In this document: piece after piece, positions 1 through 64,000 of the stretch | Position numbering within the stretch: position 1 is the stretch's first letter | Layout of the letters: each line of letters opens with the position of its first letter | Source of the DNA: Haliclystus octoradiatus | Lineage: Eukaryota; Cnidaria; Staurozoa; Stauromedusae; Haliclystidae | Direction: 5' to 3' | NCBI GenBank assembly: GCA_916610825.1 | Contig: OU744447.1 | Location: 11,267,751 to 11,331,750 of the forward strand | DNA: 64,000 nucleotides | Program-made: the position numbers and the translations under genes | Notes under the pieces: model-generated | The model's database searches: none | The model's input: only the letters and a program-made list of their open reading frames with translations | Told to the model about the DNA's origin: nothing

Positions 1-491
1 ACATGATACATTTTTGGGTAATCGTTATTCGTCGAGCTTACAAATGCTACTGGAAATTGGAAAGTCTGTCAGTTCTCAAAATCTCTACACGCATTTATTG
101 CAATTGAATTCGGCATTGACTCAAAATTGACTTAATTATAAACTGATACGATCTTTTAGTAGCTTCAAAGTTTAAAATAACCTGATAAAATGTAGTTTAT
201 TTTGGAAAATGTCACTGCTGCTTCACTTTGAATCCGATCAGTCTCGGTCAGATTCCTACCATTCTTGATCTAGATTTGGCTGTCGATCTGTCGTTGACTC
301 CAGTTGAATCATCGCTGTACCCAGTAAAGATCCCAAGTATATTCTGGCTGGGTATGTTAAATATTTTAATATTATATCTGCATGATTTCTTTTCAGGTTT
401 TATCAGCTTATCAATTTGAATTATAAAATAGGCATAAAATAGGCATAGGCCAATTTGAGTGTCCGAGCATAAAATGGACTGTGTCATAAAC
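1..491. other. Left flank, no gene recognised
   Basis: A+T-rich sequence with no recognisable domain. A short open frame on the plus strand (about 228-352) ends at a GT-type donor-like site and the complementary strand is also open. Neither matches a family I know, so neither is called. Confidence 0.4.
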
Positions 492-662
492 TGTATTATA
501 AACAAAACAATACAACGGCATTCATAGTATAATATCAAGTTTATTAGCTTGATAATAAAACTAGTTTCAAAACTAAGTAAAACTGAAAAACGACTAAAAG
601 AACGGGGCTGTCCACCAGAGCACGTGCAACTCCCAATGAGAGGCTAAAACAAGATTATAACA
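492..662 (-). repeat. Candidate 3' LTR of the decayed Gypsy element
   Basis: On the minus strand the end of the integrase frame is followed by a purine-rich tract (AGGAGAGAAA), then by a stretch that starts TGTTATAATC, carries an AATAAA-type polyadenylation signal and ends in ACA. This is the order expected for a polypurine tract and LTR. No matching 5' LTR is visible near 4.4 kb, so the boundaries are tentative. Confidence 0.45.
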
Positions 663-1237
663 TTTCTCTCCTGAACTAAAATCGCAGTAGCATTAGATAA
701 TCTGTTGTTGGCACTAGACACGTCAACAGTAATTGGCTGATAGCTGGAATTATGAGTGTCCTGTCTAGAAAGTGACTGATTTTCTATTATTGGTGACTGA
801 TTAACCGAACATTCATCTGTGCTTGAAACAGGATTAGATACTGAAGTAGAAATAACATGTCTGCGATTACGTCTAAATACATGTCCATTATCATCCCTAA
901 CTACATATGATCTGGGCAACGCTTCAGCAGATCGCCATGTCTTGTCTTTATTTGGTCTAATTAATGCTGAAGCACCAGCTTCTAATGGAGGCAATGTACG
1001 ACTAGATTTATCATAATACCACTTGCTTACATTTTGCCGGTGTTTTAACGCTTTGACTACTTCAGATGGTTCAACTGCATGAGGCTGTAACAATCGTGGA
1101 TGTGTAGGTAATGTAGTTCTTGTACGACGACTCATCAATAACTGTACTGGAGAAAGTCCAATATCATCAAAAGGTGTGTTTCTAAACTTTAATAATCCTT
1201 CAAATGGGTCTTTGCCAACTGCTTGAGACTTTTTCAA
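644..1237 (-). pseudogene. Ty3/Gypsy integrase C-terminal part
   Basis: This open frame encodes the C-terminal part of a Gypsy-type integrase. It has the stretch following the catalytic core (DPFEGLLKFRNTP, SPVQLLMSRRTRT) and a basic chromatin-binding-like tail (ALIRPNKDKTW, VVRDDNGHVFRRNRRH). A closely related copy lies at 41,074-41,763 on the same strand. Family identity is firm; activity is excluded by the broken upstream core. Confidence 0.85.
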
Positions 1238-1774
1238 AATTTGTTTCGCTATTTGAACAGCTCGTTCTGCTGCTCCATTTGATTGCAGATACTCAGGTGA
1301 GCTTCAAAAATCAGTAACTACAACATAAGTTAACCCACCAAATTCAAAAAGATCACAACCAACTTTCTGCCATGGTAAGTTTGGTATATCCTGACAATAC
1401 ATAGGTTCTTTCATTTGACGATGAAGAAATGCCAGGCAGATGGGACAAGAACTAACTTTTTTTTATTTGCGAAGACATTGATGGCCAAAATACATAATCA
1501 CGTGCATAACTCAGGCTTTTATTTTCTCCCATGCGTGCATCGTGAACTTCATTACGTATGTCACTACGTAAAGAGCGAAGAACAACAATTCTGTCAGACT
1601 TGAACAACAAACCATCTTGCACGCTTAATTCTTCTTTGAAACTCCAGTAGCTTCTTGCCAGTTCATCAGTATTTTCTCTATCAGATGGCCATCCTTTAAT
1701 AACATAATCGATAACAGTTTTGATAGACTCATCCTGGGTTACCGCTAATTTGAAGCTTGTTACCGTTTGTGGCT
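1238..1774 (-). pseudogene. Ty3/Gypsy integrase core, internally deleted
   Basis: Minus-strand translation shows the zinc-finger end (CPICLAFLHRQMKEP) and the start of the core (KVGCDLFEFGGLTYVVVTDF), then a stop and a jump to SSPEYLQSNGAAERA. The related fragment at 41.6-41.96 kb keeps roughly 200 bp of core that is missing here. The catalytic core is therefore deleted. Confidence 0.75.
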
Positions 1775-2170
1775 CTAACCTAGTTCATCTATGAGGTTAA
1801 TATCAATAATGTTTACACAGGTGGTATCAGTAGAGGCTAGTGGTACAGATGCTGGGCTCAAACAATCTGATAAGTTCTGTAAATGTCCTGGTTCATATTT
1901 AACACGTAAATCATAAACAGTTAATCGTAATAACATCCTTTGGAGACGAGGTGGAGCATCGTTCAGAGATTTACAGTAAATATCTTCCAATGGTTTATGG
2001 TCAGTGTGAACCTCTACAATTCTTCCATACACATAACTATGAAATTTAGTCGCACCCCACAAAATATCAAGTAACTCCCGCTCAATGTTAGCATAACGTT
2101 TTTCGCCATCAGTCAATGTTCTCGAGGCATATGCAGCGGGGTGGCCTTCTTGCATTAATACTGCACCCAA
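1775..2170 (-). pseudogene. Ty3/Gypsy RNase H domain
   Basis: The translation contains typical Gypsy RNase H blocks: HPAAYASRTLTDGEKRYANI, ERELLDILWG, VHTDHKPLEDI and the RLQRMLLRL stretch. It follows the reverse transcriptase on the same strand but in a separate frame, so the polyprotein is broken. Confidence 0.85.
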
Positions 2171-2535
2171 ACCAGTTCCACTTGCGTCTACACTTATTAC
2201 GGTATGCTTTGTTGGATCAAAATATGCAAGTACAGGAGCATTACAAATAGTCTCTTTAAGAGTGGAGAAGGCTAGCTCTTGGGGAGACTCCCATGCGAAT
2301 GCTACATGATTTTTTGTTAGAGCTGATATCGGACCCTGAAATAGATGCTTTGTGATTTATAAATTTGTCCAAGTAATTAACTGTTCCCATCAAGCGCAAT
2401 ACACCAGCCTTGTCTGTTGGTGGTGGCATTTCGTTAATAGCCCTTACCTTCTAAGGGTCTGGCTTTACCCCATTATCGGTTAAAATATGTCCAACGTAAC
2501 TCACCTTATTTGTACGTAGCTTAACTTTCTCAGGA

Positions 2536-3204
2536 TTAAATTTTAAGCCAACTGCACTGCTTCTGTCCATAACTGTTTTCAACTTTGAATCCATTCCATT
2601 TCAGCTTCGTCCTTAGCAGCAATAAGAAAATCATCCACAATGATGTTAACTGGTGTTGAAGCAAATAAACGTTCCACCTCTCTTTGGTAAATCTCAGGAG
2701 ATAGGATGCAATACCAAATGGGAAACGAGTGAATCTATATCTTCCCCATGGAGTGTTGAAAGTTAACAATTTGGAGCTATCTTCATCTACTGGAAGCTGC
2801 CAGAAACCACTACAAGCGTCCAGCGTAGTAAATGTCTTTGCACCTGATAGACGAGTTGTAATATCTTCAATAGTGCTTAGGGGATGGTGACAACGTCGCA
2901 ATGCTTTATTCAGATCTCTAGGGTTAATACAAATCCTTACATCTTTCTTTGTAGGTGGTGTTGAAATTTCCAGACCTTTGGATTTTCTTTTATCAACAAC
3001 TAGCATAGATGACACCCACTTTGTTGGTCCATCTTCTTTTATTATAATTCCAGTACCCATCATTTCTTCAAGCTTTGCTTTCACTGGATTTATTAAGGAT
3101 AATGGAACTTTCCTTGGAGGGTGAATAACAGGAGTCACTGTGTCATCTACCTCCAAATGGACAGGATCAGGTAGTTTTCCTGGTAAAGCACTAAAACAAT
3201 CCAT
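2536..3204 (-). pseudogene. Ty3/Gypsy reverse transcriptase
   Basis: RT N-terminal blocks are clear: PPRKVPLSLINPVKAKLEEM, WVSSMLVVDKR, VRICINPRDLNKAL, FTTLDACSGFWQLPVDEDSS and the RYRFTRFPFGI motif. Just after this the reading shifts frame, and the catalytic box VDDFLI is found in another frame near 2,630. The element is therefore frameshifted within RT. Confidence 0.9.
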
Positions 3205-3294
3205 CTAGTCTTTCAGCTCAGGGTCTTCAACAACCACTTTAGGAATTGACGAACTTGTCTGATTCCCTCCTTCAATTAAATCAAGATTCATAAA

Positions 3295-4011
3295 CTAGAG
3301 TACCTCCAAATCCAGGCTGGCATTGCAACCCAATAATGGTGTAAAATCCCCTTCCACAACTAAATAAGTGAGTGGTAGAGCTCGTGATTTATATTTGGTA
3401 GTAAGACGAATACATCCATTAGGATAAATAGCTTTCGAAGCCAGCCAACCACGTAGGGGTTGGTTAGATTTTTGTAATGGCTTTTTTGTTATTTTCTTAT
3501 AAATTTTGAATGGTAGAACAGTAGCATCTGCCGCTGTGTCTGCACGCATTTCTACATCACTGCCATTAATATTAACTGTAAACAAATTATTTGACCCTGC
3601 ATTAATGGAATCAACAGATAATGTGTTGAAATATAGACTGGTTATATTCTCTTCTATTTCTTGAATATTAGATTGCTCTGTTAATATTGCTTCCACTCGT
3701 GTAGATTTTGTCCCTGATGGACATTTTTTTGCAAAATGTCCTTTCTCTTTGCAATTGTTGCAAAGCTTATCAAATGCAGGACAATTGTTTCGTGCAGTAA
3801 AGAAATGTTTGTAACAACAATATTTACATACGCGAGGCTTATTGGTCTTTTTGGCAAAAACAGGATTAACCTGAGCGACCTCTCTAGACGATTTTGACAA
3901 AAACTGAAACTTCTGAGTCTCAGATACTTCAAATGTCCTACTGTAATCATGCGCCTCTTTTAATGTTGAATTAGGTTTCTTTAGCAATTCTCCTCGCAAT
4001 TCATTAGACAA
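3295..4011 (-). pseudogene. Ty3/Gypsy nucleocapsid zinc knuckle and protease
   Basis: A CCHC knuckle (CNNCKEKGHFAKKC) preceded by a second cysteine cluster (CKYCCYKHF) is followed by a retropepsin-like region with ADTAADATVLP, where the usual DTG is DTA. It sits upstream of RT in the expected gag-protease-RT order. The alanine in the active-site loop, if not an old mutation, would be unusual. Confidence 0.8.
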
Positions 4012-4049
4012 TACTCCACCAACAATTCAGTCTCTTATCAGAGAGTCTT

Positions 4050-4400
4050 TCAATAGACCAAACTCACATGTAAGTGATAACCTCTTGAGTTCACTAACAA
4101 AAGCATCAATGCGTTCGCCTTCCATTTGCTGACGTTGATTGAATTTGAATATTTCAAAATAACGTTCTTGCTGCCTTCACAAAGAGTGGCAAATTTTCCA
4201 CAAACCGTTTCATAGTTGTCAACATTTTCGCCTGCAGCATATGTAAAATGTGTAAATTCTTCAATGGCATCCGGCACAATGCCAGCACAACTCAATAAAA
4301 GATTTATTTTAATATTATCCGCCTTTCCATCCTTCGTTGAGCTTCACAATATTGCAAGTTATTTTTCAAATCATGAAGATGTCCAGCATTATTATCGTTG
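4050..4400 (-). pseudogene. Ty3/Gypsy gag remnant
   Basis: A short minus-strand frame (FTHFTYAAGENVDNYETVCGKF) continues upstream of the zinc-knuckle frame and is broken from it. Position and composition suggest capsid-like gag. No LTR or primer-binding site is seen to its right, so the element is probably 5' truncated near 4.4 kb. Confidence 0.5.
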
Positions 4401-5360
4401 AATTCCAATAAGTTTTATGAAATTGATAATCTAAGCAAGTTAATCCTTTTCTTCTGCTAGGTGATATAAAGAACTCTTTTTTTTCGTTAATTTGCAAAAC
4501 AGCGAATGCATGATTGAATATTTAAATGTTTAAATGCATGCTTAATTATTGTGATGACAATAGTCTTGTTGGATTTTCCCTGACGTGCTGGGGATGTCTT
4601 CACATGAAATAAAAATTTATGTTCCCTAAATATCATGCTGGAAACTAATATGAAAACTTTGATTACTAGAAATATAAATTTTTATAATGATATACCCTAT
4701 TACTTTACCTTTAACAATCGTTGTAGTAAATATGTGGCTATGCCTATTAGTGATGAAGTCGAAATGTAACAATATGTGTTTTATGCTAATTATAAAACAT
4801 ACTATATGATATTAGATAATTAAACTGTTAACAAATGAAATTTCTTGTTATTTTTGTTTAAATGATGATCAAATTCATATTGACCTGCTGGTATGCAGAT
4901 CAAATAGCCATTCAAAAGTTATGAGGCTACGAACTGTTGTCTTCTCGAGTTTGCTTCTTTTTAAATATAACAATGTACAACAAATGATTTATCTAGCTTA
5001 ATTTCACCAAATAGTATTCCAAATGAGTCAACTTAATTAAAATTAGCAATAGAAGTATTGCTATTTAGAGTCACTTTTATCCAAAGAATCCCGTCGGTCT
5101 TCGTTGCTGCTCGTCGGTCTTGTCGATTTGTAATCGTTTTTGATTTTTATCATTTTGAACTTCGTCCTGACTGTTTTAATCTGATTAAAATGATAATTAT
5201 AAACGGCAATGCAAAACTAAATTTGAATCGACGTAAAAGTAAGAAAGTCAAGAAGCATTCAACATAGATTCTGTTTCGAGCAAAAAGTTTGAACAAAAAT
5301 GGCGTCCTGTAGTCACGTGAAAATGCGCTCAACCAATCAGCGCAAGTCACGGCGTGTTCC
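4401..5360. other. Intergenic, no gene recognised
   Basis: A+T-rich DNA without a recognisable exon. The last exon of gene A, if one exists beyond 7,189, could lie in this stretch or the next, but I could not identify it. Confidence 0.4.
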
Positions 5361-5620
5361 AACTATGTCCCAATGTATGATCGCTTGGTACGATTTATTT
5401 AGCATTCAAGCGTGGAAGGATGCTACACAATAATATGGTGCAACACGGAAGGCAAAATTGTCAAATTTAAAATTATTACAGTGAAAGTAGGAACAAGCTG
5501 GTGGCATCGATAATCATATTTGCTAGCTACTTTCCATTTTATCACTGCCATATTATCGTATAGCATCCTTCCACGCTTGATTGCTAAATAAATCGTTCCA
5601 AACGATTCTCCGACATAGTT
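5361..5620. mobile_element. Foldback MITE, 260 bp
   Basis: The two ends are inverted repeats starting AACTATGTC and sharing the block CGATTTATTTAGCA followed by AAGCGTGGAAGGATGCTA over about 70-80 bp per arm, with a short spacer. No coding potential. Superfamily not assigned because no clear TSD is seen. Confidence 0.7.
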
Positions 5621-6004
5621 TTGATACGGTTCAGACAAACTGATTGCCTAGACACTGGCAAAAAGCTTCAATCAACGTCCACCAGCTAAAAGATTATCGT
5701 AATAAAAATGAAAACAAACATTTCTACAGTTAGCCAGGTTCGTTTTTTGCATAGTGTATGTGCATCACTGTCTAGGCAGGCAGCATGCCAATTGTAAAAA
5801 TCATTGAAGAGAAAATAGCGACTAAGTGGTGTCGATAACCATGCTAGCTACATACTTTCCACTTTTATTTTATTTAAAACGTCCAACAGCGTACTAAAAT
5901 AATGCAATTTCGTTGCCAAAGTTTAAGGAGACGAGCGAGGAAGTTAGATTTTGATACCGTAAAATCTGCGCGCAGCAGGCTACTCGATTTCTGCATCGAT
6001 TCAG

Positions 6005-6062
6005 GTATACCCATCATCGCCATGTGAAAACACATCATCGCAATGTGAAACACATCATCAAC
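6005..6062. repeat. Short tandem repeat, ~20 bp unit
   Basis: The unit CATCATCGCAATGTGAAACA and variants occurs about two and a half times in a row. Confidence 0.6.
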
Positions 6063-6787
6063 ATTTGAATCGAATTTTGACCCTAATTCGGTAACATATA
6101 TATAACAGTAAACGTGAAGAAGAACAACTTTCTACAAAAGATTCCAAGAATAGATGAAAGTTATTTGCAATCATTTCCGAAAGCAGATTATTGTCCAATA
6201 GATCTAACCGTAACTCTTAATATGTTCTTGACTCTGCACTATCTGTATTCAGCATCGATGACCTTTTCTAGCTTTTCGTGCTTACAACATAATAATGGCT
6301 TTTACTGTGGAGTGTATTCTACAATTGGCAAATGCTGAAGAATACATACTGATTCAATCCTGACTAAACTACATTTTGATTGAAATTGGCTAGAAGCTTG
6401 AATTATGCTTTATGTTTTATCTCCAAAAACTGCATTTACCCCTTTTATTTTCTTTGAAATTTACGATTCTCATGTGCATTTTAATGTAATTTCATTCCAG
6501 ATAAAGAGCCAGATATCAAATACAGATAAATGATAATGTATTTGCTACATTAAATGTATATATATAGTAATTACATAAGATTCACAACGTTTGACAGTTT
6601 AAAATGAATCCTCATATAACAGCAGTCCAGCCATAAAATAGCGGACACATAGCAGCTGGTAGCAAAAATCAGAGCTGATTTGAGATCATGAGACACCGCG
6701 TCAAATCAAACAAAACATAGATTTCTGATCTAAGCCACGTTTTCTATCATTCTCTTAGAGGATATTTAAGAAAAAAAGTAATATAGA

Positions 6788-6861
6788 AATAAGAAACAAA
6801 CATGAGGCAAAAGCATTTCTCCCTAAAAGGTTTTTTGCCTCATCTTTGTTTCCTATTTTAT
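6788..6861. repeat. Hairpin-forming inverted repeat
   Basis: AAATAAGAAACAAA and ATGAGGCAAAA are mirrored by TTTTTTGCCTCAT and TTTGTTTCCTATTTT around a short loop, forming a near-perfect stem of about 28 bp. It may be a tiny MITE. Confidence 0.65.
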
Positions 6862-6939
6862 AGTTCTCTGACGGTTTGAACCAGTATTGAGCATTTCCAT
6901 ATACATGTACATGATGAATCAGAGTTTAGATACTCACTA

Positions 6940-7048
6940 TACTAATAATAAAATGGAGTCAAAGACTACACATTCATTTCGCGTAAAGCGTGAAACTTGA
7001 AGTCACAGAAATTAATGTGAAGTCTTTGATTCCATTTTGTTATTAGTA
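6940..7048. mobile_element. 109-bp foldback MITE
   Basis: Ends TACTAATAATAAAATGGA and TCCATTTTGTTATTAGTA are inverted, and the next stretch AGTCAAAGACT is mirrored by AGTCTTTGAT. It lies just downstream of the last TSP1 exon found for gene A. The AGTCAAAGACT motif recurs in foldback elements at 21.1 and 27.9 kb. Confidence 0.75.
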
Positions 7049-7188
7049 TTTACGCACTGTCAATCACTGGCATTGAGCACTATTATCTTCTGATAGACAA
7101 TTATATGTCATTATTATTACTACTATACTCACTATATAATTATTTTTCAATTTATTATCAAAACAACTACATATATAGTCATATATAC

Positions 7189-7359
7189 CTGTGCATGAGT
7201 TCTCATTACATGCTATTGTTCTCGATGCATCTCCAGTGCATACCAATCCACCATTAGCTGGAATAGGATTATTACATGCTCGAACTTCGTTAATTTCTCC
7301 TCCACCACATGTCACCGTACAGGTTCCTTCAATTGCCCAACGCGACCATTCTCCATTGA
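7189..7359 (-). CDS. Gene A TSP1 repeat 3 exon
   Basis: 171 nt, phase 1-1. Encodes WSRW, CTVTCGGG and six cysteines ending ENSCTG. The donor GTATAT follows, so a further exon is expected unless the intron is retained. Confidence 0.9.
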
Positions 7360-10300
7360 CTGTATTTTCATAGAAAAGTGCAATATACATTAGAAAAGTA
7401 TCCATATCAGGGCTTTGTCTGAATTATACAGCATTACTGATATCATACATGTTACATACAGCTTGACTCCTGTGTTACACAATGTATAGTAACTGAAAGA
7501 CACATGAAACATTGTTTAATTTTAAAATGATCTTTAAATTTGGACACATGTTGTACTGCTGAAGCTGAAGAGCTATCATATCACTGTCGTGTAAGGGAGG
7601 AGATAGTATAGAAAAAGAACCTCTAGTGAGTTATTTTTCAAAATGTTTTGAATGACAATCATATTGCAACCCGGGAATCCAGGTCTAGCCACTAAAATAC
7701 ATATCACGCTCTTACCTGGACAAGGATTCGAGTTACACACTAAGGTTTGCGAGCTTTCTCCAGTGCAAGGTAATCCACCGTTAATGGGAGTTGGATTGCT
7801 GCATTCTCGAATTTCCTCTATTTCCCCAGAGCCGCATAATAGTGTGCAGGCTCCTACGGTTTGCCAGATTGACCAACCACCATCCACTATGGATATATTT
7901 AAGATAAATTATAATCAAGTGATGACATTTCTTGACGTTGTAATATATGCAATAATACAGATAATCCATTATCAGGGAAGTATGTAAACATTTGTGTTGA
8001 TATAACTTTCCGATGTAAAGCATATTTTGTGCTAAGAATGTAATTAATCAGATGTTGCTTGAAGATAACTTATTTTAAAACCTTGCAGTCAAAATTCATT
8101 GAGATATTTACAATTCGATATTGATAACATCGGGCAGATAAATCGAAGCCAGATTGAAATAACAAATTAAAAGAATAAAATATTATATTACAAACAAAAG
8201 ATGAATAATTTACTGAGGATAATTTCAAATGATGTAAATATTGAAAGATACTCGTGATATAATCAAGCAAGGTCTATGGAAAAATAGTGAATGACTGAGT
8301 AAGTAGTTAGAATATCAACGGATAGGAGTCTAATCCAACTGAAGAATATTAGAAACATTTGCACTCGAACTATGGAGACATGCAAATAGCAATACATAAT
8401 GGTAAGATACCTGAGCATGGAACCAAAGTACACGATTGTGTGCTAGCTGTTTGTCCAACGCAGTGTATTCCACCATGAGCGGGATAAGGATTTGAACAAC
8501 TTCGACTTCTTGTAATAATTCCAGCACCGCACGTTACCGAGCATGGTTGGCCATCAGACCAATCAGACCATTGTCCATGAACTGTCAAGTAAGATAGAAT
8601 AATAAAAATATTAAATACTAACATGAAATTTAAGCTATGATAATGAGATTCAGATCAAGATATGGATTTCAGACATAAATTTTGAGTTGTCTACTGTCTA
8701 ATAATAATAATTATAAATAATGTTTAATATATTTTGATTTTCCGAATCAATTTCCTGTTAAGGTTAATCAGTTTACTTGTTCTGGGGAACACTTTGAGGT
8801 AATGTTAATTTTTATACTCAATTATTTCATTATCACAAACCTGGAGGGTCGATCGAGCAAATGTCTTCAACCTGAAATATACAGAGAAAGGCTAATATGC
8901 ACAACTGCTCAAATTTAAATAAATAGACATAACTTGACAGATGAAAACGATGCTCAACATTGTATATACAGGATTATAATCGGAATGTCATTTTCTCTGG
9001 CAATTGGACTGCCTTTTGTATAAATAGGAGACAAGATTTCAACCTTCCATTCATCTGGAATTCCACTGAAAACTGAAGGAAATATAGTCCGCTCGCAGAA
9101 GATGAATTACTTTTATCAGCCATTTTTATGATAGATTGGATTTTCTTAACTGCGGGATAGTGTAACTTAAAGTTTGGAAACATGTGTGATAATGTTGAGA
9201 GAATACCAGCATGAGTCATAAGAAAGGTTATGTAAAATAGATGGATAGATATAAATCGGAATACAAGGCAAAAAGAAATCAGCAAGAAGTTCAGCTTGAT
9301 GCACATGGAATGCTACAAGATGTTCACGAACGCCAGTTATATATTGGATTTTTCAATGGGGAATCCTCCCATGTCAGTTTAGCAGCTATTCACAAGAGGG
9401 TTTTGTATTTCTATCGTATTTCGTATTTCTCGTATTTCTTTGATGTTATCCTATTTCAAACGTTTCTGTATCGAGTGGGTGTGTGGATGTTTGAACAATT
9501 AATTTCGGATACTCATTTTATCCTCGGATTTTTTGATAGCCAGACAGGTCTGTTTCCTTTGATGAGGTGCTTATAAGAAAATGGAGCGTGTTTTTCAATA
9601 ATGTTCATCAGGAAATATTTCCACTCTCTTCAAAGTTCATTAGCAGAAAGCAGATGACCTCGGCTGCCGAATACAATTCGTGGAACGGTATTGTGGAGAT
9701 GTCTTTATTCAACATTTCAAAACATAGACCTTTCTAGTGCGTTTGTAAGTAACAATTTTAGGACTCTGTCGGGGACTCTGTTTCTTTATGATGAACTGTC
9801 TGGAACTTCAAAGATGTGATGAACAAGTTATATATGATTAATAGCTGCGTTTGCAGCATCAGCAGGTAATATTGTGCAATCGATGAAATGATCAGTGGTT
9901 GTTACGAGAACGACATTAATCTGTGTTCTTCATGATGGTCTGCTAGGATTGATGATGAGAGGTAAAAGTGCATGATCGTAAATTGGCTTGTTATACCGCT
10001 GCAGTTTCAATCTTGCCTGCCTGCTTGAATGAAATCAAAGTCTCAAACAATTATAATTGCAAGACTTTTCCTCAAAATTTCGTTGGTGATGTTTGATAGA
10101 TGATGTAGCAATAAAGTACCAGGTGGCGGGTAAGTGCTACTTAATAAAAACCATTTTGTTCATTCTTAACGTAAAATACCGGCTTGTTACTTCATTTGTT
10201 TGATTAAAAGTTGTAGAACTTCACGGGCGTATGATACCGTAGATCACCTTCTGCTGTGCTTTTCGGTCGATCCTTGCGCACCGGAGCATCGTTGTGCATT

Positions 10301-13128
10301 GACACTCGAGGCCTATTTTCCATAAAATCTGTTGAATTTTACATGCAGTGTCACTACTGAGATCAATAAAAATAATATGAAAACCGCATTTCTATCAGTG
10401 AAAAGAGCCACTTGTCTAGAAACAGATGAATTGTAAGGGTGCCTTCTGTAGGGTGATATTGCCTCAATAACTTTAATACTTTCGTAGCATCGTGTATCGT
10501 TGAAGGGCTACTTGGCTCTTGCCAATTTATTTATTGCATAGAGAGACAATGGCTGAACATTTTTTTATTTACTATGTCAAGCATTTCATTCGGTTTGCCT
10601 CGATCGAAGACTATTGCAGTTCACGAAATTGTAGTCATGGCAGTTTTTTGTGGACCAGGATGATGATGAACGTCATCACAGCACATGATTTTGATATAAA
10701 GAAACATATAATAAAATGAATGCCTGCTCTCCCTGAAAATTTTAAACTTATCGAATTGGCTCTCCCTGTTCGTAATTCTGGCTAGTTTCTCTAAAAGTTA
10801 TATCATGTATAGTATATGTATATTAGCTTGAATTGAATTTTTGTAGAAGATTTCACTATAAATATGATTTAATCTAATTGCATTCAATCTAGTTATTCGA
10901 ATGTCCAGGATACTGCAGAAATGAATTCAAAATTTTGGTCCTCACATTAGCAATATTTCTAATCTCTTAGAAATGTATTTCGCGTTATATAGTCATGACA
11001 ATTAGGAAGCTATTGTTCTCTTTGCGAAATGGATTGAAAAGTTACCTGTGATATGTACGTTACATTAAATCATGCTATTCAAATGAGATCGAATCGCAAG
11101 ACATTCAAACTGAGTTACACAAGATATTAAAAGTGTACACAAGATATTCTAGCGGCTTTTGTATAGTCTCATATTTTTATTAATTAGCCTGATTTTCATT
11201 TAACTAGATTCCATATAATGTATAATCAGCATTGTATGACGTAATTTAGTTTGTATTTAAATAGTTTGTTTTGTAATTTATAAGTTGGTGTGTTGTTGGA
11301 AGGCGTTGTGAGTTCATCAGCTCTATGAACCCAACCCTAAATAAATTGTACTTGATTGCATTCATAATAGTCTTTTTGCTAATTGACTAATAGAACCAAC
11401 GGCATTACTCAACATTATACAGTTCTCATTTTGGCCAGATCATCGGCTATATCATTCTTTCTTCGGCTATAATTGCAAGATATATTTAGCGCTAAAAATT
11501 GATTAAACTTTCATATGTAAAAATCATAACCATTTCAGACTGTAGAAAATCAATAAATTGCCACATTTAATCTCCTGTCGCAGTAAAATATCCCATTTTG
11601 TTATCGATTTAAAATCCTTTATTTGTAAAAAATCCGAAGAGAAAAATGGTAATACAAGTCAAACGTAAAAGTATACGTACCATTGAAGATCAGTCAAAAA
11701 ACAGGTTGTTGTTTAGTTAATCATTATGATTTAAAATTATATTGTCTATAATTCCACTACTTCTCACATAGATCAACAGTCTGGCGCACCTGTTGACTAC
11801 GAGCCTCTTTGCCTCTACTTGTCGATTTCATATTTCTCATTGTTAAAACAAGTCTCATAGCAAAAAAACGCAGGATAATTCTTTGAATTTACTTTGTTTA
11901 CACCACCTCACTTTTAAACTCCGAAGAAACATATTCACACGAAATTTTCGATTTTTTGAAAAAAAGGGTAAAACTTTTCTTCACTGTGACATCACTGTGG
12001 AACATTACTGTGACTTTTGTTTGAAGTGATTGGATGTTGTATCAGGCTCTTCGATTTAGTTCAATTAATATTTCGGACAGAATATTTGATACAAAGAGAA
12101 TATCAGTTCAGCATAACAATAAACAACATATATTACTTGATTTCCTTAAAGACTAAATTAAACATTAACTTTTAATTGTGTAAATGGATATTCATTTTAA
12201 CGTTATCTAAAACAGTCTGTCTCTCGCAACTGATATCTGACGAAGAAAATATATTGATGTATTGAGGTTTGTGCGCATGCGTTAAACTTTATTTGATGGG
12301 TCTTAAACATGGCACCTAATTAATTAAACAATAGCCTTCTAATTATGGAATTGTGTAATTGATCTAGATACAAATAATGTTCACATAAAAAAGAGGCAAA
12401 GCATGTACATACATCACTCTGTGCTGCCATTTCCCTATATGTAGTGGTTTTATAACTGTACCACGTAAAAGAGAACGTTTAAGGGGTCTATTTACTTGTC
12501 TTACTGTACGGTCGTTTCTGTTGTATCAAAGAGCTCTGACTAACACTCGTGTAGCCCTTAGCATCTCTCCCTGTAATTTCAGCAGACACGGCGTACCATT
12601 ATAATGATAAAGAGTACAACTCTATATATTAACTGTGTCGTTATTCAATCTGGCACATATCAAATCCTAGTATTGGCACTATAGCCACTATGTGTAATCG
12701 CTTTTAGAAAACTTCAAGTAATGATATCCTATGGAGATTTACACACGGCCAACGTTTACTTAATTAACTATAAACAATACCTTGATTGACACTGATGGAT
12801 TTCCAGACATGACTCCTGTTATAGGGTTGACTTCTAATAATTGATTTCCATTGTCTTTTAGAGGCACATCATGGTACTTACAGTTAGAGTTAACATTTCC
12901 TGAACTGAAACCAATTCCATTACAATCTCTGCCAGTTAAACATTTTTGCACACACGTTAATCGACTCACAGCATTAATACTATTAACCTCATTATTTGTG
13001 TTTCCACTTTCTGGCCGCAGCGGAAATATACGGCGACGAGTATTGGTGTTAGCTGAGTCACAAATTTTTCCAGAGGCAAAATTGCAGAAAGTAGCTAGAT
13101 AAATCAGTAACATACATATTAGCTCCAT
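7189..13128 (-). CDS. Gene A: secreted PAN-like / TSP1-repeat protein (3' end not found)
   Basis: Split gene with exons 12781-13128, 8841-8871, 8411-8581, 7716-7886 and 7189-7359 (complement). Exon 1 gives a signal peptide and a PAN/apple-like module. A 31-nt mini-exon supplies a further cysteine, and three exons of exactly 171 nt each encode one TSP1 repeat. All junctions are GT-AG and agree in phase: 0 after exon 1, 1 thereafter. TSP1 modules usually bind extracellular partners or glycans, so a secreted adhesion, matrix or recognition role is inferred. No C-terminal exon like that of gene B was found below 7,189. Reading through the last donor would add about 40 residues before a stop near 7,064. 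Head-to-head with gene B. Confidence 0.8.
7716..7886 (-). CDS. Gene A TSP1 repeat 2 exon
   Basis: 171 nt, phase 1-1. WSIW is present, but the fucosylation position reads CTLLCGSG, with leucine where Ser/Thr is expected, so this repeat probably lacks O-fucose. Six cysteines, ending SNPCPG. Acceptor CCATAG, donor GTAAGA. Confidence 0.9.
8411..8581 (-). CDS. Gene A TSP1 repeat 1 exon
   Basis: 171 nt, phase 1-1. Encodes a full TSP1 repeat: WSDW (C-mannosylation type WxxW), CSVTCGAG (fits the O-fucosylation pattern CxxS/TCxxG) and six cysteines ending LVPCSG. Acceptor TTGACAG, donor GTATCT. Confidence 0.9.
8841..8871 (-). CDS. Gene A mini-exon (31 nt)
   Basis: A TTTCAG acceptor and a GTTTGT donor bracket 31 nt coding VEDICSIDPP plus one base of the next codon. 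Entry phase 0 and exit phase 1 exactly join exon 1 to the TSP1 exons. It carries one cysteine, the sixth of the PAN-like module. Gene B has an equivalent 25-nt exon. Confidence 0.75.
8945..10230 (-). mobile_element. LINE remnant (CR1/L2-like), endonuclease to RT start
   Basis: Broken minus-strand frames show late endonuclease sequence (LLPLIINPSRPS, then VVLVTTTDHFIDCTI), the linker (HAPFSYKHLIKGNRPVWLSK) and the beginning of RT (IPDEWKVEILSPIY). Many stops and frameshifts. It lies in the large intron of gene A in the same orientation as the gene. Clade assignment is inferred from motif style only. Confidence 0.65.
10262..10475 (+). mobile_element. 5'-truncated tRNA-derived SINE
   Basis: Matches the body and tail of the SINE copies at 31.5 and 35.3 kb: GCATCGTTGTGCATTGACA, CCTATTTTCCA, and the tail GGGTGCCTTCTGTAGGG. 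The tRNA-like head is missing. More diverged than the other copies, so older. Confidence 0.7.
10476..12780. other. Gene A intron remainder, no feature recognised
   Basis: A+T-rich intronic DNA between the SINE tail and exon 1. I saw no exon, RNA gene or clear transposon end. Confidence 0.4.
12781..13128 (-). CDS. Gene A exon 1: signal peptide + PAN-like module
   Basis: The ATG at 13128 opens a hydrophobic signal peptide (MELICMLLIYLATFCNFASG). The mature part has cysteines in a PAN/apple spacing: KICDS, then LTCVQKCLTGRDCNGIGF, then SNCKYHD, five in all. The exon ends at AAG followed by a GTATTG donor, phase 0. Similarity to gene B exon 1 is in architecture and cysteine order more than in sequence. 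Confidence 0.8.
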
Positions 13129-14212
13129 CGCTCTTAAGCGTCTGCTAATTTCAACTTTGCTTGTGTTTCAGACAGAGCTATGGATTATATACACAACGTT
13201 ATGTAAGCTTCATGCTGATAATTATTGTCTTATGATATCTTACGTTGAACCAGTTGATATTTTTACAATGCACCTGTCGCTTTCGGTGATAGTCACGTAT
13301 CACGTACATATTATATTGCAAACGATCCGTCATTTTTTTCGGTATCAAATCAAGCGTGATCACGTGATCGACATCTTAAGCCGCAAGTCACACGTTCATT
13401 TTCATGACATGAATATTCAAGTTTGTCTGGAACTAATTTAAACTAATATTGAAAATTTAGAAATTTGAATATTTACGTCACCAAAATAAACGCACAGCAG
13501 AAAGAGACACTTCAAAACATTGATATCCCCGTCATTTCCAATCGTATCAGCTTCAAACTTTTACCAATCAATTTTTCATTTGATATATCAGAACCAATCA
13601 TTACTTTGAAAAATATTTTTCAGTAATATTCACTAATGATTTCAATATGATAACTTTCGTGTATTAAGCGATATTCACATTCAATATGCTTGAAGAATTT
13701 ACTTTATCTGCCATTACTAGAAGGCCGTAGAGTAGTAACGAGGTAATGATGAACACACAGTGTACGTTCTGAGAAGTTTTCAAAATGTTGCGTATTTAAT
13801 TTACTGTTTACATTTGAGCTCATACATGACGAATCAGTGTTGCGTTTGCACTCAACTCAATAAAAAGTTGACGATTACAAAATGTAACATATAGAAAAAT
13901 AGAGATTTCCATTGTATTTTTATAACTGTATTACTAAAAAAATACTTAACACTTTCCGTGAACTATGATCTCATAAGGAGAAAACGAGAAGGCAAAAGAA
14001 AATCACGTTTCATCATTTCAAGAATTTTTGAATCAATTCAAAGTTGCGAGGAAAAAATTGATATCAAGAAATTTATATTTCTCATCCTGAAATTAAAAAA
14101 AAGGATGCTTGAACATCGTTTTCTGACATAACTATGGATTCTTATCTTTAAAAAATATTTGTTACTTTCTTGCGTGTGTCGTTTGTTATGGCAAACACTG
14201 AAATGTTTCTTA
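13129..14212. other. Upstream of gene A, no gene recognised
   Basis: Holds the presumed promoter side of gene A. No convincing TATA box or other site could be singled out in this A+T-rich sequence. Confidence 0.35.
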
Positions 14213-14996
14213 GGCCTGGATTATACAGCGCGCTTTCGAGCGTGCTGTGCTTTCGAGCGCGCTTTCATTTGAAGGCGCGCGCTTTTGAAAATGTCTAGTT
14301 ATACAGCGAGCCGTCCTCAAAAGTTGTGTAAAAACTTCCTTTGAATTACATGATGACGTGTAAGAAAATATCTCACAAGACTTTTTATTGACAAGTATAC
14401 GCTTTTCGTGAAATAAATTTATTGCTTCAAAAAATGATTTTTATCACAATTCGCCATCAAATAGTTGTGATTATCATACAATGAAAGTTTTTTTAACCTA
14501 CCATGGTCCTACAAATACAAGACAGTGGCTTATATCTAATCTGCAGAGCATATATATATAGCCTTGTGTAATTAATACTATTTGAAAGTTTTCTCCTCTT
14601 CAATTGAGAAGTACAGATGCTCTGAGTAGTTTCCCTATTATTATTTTGTGGATTTCGATTATAATTCGAAAGAAAATCAATGTTTATTCATCTGTTTATT
14701 GGCAAAACGGAACTGTATCTAGGCAACGGCCGAGAAAAAGAGGCTAGACATTTCTTTCTCGACATCAACCCCCGATTTTTACCAAATATGGTAAGAGGAA
14801 TCCCTGGAATGTCGAAATGAAAGTTCGCCTTCAAGTGAAAGCACGCTCTTCCTATGCGAGCTTTCGATTTGGAGCGCGCCGTGCTAATGACAGCGAGCCG
14901 TGTCAAGTTAGACGGGCGCGCCGACAGCGAGCCAACTTTCAATTTACTGTAAACGAAAGCACGGCACGCTCGAAAGCGCGCTGTATAATCCAGGCC
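14213..14996. mobile_element. PIF/Harbinger-type MITE, 784 bp
   Basis: About 45-bp terminal inverted repeats start GGCCTGGATTATACAGCG and end CGCTGTATAATCCAGGCC. The element is flanked by direct TTA repeats (14210-14212 and 14997-14999), the 3-bp TSD typical of PIF/Harbinger. The ends are rich in GCGC steps, unlike the surrounding DNA. No transposase frame. Confidence 0.85.
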
Positions 14997-15946
14997 TTAC
15001 CTATAGTTTGGAGAACATCGTAAAAACACTATGAATTTATACGTATAAATATCCTGTGAAATTCAAATAGATTTCACAGATGTTAACTGAGTATAAAAAT
15101 GTAAATAACCTGTGAAAAGGTCGAATTTCACCGGCTCATTTTCAAGTGGTCATTTTAGTACAGTCATTATAAAAAATGACCTCACACAAATTGCAACAGA
15201 AGCATTTTTCATCAATTCTAGGGTCAAATTTTATGCTTAACAACATATCCAAAATGTTCCGAAATCGAAGTAGGCAAAATGCCTTAATTTTGCAATTTGA
15301 TTTATGGCATTCCCAGTAGAAACATGAAAGCGAGGCTGTCCTTTTTAGTGTAATCATGAGATTTAATTTGAGAGGAAAATATCAGGAATAGTAGCCTTGC
15401 ATCATTTAGCACATATAATGTGCTTAAAATGTCTTTACTGTCACCATGTATCAAATTACCAAAACGAGGCTATATATGAAGATTAAACAAATCACATAGA
15501 AAAACTAGAAAAACATATACACAGTAAGTGAAAAATGTTATTCATTATATTTTAACATTCCACTAGCAGTATAGATCATGTAAATACTTTATTTATCTTA
15601 TTTAGAAAATTTAATTAGGTAATATACATTGTTCACAATGAACAATTTTAGGCAAATGCATGGGGATATCATAGTCGCAATTATTTTTGACAGAAATTGA
15701 CCATTACGATTTGATGATAGGCCTGAAGAAAAACAGCAGAAAATGATATCCAATAGAAATGTTAAATTAAATTAAACTAACGAACTAATGCCTTTTACTT
15801 CTTGACAGGAAATCAATTAACTTTGTATATAGAGTACAGTTATCCAGTCGTTTATGTTACTAATTTAGCCATGGAATGAAAATTGAACATGGAACTTCAC
15901 CCAAAGGTTATGCCCAAAATGTTGACTATATCCTATACACATATAC

Positions 15947-16872
15947 AATCAAACCTACTATATAACAGCCATCTCTATACAGCGACCACCTGTCTAAAGT
16001 GGTCACTCTTGCAATGTCTTGAAATAGTATTTTCTATTAAATCAAAGATCGATGAGCTTGGCTGTAGTTTTGGTGATTTCCTCTTTTTCAGTCCTTGGTT
16101 TCTCTGAGCAGACAAAGGAAGCTCGTATGGAGAAAATGGTCCATAGTCAATGAACTCGTATGAATAGTCCATGAACAGTTCATGAACATTGTTATTGAAT
16201 GCTCCCGAGTTTTCATTTATTATATATTATACAATTTATAAATTAATTCAGCAGTTCATGAACTGCTTATAAATTGTTCATGAAACTTTGCCATTTAACA
16301 TTTATGAACTATTTTTCCACAGAAGATTTTTATACAACAGATTTGATACATCCCCTGCAAAATGTTCAGGAGTTCAAAAGCTTAGAACAATTCATGAACT
16401 ATTCAAAAACAGCTCATGAACCTTCACGGACAGTTCATAAACAATCCATGAAAACTTTGGACCATTTAACGTTCATGAACTGTTCATGGACTGTTCATTA
16501 ACTCCTGAACTGTTTTTCGCAGGGATATTATGAAGAGCTGCCAAACACATATTGTGAACCCTACAGTTTTACTCACTTGTATTCGAAGTTTCGAAAATAT
16601 GTTAACCATTATTGATTAAAATGAATGGAGAGCTAATGGTCGGGGAAATTTGCAAATTTCAAAGGTGGCACAAATTATTTGCTTTATACAAGTTTCCTTT
16701 ATCTGCTCAGACGAACTAAGAACTAGAAAAAGAGTAACTCACTAAAACTCCAGCCAAGCTCATCAATCTTCGATTCAATAGAAAATACTATTTCAGAACA
16801 TTGCAAGAGTGACCACTTCAGACAGGTGGTCGCTGTATTGGGACGGCTGTTATAGCAGGTCCGATTGTATAT
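15947..16872. mobile_element. Pogo/Tigger-like ends nested in the palindrome
   Basis: Inside the arms, TA-flanked ends begin CAATCAAACCTACTATA (left) and, read inward from the right, CAATCGGACCTGCTATAACAG. Both lead into GCGACCACCTGTCT. This resembles pogo/Tigger termini. Whether this is a separate nested insertion or the true end of the element is unclear, since the flanking arms are also inverted. Confidence 0.5.
16150..16525. repeat. GTTCATGAAC palindrome array
   Basis: Many exact and near copies of the self-complementary decamer GTTCATGAAC and of CATGAACAGTTCATG-type pairs lie at irregular spacing in about 375 bp, in the spacer of the large palindrome. Two blocks share the longer context CCATTTAACNTTTATGAACT. 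Confidence 0.75.
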
Positions 16873-17669
16873 GTGTATAGTATATAGTTAACATTTTGGG
16901 CATAACCTTTAGATGAAGTTCCTGTGTTCAATTTTCATTCCATGGTTAAATTAGTAACATAAACGAGTGGGTAACTGTAGTCTATATACGAAGTTGCATT
17001 GATTTCCTGTCGATGATTAATGAAGGTATTAGTTCTTTAGTTTAATTTAATTTGACGTTTCTATTGCATATCTTATTCTGCTGTTTTTCTGCAGGCCTAT
17101 CATCAAATCGTAATAGTCAATTTCTGTCAAAAATAATGGCGACCATGAACATTCCTAGGCATTTGCCTGAAATTGTTTGTTGTGAACAATGTATATTACC
17201 TGGTTGTATTTTCTAAATAAGATAAATTAAGTATTTACATGATCTATACTGCTAGTAGAATGTTAAAATATAATGAATAACATTTTTCACTTACTGTATA
17301 TATCTTTTTCTAGTTTTCCTATGTCGATTTGTTTAATCTTCATACATAGCCTCGCTTTGATAATTTGATACATAGTGACAGTAAAGAAGTTTTAAGCACA
17401 TTTTATGAGCTAAATGATGCAGGGCTATAATGTCTGATGGTATTCCTTCAAATTAAATCACATGATTGCACTGAAACTGGACAGCCTCGCTTTCATGTTT
17501 CTACTGGAATTGCCATAAATCAAATTGCGAAATTAAGGCATTTTGCCTACTCCGATTTCGGAACATTTTGGATATGTTGTTAAGCATAAAATTTGACCCT
17601 AGAATTGTTAAAAAATGCTTCTGTTGCAATTTGTGTGAGGTTAAGGCTTATATTGGCTTAAAATGACTG

Positions 17670-19090
17670 TACTATTTGGGTGGGTGAGAAAAGTCAAATT
17701 ACGGGCTCGCCGACTTTGTTAACTTTTGTAACTCTTTTCGATTGATTTAAGGCAAGATACACGAATGTTTTGCATTACTTAGCCTTTATATGGGATGAAG
17801 AAAGTCGTTGCTGTGTGCTGTGAACTTAGAATGAACTCGTAAAAATGTTGACGTCGGGAAAATCACCTCTTTTCCTTCAGCCTTCAGGATTTTGGGATTA
17901 CTAGCCCGACATTATCCGTTCTTCGGATTTTTATTATTCTTCATGACTCTTTTGTTTTATTGACATTCTATTGCCAAGTTTTACTGCAGGCTGATAAAGG
18001 GAGCGAAGCGACCTCTTTTGGGAAACCGAATCCTGACCGGCCCTGGGCGCGTTCAATATAATAGGGTGAAATCATAAAATCGAAAATCAAAATTTTTACC
18101 TTAAGCTGTTGTACTAAATTACTTGACTACTTCGCCAAGTTTTTTCGATAAACGGATAATTATTTTTCGAGAAATTAGCATTTGAAAAATGAGGATTTGA
18201 AATCTTGAAAACGGAGAATGAAAGTTAATTGACGTCATACTGTAAAAATTTCTATCACGACGAGTGAGCGCAAGAAGATCGTATTACATTAATTGAAGAT
18301 TATATTGTATGCTAAAGGATGATCAAGTAAATAAATATAATACAGATAAAGATAAGGTAGAATTGTATTAAAAGAACTACAGTTGCAAGGAATTTATAAA
18401 AAAATTTGCAACAGTGTAGTAATTTTAAAAGAATCAAAATGTGGCTCATACTTGTACTGTTTGCATTCCGCGGTAAAGTTGGTTTGTGGTCCGAGATTTC
18501 ACGCGATCAAAAAGGGCGTTCTAAATCTGAAAGGATATGATGTGAACAATTCCTGTCTTGTAAAACAAGTTCATTTTCATAAACAAAGTGTTTTATTTTT
18601 TTAATTGGTAACATTCCTGGACAGCTATTAAGTCTCATAACAATTAATGTACACCTACAATTCAAGCAGTATTTTCAACCTTCTCAAATCCCCTTCAGGA
18701 AATGTTTCCTGCATTGAAATAATCATCTGCTTACCGAATATTCTGCTACCTCATAAATTAACAATGAATGATGGCGATGCTGACGGTTTACTACAGCTTT
18801 TTTTAAGTAAATGTCAGCGAGCAAAGGAATAAAATCAATGATTGCAAATGAAATACTGAATGCCTATTTATGTAGATGGAATTTATTATAAAATTGTTTG
18901 TTCACACAAAAAGCAATATCTAATTCTCCCAGCACACTGATTATTGCCGCGACATATTTGTTGGTTTTTTATCGTAGGCAATCAGTGACGAATATCATTT
19001 TTTCCCATGTGAAAATGTAACATATCTATACATGTAAAATGTAACGAGATATTAAATATGTCCTGAAAAAGTTCGATTTTAATGATGATA
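17670..19090. other. Intergenic; one possible signal-peptide exon
   Basis: No gene assigned. At 18439 an ATG opens MWLILVLFAFRG, a short hydrophobic leader, with a donor-like GTAAAG directly after. This could be a first exon, but no downstream partner was found. Confidence 0.25.
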
Positions 19091-19094
19091 ATTC

Positions 19095-19535
19095 ATTTGT
19101 AACAAATGACAGGGATAGAAATCACGGGATTTCACAACGTTTCGCTATCATATCCTCACAGCATCATCAGGTATATAAATACAATTAATATTCACATGAA
19201 AAAAACTCGAGTCACGATTGGTGGATTTATACCACGTGTTTAGCAGTTATATCAAGACAACCCACGAGATTCCATGGCAACTACTAGAAGCGTGCAGGTA
19301 TAGGTCTACATTATGTGTTTTGAAAATGGCGACAAGCTGCGACAGATGGAATATTTTTCAAAATCAAATTATATGTATACTCCGTAATTAAAAATTCAAC
19401 TTGAGAAATTCAAAGTATATTTCTAATGTTTTATTTATATTTATATACCTGATAAATCACATGAAGAAATAATAATTTGGCGAAACGTTGTGAAATCTGT
19501 GTTTTTTTCGCTTTCACTTGTTACAAATTTAATAA
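19095..19535. repeat. Imperfect inverted repeat with ATTTCACAACGTTTCGC
   Basis: The left side runs ATTTGTAACAAATGA, then ATTTCACAACGTTTCGC, then ATCAGGTATATAAAT. The right side carries the same three blocks inverted. The AACGTTTCG and CATCATCAGG combination resembles termini seen in Penelope-like elements, but no coding sequence is present to confirm it. Confidence 0.5.
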
Positions 19536-21130
19536 GCAAGAATTTATTGATTATTCTTTGGGTTTTTTATTCATACCTCCTTCGTTGTGATCTCATTTCC
19601 TCGATCGTAGATATCAACATATTTTAGGATAATTAAAGCTGACTTGAAGTTGTACTTGTTTAATGATAAAAATCCTGTTATCTTTAAGAATGATATCCAC
19701 TAAATGTTGAAATGTCGTTGTCTTGTATCATGAAACTCAGTCGCTTGCAGAGCCTCATTGCTCATTTTATGTTGCGTCATAACGCCTGTATAAAATCCAA
19801 AAGGACGAATTACTCTTAAAATAATCTCTTCATATTAAATATATGCAAACAGTATTTATTATATATCCATCAGTGTTCTAGTGGATTTTCCACCACTCAT
19901 AAAAGCCGTATTCGATGAAGTTGACATTTCACACGTAAAAATATGATAATATCACATGTAAAAATAATAATTTTCAACCAATCACCGAGCGTCTTCCATT
20001 TGCATTACCAAGAAAATTCCCACTTTCGAAAGTGAAGCTAAGATTACACTACACCGGTATAAGCTATCCAAGCAGAATGTTTTTCATACCGGTCAGGCCA
20101 TTCGATTACACTACACGATTGCTAACCGGCACGCTCCACTCACTTTAGTGCCGAGTCAAAATGAACCAAAATTGAAAGTGGGATGGAAAGCGCTCGGATG
20201 TGAATCCCGAGAAAAGTGGCATAGTGTAATCAGTATAGACTCGGATAGCTTTGACCACCAGTGTCTCAAATTAATAAATTTAGCCTCAAAAATAGGCCGA
20301 AATGACGCCATGACACACTAGGTTACCATTATTACTCTTTTATGTCTGCAGGATAACCTGTAATCACTAACCTATCCGGTATGATTTTCACTCTGATTGA
20401 GCAATTTTGTTTCAAACATCTAAGTAGCCTAACGTTTTTACTTGGCACAGTTATATAATTACAATGTTTCATTTTCTCTGCTGAATGTGATGGCGTTGAT
20501 CTTGTTGACATAAAGTTACAGGGTTCCTAATCGTTACTTTTAACTAATTTCTACTTTTAACCAGTTACTTTTTTAAAAATTAACTTCCAGCTGTAACTAG
20601 TTAGACAGCAAAAAGTTCTTTTTTGCAATATTTTGCGTGCTTCAAGTCAAATAATTCTTGTTTTAGGCAAACATGTTTCAAGCCAAATTTATTTTTGATG
20701 TCCAGCTTTTGAGCGATTTTGTCCGGCAAGAATCTTTTACAGTATATTTGTTCAAAACAAGAATGATTGAAGTTTTATTATGTGAAGAAACGTTAAGAAA
20801 CTTGAAGGTTCATTCATCGTTGTTCTTGTCTTGGATATAAAGATTGATTCCGGAGAGGTTATTTGTTAGTAACCATTTGGTGAGTTCGATCCAATAGTTA
20901 TATTTGTTTTATCTGTTCAATGTTGGGAGTTTCATTCGGTGGCTAAAGAGAGATTTGTACAGTCCGTCTCATATTTGCTGTTGTATTCTACGTTCTAAAA
21001 AGCCCCAGCGCATTAGTGTTTCCGGAAGTTTTAAAATTCGACAAGTAAAATGAATTTTAATGCCTAAATGTTGATATCATTGCTATACTTGATTGTCTGA
21101 TTTCTGAGTATTGTATATATTTTATATATT
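19536..21130. other. Intergenic, no gene recognised
   Basis: A+T-rich. Around 20,040-20,270 two GATTACACTA motifs and their inverse suggest an eroded transposon, but ends could not be fixed. Confidence 0.35.
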
Positions 21131-21326
21131 CTATAAAAGAGTCAAAGAATGTATGTTTAAAACTGTTACTAATAGTTTCATGCTTACGAAATCATCAGAC
21201 AATTATACAAAAATTATAATGAACATATAATACCTTTTTAGTATAATTGTTTGATGATTGTGTAAGCATGAAACTATTAGTAGCAGTTATGAATAGGTAG
21301 TTTTTGATTCCTTTCATTATATTTAG
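21131..21326. mobile_element. ~195-bp foldback MITE
   Basis: Arms AAAGAGTCAAAGAATG, CTAATAGTTTCATGCTTAC and CAGACAATTATAC are mirrored on the other side of a short loop. It shares the CTAATAGTTTCATGCT block with the foldback elements at 24.95 and 27.86 kb. Confidence 0.7.
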
Positions 21327-22799
21327 CTCTGTCAAATGACATCGAGGAGGTCGATCAAATCTTTTCGAATTTCCAAACACGTGGACCAACCAATGAAATC
21401 CCACAATTACGTTCGATTACGACGTCATATTTTAGAATAAATGTTATCTGATAGCAAAGAATATAGTGATCAATGTCATATATGACAGAGCTGTAAATAA
21501 TGGTAGTGGAAATAGAAAAGAGTCAGAGATTTAGTTTTCAAAAATGAATAAACACAACCCTACCTTATTGTTATATGCTGCAACCTATTTACGTAAATAA
21601 TTTTAATGTAAACTACTCATACTTTGATTAAAATAGAAAAGTTCATTCGACGAGTAACTGCGATTGTCCAGGATTTTGGTTATTTTATTAAGTATCCGAT
21701 TAAATATTAATTTAATCTTCTATCCAGATGTCGTTTCGTTTCTATATAGCTATAGGAAAGATGAAGAGAAGCTCAAGGAATGGGGAAGAAATTATTCAAC
21801 GTGACCTTTGTTGAGTTTGGGTTATACAGTATTCAATATTGATAATACAAATGACAATATACAAAAGACCTGATAGTTGTGAATAGAGAGTTTTTTTACA
21901 GCAGCTACTTTGGCCTTGTATAGCAATGCATCCCGGAGGCGATTTGACAAACAGATAGAAGTTGTGACCACCTGCGCGCGCATGTGCCGTAACATATCCA
22001 AAGCGGTCAATTTGCTCTAATTGTGCGGCCAAAGCCTAACACGTAAGTTATCTTTACAAAATGGCGATCAGAAGCAGACGTAAAACGAAGGAAACCTATG
22101 ACTTATATTTAGATTACACTTTATATTTCTTAATGAAAATTGAATACTTGATTACACTTCACAATAAAAAATTTACGATTAAATGGATTCAGAAAAACTT
22201 TTATTATCAAGTCAAATAGTCGACGGCATAAATCTTAATTCCTGAATGTCATGGCCTATTATTTGATTATTCTATGGTTCTAGACACACAGTAGTCGAGA
22301 ATCTATATCGCTAAATAGGTAAGCACATAATAAACTATGACTTATCTAAGTTTGAAACTGTTGACGGTATTTGATAATGCTTCAACAAACAGCAGCTCGA
22401 TATTTATTCTGCAAAAACACGACAGTCGAGTTCAACAAAGTCTAGAAACCTTCTATACGTTTGCAATAAAAATTGTCTGGTTCTTTTAAAAGCGCGCACT
22501 AATTTATCTAAAACTGGTTGCACATTTAAAATAAATAATAAACTACCATGATTCTAAGTTTGACTATAATTGCTTGACTCTTTAATACCAAAGTTATTTA
22601 CTTTGCAAAATACGAAGTATACTATACTCTTTCCGCTTTGTTGACAAAGTCTCAAAGCCATTTTTACTTTTTGAATTATAAGGTCTCTCAATCAAAGCAA
22701 GGTAATGCCGATGACTACATATCACTCAACATGTATCACATGCATACACATTTATCGACGTAAATTGATAAAATTTCATGAAAAAGTATCAAGTTTAAT

Positions 22800-23995
22800 A
22801 TGTTTAGATATATAATCATCCAAGTTGCCAAAGGTTTTTTGGGGGGAGGGGGTGTCAAAATGTAGGTCTTTCACTTACTTCAACTTGTAGGTCTCTCCAA
22901 ATAAATTGAGACATGCAGATGACTAGATATCACTAGGTAGTACTCTTAGACATGTATCAAAATCAATTCAAAATACTTCTTGAAAATCGACCGAGTTTAT
23001 ATTTAGATACAGCCACTTAAGTTGACAAAGGGGGCATTTGGGTTTATTCAAAAAGCTAGGTTTACACTTTCTCCCACTTCTAGGTAGGTTTCTCAACATA
23101 AAACAAGGGATGCCGATGATAAGATATCATTAGAGATCACTCCTAGACATGTATTGAAGCAAATTCAAAATAATTCTCGAAAATTAATCGAGTTTATATC
23201 TAAATATAGCCACTTAAGTTGACAAAGGGGGCATTTGGGTTTTTCAAATAGCTGGGTTCACACTTTCTCCAGCTTTTAGGTCCGTCAAATTAAAACAAGG
23301 GGTGCCAATGATTAGATATCATTAGAGATTACTCCTTGACACGTATCGAAGTAAATTCAGAACATTTCTTCAAAAAACATCCAGTTATATTTTGATAGAG
23401 CCATTTAAGTTGACAAGGGGTGCATTTTGGGTTTTTCAAAAAGCTGGGTTCACACTTTCTCCAGCTTCTAGGTCCGTCAAATTAAAACAAGGGGTGCCAA
23501 TCACTAGATATCATCAGAGATTACTCCTTGACATGTATCGAAGTAAATTCAGAACATTTCTTCAAAAAACATCTAGTTATATTTTGATAGAGTCATTTAA
23601 GTTGACAAGGGGTGCATTTTGGGTTTTTATATCATCAGAGATTACTCCTTGACATGTATCGAAGTAAATTCAAAACATTTCTTGACAAAATATCTAGTTT
23701 ATATTTAGATAGAGCCACTTAAGTTGACAAGGGGTGCATTTTGGGTTTTTCAAAAAGCTGGGTTTTACACTTTTTCCAACTTCTATGTCTCTGAAAGTAA
23801 ATTGAGACAGGCAGATGACTAGATATCACTAGATGGGACTCTTAGACATGTATCAAAGTAAATTCAGAACATTTCTTCAAAAAACATCTAGTTTATATTT
23901 TGATAGAGCCATTTAAGTTGACAAGGGGACATTTGGGGTTTTTCAAAAGCCGCATTTTCACTTTCTCCAACTTCTAGGTCCCACCAGATATTACT
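22800..23995 (+). repeat. ~190-bp tandem repeat, left arm of the foldback
   Basis: The marker AAGTTGACAAGGGG recurs near 22822 (diverged), 23018, 23216, 23408, 23600, 23722 and 23910, spacing mostly 188-198 bp with one shortened unit. Each unit also holds AGCTGGGTTCACACTTTCTC and TAGATATCA. Confidence 0.85.
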
Positions 23996-23999
23996 TGTA

Positions 24000-25075
24000 A
24001 ACGACACCCAGCGTCTGTGGAGTTTAATTTGTGTTACAGTTTGTATATTTGTTCAACTATTAGAACATTGAAACTACATAACACTAAACACATGAATATC
24101 TTTGCTATTAAAATGAACTATTTCAAATTAATAATTCCGTCGTCGTAGAACACCCAAACACCTGACAAACAACTGTCACAAATTGAGGTGATGTGTACGT
24201 AAAACAGCATGTGCACAGTCCAACTGCATGCTGCTGAGGATGACTGCCACATTTTTGAGAGATAAAGTAAATCCAACAACTAAATTCCCTTGTATTTCAT
24301 GTATTTCTTAATAAATTATATTTATTTCAAGCATAAAAAATGATTGAAAATAGGGCAGATTCAACATTAAATATCTCCGCTTATACAGTTTCAAACTAAG
24401 AAATCATTGTCACCATTCTTCATCATTTAGCTTCAGCTACTTGAATCTGTGTTAAAAATTTGTTGTGTCATGTGCTCTTTAAACTAGGTTACCTATATAA
24501 GCAAAATATCTAAATTCTCTAATTGCTCAGAATTCTAAAAATAGTGTTACGTTATGATTGAATATAGTGCTCTCAAAACAATCCCGAAGTAACATTACGT
24601 TATAAGTTAAAGAGATGACATGCTATCATCTATTACATTCAAATAACGACACCATAATCAAACTTAGGCATAATTCAGAATACCTATTCATGTAGCTACG
24701 TCATCCAAGTTCAACATTTGTAATTAAACAATCATGTAATAATATAAAAAGAGGCCGATAAATTAGGAATTCCATTAATTAATTAACTAAATAAAAAGCA
24801 CAAACTTCATGAAAAAATATTAATTTAAGATATAAAATATATAGCCTCAAATTGATGTATCTAAATATACACTAATAATAACATAAAAGTGATTGTGTAG
24901 TCATTGCTGTTTTAATATTGTTTGATGCCCACAAAGCAGAGCTGTTTAATAATAAATAAATGCAAAAAATGAAACATTCATATTTGCTACTAATAGTTTC
25001 GCCTTCAGCGATCATCATGCAATTTAATCTATAGATATGATATGAATGTCTGATTTTTGTGTTTATTTATTATTA
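24000..25075. other. Spacer of the Mutator-like foldback
   Basis: About 1 kb of A+T-rich DNA between the arms, without a gene. Its right end (about 24950-25074) is a smaller hairpin: TAATAATAAATAAA and ACATTCATAT are mirrored by ATATGAATGT and TTTATTTATTATTA, with CTACTAATAGTTTC in the loop. Confidence 0.55.
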
Positions 25076-25084
25076 GATATGAAC

Positions 25085-25790
25085 TAGATATTTTTTCAAG
25101 AAATGTTTTGAATACTTGCCTAAGAGAAATCTCTATTGATATCTAGTCATCGGCATCCCTTATTTTAATATGAGGGATCTAGAAATTGGAAACAGTGTAA
25201 ATCCGGCTTTTTGAAAAGACACAAATGCCCCCTTTGATAACTTAAATGGCTCAATCTGAATATAAACTTGATATTTTGTCAAGAAATGTTTTGAACCTAC
25301 TTCAATATTTGTCAAAGAGTAATCTCTAATGATACTTAATCATCAGCACCCCTTGTTTCACTTTGAGGGACCTAGAAGTTGGAGAAGGTGTAAGCCCAGC
25401 TTTTTGAAAAACCCCAAATGTCCCCTTTGTCAACTTAAGCGGCTATATCTAAATATAAACTGGATCCTTTTTTGAGAAATATTTTGAATTTACTTCGATA
25501 CATGTCTAAGAGTAGTATCTAGTGATATCTAGTCATCCGCATGTCTCAATTTATTTGGATAGACCTACAAGTTTAAGTGAAAGACCAGCATTTTGACCCC
25601 CCTCCCCCCAAAAAACCTTTGTCAACCTGGATGGTTATATATCTCAACATAATAAACTTGATACTTTTTCATGAAATTTTATCAATTTACGTCGATACAT
25701 GTCTATGCATGTGATACATGTTGAGTGATATGTAGTCATCGGCATATCTTGCTTTGATTTGAGAGACCTTATAATTCAAAAAGAAAAAGA
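25085..25790 (-). repeat. ~190-bp tandem repeat, right arm of the foldback
   Basis: Inverse copies of the left-arm units, with CCCCTTTGTCAACTTAA-type markers near 25235, 25425 and 25618. Fewer units than the left arm, so the two arms have changed copy number independently. Confidence 0.8.
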
Positions 25791-26560
25791 TGGCTTTGAG
25801 ACTTTGTCAAGAAAGCGGAATGAGTATAGTATAATTCGTATTTTGCAAACTAAATAACTTTGGTATTAAAGAGTCAAGCAATTATAGTCAAACTTAGAAT
25901 CATAGTAGTTTATGAATTATTTTAAATGTGCAACCAGTTTGAGATAAATTAATGTGCGCTTTTAGAAGAACCAGAGAGTTTTTATTGCCAACGTAGGCCT
26001 AGGCCTATTCGATATTCTATAATCTATGGCCTATCGAAGGTTTTCTAGACTTTGTTGAACTCGACTGTCGTGTTTTTGCAAAATCAATATCGAGCTGCTC
26101 TTTGTTAAAGCATTATCAAATACCGTCAACAGTTTCAAACTTAGATAAGTCATAGTTTATTATGTGCTTACCTATTTAGCGATATAGATTCTCGACTACA
26201 GTGTGTCTAGAACCATAGAATAATCAAATAATAGGTCATGGCATTCAGGAATTAAGATTTATGCCGTCGACTATTTGACTTGATAATAAAAGTTTTTCTG
26301 AATCCATTTAATCGTAAATTTTTTATTGTGAAGTGTAATCAAGTATTCAATTTTCAGTAAGAAATATAAAGTGTAATCTAAATATAAGTCATAGGTTTCC
26401 TTCGTTTTACGTCTGCTTCTGATCGCCATTTTGTAAAGATAACTTACGTGTTAGGCTTTGGCCGCACAATTAGAGCAAATTGACCGCTTTGGATATGTTA
26501 CGGCACATGCGCGCGCAGGTGGTCACAACTTCTATCTGTTTGTCAAATCGCATCCCGGAG

Positions 26561-27331
26561 CGACGGTCTTTTCAAAATACATCACCAGGGCAACAATGTT
26601 TTCTTTAATTAATACTCGATGGACCACCTATTGGGAGCCTGTGAAAATATTCTATAGAGCAAAAGAAAACAAACTAAATGGAAGCTTATAGTAGTAGTGT
26701 CCATAATTATCTAAAGATGGAACTTTTCAAGTTGAATTTCTAATTACAGAGTACATTTTATTTGATTTTCTGTAAAGTTATCCAATTTGTCGCAGCTCTT
26801 TGCCTATTTCAAAACACGTGTTCCATCTACTGAGTTAAAACTATATAGGCCGAGCGATTAATAGCATTAATCGACAGCTAATAACCGACATAGCAACGAA
26901 AACACATACAATTTCAGTGGTTGCCATGGAGTGTCGTTGCTCTCTTGACATAGCTGCAAATCACGTGGTACATATTACTCGCTTTTTTCCAAGTGATGAT
27001 TAACAATAAAATATCAAAGAAGGAAATGAAGCTTCCGGTTTATCTGTCTTTTCCATGGTAAAATTGCTTGATTGGTGTATTTCATTTAGAATGTGAAGTA
27101 AAATAATTAGTCTGATTTCTGTTGATTCCTATTCTCGTAAACGTGACTTTGCTGAAATTGAATAATTGATGAAAGCGTTACGATTCATAGCTTGAAAAAT
27201 TGAGAATAGTGCACATTACAGGTTTAATACAAAAAAGCACTAGTCTAGCTCACAGCTATAGCAAAGCTGCTCTCTGCGTTCGCATTTAGGATATTTTTCG
27301 AATTGATATATGGTGGAGAATGTTATTGTGA
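26561..27331. other. Upstream of gene B, no feature recognised
   Basis: Contains the presumed promoter side of gene B. No specific element could be supported. Confidence 0.35.
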
Positions 27332-27691
27332 TTGAAGTTAATGGAGAGCTACAATATGGCGAGCTTTTTGCTTATGATGGTCGTTGGATATACGTCAATA
27401 TTTGTCAGATTTGTGACGAGCTCTGGGTCATGCTTAAAGCTTACAGATGCTTCAGATTATAAGGGACGAATATTTGTAAAGACAAATATAAATAACAGCA
27501 ATACTTTACAAAGGTTAACTACACTCAATGTCTATTTGTGCTCTAATAGATGTTCAAGAAATATCAATTGCATTGCTGTGGCTTTTCACAAGGAATCTTC
27601 TGCTGGTCCAAATTGTATGCTTTTTGGTTTGACCAGCATTAGCAACTACTTTGTTGTCAATGACAATGTCGTTGTCATTTTGCTCTTAAAC
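27332..27691 (+). CDS. Gene B exon 1: signal peptide + PAN-like module
   Basis: 120 codons ending at a GTAAGT donor, phase 0. Two in-frame ATGs exist; the second (MASFLLMMVVGY) makes the cleaner signal peptide and the true start may be there. Five mature cysteines in PAN-like order: GSCLKL, YLCSNRCSRNINCIAVAF, PNCMLF. This exon has no counterpart in the downstream duplicate. Confidence 0.8.
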
Positions 27692-30600
27692 GTAAGTATA
27701 CCATATTATTGTTCGGTATTGTGCATACAAATTATTCGTTTTAACTTCCTTTTACAGTTATTTTTTTTAACCGTTTGCTTTCAACGACTGTACTCTATTT
27801 TCATATATATATATATATATATAAATAGTAGATCAAAGATTACGAGCTTATATATATATAAAAGGTGTCAAAGACTACATGGCTTCATAATCGTTACAGA
27901 TATACTAACAATCCGACTAACAAGTCTTTTAGTATATTCTTCTGAAGATTGTGTAGCATGAAATTATTAGTAACCATTATGAATTTGCAGTCTTTGAATC
28001 CTTTTATATATTATCATATGATATGATATATTTCGTCATTTGATGGGCAAATAAAGGTCACTTACATACAGCCTTGATATTAACATAGGCGTAGGAGCTG
28101 GGGGCAGGGGGGCCCCCCAACGTATTTGAGAAAAAAATTCGGGCAAGTTTTCGGGCAAATCAACAAATTACAAGTTTTTTGTGGTACAGTGAATGTGTTC
28201 AGGAAATTTATTGTGTATTAATAAAATCCAACACTTCATAAAAACAGTTTTATGAACAGGAGTATACTATGCACTGTAAGCCTACTGGCAAGCTTTCTTC
28301 TTATCATGCTCCAATCTAATATTCATAATTTATGCAATAATTATGGTTGCTATATCGCTTAATTATGTTGAAGATTCCACCATTTGCAATATAAAATACC
28401 CAGAACTCAGCTAAACGTGATGACATGAGAAATGTTACATTGACCCAAATGTGTAAGTGGAAATTTTTAGGTCAATTTTCGGGCAGATCAAGCTATTTCT
28501 TATATCTCTTTGCAAATGAAATTATTTAGATTATTAATCATATAATTGCTTAAAATGAATGTAAAATGAATATGTTTCAATATTTAATGACGGTATTAAG
28601 AAATTTGTGGGGCTGAAGGAGGCCTGTGATGTCTGTGTTTGTATCCTGTGATAAATCTTCTGCAATTTTGCATATGAGTTACCTCTTATAACAACATTTC
28701 CCGGAAAATTTTTTTCGGGCAAAACCGTTTTTGCCCCCCTGGTTGGAAATGTGCCCCTACGCCTATGGATATTAATTAAGAACTAGATTAAGTAAAGGTT
28801 ATTAATTAAACATGAATATGACCCTTTTGCTATATGCATAAATACATATGACATACAGCATCAGGTTAACAACTGTTAATGTGAAGATATGTATCTATAT
28901 ATTAGCTATATGAAATGCTACACAACTGATTTTTTAACTATATAAACACTTTACAAAACACTGACAAATTACATGATCGTAGTTTCTCCTTGAATTGAGC
29001 AATAGTTTTTGATGTTACAATATCATCCGTCAGATTGTTCCACCAGGGTATTATACGGTTACAAAATTGGTTCTGAACGGATGGTAAACGCATTATTTGT
29101 TGAGCAATAAGTTTGTAAGTATGACCACGCATTAAGTACTTGTTACTATCATATTTAAGCTTAAGTCATCTATTGATAAATCTATAAGGTTAGGCGTGAT
29201 TTTAAAACAGTGCAGAGATCAAAAAACACTCTCCTGCAATCTAAACTGTCTAGATTTAGTAAATTCAATCGATTCTTGTATTCTGTATATGGACGATTGA
29301 GTAATCGGAATAATCTCCTTGTAAAATATCGTTGGACAGATTCCAACTTTTTAATATCCTTTACGAGGCATGGATTCCATACTGGCGACGAAGATTCCAA
29401 TAACGGACGGACATAGACATATATAAATTATATATATATACAAAGTTGACTCAGAGATTACGAATTTAGTCTGTTACTCTAAGATTCTCAGCAGCCCGAA
29501 TTCTTACCGAGACGAAAATGCGTAACCATATTACACCGGTGTTACAAGAGCTGCATTGGCCACCGATAGCAGAAAGAATATAATTCAAAATACTTCTAAC
29601 TACATTTAAAATAATTAATCATATTGCGCCTGTTATTTAAAAGATTATTTAATTCCTTATCAACCAATTATAAGAACATTGTGATCGATAAGTCAACATT
29701 ATTTAAAAATTAAAGTTTACACATCAATAGATACTTTTAATGCAAAATTAAAAACATTTTTATTCAAAAAAGCTTTTATGTAACCGGCCCAAGTCTGTAT
29801 AAATACTTATTACAATAAAACTCAAACGGTGTTTGTGAACAACTCACAATTGTTCCATTCCCGGCATTCCATTCATGTTACGAGCAATAGAGTTATGTAC
29901 TAGAGCAACGAGTATGAGAAATTATTTAATAGATCTAGCTGTCTCTCTACGGCTCCCAAAGATGACAATAATTTGTAAGTAATGATAACAGTGCAATATT
30001 TGGCTTCTTCATTCTATCATTGGCAGGGAGAAACTTGCTTATCCGGAGAAAATGTTGAAATTGAATTAATCCAAGATTCTATATCTTTTTTTGTATTTCT
30101 GTTATAGATGGAATGTGGTTTCAACTCTGCTGGTATGTATTATTATATCTGATTATTTAAATGGATATGTACTACTTACCTAATTAATCAAAGTAAGATA
30201 TAACAACCCCTTGACCAGCATCTTCCAATTGGTCATAAAGTAGCTTTTCAACTTCTATAAGCTTCTAAGTGGGATATCTGTTGATGAAAGGGGATGAAAG
30301 GCTGAGGCACAACCAGAGAACCTGTTTTTGACGGGGAAAGGGGTGAGAAACCCTTGAAATTAGCCTTCCTGATAGCCTTCATTTGTTGAGTAACATTTTA
30401 GAGATGAAATGCAAACTCCTTCATGTACTTTGCTACAAACAGGGGGAATTCCAGGGGATTTGCCAATGGGCATATTTATCTTAGCGAAATAAGATTGGGT
30501 CATTGCTTGTAGGAAATCCTTCTGGCTGAAAATATTTTAGAGGATCTGTTTTCGAAGCTCCCTACAGGGATTCAAAAATGTCACGCGTGTCATTAGAAAC

Positions 30601-33600
30601 ACTACTTTCCAATGCTGATAAGTCTTGATTAGTATAAAGTTTTGATTTGCCCATATAATAGTGTAAATCATTTTTTTTGTTAACATTCTTTAATAAGAAA
30701 TATGATTTTTTAGAAAATGTACAAGAATATATAATTGCTCTCTTCAACTACAGTATTCAATTTCTGAAATCGCATGACCATTACATTTTATCTAACCTAA
30801 TCAGACTTCTATATCCAGCACGAAAGATTCGCAATTGCTATAGTAGTCATTGTTGGTATTCGGCAGAGTACATAATAAAAGTACAGTATATATAATTATC
30901 ATATGTTATTTTATTTTTGGTTATTACTTGAACGCAGTAAACGGAAGTTGGTCAAGTTGGTCTGTAAAAGATCCATGTAACAGGTCATGCGGCGCTGGGC
31001 AATTGACTGAAGAACGTTCTTGTACTCAACCGATTTGCAATGGAGAAACTTGTATTGGGAATTATGAAAGAGTTGTACAATGCAACACTCATTCTTGCCC
31101 AGGTTAATCACAATCAAATTCTAAACAATGTATAATCATGCAGTATATTGATTAGTATATTAGCTATATAAATTTTTGTATGTGATGCCTTCTCATATTG
31201 TTCAAAATCTCGCGTCTTGGTATCATAGACTGAGTAGACTCTAGCATGGATGGGCAGTGAGCTCTAAAATACTATTTCCGCTAGAAATATTCTCACTTAA
31301 TCCTCGATGCTTAAATACCTCTAAATACAAAATATGCCTGTTATGGTACAACAATACATATGGAAGAAACGAAAAACTTCAGACATTCGCATAATCAACT
31401 TTCACCTCTTTCACGCAGATTCACAGCATTGCCAACTTTGTCACTAATAATTCTACTGTTGTAAAATTCAGTATCACGTTTGCAAATCAAACGCTTGAAA
31501 CTTTCAAAAGGAAGGATTAGCTCAGATGGCAGAGCAACCGAATTTCAGATCGGATCATATCTGATCAACTGTGGTTCAAATACCCTACAGGTCAACTGAG
31601 CCTTGACTTTATCTAAAACATCAAATGAGTACCATCTGAGGATGACGGATGGAATGGCTCAGAGGGAATTGCATTGTGAGTAGCTGCGGCGCATCGTTGC
31701 GCATTGACAATCGAGACCTATTTTCCACGAAATAAACTCTTGTACAAATAGAGGAATTGTATGGGTGTCTTCAGTAGGGCGACACTGAAGGTCTACATTA
31801 TTTCACTTTCAAACTTTCAAGTTACGGAAAAGGCTTTGAAACGTCTGTTTTCACATTCTATAACTATGTCCGTGTAAATGATTTACAAAATGTTCTGATT
31901 TACTACCAAAATTATGCTATAAAATTTAAAATTTCTAATGTTCTAAACAATCCGATTGGATTGCAAAAGGTGGATATGCCTAATTATCGTCATTACTCTC
32001 TGTTGCTTGTGTATCAATGTCATGTTAGAAGAAATGAAATGATTTAGCGTATGGGACAATTATGAAATGATTTTTGCATATAAAAGTACAGATACACAAC
32101 CAGATGATTATTTTTCATTTATTTCGAGCAACGCTATCGAAATGACATAATATAAAACACAAGAAGTTGAACATGGACGTTGATTGAAGCTTGTACTTTT
32201 CTAGTTTCCTAATATCAGTAATTTAACGCATGCTGCATGGCTCATTTAAATATTTGAATGTTTTATTATACATATAGTTCATGGAGGCTGGTCAACATGG
32301 ACACTACGTGGAACTTGCTCGCAGACCTGTGGCGGTGGATTAGCTACGGAGGAAAGAAAATGTGATTCTCCCTCTCCTCAATTTGATGGAAATGAATGCA
32401 CTGGAAATGACGAGAAGACAGTTTCATGCAATGCAGATCCATGCCCAGGTGAATCTTTTTTTTATCTCCCTGTGAATTGTAAATAAGACAAATGCAATTT
32501 TTGGATAGCTTATGCTGATTTCCCTTTCCAGTCGAGGGCTCTGGATTTTCTATTCATCTGCATTGGATCTGTTCTTTGTTGGTTAATAGTAGATGCAATT
32601 CTATTGTAGAGACCATCAATGACAATCAGTAGAATGCACCTTAATAAAATAGAGTTGATCATCATCATCATAGTAATCATCTTTTTGTGTTCAGATATCG
32701 TGTTCTTCTGTAAATATACAACAGCTCCATTGCATAGATTGTACGTTTTACAGGCTGACGAGTATACTAACTTTCAAATAGTACCTAAACTTATTGCAAA
32801 AGCATAAAATAACAGTATAGACGGGTAACATATAGGGTAACATTAAAATATATTGCTGCCTTTCTCAACTAAATTATCAGGATACCAATGTTTTGACTAT
32901 TGTAATCTATTCAACTCTATAAAGTCTCTATTTTGACGAACGGCAATTTTGCATATTTTTGACATGCTCCTCGTTATTAAATGTTTGCTATCTGCTTTGC
33001 ACAATTATACCTATAGACCCTACAAATTGTTTCCTTACTCAGCAGTGTCCGCTAACATAGTTGAATTTTTTTAATATGTATAATTGTCAATCAAGCCAGG
33101 CACACTGGCATATGAAATGACTAATAAAAACATCCATCGCAATTTATCACACATGTATAATGCAAATATATAAGATAGGATGGAGTGGTAACATTTATGT
33201 AACAAGAGTCTGATTCGTGTAATTCTATGTACCTGTGAGTCATGCAGAGGAAATCTAATAATGGTATTATTTTATTGTTCAATTTAGCTCCTCCTGTTAC
33301 AATCGTCACAGATAGCCCAGTCTGTTTTCAAGCAAAAGGAAGAAGCCCAGCTATTTTCACGTCAAACAGAGCTACAGGAGTTTACAAGGTTAAGCTAATT
33401 TCTAGAAGTGGGGGAGGTGTGAAATGTGGCAATGATGATAACTGGAGTCAAATCACGCCATTTGGGTGTGGCACAATTAAAATTCATGTTTTGATCACAG
33501 ATAACAATAATGATATTATCGTGCAAAAAGATCAATTTTCTGGAGTGCAATCAAATAATAGTGGACCGTGGCTCTCTATTGAGAGTGATTTAAAAGTTGA

Positions 33601-33712
33601 ATTTACGAAAGGTTTGGAATATAAAATATGGTATAAGGAAGACTATGAAGATGTAGGATCTGATGATAATAGCGGAGAATCCTGTGTAGATGTTGAGATG
33701 TCAAGCAATTGA
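27332..33712 (+). CDS. Gene B: secreted PAN-like / TSP1 x2 / novel C-terminal domain protein
   Basis: Split gene with exons 27332-27691, 30108-30132, 30938-31102, 32278-32448 and 33288-33712. Spliced length is 1,146 nt, giving 381 residues. Order: signal peptide (about 1-32), PAN-like module (about 33-128, closed by the mini-exon), TSP1 repeat 1 (129-183), TSP1 repeat 2 (184-240) and an unrecognised C-terminal domain (241-381) with four cysteines and an acidic end. All splice sites are GT-AG and phases agree (0, 1, 1, 1). Introns hold a hAT element, LINE fragments and a SINE. A secreted or matrix-bound recognition or adhesion protein is inferred from TSP1 and PAN family knowledge. Most of it, minus exon 1, is duplicated as gene C. 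Confidence 0.85.
27855..28010. mobile_element. Foldback MITE in gene B intron 1
   Basis: TATATAAAAGG, TCAAAGACT and TTCATAAT..GTTAC on the left are mirrored on the right. Related to the foldbacks at 6.94 and 21.1 kb. An AT dinucleotide run lies just upstream (about 27798-27822). Confidence 0.75.
28084..28767. mobile_element. hAT-type non-autonomous element, 684 bp
   Basis: Terminal inverted repeats start CATAGGCGTAGG and end CCTACGCCTATG. The element is flanked by the same 8 bp, GATATTAA (28076-28083 and 28768-28775), the TSD length of hAT elements. C-rich and G-rich runs next to the termini stand out from the A+T-rich intron. No coding sequence. Confidence 0.85.
28925..29415 (-). mobile_element. 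LINE 3' fragment (CR1/L2-like)
   Basis: Two adjoining minus-strand frames give the C-terminal end of a LINE ORF2: SSPVWNPCLVKDIKKLESVQ, RYFTRRLFRLLNRPYTEYK, then RGHTYKL and NRIIPWWNNLTDDIV. It is related to the LINE at 38.5-40.4 kb. Lies in gene B intron 1, antisense. Confidence 0.8.
29454..29840 (+). mobile_element. LINE 3' fragment at the left edge of the duplication
   Basis: Plus-strand frames read HITPVLQELHWPPIAERI and later KLKTFLFKKAF, typical of LINE ORF2 C-termini. The long duplicated block begins inside this fragment at about 29,454, matching 48,227. Confidence 0.65.
30108..30132 (+). CDS. Gene B mini-exon (25 nt)
   Basis: Acceptor GTTATAG, donor GTATGT. Codes MECGFNSA plus one base, phase 0 in and 1 out, matching the gene A mini-exon in role and phase. 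Supplies the sixth PAN cysteine. An identical copy lies at 48881-48905. Confidence 0.7.
30938..31102 (+). CDS. Gene B TSP1 repeat 1 exon
   Basis: 165 nt, phase 1-1. Encodes WSSW, CNRSCGAG (fits both an O-fucose and an N-glycosylation pattern) and, unusually, seven cysteines: TQPICNGETCIG has one more than the family pattern. The exon is two codons shorter than the other TSP1 exons. Confidence 0.9.
31511..31798 (+). mobile_element. tRNA-derived SINE in gene B intron 3
   Basis: The head carries a box A-like GGATTAGCTCAGATGGCAGAGC and a box B-like GTGGTTCAAATACCC, both RNA polymerase III promoter motifs. Next come a body with GCGGCGCATCGTTGCGCATTG and a tail GGGTGTCTTCAGTAGGGCGACACTGAAGG. Compared with the copy at 35.3 kb, about 70-80 bp are deleted before the tail. 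Confidence 0.85.
32278..32448 (+). CDS. Gene B TSP1 repeat 2 exon
   Basis: 171 nt, phase 1-1. Encodes WSTW, CSQTCGGG and six cysteines ending ADPCPG. Acceptor CATATAG, donor GTGAAT. Two near-identical copies occur at 51052-51222 and 52656-52826. Confidence 0.9.
33288..33712 (+). CDS. Gene B terminal exon: unrecognised extracellular domain
   Basis: Acceptor AATTTAG, phase 1, stop TGA at 33710-33712. About 140 residues beginning APPVTIVTDSPVCFQ, with cysteines at VCFQ, KCGN, FGCGT and SCVD. The alternating hydrophobic pattern (YKVKLIS, IKIHVLITD) suggests a beta-sandwich, and an acidic tail (DVGSDDNSGE) could bind calcium. I do not recognise the family. Confidence 0.75.
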
Positions 33713-34690
33713 TAGATAAAGAATCATGTATGCGCTGAATGCACGCGGGCATATATAATGATATAGTACTGTATTTTCAGATCATAAGCTATCAAATTAA
33801 TACTGACTACAATATTCAATCAATTGTTCCTTAATATGCAAAACGTGATTGTAAATAATGTATTCTATTATAGCTTTATCATTCAATTGAGAATTTTTCA
33901 GCCTTGTAATTATTTGACCTGATCTAATCTGTGTTGCATTATTTTGTTGGTCCAATGATCTATAGTAAATGTGGTAAATCAACACTAATGTTAAATGTAG
34001 TTTGTGTTGTGTCTTTTTCTGGCTGCAAATAGCTATTCCAATTCGATATCTAATTTTCGTTTACTTTCCAAGAGCCGTGAATGTATCCACGCTAACACCA
34101 TACACTAACCAATAATTTTTTCAAAATTATAATTTTTCTTTCTTGTTTGGTATGTGAGAATGCATTCGAAATTCGATGGTCCTCTAATGTCCTCCATAGT
34201 TTTCTCTTCATCGTTTTATAAAGATTTTACGTATTTACTTATTTTAAATACATTGGACATCAAAATATCACACATCCACGTATATAATATAATAACATAA
34301 GATGAGATAACATATATTATAATAACATAAGGTCAGATATATTTTTAAACAAAACTCTCTCAAATCAACTCTAAAAACTCTACAAAGCACATGGCTATCT
34401 CATGACTCTGTCTGAGCTCTCTGTGATACACCACATTGGGTCACAGGGAAACCAGACATAATCATTACATAATATAATAACTTGTTATTTTTGCAGTGCA
34501 TTCGTTGCATACTCATTATGTATATTTCTTCTACATCAAAATACTGCCACTGTGACTCTGTCAATTCATTAATTCAGGTAGGCCTAGTCAAGTAGCTAGG
34601 TAGCCTTGCATCATACTGATTAAGATCTCAGCCGTAACCATCCTTAACGCCTATACTGATTAATTTGCTCTGTTTTCTGGAGCCTTACGT
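33713..34690. other. Downstream of gene B; one weak antisense exon candidate
   Basis: Mostly A+T-rich. On the minus strand 33797-33959 is an open frame with an ACTATAG acceptor and a terminal TAA (DQQNNATQIRSGQIITRL and on). It is conserved in copy 2 with one visible change, which says little given how recent the duplication is. No partner exon or family was recognised. Confidence 0.25.
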
Positions 34691-35087
34691 CTGAATGTCA
34701 GACCTCCAGTGTTATCTGATGCATTTTCTATGTGAGAGTGTTGTGCATGAATGACAATTATTAAGCACTGAATGACAGACCTTATCAAACCTGCTGTATT
34801 CCACATAGTTTGATATTAGACCCTAGGTGAATTACTCAACCAATATATCACCATATGTAATTCCTAACTTCTATAAAAATAATAATCAGTTGGTGTTTAG
34901 CTCAGTATATGGTTGGTTCTACTGTAGCGATCTTATTTACTATTTACATTGAGTGTTATCTTTGTGTTGTCCTTACTGACGGTGTGCAACACTTCATAAG
35001 CCTACACCATGGCGCAGTGATTTATACCTTTCGCAGAGATTTACCTCTACTGATTTCTTACTTGATTCATTAATTATTATCTTTAAT

Positions 35088-35870
35088 ATGGACTCTATTC
35101 AACTGGCAAAAAATCGTCTTGATCCTTCTCTTAATTTCTTTGATGCAATGGATGTCAATGTACGTGGCATTAATGATCTAACAGCTTCAGAATTATCTTA
35201 CCAACAAGCAAAAACAGCATTAGAAAATTTCCAATTAGCACATCTCGCAGTAGTAACTGGATTAGGAGAATTAGCTCAAATGGCAGAGCAACAAAACTTC
35301 AGATCGGATCATATCTGATCGACCGTGGTTCAAATCCCCCTAAGGTCAACTCAGCCTTGACTTTATCTGAAACATCAAATGAGTACCATCTGAGGATGGC
35401 GGATGGAATGGTCCAGAGGGAATTGCATTGTGAGTAGCTGCGGCGCATCGTTGCGCATTGACAATCGATACCTATATCTGCCATGAAATCTGTTGAAATT
35501 GATCTGCAGTGTCGTGGCTGAGATCAACAAAGAGCATTTAAAATCATTGCTCTCAGCGAAAAAAGCCACCCCTCTAGAAATGGAGGAGAGGTACGGGTGC
35601 CTTCGGTAGGGCGACACCGTCTACATTACTTTCAACCAATTGACGAAAACTTTGCCGATGCAATGGAAAACGAATTAAATGCATTTTGAAGATCTTCTTT
35701 TAGCCAGCGAATGTGGCATATTACAACGTCAAAAATCATTTACAGGGCCAACATCACCTCAATCGACAACAAGCACGTCCACAACATCGTTAACGCCACC
35801 AGTTCGCTGTACAGCGAAACCACTACCATTATTAGAAGAAGATGTTGATTTTAAAGTATTTACACAATGA
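35088..35870 (+). pseudogene. Gypsy gag, split by a SINE
   Basis: The ATG at 35088 opens a frame (MDSIQLAKNRLDPSLNFFDA) that runs into a SINE at about 35,262 and ends there. Beyond the SINE the frame resumes with FEDLLLASECGILQRQ, a Ser/Thr/Pro-rich linker and, after a stop, WLNYCSLIGLSLQPHERQV and CSPGFLGMI. The order and style fit Gypsy gag; identity is inferred from context. Confidence 0.55.
35262..35628 (+). mobile_element. Near full-length tRNA-derived SINE
   Basis: About 365 bp. Box A-like TTAGCTCAAATGGCAGAGC, box B-like GTGGTTCAAATCCC, body with GCGGCGCATCGTTGCGCATTG, then a segment CTGAGATCAACAAAGAGC, a hairpin around CCCCTCTAGAAATGGAGGAG, and the tail GGGTGCCTTCGGTAGGGCGACACC. The most complete copy here. 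Confidence 0.85.
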
Positions 35871-36130
35871 CAAGAAATATGGCTAAATTATTGTAGCCTT
35901 ATCGGTTTATCACTTCAACCGCACGAACGTCAAGTCGCTACATTTTGGGGCCTTTGCTCTCCTGGCTTTTTAGGCATGATACGATGAGTATTAAAAATGG
36001 ACCGAAATACAATAGTAACGACGGACTAACTTCTTCATTTGATCAAAGATCTATGAAGCGGGGATCGGGTCAAAAAGATTTACCGCATCGCCATCGGAAA
36101 AAGTTTTATCGTCGTCGATGCAGATCCTAG

Positions 36131-37440
36131 GACAGCGGTTTTGTGGGAGGAAATCCTCTTTATTGCTCTTGCAAGAATAAAAGAGGTTAATATGTTTACT
36201 TTTTGAAATTCTTTTCGAATGTTTTTACTTGATTCCGTCTTCCCATGCCAGTTGATCAGATCAAAGTTCAGGACCAAAAGGTACGCTACAATGCTTTAAA
36301 TGTTCTTCACCTCACTCCAATCAAGCTGAAGATAATGAAAGGTTTGTATACTCTCGTTTTATTAATCTACAGTAATGAGATATTACGGTTTTACATGTTA
36401 TGAAATTTTTTTTGCTTGCGTTTCTGAGAGGTAATATTGTTTTACCTAGCTAGCTGACAACTACAGTATGGTTCCCTTTATGTGATGCTATTCTGAAAAT
36501 TTCTGGTAGATACAAAACGCTAGAAGGTAAAAATTTAACTCATACAGTTTCTTATCTTTATTCTTTTGAAGTAATTGCTATTATTGAGCCTGAAAGTTTT
36601 TCAAATTAATAGATTTTTGAATTGATATTTCAGAATTTAGAGCACAAATTCCATGAAGTTTACACAGTCTATCATGTTCCTGTATTGATATCTGGGCTAG
36701 GGCTACAGGTGAACATAATATTTAAACGTGATTTCACAAATAAACAAAGCATAATTTGCTTGCAGCTGTTCCTCAACTTCAGTCCATGATCATCACTTTC
36801 ATCACTTATATTGTTATTGTAAATGATAGCATAATTATCATCATACTAAATGATACACATCGTACGACAATGGTAAAAATCGTAAAGTTACCAACTATAA
36901 GTTGAACAATCACTATAGGAGATAACCTAAAACTTTTGTAGGTCATCTTGCAGTAAAAATATCAATATTAGACACGTTGAAGGTAAACGTCGAACGAAGG
37001 TGAAGGTGAACAATTTTGAATATTTGGCATATTTTTTTACAGAAACTTTAACAGGCCTACTAAGCCTACTATCGTAGTTAATTAGCTAGGTGTTGTACGT
37101 TTCCATAAGAAAACATCTCATGCTCGTTGAATATAATCCGATACTCATTTTTGACATTTCTGCATATCTACCTCCGACATGTAAGCACAAAAACAATCAA
37201 AAATATATTTAAAAGTATAAAACCAGAAATTTAAACTTTCACTTCCACCATGATGGTTTACGGAACAGTAATCCCTGGGCCATGGATCTAGACATAGGAC
37301 CTAGCGATTTTGGGAAATTTCAAGATGTTGACGAAGAAGAAAAAGTAAATATCAAGAATGAACACATCGAATAATGCTGTAGTGCTGGTCACTTTTCACC
37401 AAGGCTAACATGCAAAATATTTCATAGTTTGATATAATTT
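36131..37440. other. Gypsy interior without recognisable RT; one exon-like block
   Basis: No RT or protease motifs are visible. At 37269-37344 a 76-nt block with an AACAG acceptor and a GTAAAT donor reads NPWAMDLDIGPSDFGKFQDV plus an acidic end. It looks like a host exon but matches nothing I recognise. Confidence 0.3.
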
Positions 37441-37449
37441 GTCTGCTTT

Positions 37450-38009
37450 TTGGTTTTTTTCCTGGTTAGCAGATCATACTATATTGCATTTGAAGCTACC
37501 AAACAATTGCTAATTTATCCACCTGTTCTATCTGGGTTTGATCCATCATCACCTACTGTCCTTCAAACTGACGCATACAAAACTAAAAGACTTGGATTAG
37601 CTCTACTCCAACAGCAAGAAGATATGCTGAAACTGATTCAATGTGGTTCCCGTTTCCTTCAACCATTTGAAACACGATATATCATGGTTGAATTGGAAGT
37701 GCTTGCAATTGTATGGGCCAACACCCAACACCTGACGATATTGAAGATGATTCACAATTCCCTACTGATCAGAGTATTCGTATTGCTGCTTTACGTTTAT
37801 CTCATGATGATTGTGAAGACAACACCTCCATGGCACGCAAACCTCTCACAGATCCTATTATTGATCAATTACGTTGCATTGCACATACTGATAATCATTA
37901 TCACATACTGATACAATTAATTATTGCTATTCAACAGGACTTTCCTGAACCTATTACACCTGCTGTTGGTTTACTTCATAAAATTTTGCCTGAACTCAGT
38001 ATGATATGA
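37450..38009 (+). pseudogene. Gypsy RNase H and linker, frameshifted
   Basis: RNase H blocks LLIYPPVLSGFDPSSPTVLQ, TDAYKTKRLGLALLQQQ and LQPFETRYIMVELEVLAIVW are clear. The sequence then shifts frame into DDIEDDSQFPTDQSIRIAAL, an expected tether before integrase. Confidence 0.8.
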
Positions 38010-38470
38010 TATATTTTTGTCGGTAAAGATCAATATTAACTGGCAGATAGAGGAAGGTGTTAGCCTTCACTTACATATAACCGTAAAATACATATTACTA
38101 AGTTTAAAACACATAGTTATAAGTATAGAATTTGAAGGCAATGGAAAATTAACATTTGCAATGCTTTGATAAATCAATTGCATCTAGCCTTGATTTGAAG
38201 GTTGCCAACGTTGGTGCAATTACAATTTCGTTTGGTAGTTCGTTCCATCACGAAATGACTCTTGAACAGAAAAAATTGATGCTATTGTTAACATTAGGAT
38301 GGACCTGCATGCTTTTCAGTTCTAGATTATGCCCACGCATGGTATATTTGTTAACATCGAAGATGAATAGTTCATTTATATCTACAAGGTTATTTAATAC
38401 TTGGTAAACTAAATATATAGATCAAATTTGATCCTTCTTAGTTCAAGAGTTTCTAATTGTTATTTAATTA
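38010..38470. other. Region between Gypsy tether and LINE, no match
   Basis: A+T-rich with short frames only. It may be LINE 3' untranslated sequence or another insertion. Confidence 0.3.
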
Positions 38471-40355
38471 AACGGTCATGGTAGTATATATGTATGGTAT
38501 TTTCCCAATCTTGCAAATACGTCGAGTATATTTACGTTGAACTCTTTCGAATTTTTAATGTCTTTGACAAGATTGGGTGACCATACAGGAGGATCCGATT
38601 CTAAAATCGGTCGTACAGAGGCAAGGTATGCCAACATTAATATCTTGATATTGGGTGATACAAAGCCCTTAGATATCAAATAGGATCTTGAAAATACTTT
38701 TGAAACTAAACTTGCACAATGTACAGAGGTTTTCAAGTCTGATGTTACAATAATTTCAAGATCTCGAATCTGCTTGACATCGTCTAATTGATGTTCGGAC
38801 AATGAGAAAAGTAGACCAGGAATATTGGTATTTCCAAATGAAATTGAATGGCATTTTTCAAACGCAATTCGGAGTTGCCAATCTTTTCACCAGGAGCAAA
38901 AACTGTCAAGATTGGTAGCCGATGATTCATTAGATTCAGATTCACGGGCAGAGTAAAATTTCGCGTCATCAGTAAATAGCTTAATATGAAAATCACGATG
39001 AAGGCAATCAATAAAATCGTTAATAAATAACAAGAACAATAAAGAACAGAGAACATAGCCCTGAGGAACATCACTTCTGGCAGGTAAGGTCTTTGAGATA
39101 CCAGTACCCACTGACACCTGCTGAGAGCGTCCAATCAGAAAGGAAGATAACCAAGATAAAAGTTCAAAACTGATCCCATATGGTTTAAGTTTGGCAAGTA
39201 ACTTTCCATGTGACACAGTGTCAAACGCCTTACTGAAATCTATGTATATATACAGTATACTGCATCAACTTTATATGGTTTGCGTTGATAGCACGTTGAT
39301 AGCATGGCACCAATCATTTAAAGTAGAAATCATTTGTGTGCAGGTAGATCTCCTGTTCATAAAACCAAATTGGTTATCAGTAATCAGGTTATGAGTTCGA
39401 AGATAAATAAGTAAATCACGATGAATGACAGATTCCATAAATGACAGGCAATGTTTAAGAATTGCTTCCTCGTATTTCTTTATATTTCGAGTTATACAGA
39501 GGTGACGTTTTCGTAAGTTTGTACATTCTTTCCGTTTCTTGAGCTAATTTGCGAACTCCTTTCGGGTATCGTGCCTTGTTACCAGTTGTCCGAGATTTAG
39601 GAACAAAATCGGATATAGTATTATCAAGTACTTCACAAATCAATGACAAAACGTTTCAGTGTTTTCCTTGCTTTGATAGTATATCGATAGCCAGTTAATA
39701 GAAGATGAATTCTTTTTAATATGATCATAATCAGCATGTCTGAAATTGTAGTGAGCTGTAGGTTTTGTTTTAGAAGAATTGAATGACACATGCAGCTTAA
39801 ATTTTATTGAGTCACCCGTAAAAGGCTCCATTGCTTCAATATCCAATATTCTAGAAGCGATGCTTAAGTAACAAGTCCAAAATATTGCTTTCTCGTGTTG
39901 GTTGTGTTGTGTAATACATTGTTTACAGTCATTTCGTACAATACAACCCAGGAAGGTTTTACATGGTTTGCTATGAGGGTCCATACAAATAGGGACTATC
40001 CAATTGCAAAAGTCAATAAACGAGCATAATAAATTCGTTTGATCAACATCGATCGCTGAAACAGGAGGATTATATACACAGGTGAAACAATAGGGATAAT
40101 GTTTTGATAATAAATAAATTGTAACACATTCAAGCGACGAATATAGTCTTGTGGCAAATCAATTAGTGCATATTTAAGAGATCACAAAAGTTGCAACGCC
40201 ACCTCCTGGAAATGATCTCTATCATTGCGTATTACGTCATAGCCAATGTTCTGGGTCAAGAGTTGATCAGGAGTTATTGAGTTAATCCATGTTTCAGTAA
40301 TAGAAATTATATCATATTCACTGGATAATAGATATGGATAATTGTTTAATTTTAT
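38471..40355 (-). mobile_element. LINE (CR1/Jockey-like), decayed, inserted in Gypsy
   Basis: Minus-strand frames from right to left show an endonuclease fragment (DIISITETWINSITPDQLL), a linker (YNFRHADYDHIKKN), RT (SFLIGRSQQVSVGTGISKTL, VPQGYVLCSLLFLLFINDFI, then FTDDAKFYS, the catalytic FxDD box) and a C-terminal part (LASVRPILESDPPVWSPNLV). Frameshifts and stops break it. Gypsy sequence is interrupted here and resumes at about 40,357. It is duplicated in copy 2 from about 62,280. Confidence 0.85.
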
Positions 40356-40356
40356 T

Positions 40357-41030
40357 TGGGAATCGTCTTGTTATTTCTCAATCTTCTTGTTATGATATCA
40401 TCTCTCGTCTACACGCTTCTCATCAAGGTAGGAGAGAATAAAACGTCGTACCCGTCTAGTTGTGTAATGGCCTGTCATGAACAGTGACTTAACTATAATG
40501 CTGTCAAATCTTGTGAACAATGTGCTTCAAGTATCAATCAAGTATCTTCCTAGTTTACCAAAGGAACCATTAACGTCAGATCCACTACCCTCTAGAGTTT
40601 TTGAATCAGTATCTACTGATTTATTCAGTCTATAGGGAAAGCATTATTTGATATATGCCGATCGTTTATCTGGTTTCCCCTTCATTTCTGAATGGCGTGA
40701 TGACCCTTCCTCGTCTCAACTTTTAGATATTATCAAACACCATTTTGTACAAACCTGCGTCCCCTCGCAACTTCGCTCGGGCGGTGGCCCTCAGTTTGCT
40801 GCAAAAGTATTTAACGATTTTTTACTTTCTTGGGAGTTAATAGATCTTCTTCTTCGCCTCATTATCCTCAGAGCAACGGACATGCTGAATCATCTGTGAA
40901 ATCAGTTAAAACGTTGTTAGCTAAAGCTCCAAGTGGCAAAATAAAATCTGATTGATTTCTTCGAGATTACTTTGCGTTAGAGTTACGCCCAAGCCAATAC
41001 ACGCGTCACAGTCCTGGGGCTCTCTGAAAA
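40357..41030 (+). pseudogene. Gypsy integrase (zinc finger and core)
   Basis: Reads RLHASHQGRERTKRRTRLVV (zinc-binding region), PLPSRVFESVSTDLFSL, YADRLSGFPFISEWRDDPSS and VPSQLRSGGGPQFAAKVFND (core; the usual RSDGG has become RSGGG, losing a catalytic aspartate). A stop and later frameshifts are present. Confidence 0.85.
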
Positions 41031-41073
41031 TAGCCAAGCATTAATTCATCAGAGTATAGTTTATTTCAACAAT

Positions 41074-41960
41074 TTAATTGCACGGGTACCAATTTTTGTT
41101 CAAGAAAATGGTACTCAGTGAGAAAAAGAAATATGCCTGCATCGCAGTAGCATTAGATAATGGAAGTGACTGATTTTCTATTATTGGTGACTGATTAACC
41201 AAACAAGGATAAATAATATGTCTTCGATTACGTCTAAATGCATGGCCATTATCATCCCTAACTACATATGATCTGGGCAACGCTTCAGCAGATCGCCATG
41301 TCTTGTCTTTATTTGGTCTAATTAATGCTGAAGCACCAGCTTCTAATGGAGGCAATGTACAACTAGATTTATCATAATATCACTTGCTCACATTTTGCCG
41401 GTGTTTTAACGCTTTGACTTCAGATGGTTCAACTGCATGAGGCTGTAACAATCGTGGATGTGTAGATAATAATGTAGTTCTTGAACGACGACTCATCAAT
41501 AACTGTACAGGAGAAAGTCCAATGTCATCAAAAGATGTGTTTCTCAGCTTTAATAATCCTTCAAATGGGTCTTTGCCAGCTGCTTGAGACTTTTTCAAAA
41601 TTAGTTTCGCTATTTGAACAGCTTGTTCTGCTGCTCCATTTGATTGCGGATACTCAGGTGAGCTTGATGTGTGGATAATACCCCCAAGAGGTTGAAAATT
41701 CTTTGAATTTATGCGATTGATCAAACAAATCCCGTGTGTTTCTAAATTGGGAATCATTATCACTCACAACTTCCTCAGGTATCTCCAAACGAGCAAATAT
41801 ACGTTTAAGAATGTTAATAACTGAAGGTGCACTTTTTTCACGTAAAGGGTCGAGTTCAAAATATTTGGAGTAAAAATCAGTAACTACAACATAAGTTAGC
41901 CCACCAAATTCAAAAAGGTCACAACCAACTTTCTGCCATGGTAAGTTTGGTAATGCTGAT
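41074..41960 (-). pseudogene. Fragment of the first Gypsy family (integrase)
   Basis: Minus-strand frames repeat the element at 0.6-1.4 kb: SSPEYPQSNGAAEQAVQIAK, DPFEGLLKLRNTSFDDIGLS and ALIRPNKDKTW. It also keeps core sequence upstream that the first copy has lost. No LTR is seen. It ends shortly before nardilysin. Confidence 0.85.
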
Positions 41961-42253
41961 TGAAGCTTTCAAAGCAAAATTTAAAGCAAATTGTCCAGGC
42001 ATTTAAAATATTAGGGAAAGTATAAACGGATTGAGTAATAGTATCAGAAGTCAGATCGTGACAAAACTATAGACTCATTTGCTAAGATCATATATTTTTC
42101 TAGTCAATAAAAGTATTCAAACCGATTTGTTTGAATATAACAACGTTTCACTCATTTTAATAAAATAAACTATTTGTCGATACAAATAATGAGTATTATA
42201 TGATATTCTGTATCGTGTAAAATCATTTACAAAATATCCCATGAAATAGAAAT

Positions 42254-42514
42254 CTAGTTAATTTTCGAGACAGGATATTCGATTAATTTAGCTTTAAAAA
42301 CATTTATATCATTTATATAATGTGTGTATGTTGAATCGTTTACATCCAACGGTGATATCGTCAATGTATCATTGAGATTAACAAAATCCGTATCATCATC
42401 ATTATTATCATCGGATGCAGTATCATCATTATCTTCTTCGCTTGATCCTGATCCACTTTCAGAATCGGATTCATTGTCAACCTCCTTTGTTGAAGCTAAA
42501 GAACTTCCAACAAC
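42254..42514 (-). CDS. NRDC: Nardilysin terminal exon with acidic stretch
   Basis: 261 nt from the acceptor TTAATTAG to the TAG stop at 42254-42256. Starts VVGSS, passes through a long Asp/Glu/Ser/Asn-rich run (SESGSGSSEEDNDDTASDDN and on), and ends INDINVFKAKLIEYPVSKIN. The end matches the family C-terminus; the acidic run looks longer than usual. Confidence 0.85.
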   Translation of the reverse strand, partial: VVGSSLASTKEVDNESDSESGSGSSEEDNDDTASDDNNDDDTDFVNLNDTLTISPLDVNDSTYTHYINDINVFKAKLIEYPVSKIN

Positions 42515-45500
42515 CTAATTAACCATATAAAAAAGTATAAAGGAAATATACCCCTATATATCGGTAGGCATTAAAGAAATGGTCTCAGAATGATGGGGAA
42601 TAGTTGGATCAAAACATATCAACATTTTTATTACTCAGCGAAATTTCTCATTGCTTTTTTCATCTTTGTTAAACGCGTATCATTTTCACGCATGTGAAGA
42701 AAACCATACGTCCAGTAAATTGAATGCAGTGGAAATTGTTTCCCGCGAAAAATGATACTTCTACAATTCACTATTCGATTTAATAACCCCGGGGGGCACT
42801 TCCATACATCGGCTAGACGGGAACGTGCCATTTCCAAGGGGTGCATTTGCGTTTTACGTTTTATTTTTGAAGAATTTTGAACTTTTTCTTTGCTATGATC
42901 GCAAATACATGAAATTTTAGGTATTAACGATACAGTAAGCCTCTTCAAAGTTTGGATGCTTCATTGTCCTGGAATGGGACAAATAATGTAAATTCAATAG
43001 AAGTCAAAGGAAAAGGATTATTAAACTCTTGTCTGGTAAAAAGGTAAAAAGCGCGAGAAAATAAATGTGTCATAAAAGGGTTTGATTATTATGACGATTA
43101 GTCTTTTGTTATTTGATTGATTTGCAAACGAATTGACACTCAGATGATGACCTTCGCTTTGACCTTATTGTCTCGAGGGTAGATTTCAAAGTTTTGATGT
43201 AAAATATGTCATCGTTTTAACAGACGCGTTTTCTATAACAACTTTTTTAACGAAATTTTACTAGAAACTATTTGTCCACATAGGTTTTTTGAAATTAAGA
43301 AAGAAAATTGTCATAGACTGTGGTCATATGATGGATTCATGTGTGTTCTGATAAAGCGGGAACGGTGTCTGGATAATGATATTATATTTTAGATATAGCG
43401 AGGCATATGTCGATGGGATTGCATTTGAATTTGATCTCGTTATGGTACTCCAATACCTGATCAGTAAAAGCGAAAAGAGCTCGTAGTTAATCCATAATAC
43501 GAATGTTAGTATAACCGATTGCATTTGAATTTGATCTCGTTATGGTACTCCAATACCTGATCAGTAAAAGCGAAAAGAGCTCGTAGTTAATCCATAATAC
43601 GAATGTTAGTATAACCTCGAGCGCGACAACATCTGAAATACTAACAAGCAGCTTTCAACTTACTTGTACGCTGAGTTTTCGGTACTTTAAAGAATTACTT
43701 CTGAATTGCTGGAACCATTTTATCAAGTCTTGTTTTGTTATAGAACGAAGAGCTTCGACCTGAATACAATCAAATAAGTGAAAATAATAATAAAAATTTC
43801 TCCAGGATGCTGATGCATAAAGACATTTGCTTAAATAATTCAGCATCCATTGTTATTAATACTCACTGATAAGAGTCAAGAACACACTTGACCCTTTATG
43901 TAATTTCATTCAGCCTAGCACATGACTTGGTATAAGGCGTGCGTTGAATATAGCTAGGTCATCATTTCTTGTTGATTGGAGATCATTGACCCTAAATGCT
44001 ATAGTCGTTCTTTATTTATTACCTAGCGTCTATATGAGCATATCTCTTATCTTATATATCTCTTATATGGGTCTATAAGAGCCATAATAATCATTCGAAA
44101 TAACCAAAGGTCAAGGTTAGTAGATTTGCCCCATGTGAAATCCAGTTATGTCATGACAACCCACGACGCTCCATGGCAACCACTAACATTATACGGGTTT
44201 TAAACTTTTCGTTGCCGGTAAAATTATATGTTGGGTAATGGATATAGCCCTCTACCCGAACGGTCTACATCCGATGGTTTTAACTCGGCAGCTATAGGAC
44301 ACGTGTTCGAAAATAGCAACAAGCTGCGACAAATATAATGACTTTTCAAAACTCTTTTTTCATCTGTTCTCAATTTTATAATGACATTGAATTGCTGCAT
44401 TACATGAAATTCTGTTAGTAATATAAAAATAGTAATGTTAGCGTTCCACTTTCTAATCTTACCTCTCTGTCTAAGCGACAAAATAAATAAGTTTCATTGT
44501 AAATTTCAGAAAAATTTCGGTCAGACTCATCGGTCAATGATAGATCCACGTGTTGTTTCAATAACATTAAGGCATTGAGCTAGAATGAATGATAACAATC
44601 ATAAGGATCGCAACAACTAATTACAGCACAAATGTAACAGTATGAAGCAGGTTGAAGTTTTGGCAATAAACATGCAGCCACTACATTTTCATAAATTAGT
44701 CGATTACTTTCTATAGCCTTTTTAACAGAAATATACCTTGTATGGAATTCTCTGACTAGAGATGTTGTCTAAGTGCCAAATATATATTAATGTTTTAAAT
44801 TTCTCCTGCTAATATTTTTAGGCTTTGTGTAAATTTATTTATAGAAACCTGTATCTGCCTGTTAAAAAATGTTATTTTTTGTAAAATTTTGGGACAACAT
44901 AAAATCAAATCACGTCAAACAAAATAAAGGGTAAGTTGCAGTCTTATACTGCTTGATTATAGTCGAAGAAGGGCGCTGTCATTAATTTGAATGACAGAAA
45001 TTTGTTATAATAATTATGAATAGTAGATCAAAGATCACGAGTTAACTCCATTACTCTGAGTTTCGTGTAAATACGCTCTTCAGACGGTTTATTAAAATCA
45101 AAAAGAAACGTATTGCTCTGCTTTTAGCACTGAGCATTCAAATTGATGTTTTGCCCATACAACTACTTTATTAGTAATTATGATTTATACTAACCTGTTG
45201 CTGGAAGTTTTCATTTGTTAACTCAACGAGAATTGTATGAAATGTTGTAAGAAATTCATCAATCCTTTCATCAATTCGATTAGCCCTGAAGATAAAATAA
45301 TATTGTTCAATAACTAAAAGTATCTATATTAATTTTATCCAAACGAAATTTGTCAACACAAAACCAATTATATCTTTGACAATTGGGTGTTTTCGTAGAA
45401 TAGCAAAACAATGTTCTATACCGGTGAGAAAACGATAGAACCAATATTTTCTCACTGTGCAAGCAAAACAATATAACCAATACATTTATTTCCAGAATCG

Positions 45501-47620
45501 CATGGAAATGAAAAGCCTCGGGAAAACAAACTTTATATTATAGAAACTGTGCTTTTTTGAGGATCTCTGAAGTCTTACGTATTTGGAACTATAGGATTTA
45601 GCAATTAGTGTAAATTATAAAATCAATTGCTTTCCAGCTCTTGAAAACCCTCACAAGGATTATATCCAGGGATTTGCCGAGAAATCTTCTTTGAAGGGGG
45701 TGTCGAGCAATAAATTTGTCAACTTCGCCGGAGTCCGATCCGGATATGTAGCCGTAAATCGGGAACAATTTAAGGTGCGGTATACGGAGTTGAATCCACC
45801 ACACAAAGCTTTGCCATGCGTGTTTAAATTGTACATTGACCTAAAGTCATCATCGGAAGAGATTCCATCAAGACCAACATTTCTCTCGTCTGTCCTGCTC
45901 AAACAGCAAAAGTTGATGTTGTCTCTATATACAGTATTCAGGATTTGTGTGGACATGAATTAAAAGAATGGACAAGAAATTAAAAGAACTTTCTTACTTC
46001 TACTATTAGAACGAACATCCCAATATTCATCTGCCATTTGAAGGAAGATTTGCCACCTGACCAAGTTGTCAGAGGGGATGACACGCCCCCATACCCCATA
46101 CTAGGAACGGCCCTGATTATATCGACAAGTTAGAGCATAAACATTAGGCTAGCGTGATTGATCAAGGATATTAGCGAGGCTATACCCTTGGTCATGTTTC
46201 CATTTTAAAATTTAATTCAGAACGTATAAATTTCAAGTTTTGAACTCAACCTTGATGAAAGCACGAAGAAAATCTTACTTAGGCACCGTACGAGGATTTG
46301 CCATTTTCTTTGCGTACCATTTTAGCACAATGCTGGCAATTTTGAGGTATCCGGATTTTCTCCAGTCATATTTCTGCTTTCCAGTGGGAAATCGGAAATT
46401 GTACTAGTGTGAGGTACACAGAATCCTTATGTGGGGTGTCCAAGTGGCATTTTGAATGCAAAATGTCAGGAAATGATACACTTGCAATTCTGGGGTATAA
46501 TCTCCAGAAAAACCTGAAATTTTGGGGTGCTAGCTAGATTTTCAAAATAGCATACCCTTGTACAAAAATCCCCCCTCCCCTGGGTATGAAAGTGCATGCA
46601 TGAGAGTTCTTGGACTTTTTTAATTCTCAAATCTCAAAGACTAACTAAAAATGTATACATAAAGAATGGCATGTCCTGTCTAATCGGCTTATCGGATCCT
46701 CTCCACAACGATTCTATCTTAATGTAGCCAGACATAATCTATCCGATGCAGTGACAATCGCGCAATTAAGTTCGCCATTCAACGCTTTATTGTTGGCCTA
46801 CTGTTATATGATAGGATAGGACTTCCTTGTTGAACATTTTATGATCAAATGATAAATATACATTATGATGCACGTTATGAATTGAAAAAGAAATGTAATT
46901 TCAGAGTATAGACATACGTGAATTTGTTTGCTTCAGATTCAACAGTAACTGACATTCCAATTATCCCAAACGTACTACGACAACTTGCATAAACAGTATA
47001 ACTATAAGAATGGAAAACATAAACAATGTCCACATGTTGAAGAATAATGAAAGCCATTCTTTATATGACTTACATGCAACACAAGTATCCTACAGTTGCA
47101 TATGTATTAACTTCACAATATATTTGTGTAGCATAGACTATTACAATGCAGCAGCCAGCAAGCAGTTGTGAGCTCCTAACATGCTATCATTGCTATATGT
47201 ATATCTTGGAGGAAAGCTGATGCCTCATGAATTCAAAGTAGCCGGAAGACGTAACATAAGTACAGCCTAAATACCAACATTTGTTACTTCTCCGAGTAGT
47301 AAGTTTGATTCTTCACAGGAAAATTATAATTATTGCAAGAATATGTTGCAAAAATATGATTGTTCAATGCTCATGTCCAATTTTTCAGCAACTTCAATTT
47401 GCAAGAGAAAAACGCTTGAAAGTTGGACAATGGACAAGTAAAATATAATTAGCTTGAAACAAGACATTTTTGCTCAAAATAAGAGATTTTGGCACAAAAC
47501 AAGTGGAATAAATTTGGAACAAGCACAATATTCTTGCAAGAATTGCAAAGTTATCACGTCAGCATACCCTAGTTGCCATTTTGTTCGAAGGATATCAAAA
47601 CAAGGTTCTTCCATCATGTG
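42254..47620 (-). CDS. NRDC: Nardilysin (M16 family), last six exons
   Basis: Exons (complement) 47568-47620, 46918-47001, 45195-45285, 44463-44579, 43664-43759 and 42254-42514 join in frame with GT-AG sites to 234 codons including the stop. The translation follows the C-terminal part of nardilysin, a zinc metalloendopeptidase of the inverzincin type that cleaves at dibasic sites. Signposts are HMMEEPCFDILRTKWQLGY, then ASCRSTFGIIGMSVTVES, DEFLTTFHTILVELTNENF, YLFCRLDREVEALRS and YRKLSVQVVG. The catalytic HxxEH lies far upstream in the family and is not in this window. No preceding exon is visible between 47,621 and the duplication edge at 48,227. Confidence 0.9.
43417..43616. repeat. Exact 100-bp tandem duplication
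   Basis: Units 43417-43516 and 43517-43616 appear identical, both starting GATTGCATTTGAATTTG and ending GTTAGTATAACC. It lies in the last nardilysin intron, within 50 bp of an exon. Confidence 0.95.
43664..43759 (-). CDS. NRDC: Nardilysin exon (LIKWFQQ block)
   Basis: 96 nt, phase 0-0, acceptor TATTCAG, donor GTAAGT. Codes VEALRSITKQDLIKWFQQFR and ends KLSVQ. An exact 100-bp tandem duplication lies just 3' of it in the next intron. Confidence 0.9.
44463..44579 (-). CDS. NRDC: Nardilysin exon (DESDRNFSEI block)
   Basis: 117 nt, phase 0-0, acceptor CATTCTAG, donor GTAAGA. Codes LNALMLLKQHVDLSLTDESD and RNFSEIYNETYLFCRLDRE, matching the family block with a conserved DRN..E....YLF.RL..E pattern. 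Confidence 0.9.
45195..45285 (-). CDS. NRDC: Nardilysin exon (RIDEFL block)
   Basis: 91 nt, acceptor TCTTCAG, donor GTTAGT, ends phase 0. Codes ANRIDERIDEFLTTFHTILV and ELTNENFQQQ. Confidence 0.85.
45667..46115. mobile_element. hAT-type non-autonomous element, 449 bp
   Basis: Ends CAGGGATTTGCC and GGAACGGCCCTG are imperfect inverted repeats. Both flanks carry the same 8 bp, ATTATATC (45659-45666 and 46116-46123). It sits in a nardilysin intron. Open frames inside on both strands show no recognisable domain. Confidence 0.8.
46124..46900. other. Nardilysin intron, no feature assigned
   Basis: Around 46,260-46,600 the sequence is G-rich and holds several GGGGT runs. An old transposon is possible, but ends were not found. 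Confidence 0.3.
46918..47001 (-). CDS. NRDC: Nardilysin exon (YASCRSTFGI block)
   Basis: 84 nt, acceptor TCTTATAG, donor GTATGT. Codes YTVYASCRSTFGIIGMSVTV and ESEANKF. The CR.T.GI.G.SVTV pattern separates nardilysin from insulin-degrading enzyme. Confidence 0.9.
47568..47620 (-). CDS. NRDC: Nardilysin exon (EEPCFD block)
   Basis: 53 nt, acceptor TTTTACAG, donor GTATGC, phase 0 in and 2 out. Codes HMMEEPCFDILRTKWQL plus GG, which pairs with the first base of the next exon to restore QLGY. Confidence 0.85.
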
Positions 47621-48226
47621 CTGTAAAAACAAAATATAAATATAAATAACAGTAATGAACATATCTATTCATGATAGTAAATATTAATCCTTTGTTATCT
47701 TGCAATACAGGCAAATGAGATACAACTCTATGAAGTATATATTATGTTTAACAAAAGAGAAGGATCAAGAAAAAAGATCAGTACCATAATGTAGCTATTC
47801 TAGCTGAAATACGTATATCAAAACTGCATAGACTTTATTTACTTTTAATGTATGTTCATTGTAGAGTTTATTTTCATTGCTCTAGAACTTCTTTTTTATG
47901 GTAAAAACATACATATACGACACAGTAACACACATATTATAAATGTCCACAAGATCCACTATAGCTAGCAATTATAGTGTAGGTCCAGTACTGGACCTTG
48001 TGTGATCTTTCAAATAACTAAATTGCAAAAATAAGTAAACAATTACTACACTCAGAGAACATGTAAAATGTAAGTCCTCGGATTTAAGAAGTCTGAAACA
48101 TGAACAGATCATCTTTGTACAAAATTGTCTTGTACTATAATGTACTACTGAGCTATACAGTTGTTGTATACAATAGCAAAACAGGAAGAAGTTTTGCAGG
48201 AGAATGACTTGGAAAATAATTATTAC
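47621..48226. other. Between nardilysin exon and duplication edge
   Basis: About 600 bp of A+T-rich sequence without a recognisable exon on either strand. The duplicated block starts abruptly at 48,227 after GGAAAATAATTATTAC. Confidence 0.5.
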
Positions 48227-48228
48227 GA

Positions 48229-48613
48229 GATTACGAATTTAGTCCGTTACTCTAAGATTCTCAGCAGCCCGAATTCTTACCGAGACGAAAATGCGTAACC
48301 ATATTACACCGGTGTTACAAGAGCTGCATTGGCCACCGATAGCAGAAAGAATATAATTCAAAATACTTCTAACTACATTTAAAATAATTAATCATATTGC
48401 GCCTGTTATTTAAAAGATTATTTAATTCCTTATCAACCAATTATAAAAACATTGTGATCGATAAGTCAACATTATTTAAAAATTAAAGTTTACACATCAA
48501 TAGATACTTTTAATGCAAAATTAAAAACATTTTTATTCAAAAAAGCTTTTATGTAACCGGCCCAAGTCTGTATAAATACTTATTACAATAAAACTCAAAC
48601 GGTGTTTGTGAAC
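48229..48613 (+). mobile_element. LINE 3' fragment, copy 2
   Basis: Same HITPVLQELHWPPIAERI fragment as at 29.5 kb, at the very start of copy 2. Confidence 0.65.
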
Positions 48614-48880
48614 AACTCACAATTGTTCCATTCCCGGCATTCCATTCATGTTACGAGCAATAGAGTTATGTACTAGAGCAACGAGTATGAGAAATTATTT
48701 AATAGATCTAGCTGTCTCTCTACGGCTCCCAAAGATGACAATAATTTGTAAGTAATGATAACAGTGCAATATTTGGCTTCTTCATTCTATCATTGGCAGG
48801 GAGAAACTTGCTTATCCGGAGAAAATGTTGAAATTGAATTAATCCAAGATTCTATATCTTTTTTTGTATTTCTGTTATAG

Positions 48881-48905
48881 ATGGAATGTGGTTTCAACTC
48901 TGCTG
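48881..48905 (+). CDS. Gene C mini-exon
   Basis: Identical to 30108-30132 including both splice sites. Here no PAN exon precedes it within the duplicated block. Confidence 0.6.
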
Positions 48906-51900
48906 GTATGTATTATTATATCTGATTATTTAAATGGATATGTACTACTTACCTAATTAATCAAAGTAAGATATAACAACCCCTTGACCAGCATCTTCCA
49001 ATTGGTCATAAAGTAGCTTTTCAACTTCTATAAGCTTCTAAGTGGGATATCTGTTGATGAAAGGGGATGAAAGGCTGAGGCACAACCAGAGAACCTGTTT
49101 TTGACGGGGAAAGGGGTGAGAAACCCTTGAAATTAGCCTTCCTGATAGCCTTCATTTGTTGAGTAACATTTTAGAGATGAAATGCAAACTCCTTCATGTA
49201 CTTTGCTACAAACAGGGGGAATTCCAGGGGATTTGCCAATGGGCATATTTATCTTAGCGAAATAATATTGGGTCATTGCTTGTAGGAAATCCTTCTGGCT
49301 GAAAATATTTTAGAGGATCTGTTTTCGAAGCTCCCTACAGGGATTCAAAAATGTCACGCGTGTCATTAGAAACACTACTTTCCAATGCTGATAAGTCTTG
49401 ATTAGTATAAAGTTTTGATTTGCCCATATAATAGTGTAAATCATTTTTTTTGTTAACATTCTTTAATAAGAAATATGATTTTTTAGAAAATGTACAAGAA
49501 TATATAATTGCTCTCTTCAACTACAGTATTCAATTTCTGAAATCGCATGACCATTACATTTTATCTAACCTAATCAGACTTCTATATCCAGCACGAAAGA
49601 TTCGCAATTGCTATAGTAGTCATTGTTGGTATTCGGCAGAGTACATAATAAAAGTACAGTATATATAATTATCATATGTTATTTTATTTTTGGTTATTAC
49701 TTGAACGCAGTAAACGGAAGTTGGTCAAGTTGGTCTGTAAAAGATCCATGTAACAGGTCATGCGGCGCTGGGCAATTGACTGAAGAACGTTCTTGTACTC
49801 AACCGATTTGCAATGGAGAAACTTGTATTGGGAATTATGAAAGAGTTGTACAATGCAACACTCATTCTTGCCCAGGTTAATCACAATCAAATTCTAAACA
49901 ATGTATAATCATGCAGTATATTGATTAGTATATTAGCTATATAAATTTTTGTATGTGATGCCTTCTCATATTGTTCAAAATCTCGCGTCTTGGTATCATA
50001 GACTGAGTAGACTCTAGCATGGATGGGCAGTGAGCTCTAAAATACTATTTCCGCTAGAAATATTCTCACTTAATCCTCGATGCTTAAATACCTCTAAATA
50101 CAAAATATGCCTGTTATGGTACAACAATACATATGGAAGAAACGAAAAACTTCAGACATTCGCATAATCAACTTTCACCTCTTTCACGCAGATTCACAGC
50201 ATTGCCAACTTTGTCACTAATAATTCTACTGTTGTAAAATTCAGTATCACGTTTGCAAATCAAACGCTTGAAACTTTCAAAAGGAAGGATTAGCTCAGAT
50301 GGCAGAGCAACCGAATTTCAGATCGGATCATATCTGATCAACTGTGGTTCAAATACCCTACAGGTCAACTGAGCCTTGACTTTATCTAAAACATCAAATG
50401 AGTACCATCTGAGGATGACGGATGGAATGGCTCAGAGGGAATTGCATTGTGAGTAGCTGCGGCGCATCGTTGCGCATTGACAATCGAGACCTATTTTCCA
50501 CGAAATAAACTCTTGTACAAATAGAGGAATTGTATGGGTGCCTTCAGTAGGGCGACACTGAAGGTCTACATTAATGCACTTTCAAACTTTCAAGTTACGG
50601 AAAAGGCTTTGAAACGTCTGTTTTCACATTCTATAATTATATTCGTGTAAATGATTTATAAAATGTTCTGATTTACTACCAAAATTATGTTATAAAATTT
50701 AAAATTTCTAATCTTCTAAACAATCCGATTGGATTGCAAAAGGTGGATATGCTTAATTATCGTCATTACTCTCTGTTGCTTGTGTATCAATGTCATGTTA
50801 GAATGAATGAAATTATTTAGCGTATGGGACAATTATGACATGATTTTTGCATATAAAAAGTACAGATACACAACCAGATGATTATTTTTCAATTATTTCG
50901 AGCAACACTATCGAAATAACTTAACATAAAACACAAGAAATTGAACATGGATGTTGATTGAAGCTTATACTTTTCTAGTTTCCTAATATCAGTAATTTAA
51001 CACATGCTGCATGGCTCATTTAAATATTTGAATGTTTTATTATACATATAGTTCATGGAGACTGGTCAACATGGACACTACGTGGAACTTGCTCGCAGAC
51101 CTGTGGCGGTGGATTAGCTACGGAGGAAAGAAAATGTGACTCTCCCTCTCCTCAATTTGATGGAAATGAATGCACTGGAAATGACGAGAAGACAGTTTCA
51201 TGCAATGCAGATCCATGCCCAGGTGAATCTTTTTTTTTATCTCCCTGTGAATTGTAAATAAGACAAATGCAATTTTTGGATAGCTTATGGTGATTTCCCT
51301 TTCCAGTCGAGGGCTTTGGATTTCTATTCATCTGCATTGGATCTGTTCTTTGTTGGTTAATAGTAGATGCAATTCTATTGTAGAGACCATCAATGACAAT
51401 CAGTAGAATGCACCTTGATAAAATAGAGTTGATCATCATCATCATAGTAATCATCTTTCTGTGTTCAGATATCGTGTTCTTCTATAAATATACAACAGCT
51501 CCATTGCATAGATTGTACGTTTTACAGACTGACGAGTATACTAACTTTCAAATAGTACCTAAACTTATTGCAAATGCATAAAATAACAGTATAGACGGGT
51601 AACATATAGGGTAACATTAAAATATATTGCTGCCTTTCTCAACTAAATTATCAGGATACCAATGTTTTGACTATTGTAATCTATTCAACTCTATAAAGTC
51701 TCTATTTTGACGAACGGCAATTTTGCATATTTTTGACATGCTCCTCGTTATTAAATGTTTGCTATCTGCTTTGCACATTTATACCTATAGACCCTACAAA
51801 TTGTTTCCTTACTCAGCAGTGTCCGCTAACATATAGTTGAATTTTTTTAATATGTATAGCTTTCAATCAAGCCAGACACACTGGCATATGAAAAGACTAA

Positions 51901-54900
51901 TAAAAACACCCATCGCAATTTATCACACATGCATAATGCAAATATATAAGATAGGATGGAGTGGTAACATTTATGTAACAAGAGTCTGATTCGTGTAATT
52001 CTATGTACCTGTGAGTCATGCAGAGGAAATCTAATAATGGTATTATTTTACTGTTCAATTCAGCTGATATCAATAAAGAGCTTTTAAAATCATTGATCTC
52101 AGCCAAGAAGCCACTCCTCTAGAAATAGAGGAGTTTTATGGGTGCCTTCAGTAGGGCGACACTGAAGGTCTACATTAATGCACTTTCAAACTTTCAAGTT
52201 ACGGAAAAGGCTTTGAAACGTCTGTTTTCACATTCTATAATTATATTCGTGTAAATGATTTATAAAATGTTCTGATTTACTACCAAAATTATGTTATAAA
52301 ATTTAAAATTTCTAATCTTCTAAACAATCCGATTGGATTGCAAAAGGTGGATATGCTTAATTATCGTCATTACTCTCTGTTGCTTGTGTATCAATGTCAT
52401 GTTAGAATGAATGAAATTATTTAGCGTATGGGACAATTATGACATGATTTTTGCATATAAAAAGTACAGATACACAACCAGATGATTATTTTTCAATTAT
52501 TTCGAGCAACACTATCGAAATAACTTAACATAAAACACAAGAAATTGAACATGGATGTTGATTGAAGCTTATACTTTTCTAGTTTCCTAATATCAGTAAT
52601 TTAACACATGCTGCATGGCTCATTTAAATATTTGAATGTTTTATTATACATATAGTTCATGGAGACTGGTCAACATGGACACTACGTGGAACTTGCTCGC
52701 AGACCTGTGGCGGTGGATTAGCTACGGAGGAAAGAAAATGTGACTCTCCCTCTCCTCAATTTGATGGAAATGAATGCACTGGAAATGACGAGAAGACAGT
52801 TTCATGCAATGCAGATCCATGCCCAGGTGAATCTTTTTTTTTATCTCCCTGTGAATTGTAAATAAGACAAATGCAATTTTTGGATAGCTTATGGTGATTT
52901 CCCTTTCCAGTCGAGGGCTCTGGATTTTCTATTCATCTGCATTGGATCTGTTCTTTGTTGGTTAATAGTAGATGCAATTCTATTGTAGAGACCATCAATG
53001 ACAATCAGTAGAATGCACCTTAATAAAATAGAGTTGATCATCATCATCATAGTAATCATCTTTCTGTGTTCAGATATCGTGTTCTTCTGTAAATATACAA
53101 CAGCTCCATTGCATAGATTGTACGTTTTACAGACTGACGAGTATACTAACTTTCAAATAGTACCTAAACTTATTGCAAAAGCATAAAATAACAGCATAGA
53201 CGGGTAACATATAGGCAGTGTTGTGAGAATTACTTGAAAAAGTAAGTAATTAGATTACAAATTACTTATACCAAAAATTCAAAAATTACATTACTAATTA
53301 CTTTTCCGAGATAAGTAATTAATTACTAATTACTAATTACTTCGCTGAAAAAGTAATTAATTACTAATTACTTTGTTACTTTTGGAATATTTATCAAAAC
53401 AATTCTGTCTGTAAAGATTCAAAATTATATGTATTTTAGGCTAGACAGGAAGCGTTTATTATATGTTTACTGTCTGTAGCTGAACCATAGTCAAACAACA
53501 TTGAAATATTTAAAACTTTGAATGACCAAACAATAAATATACGCATGTAAAAAAGAAATTATAAAATAAATAAACTTTTTCCCAATAGTTTGGTCAAATT
53601 AATGTGATTAATCTCAGTGTCAATTTCTGTGTTTGAACATGACTATTTCTAGCGAAAAATTGTTGCAAAGATTATGTTTTTAGAAATGTCAACAAATGGT
53701 GTGACGAATAAATTCTATGTAAACAATGAATTAGTTTATTTTGAAAATCTCGCCGCTGCTAATATAATTTCAAAATCAAAATATTTAGAAAACAATAACC
53801 AGCTTCACACAAACAACAATTATTTCAAATCATTTGGACTTCACAACAATTATGCACTGAAAACATTATACCTACTTCATAATAACAAAACAATGAAATA
53901 AATCGGGAATAAATTACTTTGTCGAGTAATCGGGAAGTAACGTCAATTACTTTATGGCTGCAAATACTCGTTACTTGAAAAAGTAATTAATTATTTATTT
54001 ATTACTTTTCTCAAAAAAGTTATTAATTACCCCTAAAATTACTTCAAAAGTAACGAGTACCAAGTAACGCGTTACTTTTGTAACGAGTACTCACAACACT
54101 GGCAATGGTAGAATGATGGTTTTTAAGTATTTAACAGGATTTTAAAAGATTAGGCCTACAAAGGATATTTAAGTATTCTTTGTTTTATCAAACCCATTTT
54201 GTTTTGCTGTTTGTATTAACTTTACATTATTCAAAACAATATCGAATGAAGAAAACATTTGTTGAATGTTTACTTTTGAAAACTATTTTCGAATTGTTGC
54301 TATTCAATTATCATTTAATATACAATTCAAATCAATAGACAGTTAACCACAAAGGGCCTCCATTCTCATCATAATTTATTATTGAATTGCTACATTAATT
54401 TTAACTTTTAAAAATAAGAATATCTTACAAATTGATTTTTTTCAAGGGCCCTTCAAAACGAAAGGCCCTAAGCTGAAGCTTATTTAGCTTACGGGTTAAT
54501 CCGGCGCTGGCCGTAGATTTATCCACTTCAATTTTTTTGTAACTTAAATAGAGCGCTGCTTTTTATTTTCAGCGCTTTAAAAAATGTCTTCAGTGCAACA
54601 TACCCTTACGAAAACACAAAAGTAGCAGTTTATTATTGATGAAAACTAGAGTTGATTACATAATGATGTGGCTTCTTCATAAAACTTGAACTTAACTAAA
54701 AATTCCAAATTTACGCGTCCAAATAGAAATGTGCGCACTACTGGCATAGAAAATAAAGTGCAAAAAATTGGTGGGCGCCTAAGATATTCCAGTTTGCAGA
54801 GAAGGGCGCTTGACGAGTTCTTGTGGGCGGTCATGTGATATTCGCCTGCGGGTGCGGCACTTTAACGAATGTTTGCCTTCTCCCAGGGCAGAAAATCAAT

Positions 54901-57520
54901 ATTTTGTAGATTAAATTTAGTAAGTAATAAAATAATAAGGCTTAAGAAAAAAAATTTCACTGGCGGCTCCAGATGCGGAATAAAGGGTTACCACATACTT
55001 GCCATGTTTGTATTCATACTTACTAAACGAGAAAATGTTGGGAGACACGAGTGAAGCGCTAAAAAATCACGAGCTCCGAGCGAGTGATTTTTAGCTTCCC
55101 GAGTGTCTCCCAACATTTTCGAGTTTAGTAAATATGAATACAAACATTTGCAAGCATGTGGTAACCCTTTTCTAAAATAAAACAAATGTCGGAATCTCAT
55201 TCGACGGCGACTTTTCAATTCATGAATTCACAATTTAAAATTCAATTTGAATTCATAAACCAAGCATGAAGAGAATCCCACAACAAGATAGATTTTGTCG
55301 AATAAAGAAAGACATATACAAGAACGTCTGTAATATAAGTGGTACAATAGTTCTTAAGCAAATTAATGCAGTAATTGTTATTTAAAAGTTAGGTTTACCT
55401 TGAAACAGCATAGCCTATAATTGTCTTTCATTCCGTGTTTTTATTTTGCATGTTACATGATCAATAACTCATTTACCACGCTTTTCGATAAATAAAAACA
55501 TCTTGAGCTAAATGTCGTTTTGTAAATCGTAGCCATTATTGAGATATTTATTGGATTGTTATCAAAAAGTTATAAATTCTGTATTTTATCACAGATCATA
55601 CTTTTTGAAGCTTGCGGTTTTTCCCGGTTTTCGGAGCCATGTTTTACCCTAGGATTTCATGCACGCTCTTTCGACCAATCAGATCGCAGAAAACCTTCGT
55701 GATATTTTAGAAAATATTATCTTGGGGATTGCTCTGCCATACTCTGCAAACTGCCAGTGATGTGAGAATTACTTTTGAAAAGTAATAAATTACATTACAA
55801 ATTACTTTTCCTCAAAAGTAACTAATTACATTACTAATTACTTCAGCCTAAAAAGTAATTGATTACAATTACTAATTACTTTGCCAAAAAAAGTAATTAA
55901 TTACTAATTACTTCATGATTACTTTAACTTGTGAAACAAAAGATATTGCCTCCCTTTCGATAAAGACATGTCTCGTTTTGATAATCATGGCGGCCATCTT
56001 GTTTTTTTACGTAGGGGAACGATCGATTTGATAATATTAATTTAATACTGGTGACTTCAGCAGAAGATAAATTGACGTTGAAAACTTTTTAATAAAGTTG
56101 ACAAATAAATGGTTTCATTTGATTTATCAAAATGGTTTATTTTTGTCTTATCAATCTATTCATATAGCCATAAATTTTACATCATCTTTTCAATATTCGA
56201 AACTCACTCAAATAAAAAGTGAAAAACTATGGAATCTATTGATCAACAGAACAATGTCAGAACAGAGAAGAATAGGTTATGGGATAGGGTTTATTGGTAA
56301 TATATCACACAATTCACCTGGTTTGAATAGCTCTCGTGAAAGCTGCAAATAATGTGAGACTACATCGCAGACAGAACAATAAAAAGCGGAACTTAGTGAC
56401 AGCAGCGCCAGTGAAAATTATCACAAGACAACAAAGCAAATATTTTGTAATCATAAAAGTAATTTGAAAAGTAACGTCAATTACTTTTTCTCAAATAATA
56501 CTCGTTACTTCAAAAAGTAATCAATTAGATTACTTATTACTTTTCTCAAAAAAGTAACTAATTACTCCTAAAATTACTCCAAAAGTAACGAGTAACGAGT
56601 AACGCGTTACTTTAGTAACGAGTATTTACAACACTGCATATAGGGTAACATTAAAATATATTGCTGCTTTTCTCAACTAAATTATCAGGATACAAATCTT
56701 TTGATTATTGTAATCTATTCAACTATATAAAGTATCTATTTTGACGAACGGCAATTTTGCATATTTTTGACATGCTCCTCGTTATTAAATGTTTGCTATC
56801 TGCTTTGCACAATTATACCTATAGACCCTACAAATTGTTTCCTTACTCAGCAGTGTCCGCTAACATAGTTGAATTTTTTTAATATGTATAATTGTCAATC
56901 AAGCCAGGCACACTGGCATATGAAATGACTAATAAAAACATCCATCGCAATTTATCACACATGCATAATGCAAATATATAAGATAGGATGGAGTGGTAAC
57001 ATTTATGTAACAAGAGTCTGATTCGTGTAATTCTATGTACCTGTGAGTCATGCAGAGGAAATCTAATAATGGTATTATTTTATTGTTCAATTTAGCTCCT
57101 CCTGTTACAATCGTCACAGATAGCCCAGTCTGTTTTCAAGCAAAAGGAAGAAGCCCAGCTATTTTCACGTCAAACAGAGCTACAGGAGTTTACAAGGTTA
57201 AGCTAATTTCTAGAAGTGGGGGAGGTGTGAAATATGGCAATGATGATAACTGGAGTCAAATCACGCCATTTGGGTGTGGCACAATTAAAATTCATGTTTT
57301 GATCACAGATAACAATAATGATATTATCGTGCAAAAAGATCAATTTTCTGGAGTGCAATCAAATAATAGTGGACCGTGGCTCTCTATTGAGAGTGATTTA
57401 AAAGTTGAATTTACGAAAGGTTTGGAATATAAAATATGGTATAAGGAAGACTATGAAGATGTAGGATCTGATGATAATAGCGGAGAATCCTGTGTAGATG
57501 TTGAGATGTCAAGCAATTGA
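48881..57520 (+). CDS. Gene C: 5'-truncated duplicate of gene B with three TSP1 exons
   Basis: Exons 48881-48905 (mini-exon), 49711-49875, 51052-51222, 52656-52826 and 57096-57520 keep all splice sites and phases and would join in frame from mini-exon to stop. The signal-peptide/PAN exon is missing from the copy. Unless a first exon is supplied from gene B (27691 donor, phase 0) or elsewhere, no secreted product is expected. A TSP1 exon has been added by a local duplication, and the last intron holds a composite transposon. Compared with gene B the terminal domain has one cysteine changed to tyrosine. It could be a real paralogue, an alternative 3' cassette or an unmerged haplotype. Confidence 0.65.
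49711..49875 (+). CDS. Gene C TSP1 repeat 1 exon
   Basis: 165 nt and the same protein as 30938-31102, including the odd seventh cysteine. Confidence 0.8.
50284..50571 (+). mobile_element. tRNA-derived SINE, copy 2
   Basis: Counterpart of the SINE at 31511, with the same internal deletion before the tail. Confidence 0.85.
51052..51222 (+). CDS. Gene C TSP1 repeat 2 exon
   Basis: 171 nt. Differs from gene B repeat 2 by two bases: GGC to GAC (Gly to Asp before WSTW) and a silent GAT to GAC. Identical by eye to 52656-52826. Confidence 0.85.
52066..52174 (+). mobile_element. SINE tail at the tandem-duplication junction
   Basis: Carries the segment TGATATCAATAAAGAGC, the CTCCTCTAGAAATAGAGGAG hairpin and the tail GGGTGCCTTCAGTAGGGCGACACTGAAGG. 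Part of this is absent from the SINE at 50284, so the junction preserves sequence that unit 1 lacks. Confidence 0.8.
52656..52826 (+). CDS. Gene C TSP1 repeat 3 exon (tandem duplicate)
   Basis: 171 nt, 1,604 bp downstream of its twin at 51052 and identical by eye. Keeps acceptor, donor and phase, so a transcript could include both. Confidence 0.85.
53216..54101. mobile_element. Left hAT-type element of the composite (886 bp)
   Basis: Starts CAGTGTTGTGAG and ends CTCACAACACTG. Its right neighbour GCAATGGT is not a copy of the left flank CATATAGG, so it does not look like an independent insertion here. Confidence 0.75.
54102..55754. other. Middle segment of the composite, with a foldback
   Basis: Sequence absent from copy 1. 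At 54982-55171 it holds a ~190-bp foldback: GGGTTACCACAT, TTTGTATTCATA and AAAATGTTGGGAGACAC on the left are mirrored on the right. No gene recognised elsewhere. Confidence 0.7.
55755..56636. mobile_element. Right hAT-type element of the composite (882 bp)
   Basis: Starts CAGTGATGTGAGAATTAC and ends TTTACAACACTG. Subterminal repeats resemble those of the left element, but the interiors differ visibly. A short frame at 56098-56352 has no recognisable domain. Confidence 0.75.
57096..57520 (+). CDS. Gene C terminal exon
   Basis: Copy of 33288-33712 with the same acceptor and stop. At 57234 G is replaced by A, changing the second cysteine of the domain (KCGND) to tyrosine (KYGND). Confidence 0.8.
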
Positions 57521-58895
57521 TAGATAAAGAATCATGTATGCGCTGAATGCACGCGGGCATATATAATGATATAGTACTGTATTTTCAGATCATAAGCTAT
57601 CAAATTAATACTGACTACAATATTCAATCAATTGTTCCTTAATATGCAAAACGTGATTGTAAATAATGTATTCTATTATAGCTTTATCATTCAATTGAGC
57701 ATTTTTCAGCCTTGTAATTATTTGACCTGATCTAATCTGTGTTGCATTATTTTGTTGGTCCAATGATCTATAGTAAATGTGGTAAATCAACACTAATGTT
57801 AAATGTAGTTTGTGTTGTGTCTTTTTCTGGCTGCAAATAGCTATTCCAATTCGATATCTAATTTTCGTTTACTTTCCAAGAGCCGTGAATGTATCCACGC
57901 TAACACCATACACTAACTAATAATTTTTTCAAAATTATAATTTTTCTTTCTTGTTTGGTATGTGAGAATGCATTCGAAATTCGATGGTCCTCTAATGTCC
58001 TCCATAGTTTTCTCTTCATCGTTTTATAAAGATTTTAGGTATTTACTTATTTTAAATACATTGGACATCAAAATATCACACATCCACGTATATAATATAA
58101 TAACATAAGATGAGATAACATATATTATAATAACATAAGGTCAGATATATTTTTAAACAAAACTCTCTCAAATCAACTCTAAAAACTCTACAAAGCACAT
58201 GGCTATCTCATGACTCTGTCTGAGCTCTCTGTGATACACCACATTGGGTCACAGGGAAACCAGACATAATCATTACATAATATAATAACTTGTTATTTTT
58301 GCAGTGCATTCGTTGCATACTCATTATGTATATTTCTTCTACATCAAAATACTGCCACTGTGACTCTGTCAATTCATTAATTCAGGTAGGCCTAGTCAAG
58401 TAGCTAGGTAGCCTTGCATCATACTGATTAAGATCTCAGCCGTAACCATCCTTAACGCCTATACTGATTAATTTGCTCTGTTTTCTGGAGCCTTACGTCT
58501 GAATGTCAGACCTCCAGTGTTATCTGATGCATTTTCTATGTGAGAGTGTTGTGCATGAATGACAATTATTAAGCACTGAATGACAGACCTTATCAAACCT
58601 GCTGTATTCCACATAGTTTGATATTAGACCCTAGGTGAATTACTCAACCAATATATCACCATATGTAATTCCTAACTTCTATAAAAATAATAATCAGTTG
58701 GTGTTTAGCTCAGTATATGGTTGGTTCTACTGTAGCGATCTTATTTACTATTTACATTGAGTGTTATCTTTGTGTTGTCCTTACTGACGGTGTGCAACAC
58801 TTCATAAGCCTACACCATGGCGCAGTGATTTATACCTTTCGCAGAGATTTACCTCTACTGATTTCTTACTTGATTCATTAATTATTATCTTTAAT

Positions 58896-59678
58896 ATGGA
58901 CTCTATTCAACTGGCAAAAAATCGTCTTGATCCTTCTCTTAATTTCTTTGATGCAATGGATGTCAATGTACGTGGCATTAATGATCTAACAGCTTCAGAA
59001 TTATCTTACCAACAAGCAAAAACAGCATTAGAAAATTTCCAATTAGCACATCTCGCAGTAGTAACTGGATTAGGAGAATTAGCTCAAATGGCAGAGCAAC
59101 AAAACTTCAGATCGGATCATATCTGATCGACCGTGGTTCAAATCCCCCTAAGGTCAACTCAGCCTTGACTTTATCTGAAACATCAAATGAGTACCATCTG
59201 AGGATGGCGGATGGAATGGTCCAGAGGGAATTGCATTGTGAGTAGCTGCGGCGCATCGTTGCGCATTGACAATCGATACCTATATCTGCCATGAAATCTG
59301 TTGAAATTGATCTGCAGTGTCGTGGCTGAGATCAACAAAGAGCATTTAAAATCATTGCTCTCAGCGAAAAAAGCCACCCCTCTAGAAATGGAGGAGAGGT
59401 ACGGGTGCCTTCGGTAGGGCGACACCGTCTACATTACTTTCAACCAATTGACGAAAACTTTGCCGATGCAATGGAAAACGAATTAAATGCATTTTGAAGA
59501 TCTTCTTTTAGCCAGCGAATGTGGCATATTACAACGTCAAAAATCATTTACAGGGCCAACATCACCTCAATCGACAACAAGCACGTCCACAACATCGTTA
59601 ACGCCACCAGTTCGCTGTACAGCGAAACCACTACCATTATTAGAAGAAGATGTTGATTTTAAAGTATTTACACAATGA
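58896..59678 (+). pseudogene. Gypsy gag copy 2, split by a SINE
   Basis: Same two gag pieces as at 35088-35870, with no visible protein change. Confidence 0.55.
59070..59436 (+). mobile_element. Near full-length SINE, copy 2
   Basis: Counterpart of the SINE at 35262 at offset 23,808; identical by eye. Confidence 0.85.
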
Positions 59679-61246
59679 CAAGAAATATGGCTAAATTATT
59701 GTAGCCTTATCGGTTTATCACTTCAACCGCACGAACGTCAAGTCGCTACATTTTGGGGCCTTTGCTCTCCTGGCTTTTTAGGCATGATACGATGAGTATT
59801 AAAAATGGACCGAAATACAATAGTAACGACGGACTAACTTCTTCATTTGATCAAAGATCTATGAAGCGGGGATCGGGTCAAAAAGATTTACCGCATCGCC
59901 ATCGGAAAAAGTTTTATCGTCGTCGATGCAGATCCTAGGACAGCGGTTTTGTGGGAGGAAATCCTCTTTATTGCTCTTGCAAGAATAAAAGAGGTTAATA
60001 TGTTTACTTTTTGAAATTCTTTTCGAATGTTTTTACTTGATTCCGTCTTCCCATGCCAGTTGATCAGATCAAAGTTCAGGACCAAAAGGTACGCTACAAT
60101 GCTTTAAATGTTCTTCACCTCACTCCAATCAAGCTGAAGATAATGAAAGGTTTGTATACTCTCGTTTTATTAATCTACAGTAATGAGATATTACGGTTTT
60201 ACATGTTATGAAATTTTTTTTGCTTGCGTTTCTGAGAGGTAATATTGTTTTACCTAGCTAGCTGACAACTACAGTATGGTTCCCTTTATGTGATGCTATT
60301 CTGAAAATTTCTGGTAGATACAAAACGCTAGAAGGTAAAAATTTAACTCATACAGTTTCTTATCTTTATTCTTTTGAAGTAATTGCTATTATTGAGCCTG
60401 AAAGTTTTTCAAATTAATAGATTTTTGAATTGATATTTCAGAATTTAGAGCACAAATTCCATGAAGTTTACACAGTCTATCATGTTCCTGTATTGATATC
60501 TGGGCTAGGGCTACAGGTGAACATAATATTTAAACGTGATTTCACAAATAAACAAAGCATAATTTGCTTGCAGCTGTTCCTCAACTTCAGTCCATGATCA
60601 TCACTTTCATCACTTATATTGTTATTGTAAATGATAGCATAATTATCATCATACTAAATGATACACATCGTACGACAATGGTAAAAATCGTAAAGTTACC
60701 AACTATAAGTTGAACAATCACTATAGGAGATAACCTAAAACTTTTGTAGGTCATCTTGCAGTAAAAATATCAATATTAGACACGTTGAAGGTAAACGTCG
60801 AACGAAGGTGAAGGTGAACAATTTTGAATATTTGGCATATTTTTTTACAGAAACTTTAACAGGCCTACTAAGCCTACTATCGTAGTTAATTAGCTAGGTG
60901 TTGTACGTTTCCATAAGAAAACATCTCATGCTCGTTGAATATAATCCGATACTCATTTTTGACATTTCTGCATATCTACCTCCGACATGTAAGCACAAAA
61001 ACAATCAAAAATATATTTAAAAGTATAAAACCAGAAATTTAAACTTTCACTTCCACCATGATGGTTTACGGAACAGTAATCCCTGGGCCATGGATCTAGA
61101 CATAGGACCTAGCGATTTTGGGAAATTTCAAGATGTTGACGAAGAAGAAAAAGTAAATATCAAGAATGAACACATCGAATAATGCTGTAGTGCTGGTCAC
61201 TTTTCACCAAGGCTAACATGCAAAATATTTCATAGTTTGATATAAT

Positions 61247-61818
61247 TTGTCTGCTTTTCGCTTTTTTTCCCTGGTTAGCAGATCATACTATATTGCATTT
61301 GAAGCTACCAAACAATTGCTAATTTATCCACCTGTTCTATCTGGGTTTGATCCATCATCACCTACTGTCCTTCAAACTGACGCATACAAAACTAAAAGAC
61401 TTGGATTAGCTCTACTCCAACAGCAAGAAGATATGCTGAAACTGATTCAATGTGGTTCCCGTTTCCTTCAACCATTTGAAACACGATATATCATGGTTGA
61501 ATTGGAAGTGCTTGCAATTGTATGGGCCAACACCCAACACCTGACGATATTGAAGATGATTCACAATTCCCTACTGATCAGAGTATTCGTATTGCTGCTT
61601 TACGTTTATCTCATGATGATTGTGAAGACAACACCTCCATGGCACGCAAACCTCTCACAGATCCTATTATTGATCAATTACGTTGCATTGCACATACTGA
61701 TAATCATTATCACATACTGATACAATTAATTATTGCTATTCAACAGGACTTTCCTGAACCTATTACACCTGCTGTTGGTTTACTTCATAAAATTTTGCCT
61801 GAACTCAGTATGATATGA
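61247..61818 (+). pseudogene. Gypsy RNase H and tether, copy 2
   Basis: Same frameshifted RNase H as at 37450-38009. Confidence 0.8.
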
Positions 61819-62279
61819 TATATTTTTGTCGGTAAAGATCAATATTAACTGGCAGATAGAGGAAGGTGTTAGCCTTCACTTACATATAACCGTAAAATAC
61901 ATATTACTAAGTTTAAAACACATAGTTATAAGTATAGAATTTGAAGGCAATGGAAAATTAACATTTGCAATGCTTTGATAAATCAATTGCATCTAGCCTT
62001 GATTTGAAGGTTGCCAACGTTGGTGCAATTACAATTTCGTTTGGTAGTTCGTTCCATCACGAAATGACTCTTGAACAGAAAAAATTGATGCTATTGTTAA
62101 CATTAGGATGGACCTGCATGCTTTTCAGTTCTAGATTATGCCCACGCATGGTATATTTGTTAACATCGAAGATGAATAGTTCATTTATATCTACAAGGTT
62201 ATTTAATACTTGGTAAACTAAATATATAGATCAAATTTGATCCTTCTTAGTTCAAGAGTTTCTAATTGTTATTTAATTA

Positions 62280-64000
62280 AACGGTCATGGTAGTATATAT
62301 GTATGGTATTTTCCCAATCTTGCAAATACGTCGAGTATATTTACGTTGAACTCTTTCGAATTTTTAATGTCTTTGACAAGATTGGGTGACCATACAGGAG
62401 GATCCGATTCTAAAATCGGTCGTACAGAGGCAAGGTATGCCAACATTAATATCTTGATATTGGGTGATACAAAGCCCTTAGATATCAAATAGGATCTTGA
62501 AAATACTTTTGAAACTAAACTTGCACAATGTACAGAGGTTTTCAAGTCTGATGTTACAATAATTTCAAGATCTCGAATCTGCTTGACATCGTCTAATTGA
62601 TGTTCGGACAATGAGAAAAGTAGACCAGGAATATTGGTATTTCCAAATGAAATTGAATGGCATTTTTCAAACGCAATTCGGAGTTGCCAATCTTTTCACC
62701 AGGAGCAAAAACTGTCAAGATTGGTAGCCGATGATTCATTAGATTCAGATTCACGGGCAGAGTAAAATTTCGCGTCATCAGTAAATAGCTTAATATGAAA
62801 ATCACGATGAAGGCAATCAATAAAATCGTTAATAAATAACAAGAACAATAAAGAACAGAGAACATAGCCCTGAGGAACATCACTTCTGGCAGGTAAGGTC
62901 TTTGAGATACCAGTACCCACTGACACCTGCTGAGAGCGTCCAATCAGAAAGGAAGATAACCAAGATAAAAGTTCAAAACTGATCCCATATGGTTTAAGTT
63001 TGGCAAGTAACTTTCCATGTGACACAGTGTCAAACGCCTTACTGAAATCTATGTATATATACAGTATACTGCATCAACTTTATATGGTTTGCGTTGATAG
63101 CACGTTGATAGCATGGCACCAATCATTTAAAGTAGAAATCATTTGTGTGCAGGTAGATCTCCTGTTCATAAAACCAAATTGGTTATCAGTAATCAGGTTA
63201 TGAGTTCGAAGATAAATAAGTAAATCACGATGAATGACAGATTCCATAAATGACAGGCAATGTTTAAGAATTGCTTCCTCGTATTTCTTTATATTTCGAT
63301 TTATACAGAGGTGACGTTTTCGTAAGTTTGTACATTCTTTCCGTTTCTTGAGCTAATTTGCGAACTCCTTTCGGGTATCGTGCCTTGTTACCAGTTGTCC
63401 GAGATTTAGGAACAAAATCGGATATAGTATTATCAAGTACTTCACAAATCAATGACAAAACGTTTCAGTGTTTTCCTTGCTTTGATAGTATATCGATAGC
63501 CAGTTAATAGAAGATGAATTCTTTTTAATATGATCATAATCAGCATGTCTGAAATTGTAGTGAGCTGTAGGTTTTGTTTTAGAAGAATTGAATGACACAT
63601 GCAGCTTAAATTTTATTGAGTCACCCGTAAAAGGCTCCATTGCTTCAATATCCAATATTCTAGAAGCGATGCTTAAGTAACAAGTCCAAAATATTGCTTT
63701 CTCGTGTTGGTTGTGTTGTGTAATACATTGTTTACAGTCATTTCGTACAATACAACCCAGGAAGGTTTTACATGGTTTGCTATGAGGGTCCATACAAATA
63801 GGGACTATCCAATTGCAAAAGTCAATAAACGAGCATAATAAATTCGTTTGATCAACATCGATCGCTGAAACAGGAGGATTATATACACAGGTGAAACAAT
63901 AGGGATAATGTTTTGATAATAAATAAATTGTAACACATTCAAGCGACGAATATAGTCTTGTGGCAAATCAATTAGTGCATATTTAAGAGATCACAAAAGT
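62280..64000 (-). mobile_element. LINE copy 2, cut by the window end
   Basis: Duplicate of 38471-40191 with the same RT (VPQGYVLCSLLFLLFINDFI, FTDDAKFYS) and linker. One visible change: NSKYKEI versus KSKYKEI at 63,300. The endonuclease start lies beyond the window. Confidence 0.85.

Follow-up and report, generated by a model that had tools for sequence, protein, structure and literature searches.

A candidate family of modular lectin-type proteins built from phase-matched exons in the staurozoan Haliclystus octoradiatus

The window analyzed here, a stretch of 64,000 nucleotides on contig OU744447.1 of the Haliclystus octoradiatus assembly, holds exons of three genes, which we call A, B and C. 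Gene B is complete, with five exons that join in frame through GT/AG splice sites to encode 378 amino acids:

27341..27691, plus strand: gene B exon 1, 351 nt, a signal-peptide-like N terminus and a PAN-like head, ending in phase 0
30108..30132, plus strand: gene B mini-exon, 25 nt, phase 0 to 1, MECGFNSA
30938..31102, plus strand: gene B TSP1a exon, 165 nt, phase 1-1, TSP_1 E 2.3e-5, above the Pfam cut-off
32278..32448, plus strand: gene B TSP1b exon, 171 nt, phase 1-1, TSP_1 E 2.6e-11
33288..33712, plus strand: gene B last exon, 425 nt, phase 1 to stop, an AJLec-like lectin-type domain

Exon 1 leaves through a GTAAGT donor, splices in frame and has paralogues throughout the genome, as found by genome search. 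The heads of genes B and A both begin with a hydrophobic N terminus, as judged by eye, and the family heads have the cysteine pattern of PAN/apple domains. PAN_1 matched nine of the 11 family members compared, with E values up to 0.1 (best 3e-7). The heads of genes A and B, called PAN-like in the first-pass annotation, stay under the curated cut-offs: gene B reached 21.3 bits against the PAN_1 cut-off of 21.4, just below it, and gene A 14.9 bits against the PAN_3 cut-off of 21.1. All five distinct TSP1 exons of genes A and B exceeded the Pfam TSP_1 cut-off of 21.6 bits, with scores of 25.0-53.4 bits that place these matches beyond chance. When full-length gene B was compared with 5.8 billion proteins, only five matches were returned, all with TSP1-type domains. 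The best were TSP1-repeat proteins (SCO-spondin-like, coadhesin-like and properdin-like) carrying TSP1-type Pfam domains, whose matches spanned 28-46% of gene B; we inspected the sequences of two of the five.

Downstream of gene B lies a second set of closely similar exons, gene C, within a tandem duplication:

29454..48225, plus strand: copy 1 of the tandem duplication, starting inside gene B intron 1
48227..64000, plus strand: copy 2 of the tandem duplication, extending 8076 bases beyond the window, to 72076
48881..48905, plus strand: gene C mini-exon, same sequence as that of gene B
49711..49875, plus strand: gene C TSP1a exon, same sequence as that of gene B
51052..51222, plus strand: gene C TSP1b exon, two base changes relative to gene B, one amino acid changed
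52656..52826, plus strand: gene C TSP1b' exon, a second TSP1b copy with no base changed
53216..56636, plus strand: hAT-like DNA element, 3421 bases, in the last intron of gene C, with an 8-bp target repeat CATATAGG and ends CAGTGTTGT / ACAACACTG
57096..57520, plus strand: gene C lectin-like exon, differing from gene B at a single base that turns the AJLec Cys48 equivalent from Cys into Tyr

Self-comparison of the window plus 20 kb on its right delimited the head-to-tail duplication (29454-48225 / 48227-72076), whose copies differ by 0.2-3.3% over the aligned blocks, and the TSP1b block of gene C is itself doubled (50509-51610 and 52113-53215, 99.0%). Within the window a head profile recovered only the heads of genes A and B, the match ranked after them having E 0.47, so that no signal-peptide/PAN exon was found for gene C, which lacks a head because the duplication begins inside intron 1 of gene B. 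On these two grounds we rejected gene C as an independent full gene. The mini-exon, three TSP1 exons and tail exon attributed to it are real, but they are the 3' part of gene B. Since C duplicates part of B in tandem, the two are not independent witnesses of the exon plan. In its tail the equivalent of AJLec Cys48, present in 33 of 33 other aligned tails, has been lost, leaving one partner of the Cys48-Cys61 pair without the other. Loss of this bond need not destroy the fold, as two Nematostella homologues lack both cysteines.

We read gene C as a recent 3' duplicate that has no head of its own and is probably decaying. Were it instead live, gene B exon 1 would be alternatively spliced to either the first or the second cassette, giving one head with two tails. 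The five open gene C exons, which have the splice sites of gene B and little change, and the position of the second cassette, downstream on the same strand, are what one would expect of such an arrangement; yet it would require a 21-kb intron running beyond the stop exon of gene B, and the Tyr at the otherwise invariant Cys48 position also speaks against it, so that we consider it improbable. The duplication could also be an assembly artefact in which two haplotypes were placed in tandem. The distance between the copies is within reach of alleles, and the genome note lists 33 haplotypic duplications removed by hand (PMC9975415). On the other hand, the window contains no N, the head-to-tail breakpoint at 48226 is sharp, and the assembly, described in the same note as comprising 337 contigs, was built from 68-fold HiFi data (PMC9975415). 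An artefact is thus unlikely, if less so than a live gene C. The extra TSP1 copy and the hAT-like insertion of gene C do not decide the matter, because alleles could differ by both.

Gene A lies on the opposite strand:

12781..13128, minus strand: gene A exon 1, a signal-peptide-like N terminus and a PAN-like head of another subfamily, with a phase-0 GT
8841..8871, minus strand: gene A candidate mini-exon, 31 nt, phase 0 to 1, weak donor, unconfirmed
8411..8581, minus strand: gene A TSP1 exon 1, 171 nt, phase 1-1, Pfam TSP_1
7716..7886, minus strand: gene A TSP1 exon 2, 171 nt, phase 1-1, Pfam TSP_1
7189..7359, minus strand: gene A TSP1 exon 3, 171 nt, phase 1-1, Pfam TSP_1; probably not the last exon of the gene

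Among the open reading frames of the window, the gene A head matched the head profile at E 2.8e-7. Its relatives, among the matches listed, are a 93% copy about 300 kb off (C2:11576478), seven at 38-41% and five weaker ones. The 31-nt candidate is the mini-exon candidate nearest to the first TSP1 exon, and none of the gene A candidates resembled that of any relative in a cross-locus scan. With the tail profile, no tail exon for gene A turned up in the window or in the adjoining 10 kb on the left. That flank holds a partial TSP1-like match on the same strand (30 bits, E 1.8e-8), some 2.2 kb from the window edge, and for this reason gene A probably runs on beyond the window edge. The first-pass annotation had given all three genes one plan: a PAN-like exon ending in phase 0, a 0-to-1 mini-exon, and TSP1 exons of 165 or 171 nt in phase 1-1. 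Gene B bears this out in full, with in-frame GT/AG junctions and a 25-nt mini-exon. For gene A the related head, the phase-0 GT and the three TSP1 exons stand, but the mini-exon is unproven; gene C follows the plan only without its head.

We searched the genome (262 Mb, 33 contigs) and found at least 273 distinct tail exons on nine contigs with three tail queries, and at least 157 head-like exons with two head queries, a count that excludes matches from later head searches; E values in the lists go up to 8e-6 for tails and 0.006 for heads, and some entries contain a stop codon. Another tail lies within 50 kb of 195 of the 273 listed tails. A same-strand head lies within 10 kb upstream of 36 of them, compared with a mean of 19.2 and a maximum of 30 in 200 strand shuffles, and of the listed head-tail pairs within 10 kb, 37 have the head first on a shared strand, 12 have the tail first and 4 are split between opposite strands. 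For 237 of the 273 listed tails no head was recognised within 10 kb, so the head-tail plan is traced in a minority of the family. The headless-looking tails may either have heads that have diverged or belong to genes built differently.

Across this subset, exon phases agreed with those of gene B. Head donors were in phase 0 in all 28 exons tested (of 31 fetched heads, with L046, L061 and L062 left out), and tail acceptors in phase 1 in 35 of 36 (of 39 fetched tails, with L030, L046 and L062 left out); the one exception, L060, has a phase-1 candidate as well. Heads L011/L058 and L013/L059 and tails L028/L059 and L031/L058 are the same genes counted twice, so these numbers represent 26 distinct heads and 34 distinct tails. 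Since heads end in phase 0 and tails start in phase 1, a linker between them must be 3n+1 nt long. We scanned 18 intervals (16 of 19 other head-tail loci, without L046, L061 and L062, plus genes A and B) for mini-exons that fit this rule and measure 10 to 79 nt. Matches between loci occurred solely at 25 nt and involved gene B and 12 of the 16 other loci, with no matching mini-exon in L047, L053, L054, L060 or gene A. Candidates of 25 nt numbered 17, and no other length had more than four. All 19 linked pairs were of 25 nt, whereas an antisense control on the 16 loci and gene B gave two pairs, both of 16 nt, and no 25-nt candidate. The 19 pairs are not independent, because L045, L048 and L049 are close paralogues; the 25-nt matches also connect diverged loci across contigs.

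TSP1 exons were detected in 4 of the 19 other loci, one or two in each (at L052 the match has 17.9 bits only), and in none of the remaining 15. Gene B has two and gene C three, the additional one copied unchanged. As the mini-exon matches include loci where no TSP1 exon was detected, TSP1 exons appear to be optional insertions, in phase 1-1, that separate linker from tail. The phase-matched modules and freely varying repeat number proposed from the window are supported beyond it, and the modular plan is well supported by sequence for gene B and a subset of the large family.

The final domain of gene B had been described as unrecognised. This is true of Pfam and NCBIfam, where no family scored above cut-off, but the domain can be named as AJLec-like: a profile of 11 members covering head and tail (A1) matched a single protein among PDB sequences, AJLec (6a56), with E 1.1e-13 over the tail and nothing else to E 1. 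The same alignment retrieved none of 1440 candidates at E 0.01 in a search that requires shared exact five-residue words. AJLec is described as an 18.5-kDa, Ca2+-dependent galactose lectin of the sea anemone Anthopleura japonica (PMC6070535), and because of this kinship the gene B tail is probably lectin-type. The AJLec domain itself, used as a query, retrieved five relatives. Three are named anthozoan proteins, from Actinia tenebrosa (P0006) and Nematostella vectensis (P0007 and P0008); they are 25-28% identical to the gene B tail and have in common with it a WY.ED motif near the C terminus. They are 177-187 amino acids long and, unlike in gene B, no PAN or TSP1 domain was found in P0006 and P0007; P0006, P0007, P0009 and P0010 had no Pfam match at E 0.1 when scanned, and P0008 has no precomputed match.

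AJLec residues of reported function allowed a closer comparison. Its Ca2+ is bound by Glu141, Asp150 and Asn151 together with the main chain of Met147 and Cys48, its internal disulfides are Cys15-Cys156 and Cys48-Cys61, Cys3 and Cys122 form interchain bonds, and galactose is contacted by Arg64 with Phe67, Tyr97 and Phe103 (PMC6070535). We aligned 33 tails, namely gene B and 32 loci, leaving gene C, the duplicates L021, L022, L028 and L031, and L030, L046 and L062 uncounted. Equivalents of Cys48 and Cys61 were present in 33/33 tails. Cys15 and Cys156 were both present in 26/33 and both absent from the same seven (L045, L047, L048, L049, L051, L055 and L057), which look like one subfamily, so that the joint loss may have been a single event. 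Asn151 was present in 31/33 tails, Glu141 in 24/33, Asp150 in 20/33 and Asp142 in 33/33, with all three Ca2+-binding side chains kept in 14/33. Genes B and C have equivalents of Glu141, Asp150 and Asn151. By sequence, gene B also has all four internal-disulfide cysteines; since these would fill the two internal pairs, none is left for interchain bonds of the Cys3/Cys122 type. The sugar contacts differ: Arg64 is replaced by Ile in gene B, the commonest residue at this position is Asp (7/33 tails), and the positions of Phe67, Tyr97 and Phe103 fall in gaps of the gene B alignment. Galactose-touching residues are described as partly unconserved in anthozoan AJLec homologues too (PMC6070535), and for this reason the missing contacts bar the name galactose lectin but not the kinship. 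Two structure models of the tail had mean pLDDT values of 47.9 and 32.5, too low to give independent confirmation of the small jelly-roll beta-sandwich that an AJLec-type lectin should show. We infer from the residues that the tail could hold Ca2+ and bind sugar, though probably not in the way of AJLec.

Substitution rates were compared in 12 paralogue pairs drawn from 13 loci, pairs that share loci; several dS values lie above 1. Tail dN/dS was 0.30-0.49 in 11 of the 12 pairs, those where it was defined. Head dN/dS was 0.28-0.47 in eight pairs, undefined in two, and 1.03 and 1.29 in two near-identical pairs with few changes. L045 and L048 have a head dS of 0 against a tail dS of 0.37, which points to exchange between heads and tails, while the tails of L045 and L049 are nearly identical; in these genes heads and tails have separate histories.

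In the reading that we favor, with a probability of roughly 0.6, the product of gene B is a soluble lectin-type protein of modular build, one member of a large Haliclystus octoradiatus family. By sequence, exon 1 carries a signal-peptide-like stretch and the PAN-like domain and ends in phase 0, the 25-nt mini-exon moves the frame to phase 1, the gap that this leaves can take TSP1 exons in whatever number, and an AJLec-like domain closes the protein in the final exon. The head and the TSP1 spacers could link the tail to other glycans, to matrix or to one another, so that the protein might bridge glycan-coated surfaces such as microbes, prey, mucus or tissue. Diversity would arise as genes and TSP1 exons duplicate and heads recombine with tails. 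The family proteins are predicted to leave the cell, to bind both Ca2+ and glycans, and to act in recognition; the adhesion, allorecognition or immune-type role guessed at in the first-pass annotation is conjectural.

This reading has competitors. An adhesive or structural glycoprotein, such as pedal-disc glue, mucus or matrix, would use its TSP1 and PAN-like modules to bind matrix and its tail as a glue lectin, and would form no recognition repertoire. Matrix proteins commonly carry TSP1 and PAN modules. Stauromedusae are described as living attached to seaweed (PMC9975415). A family of at least 273 diverged tail exons spread over nine contigs is nonetheless large for a structural product, and we regard this role as doubtful. 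About as doubtful is a lectin fold that has kept its disulfide frame but no longer binds sugar, its role being to stabilise or to bind proteins. The incomplete Ca2+ ligand set of most tails and the varied residues at the Arg64 position would suit such a loss, but the near-constant Asn151, the invariant Asp142 and tail dN/dS below 0.5 in all 11 defined pairs do not. Far less probable than either is that neighbouring transcripts, each separate from the next, account for the head, TSP1 and tail exons: the many listed tails with no recognised head nearby would agree with this, but the phases match and the conserved 25-nt mini-exon makes sense as a linker.

Beyond gene B itself, the favored modular lectin-type reading admits a broader and distinctly tentative proposal, in which hundreds of diverged AJLec-like tails, joined to heads through a fixed phase-shifting mini-exon with free TSP1 number, and heads and tails that recombine between genes, could constitute a lineage-expanded lectin repertoire acting as a diversified innate recognition system. 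In a limited literature search we found no description of such a system in cnidarians. If expressed as read, the family would be a tractable system in which to follow how exon modules evolve (phase 0, 25-nt linker, phase 1), and would supply many candidate glycan binders. The account in PMC6070535 suggests that AJLec homologues are confined to sea anemones and corals, and counts 7 for Nematostella and 29 for Stylophora. Our searches place AJLec-related domains in a staurozoan as well, in at least 273 copies, and in gene B and at other loci these domains adjoin PAN-like heads and TSP1 repeats.

The genome search placed a large array of TSP1 exons at two sites on contig C7, about 66 kb apart and with near-identical scores, and tail exons (the last, lectin-type exons of family genes) at regular intervals of about 11.2 kb in two stretches of C2, the contig that carries the window.

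C7:8898763-8918288, large TSP1-exon array, copy 1
C7:8965044-8983315, large TSP1-exon array, copy 2
C2:34116566-34150590 and C2:36181041-36203872, regularly spaced tail exons

The doubled C7 array would be another segmental duplication or a haplotype duplication. The regular spacing of tail exons in both C2 stretches suggests recent tandem amplification.

The window itself holds repeats and element-like sequences.

15149-16137 / 16677-17667, large inverted repeat, arms ~88% identical
21931-23390 / 25077-26559, large inverted repeat, arms ~88% identical, containing tandem units of ~192 bp each
43417-43616, perfect tandem repeat, two copies of a 100-bp unit (100% identity)
31513-31721, 35267-35475, 50286-50494 and 59075-59283, 209-bp repeat
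38476-40158 (-) and 62285-63967 (-), reverse-transcriptase fragments
248-4026 (-) and 41074-41968 (-), polyprotein-like ORFs

Window self-comparison found two sites of the 209-bp repeat per duplication copy, ~92% identical to each other; it has a tRNA-like start and is possibly a SINE. Each duplication copy also carries one of the reverse-transcriptase fragments, which we take to be LINE-like. The two ORFs resemble LTR-retroelement polyproteins, with reverse transcriptase, RNase H and integrase-like stretches, and the longer one separates gene A from an additional exon that may belong to it.
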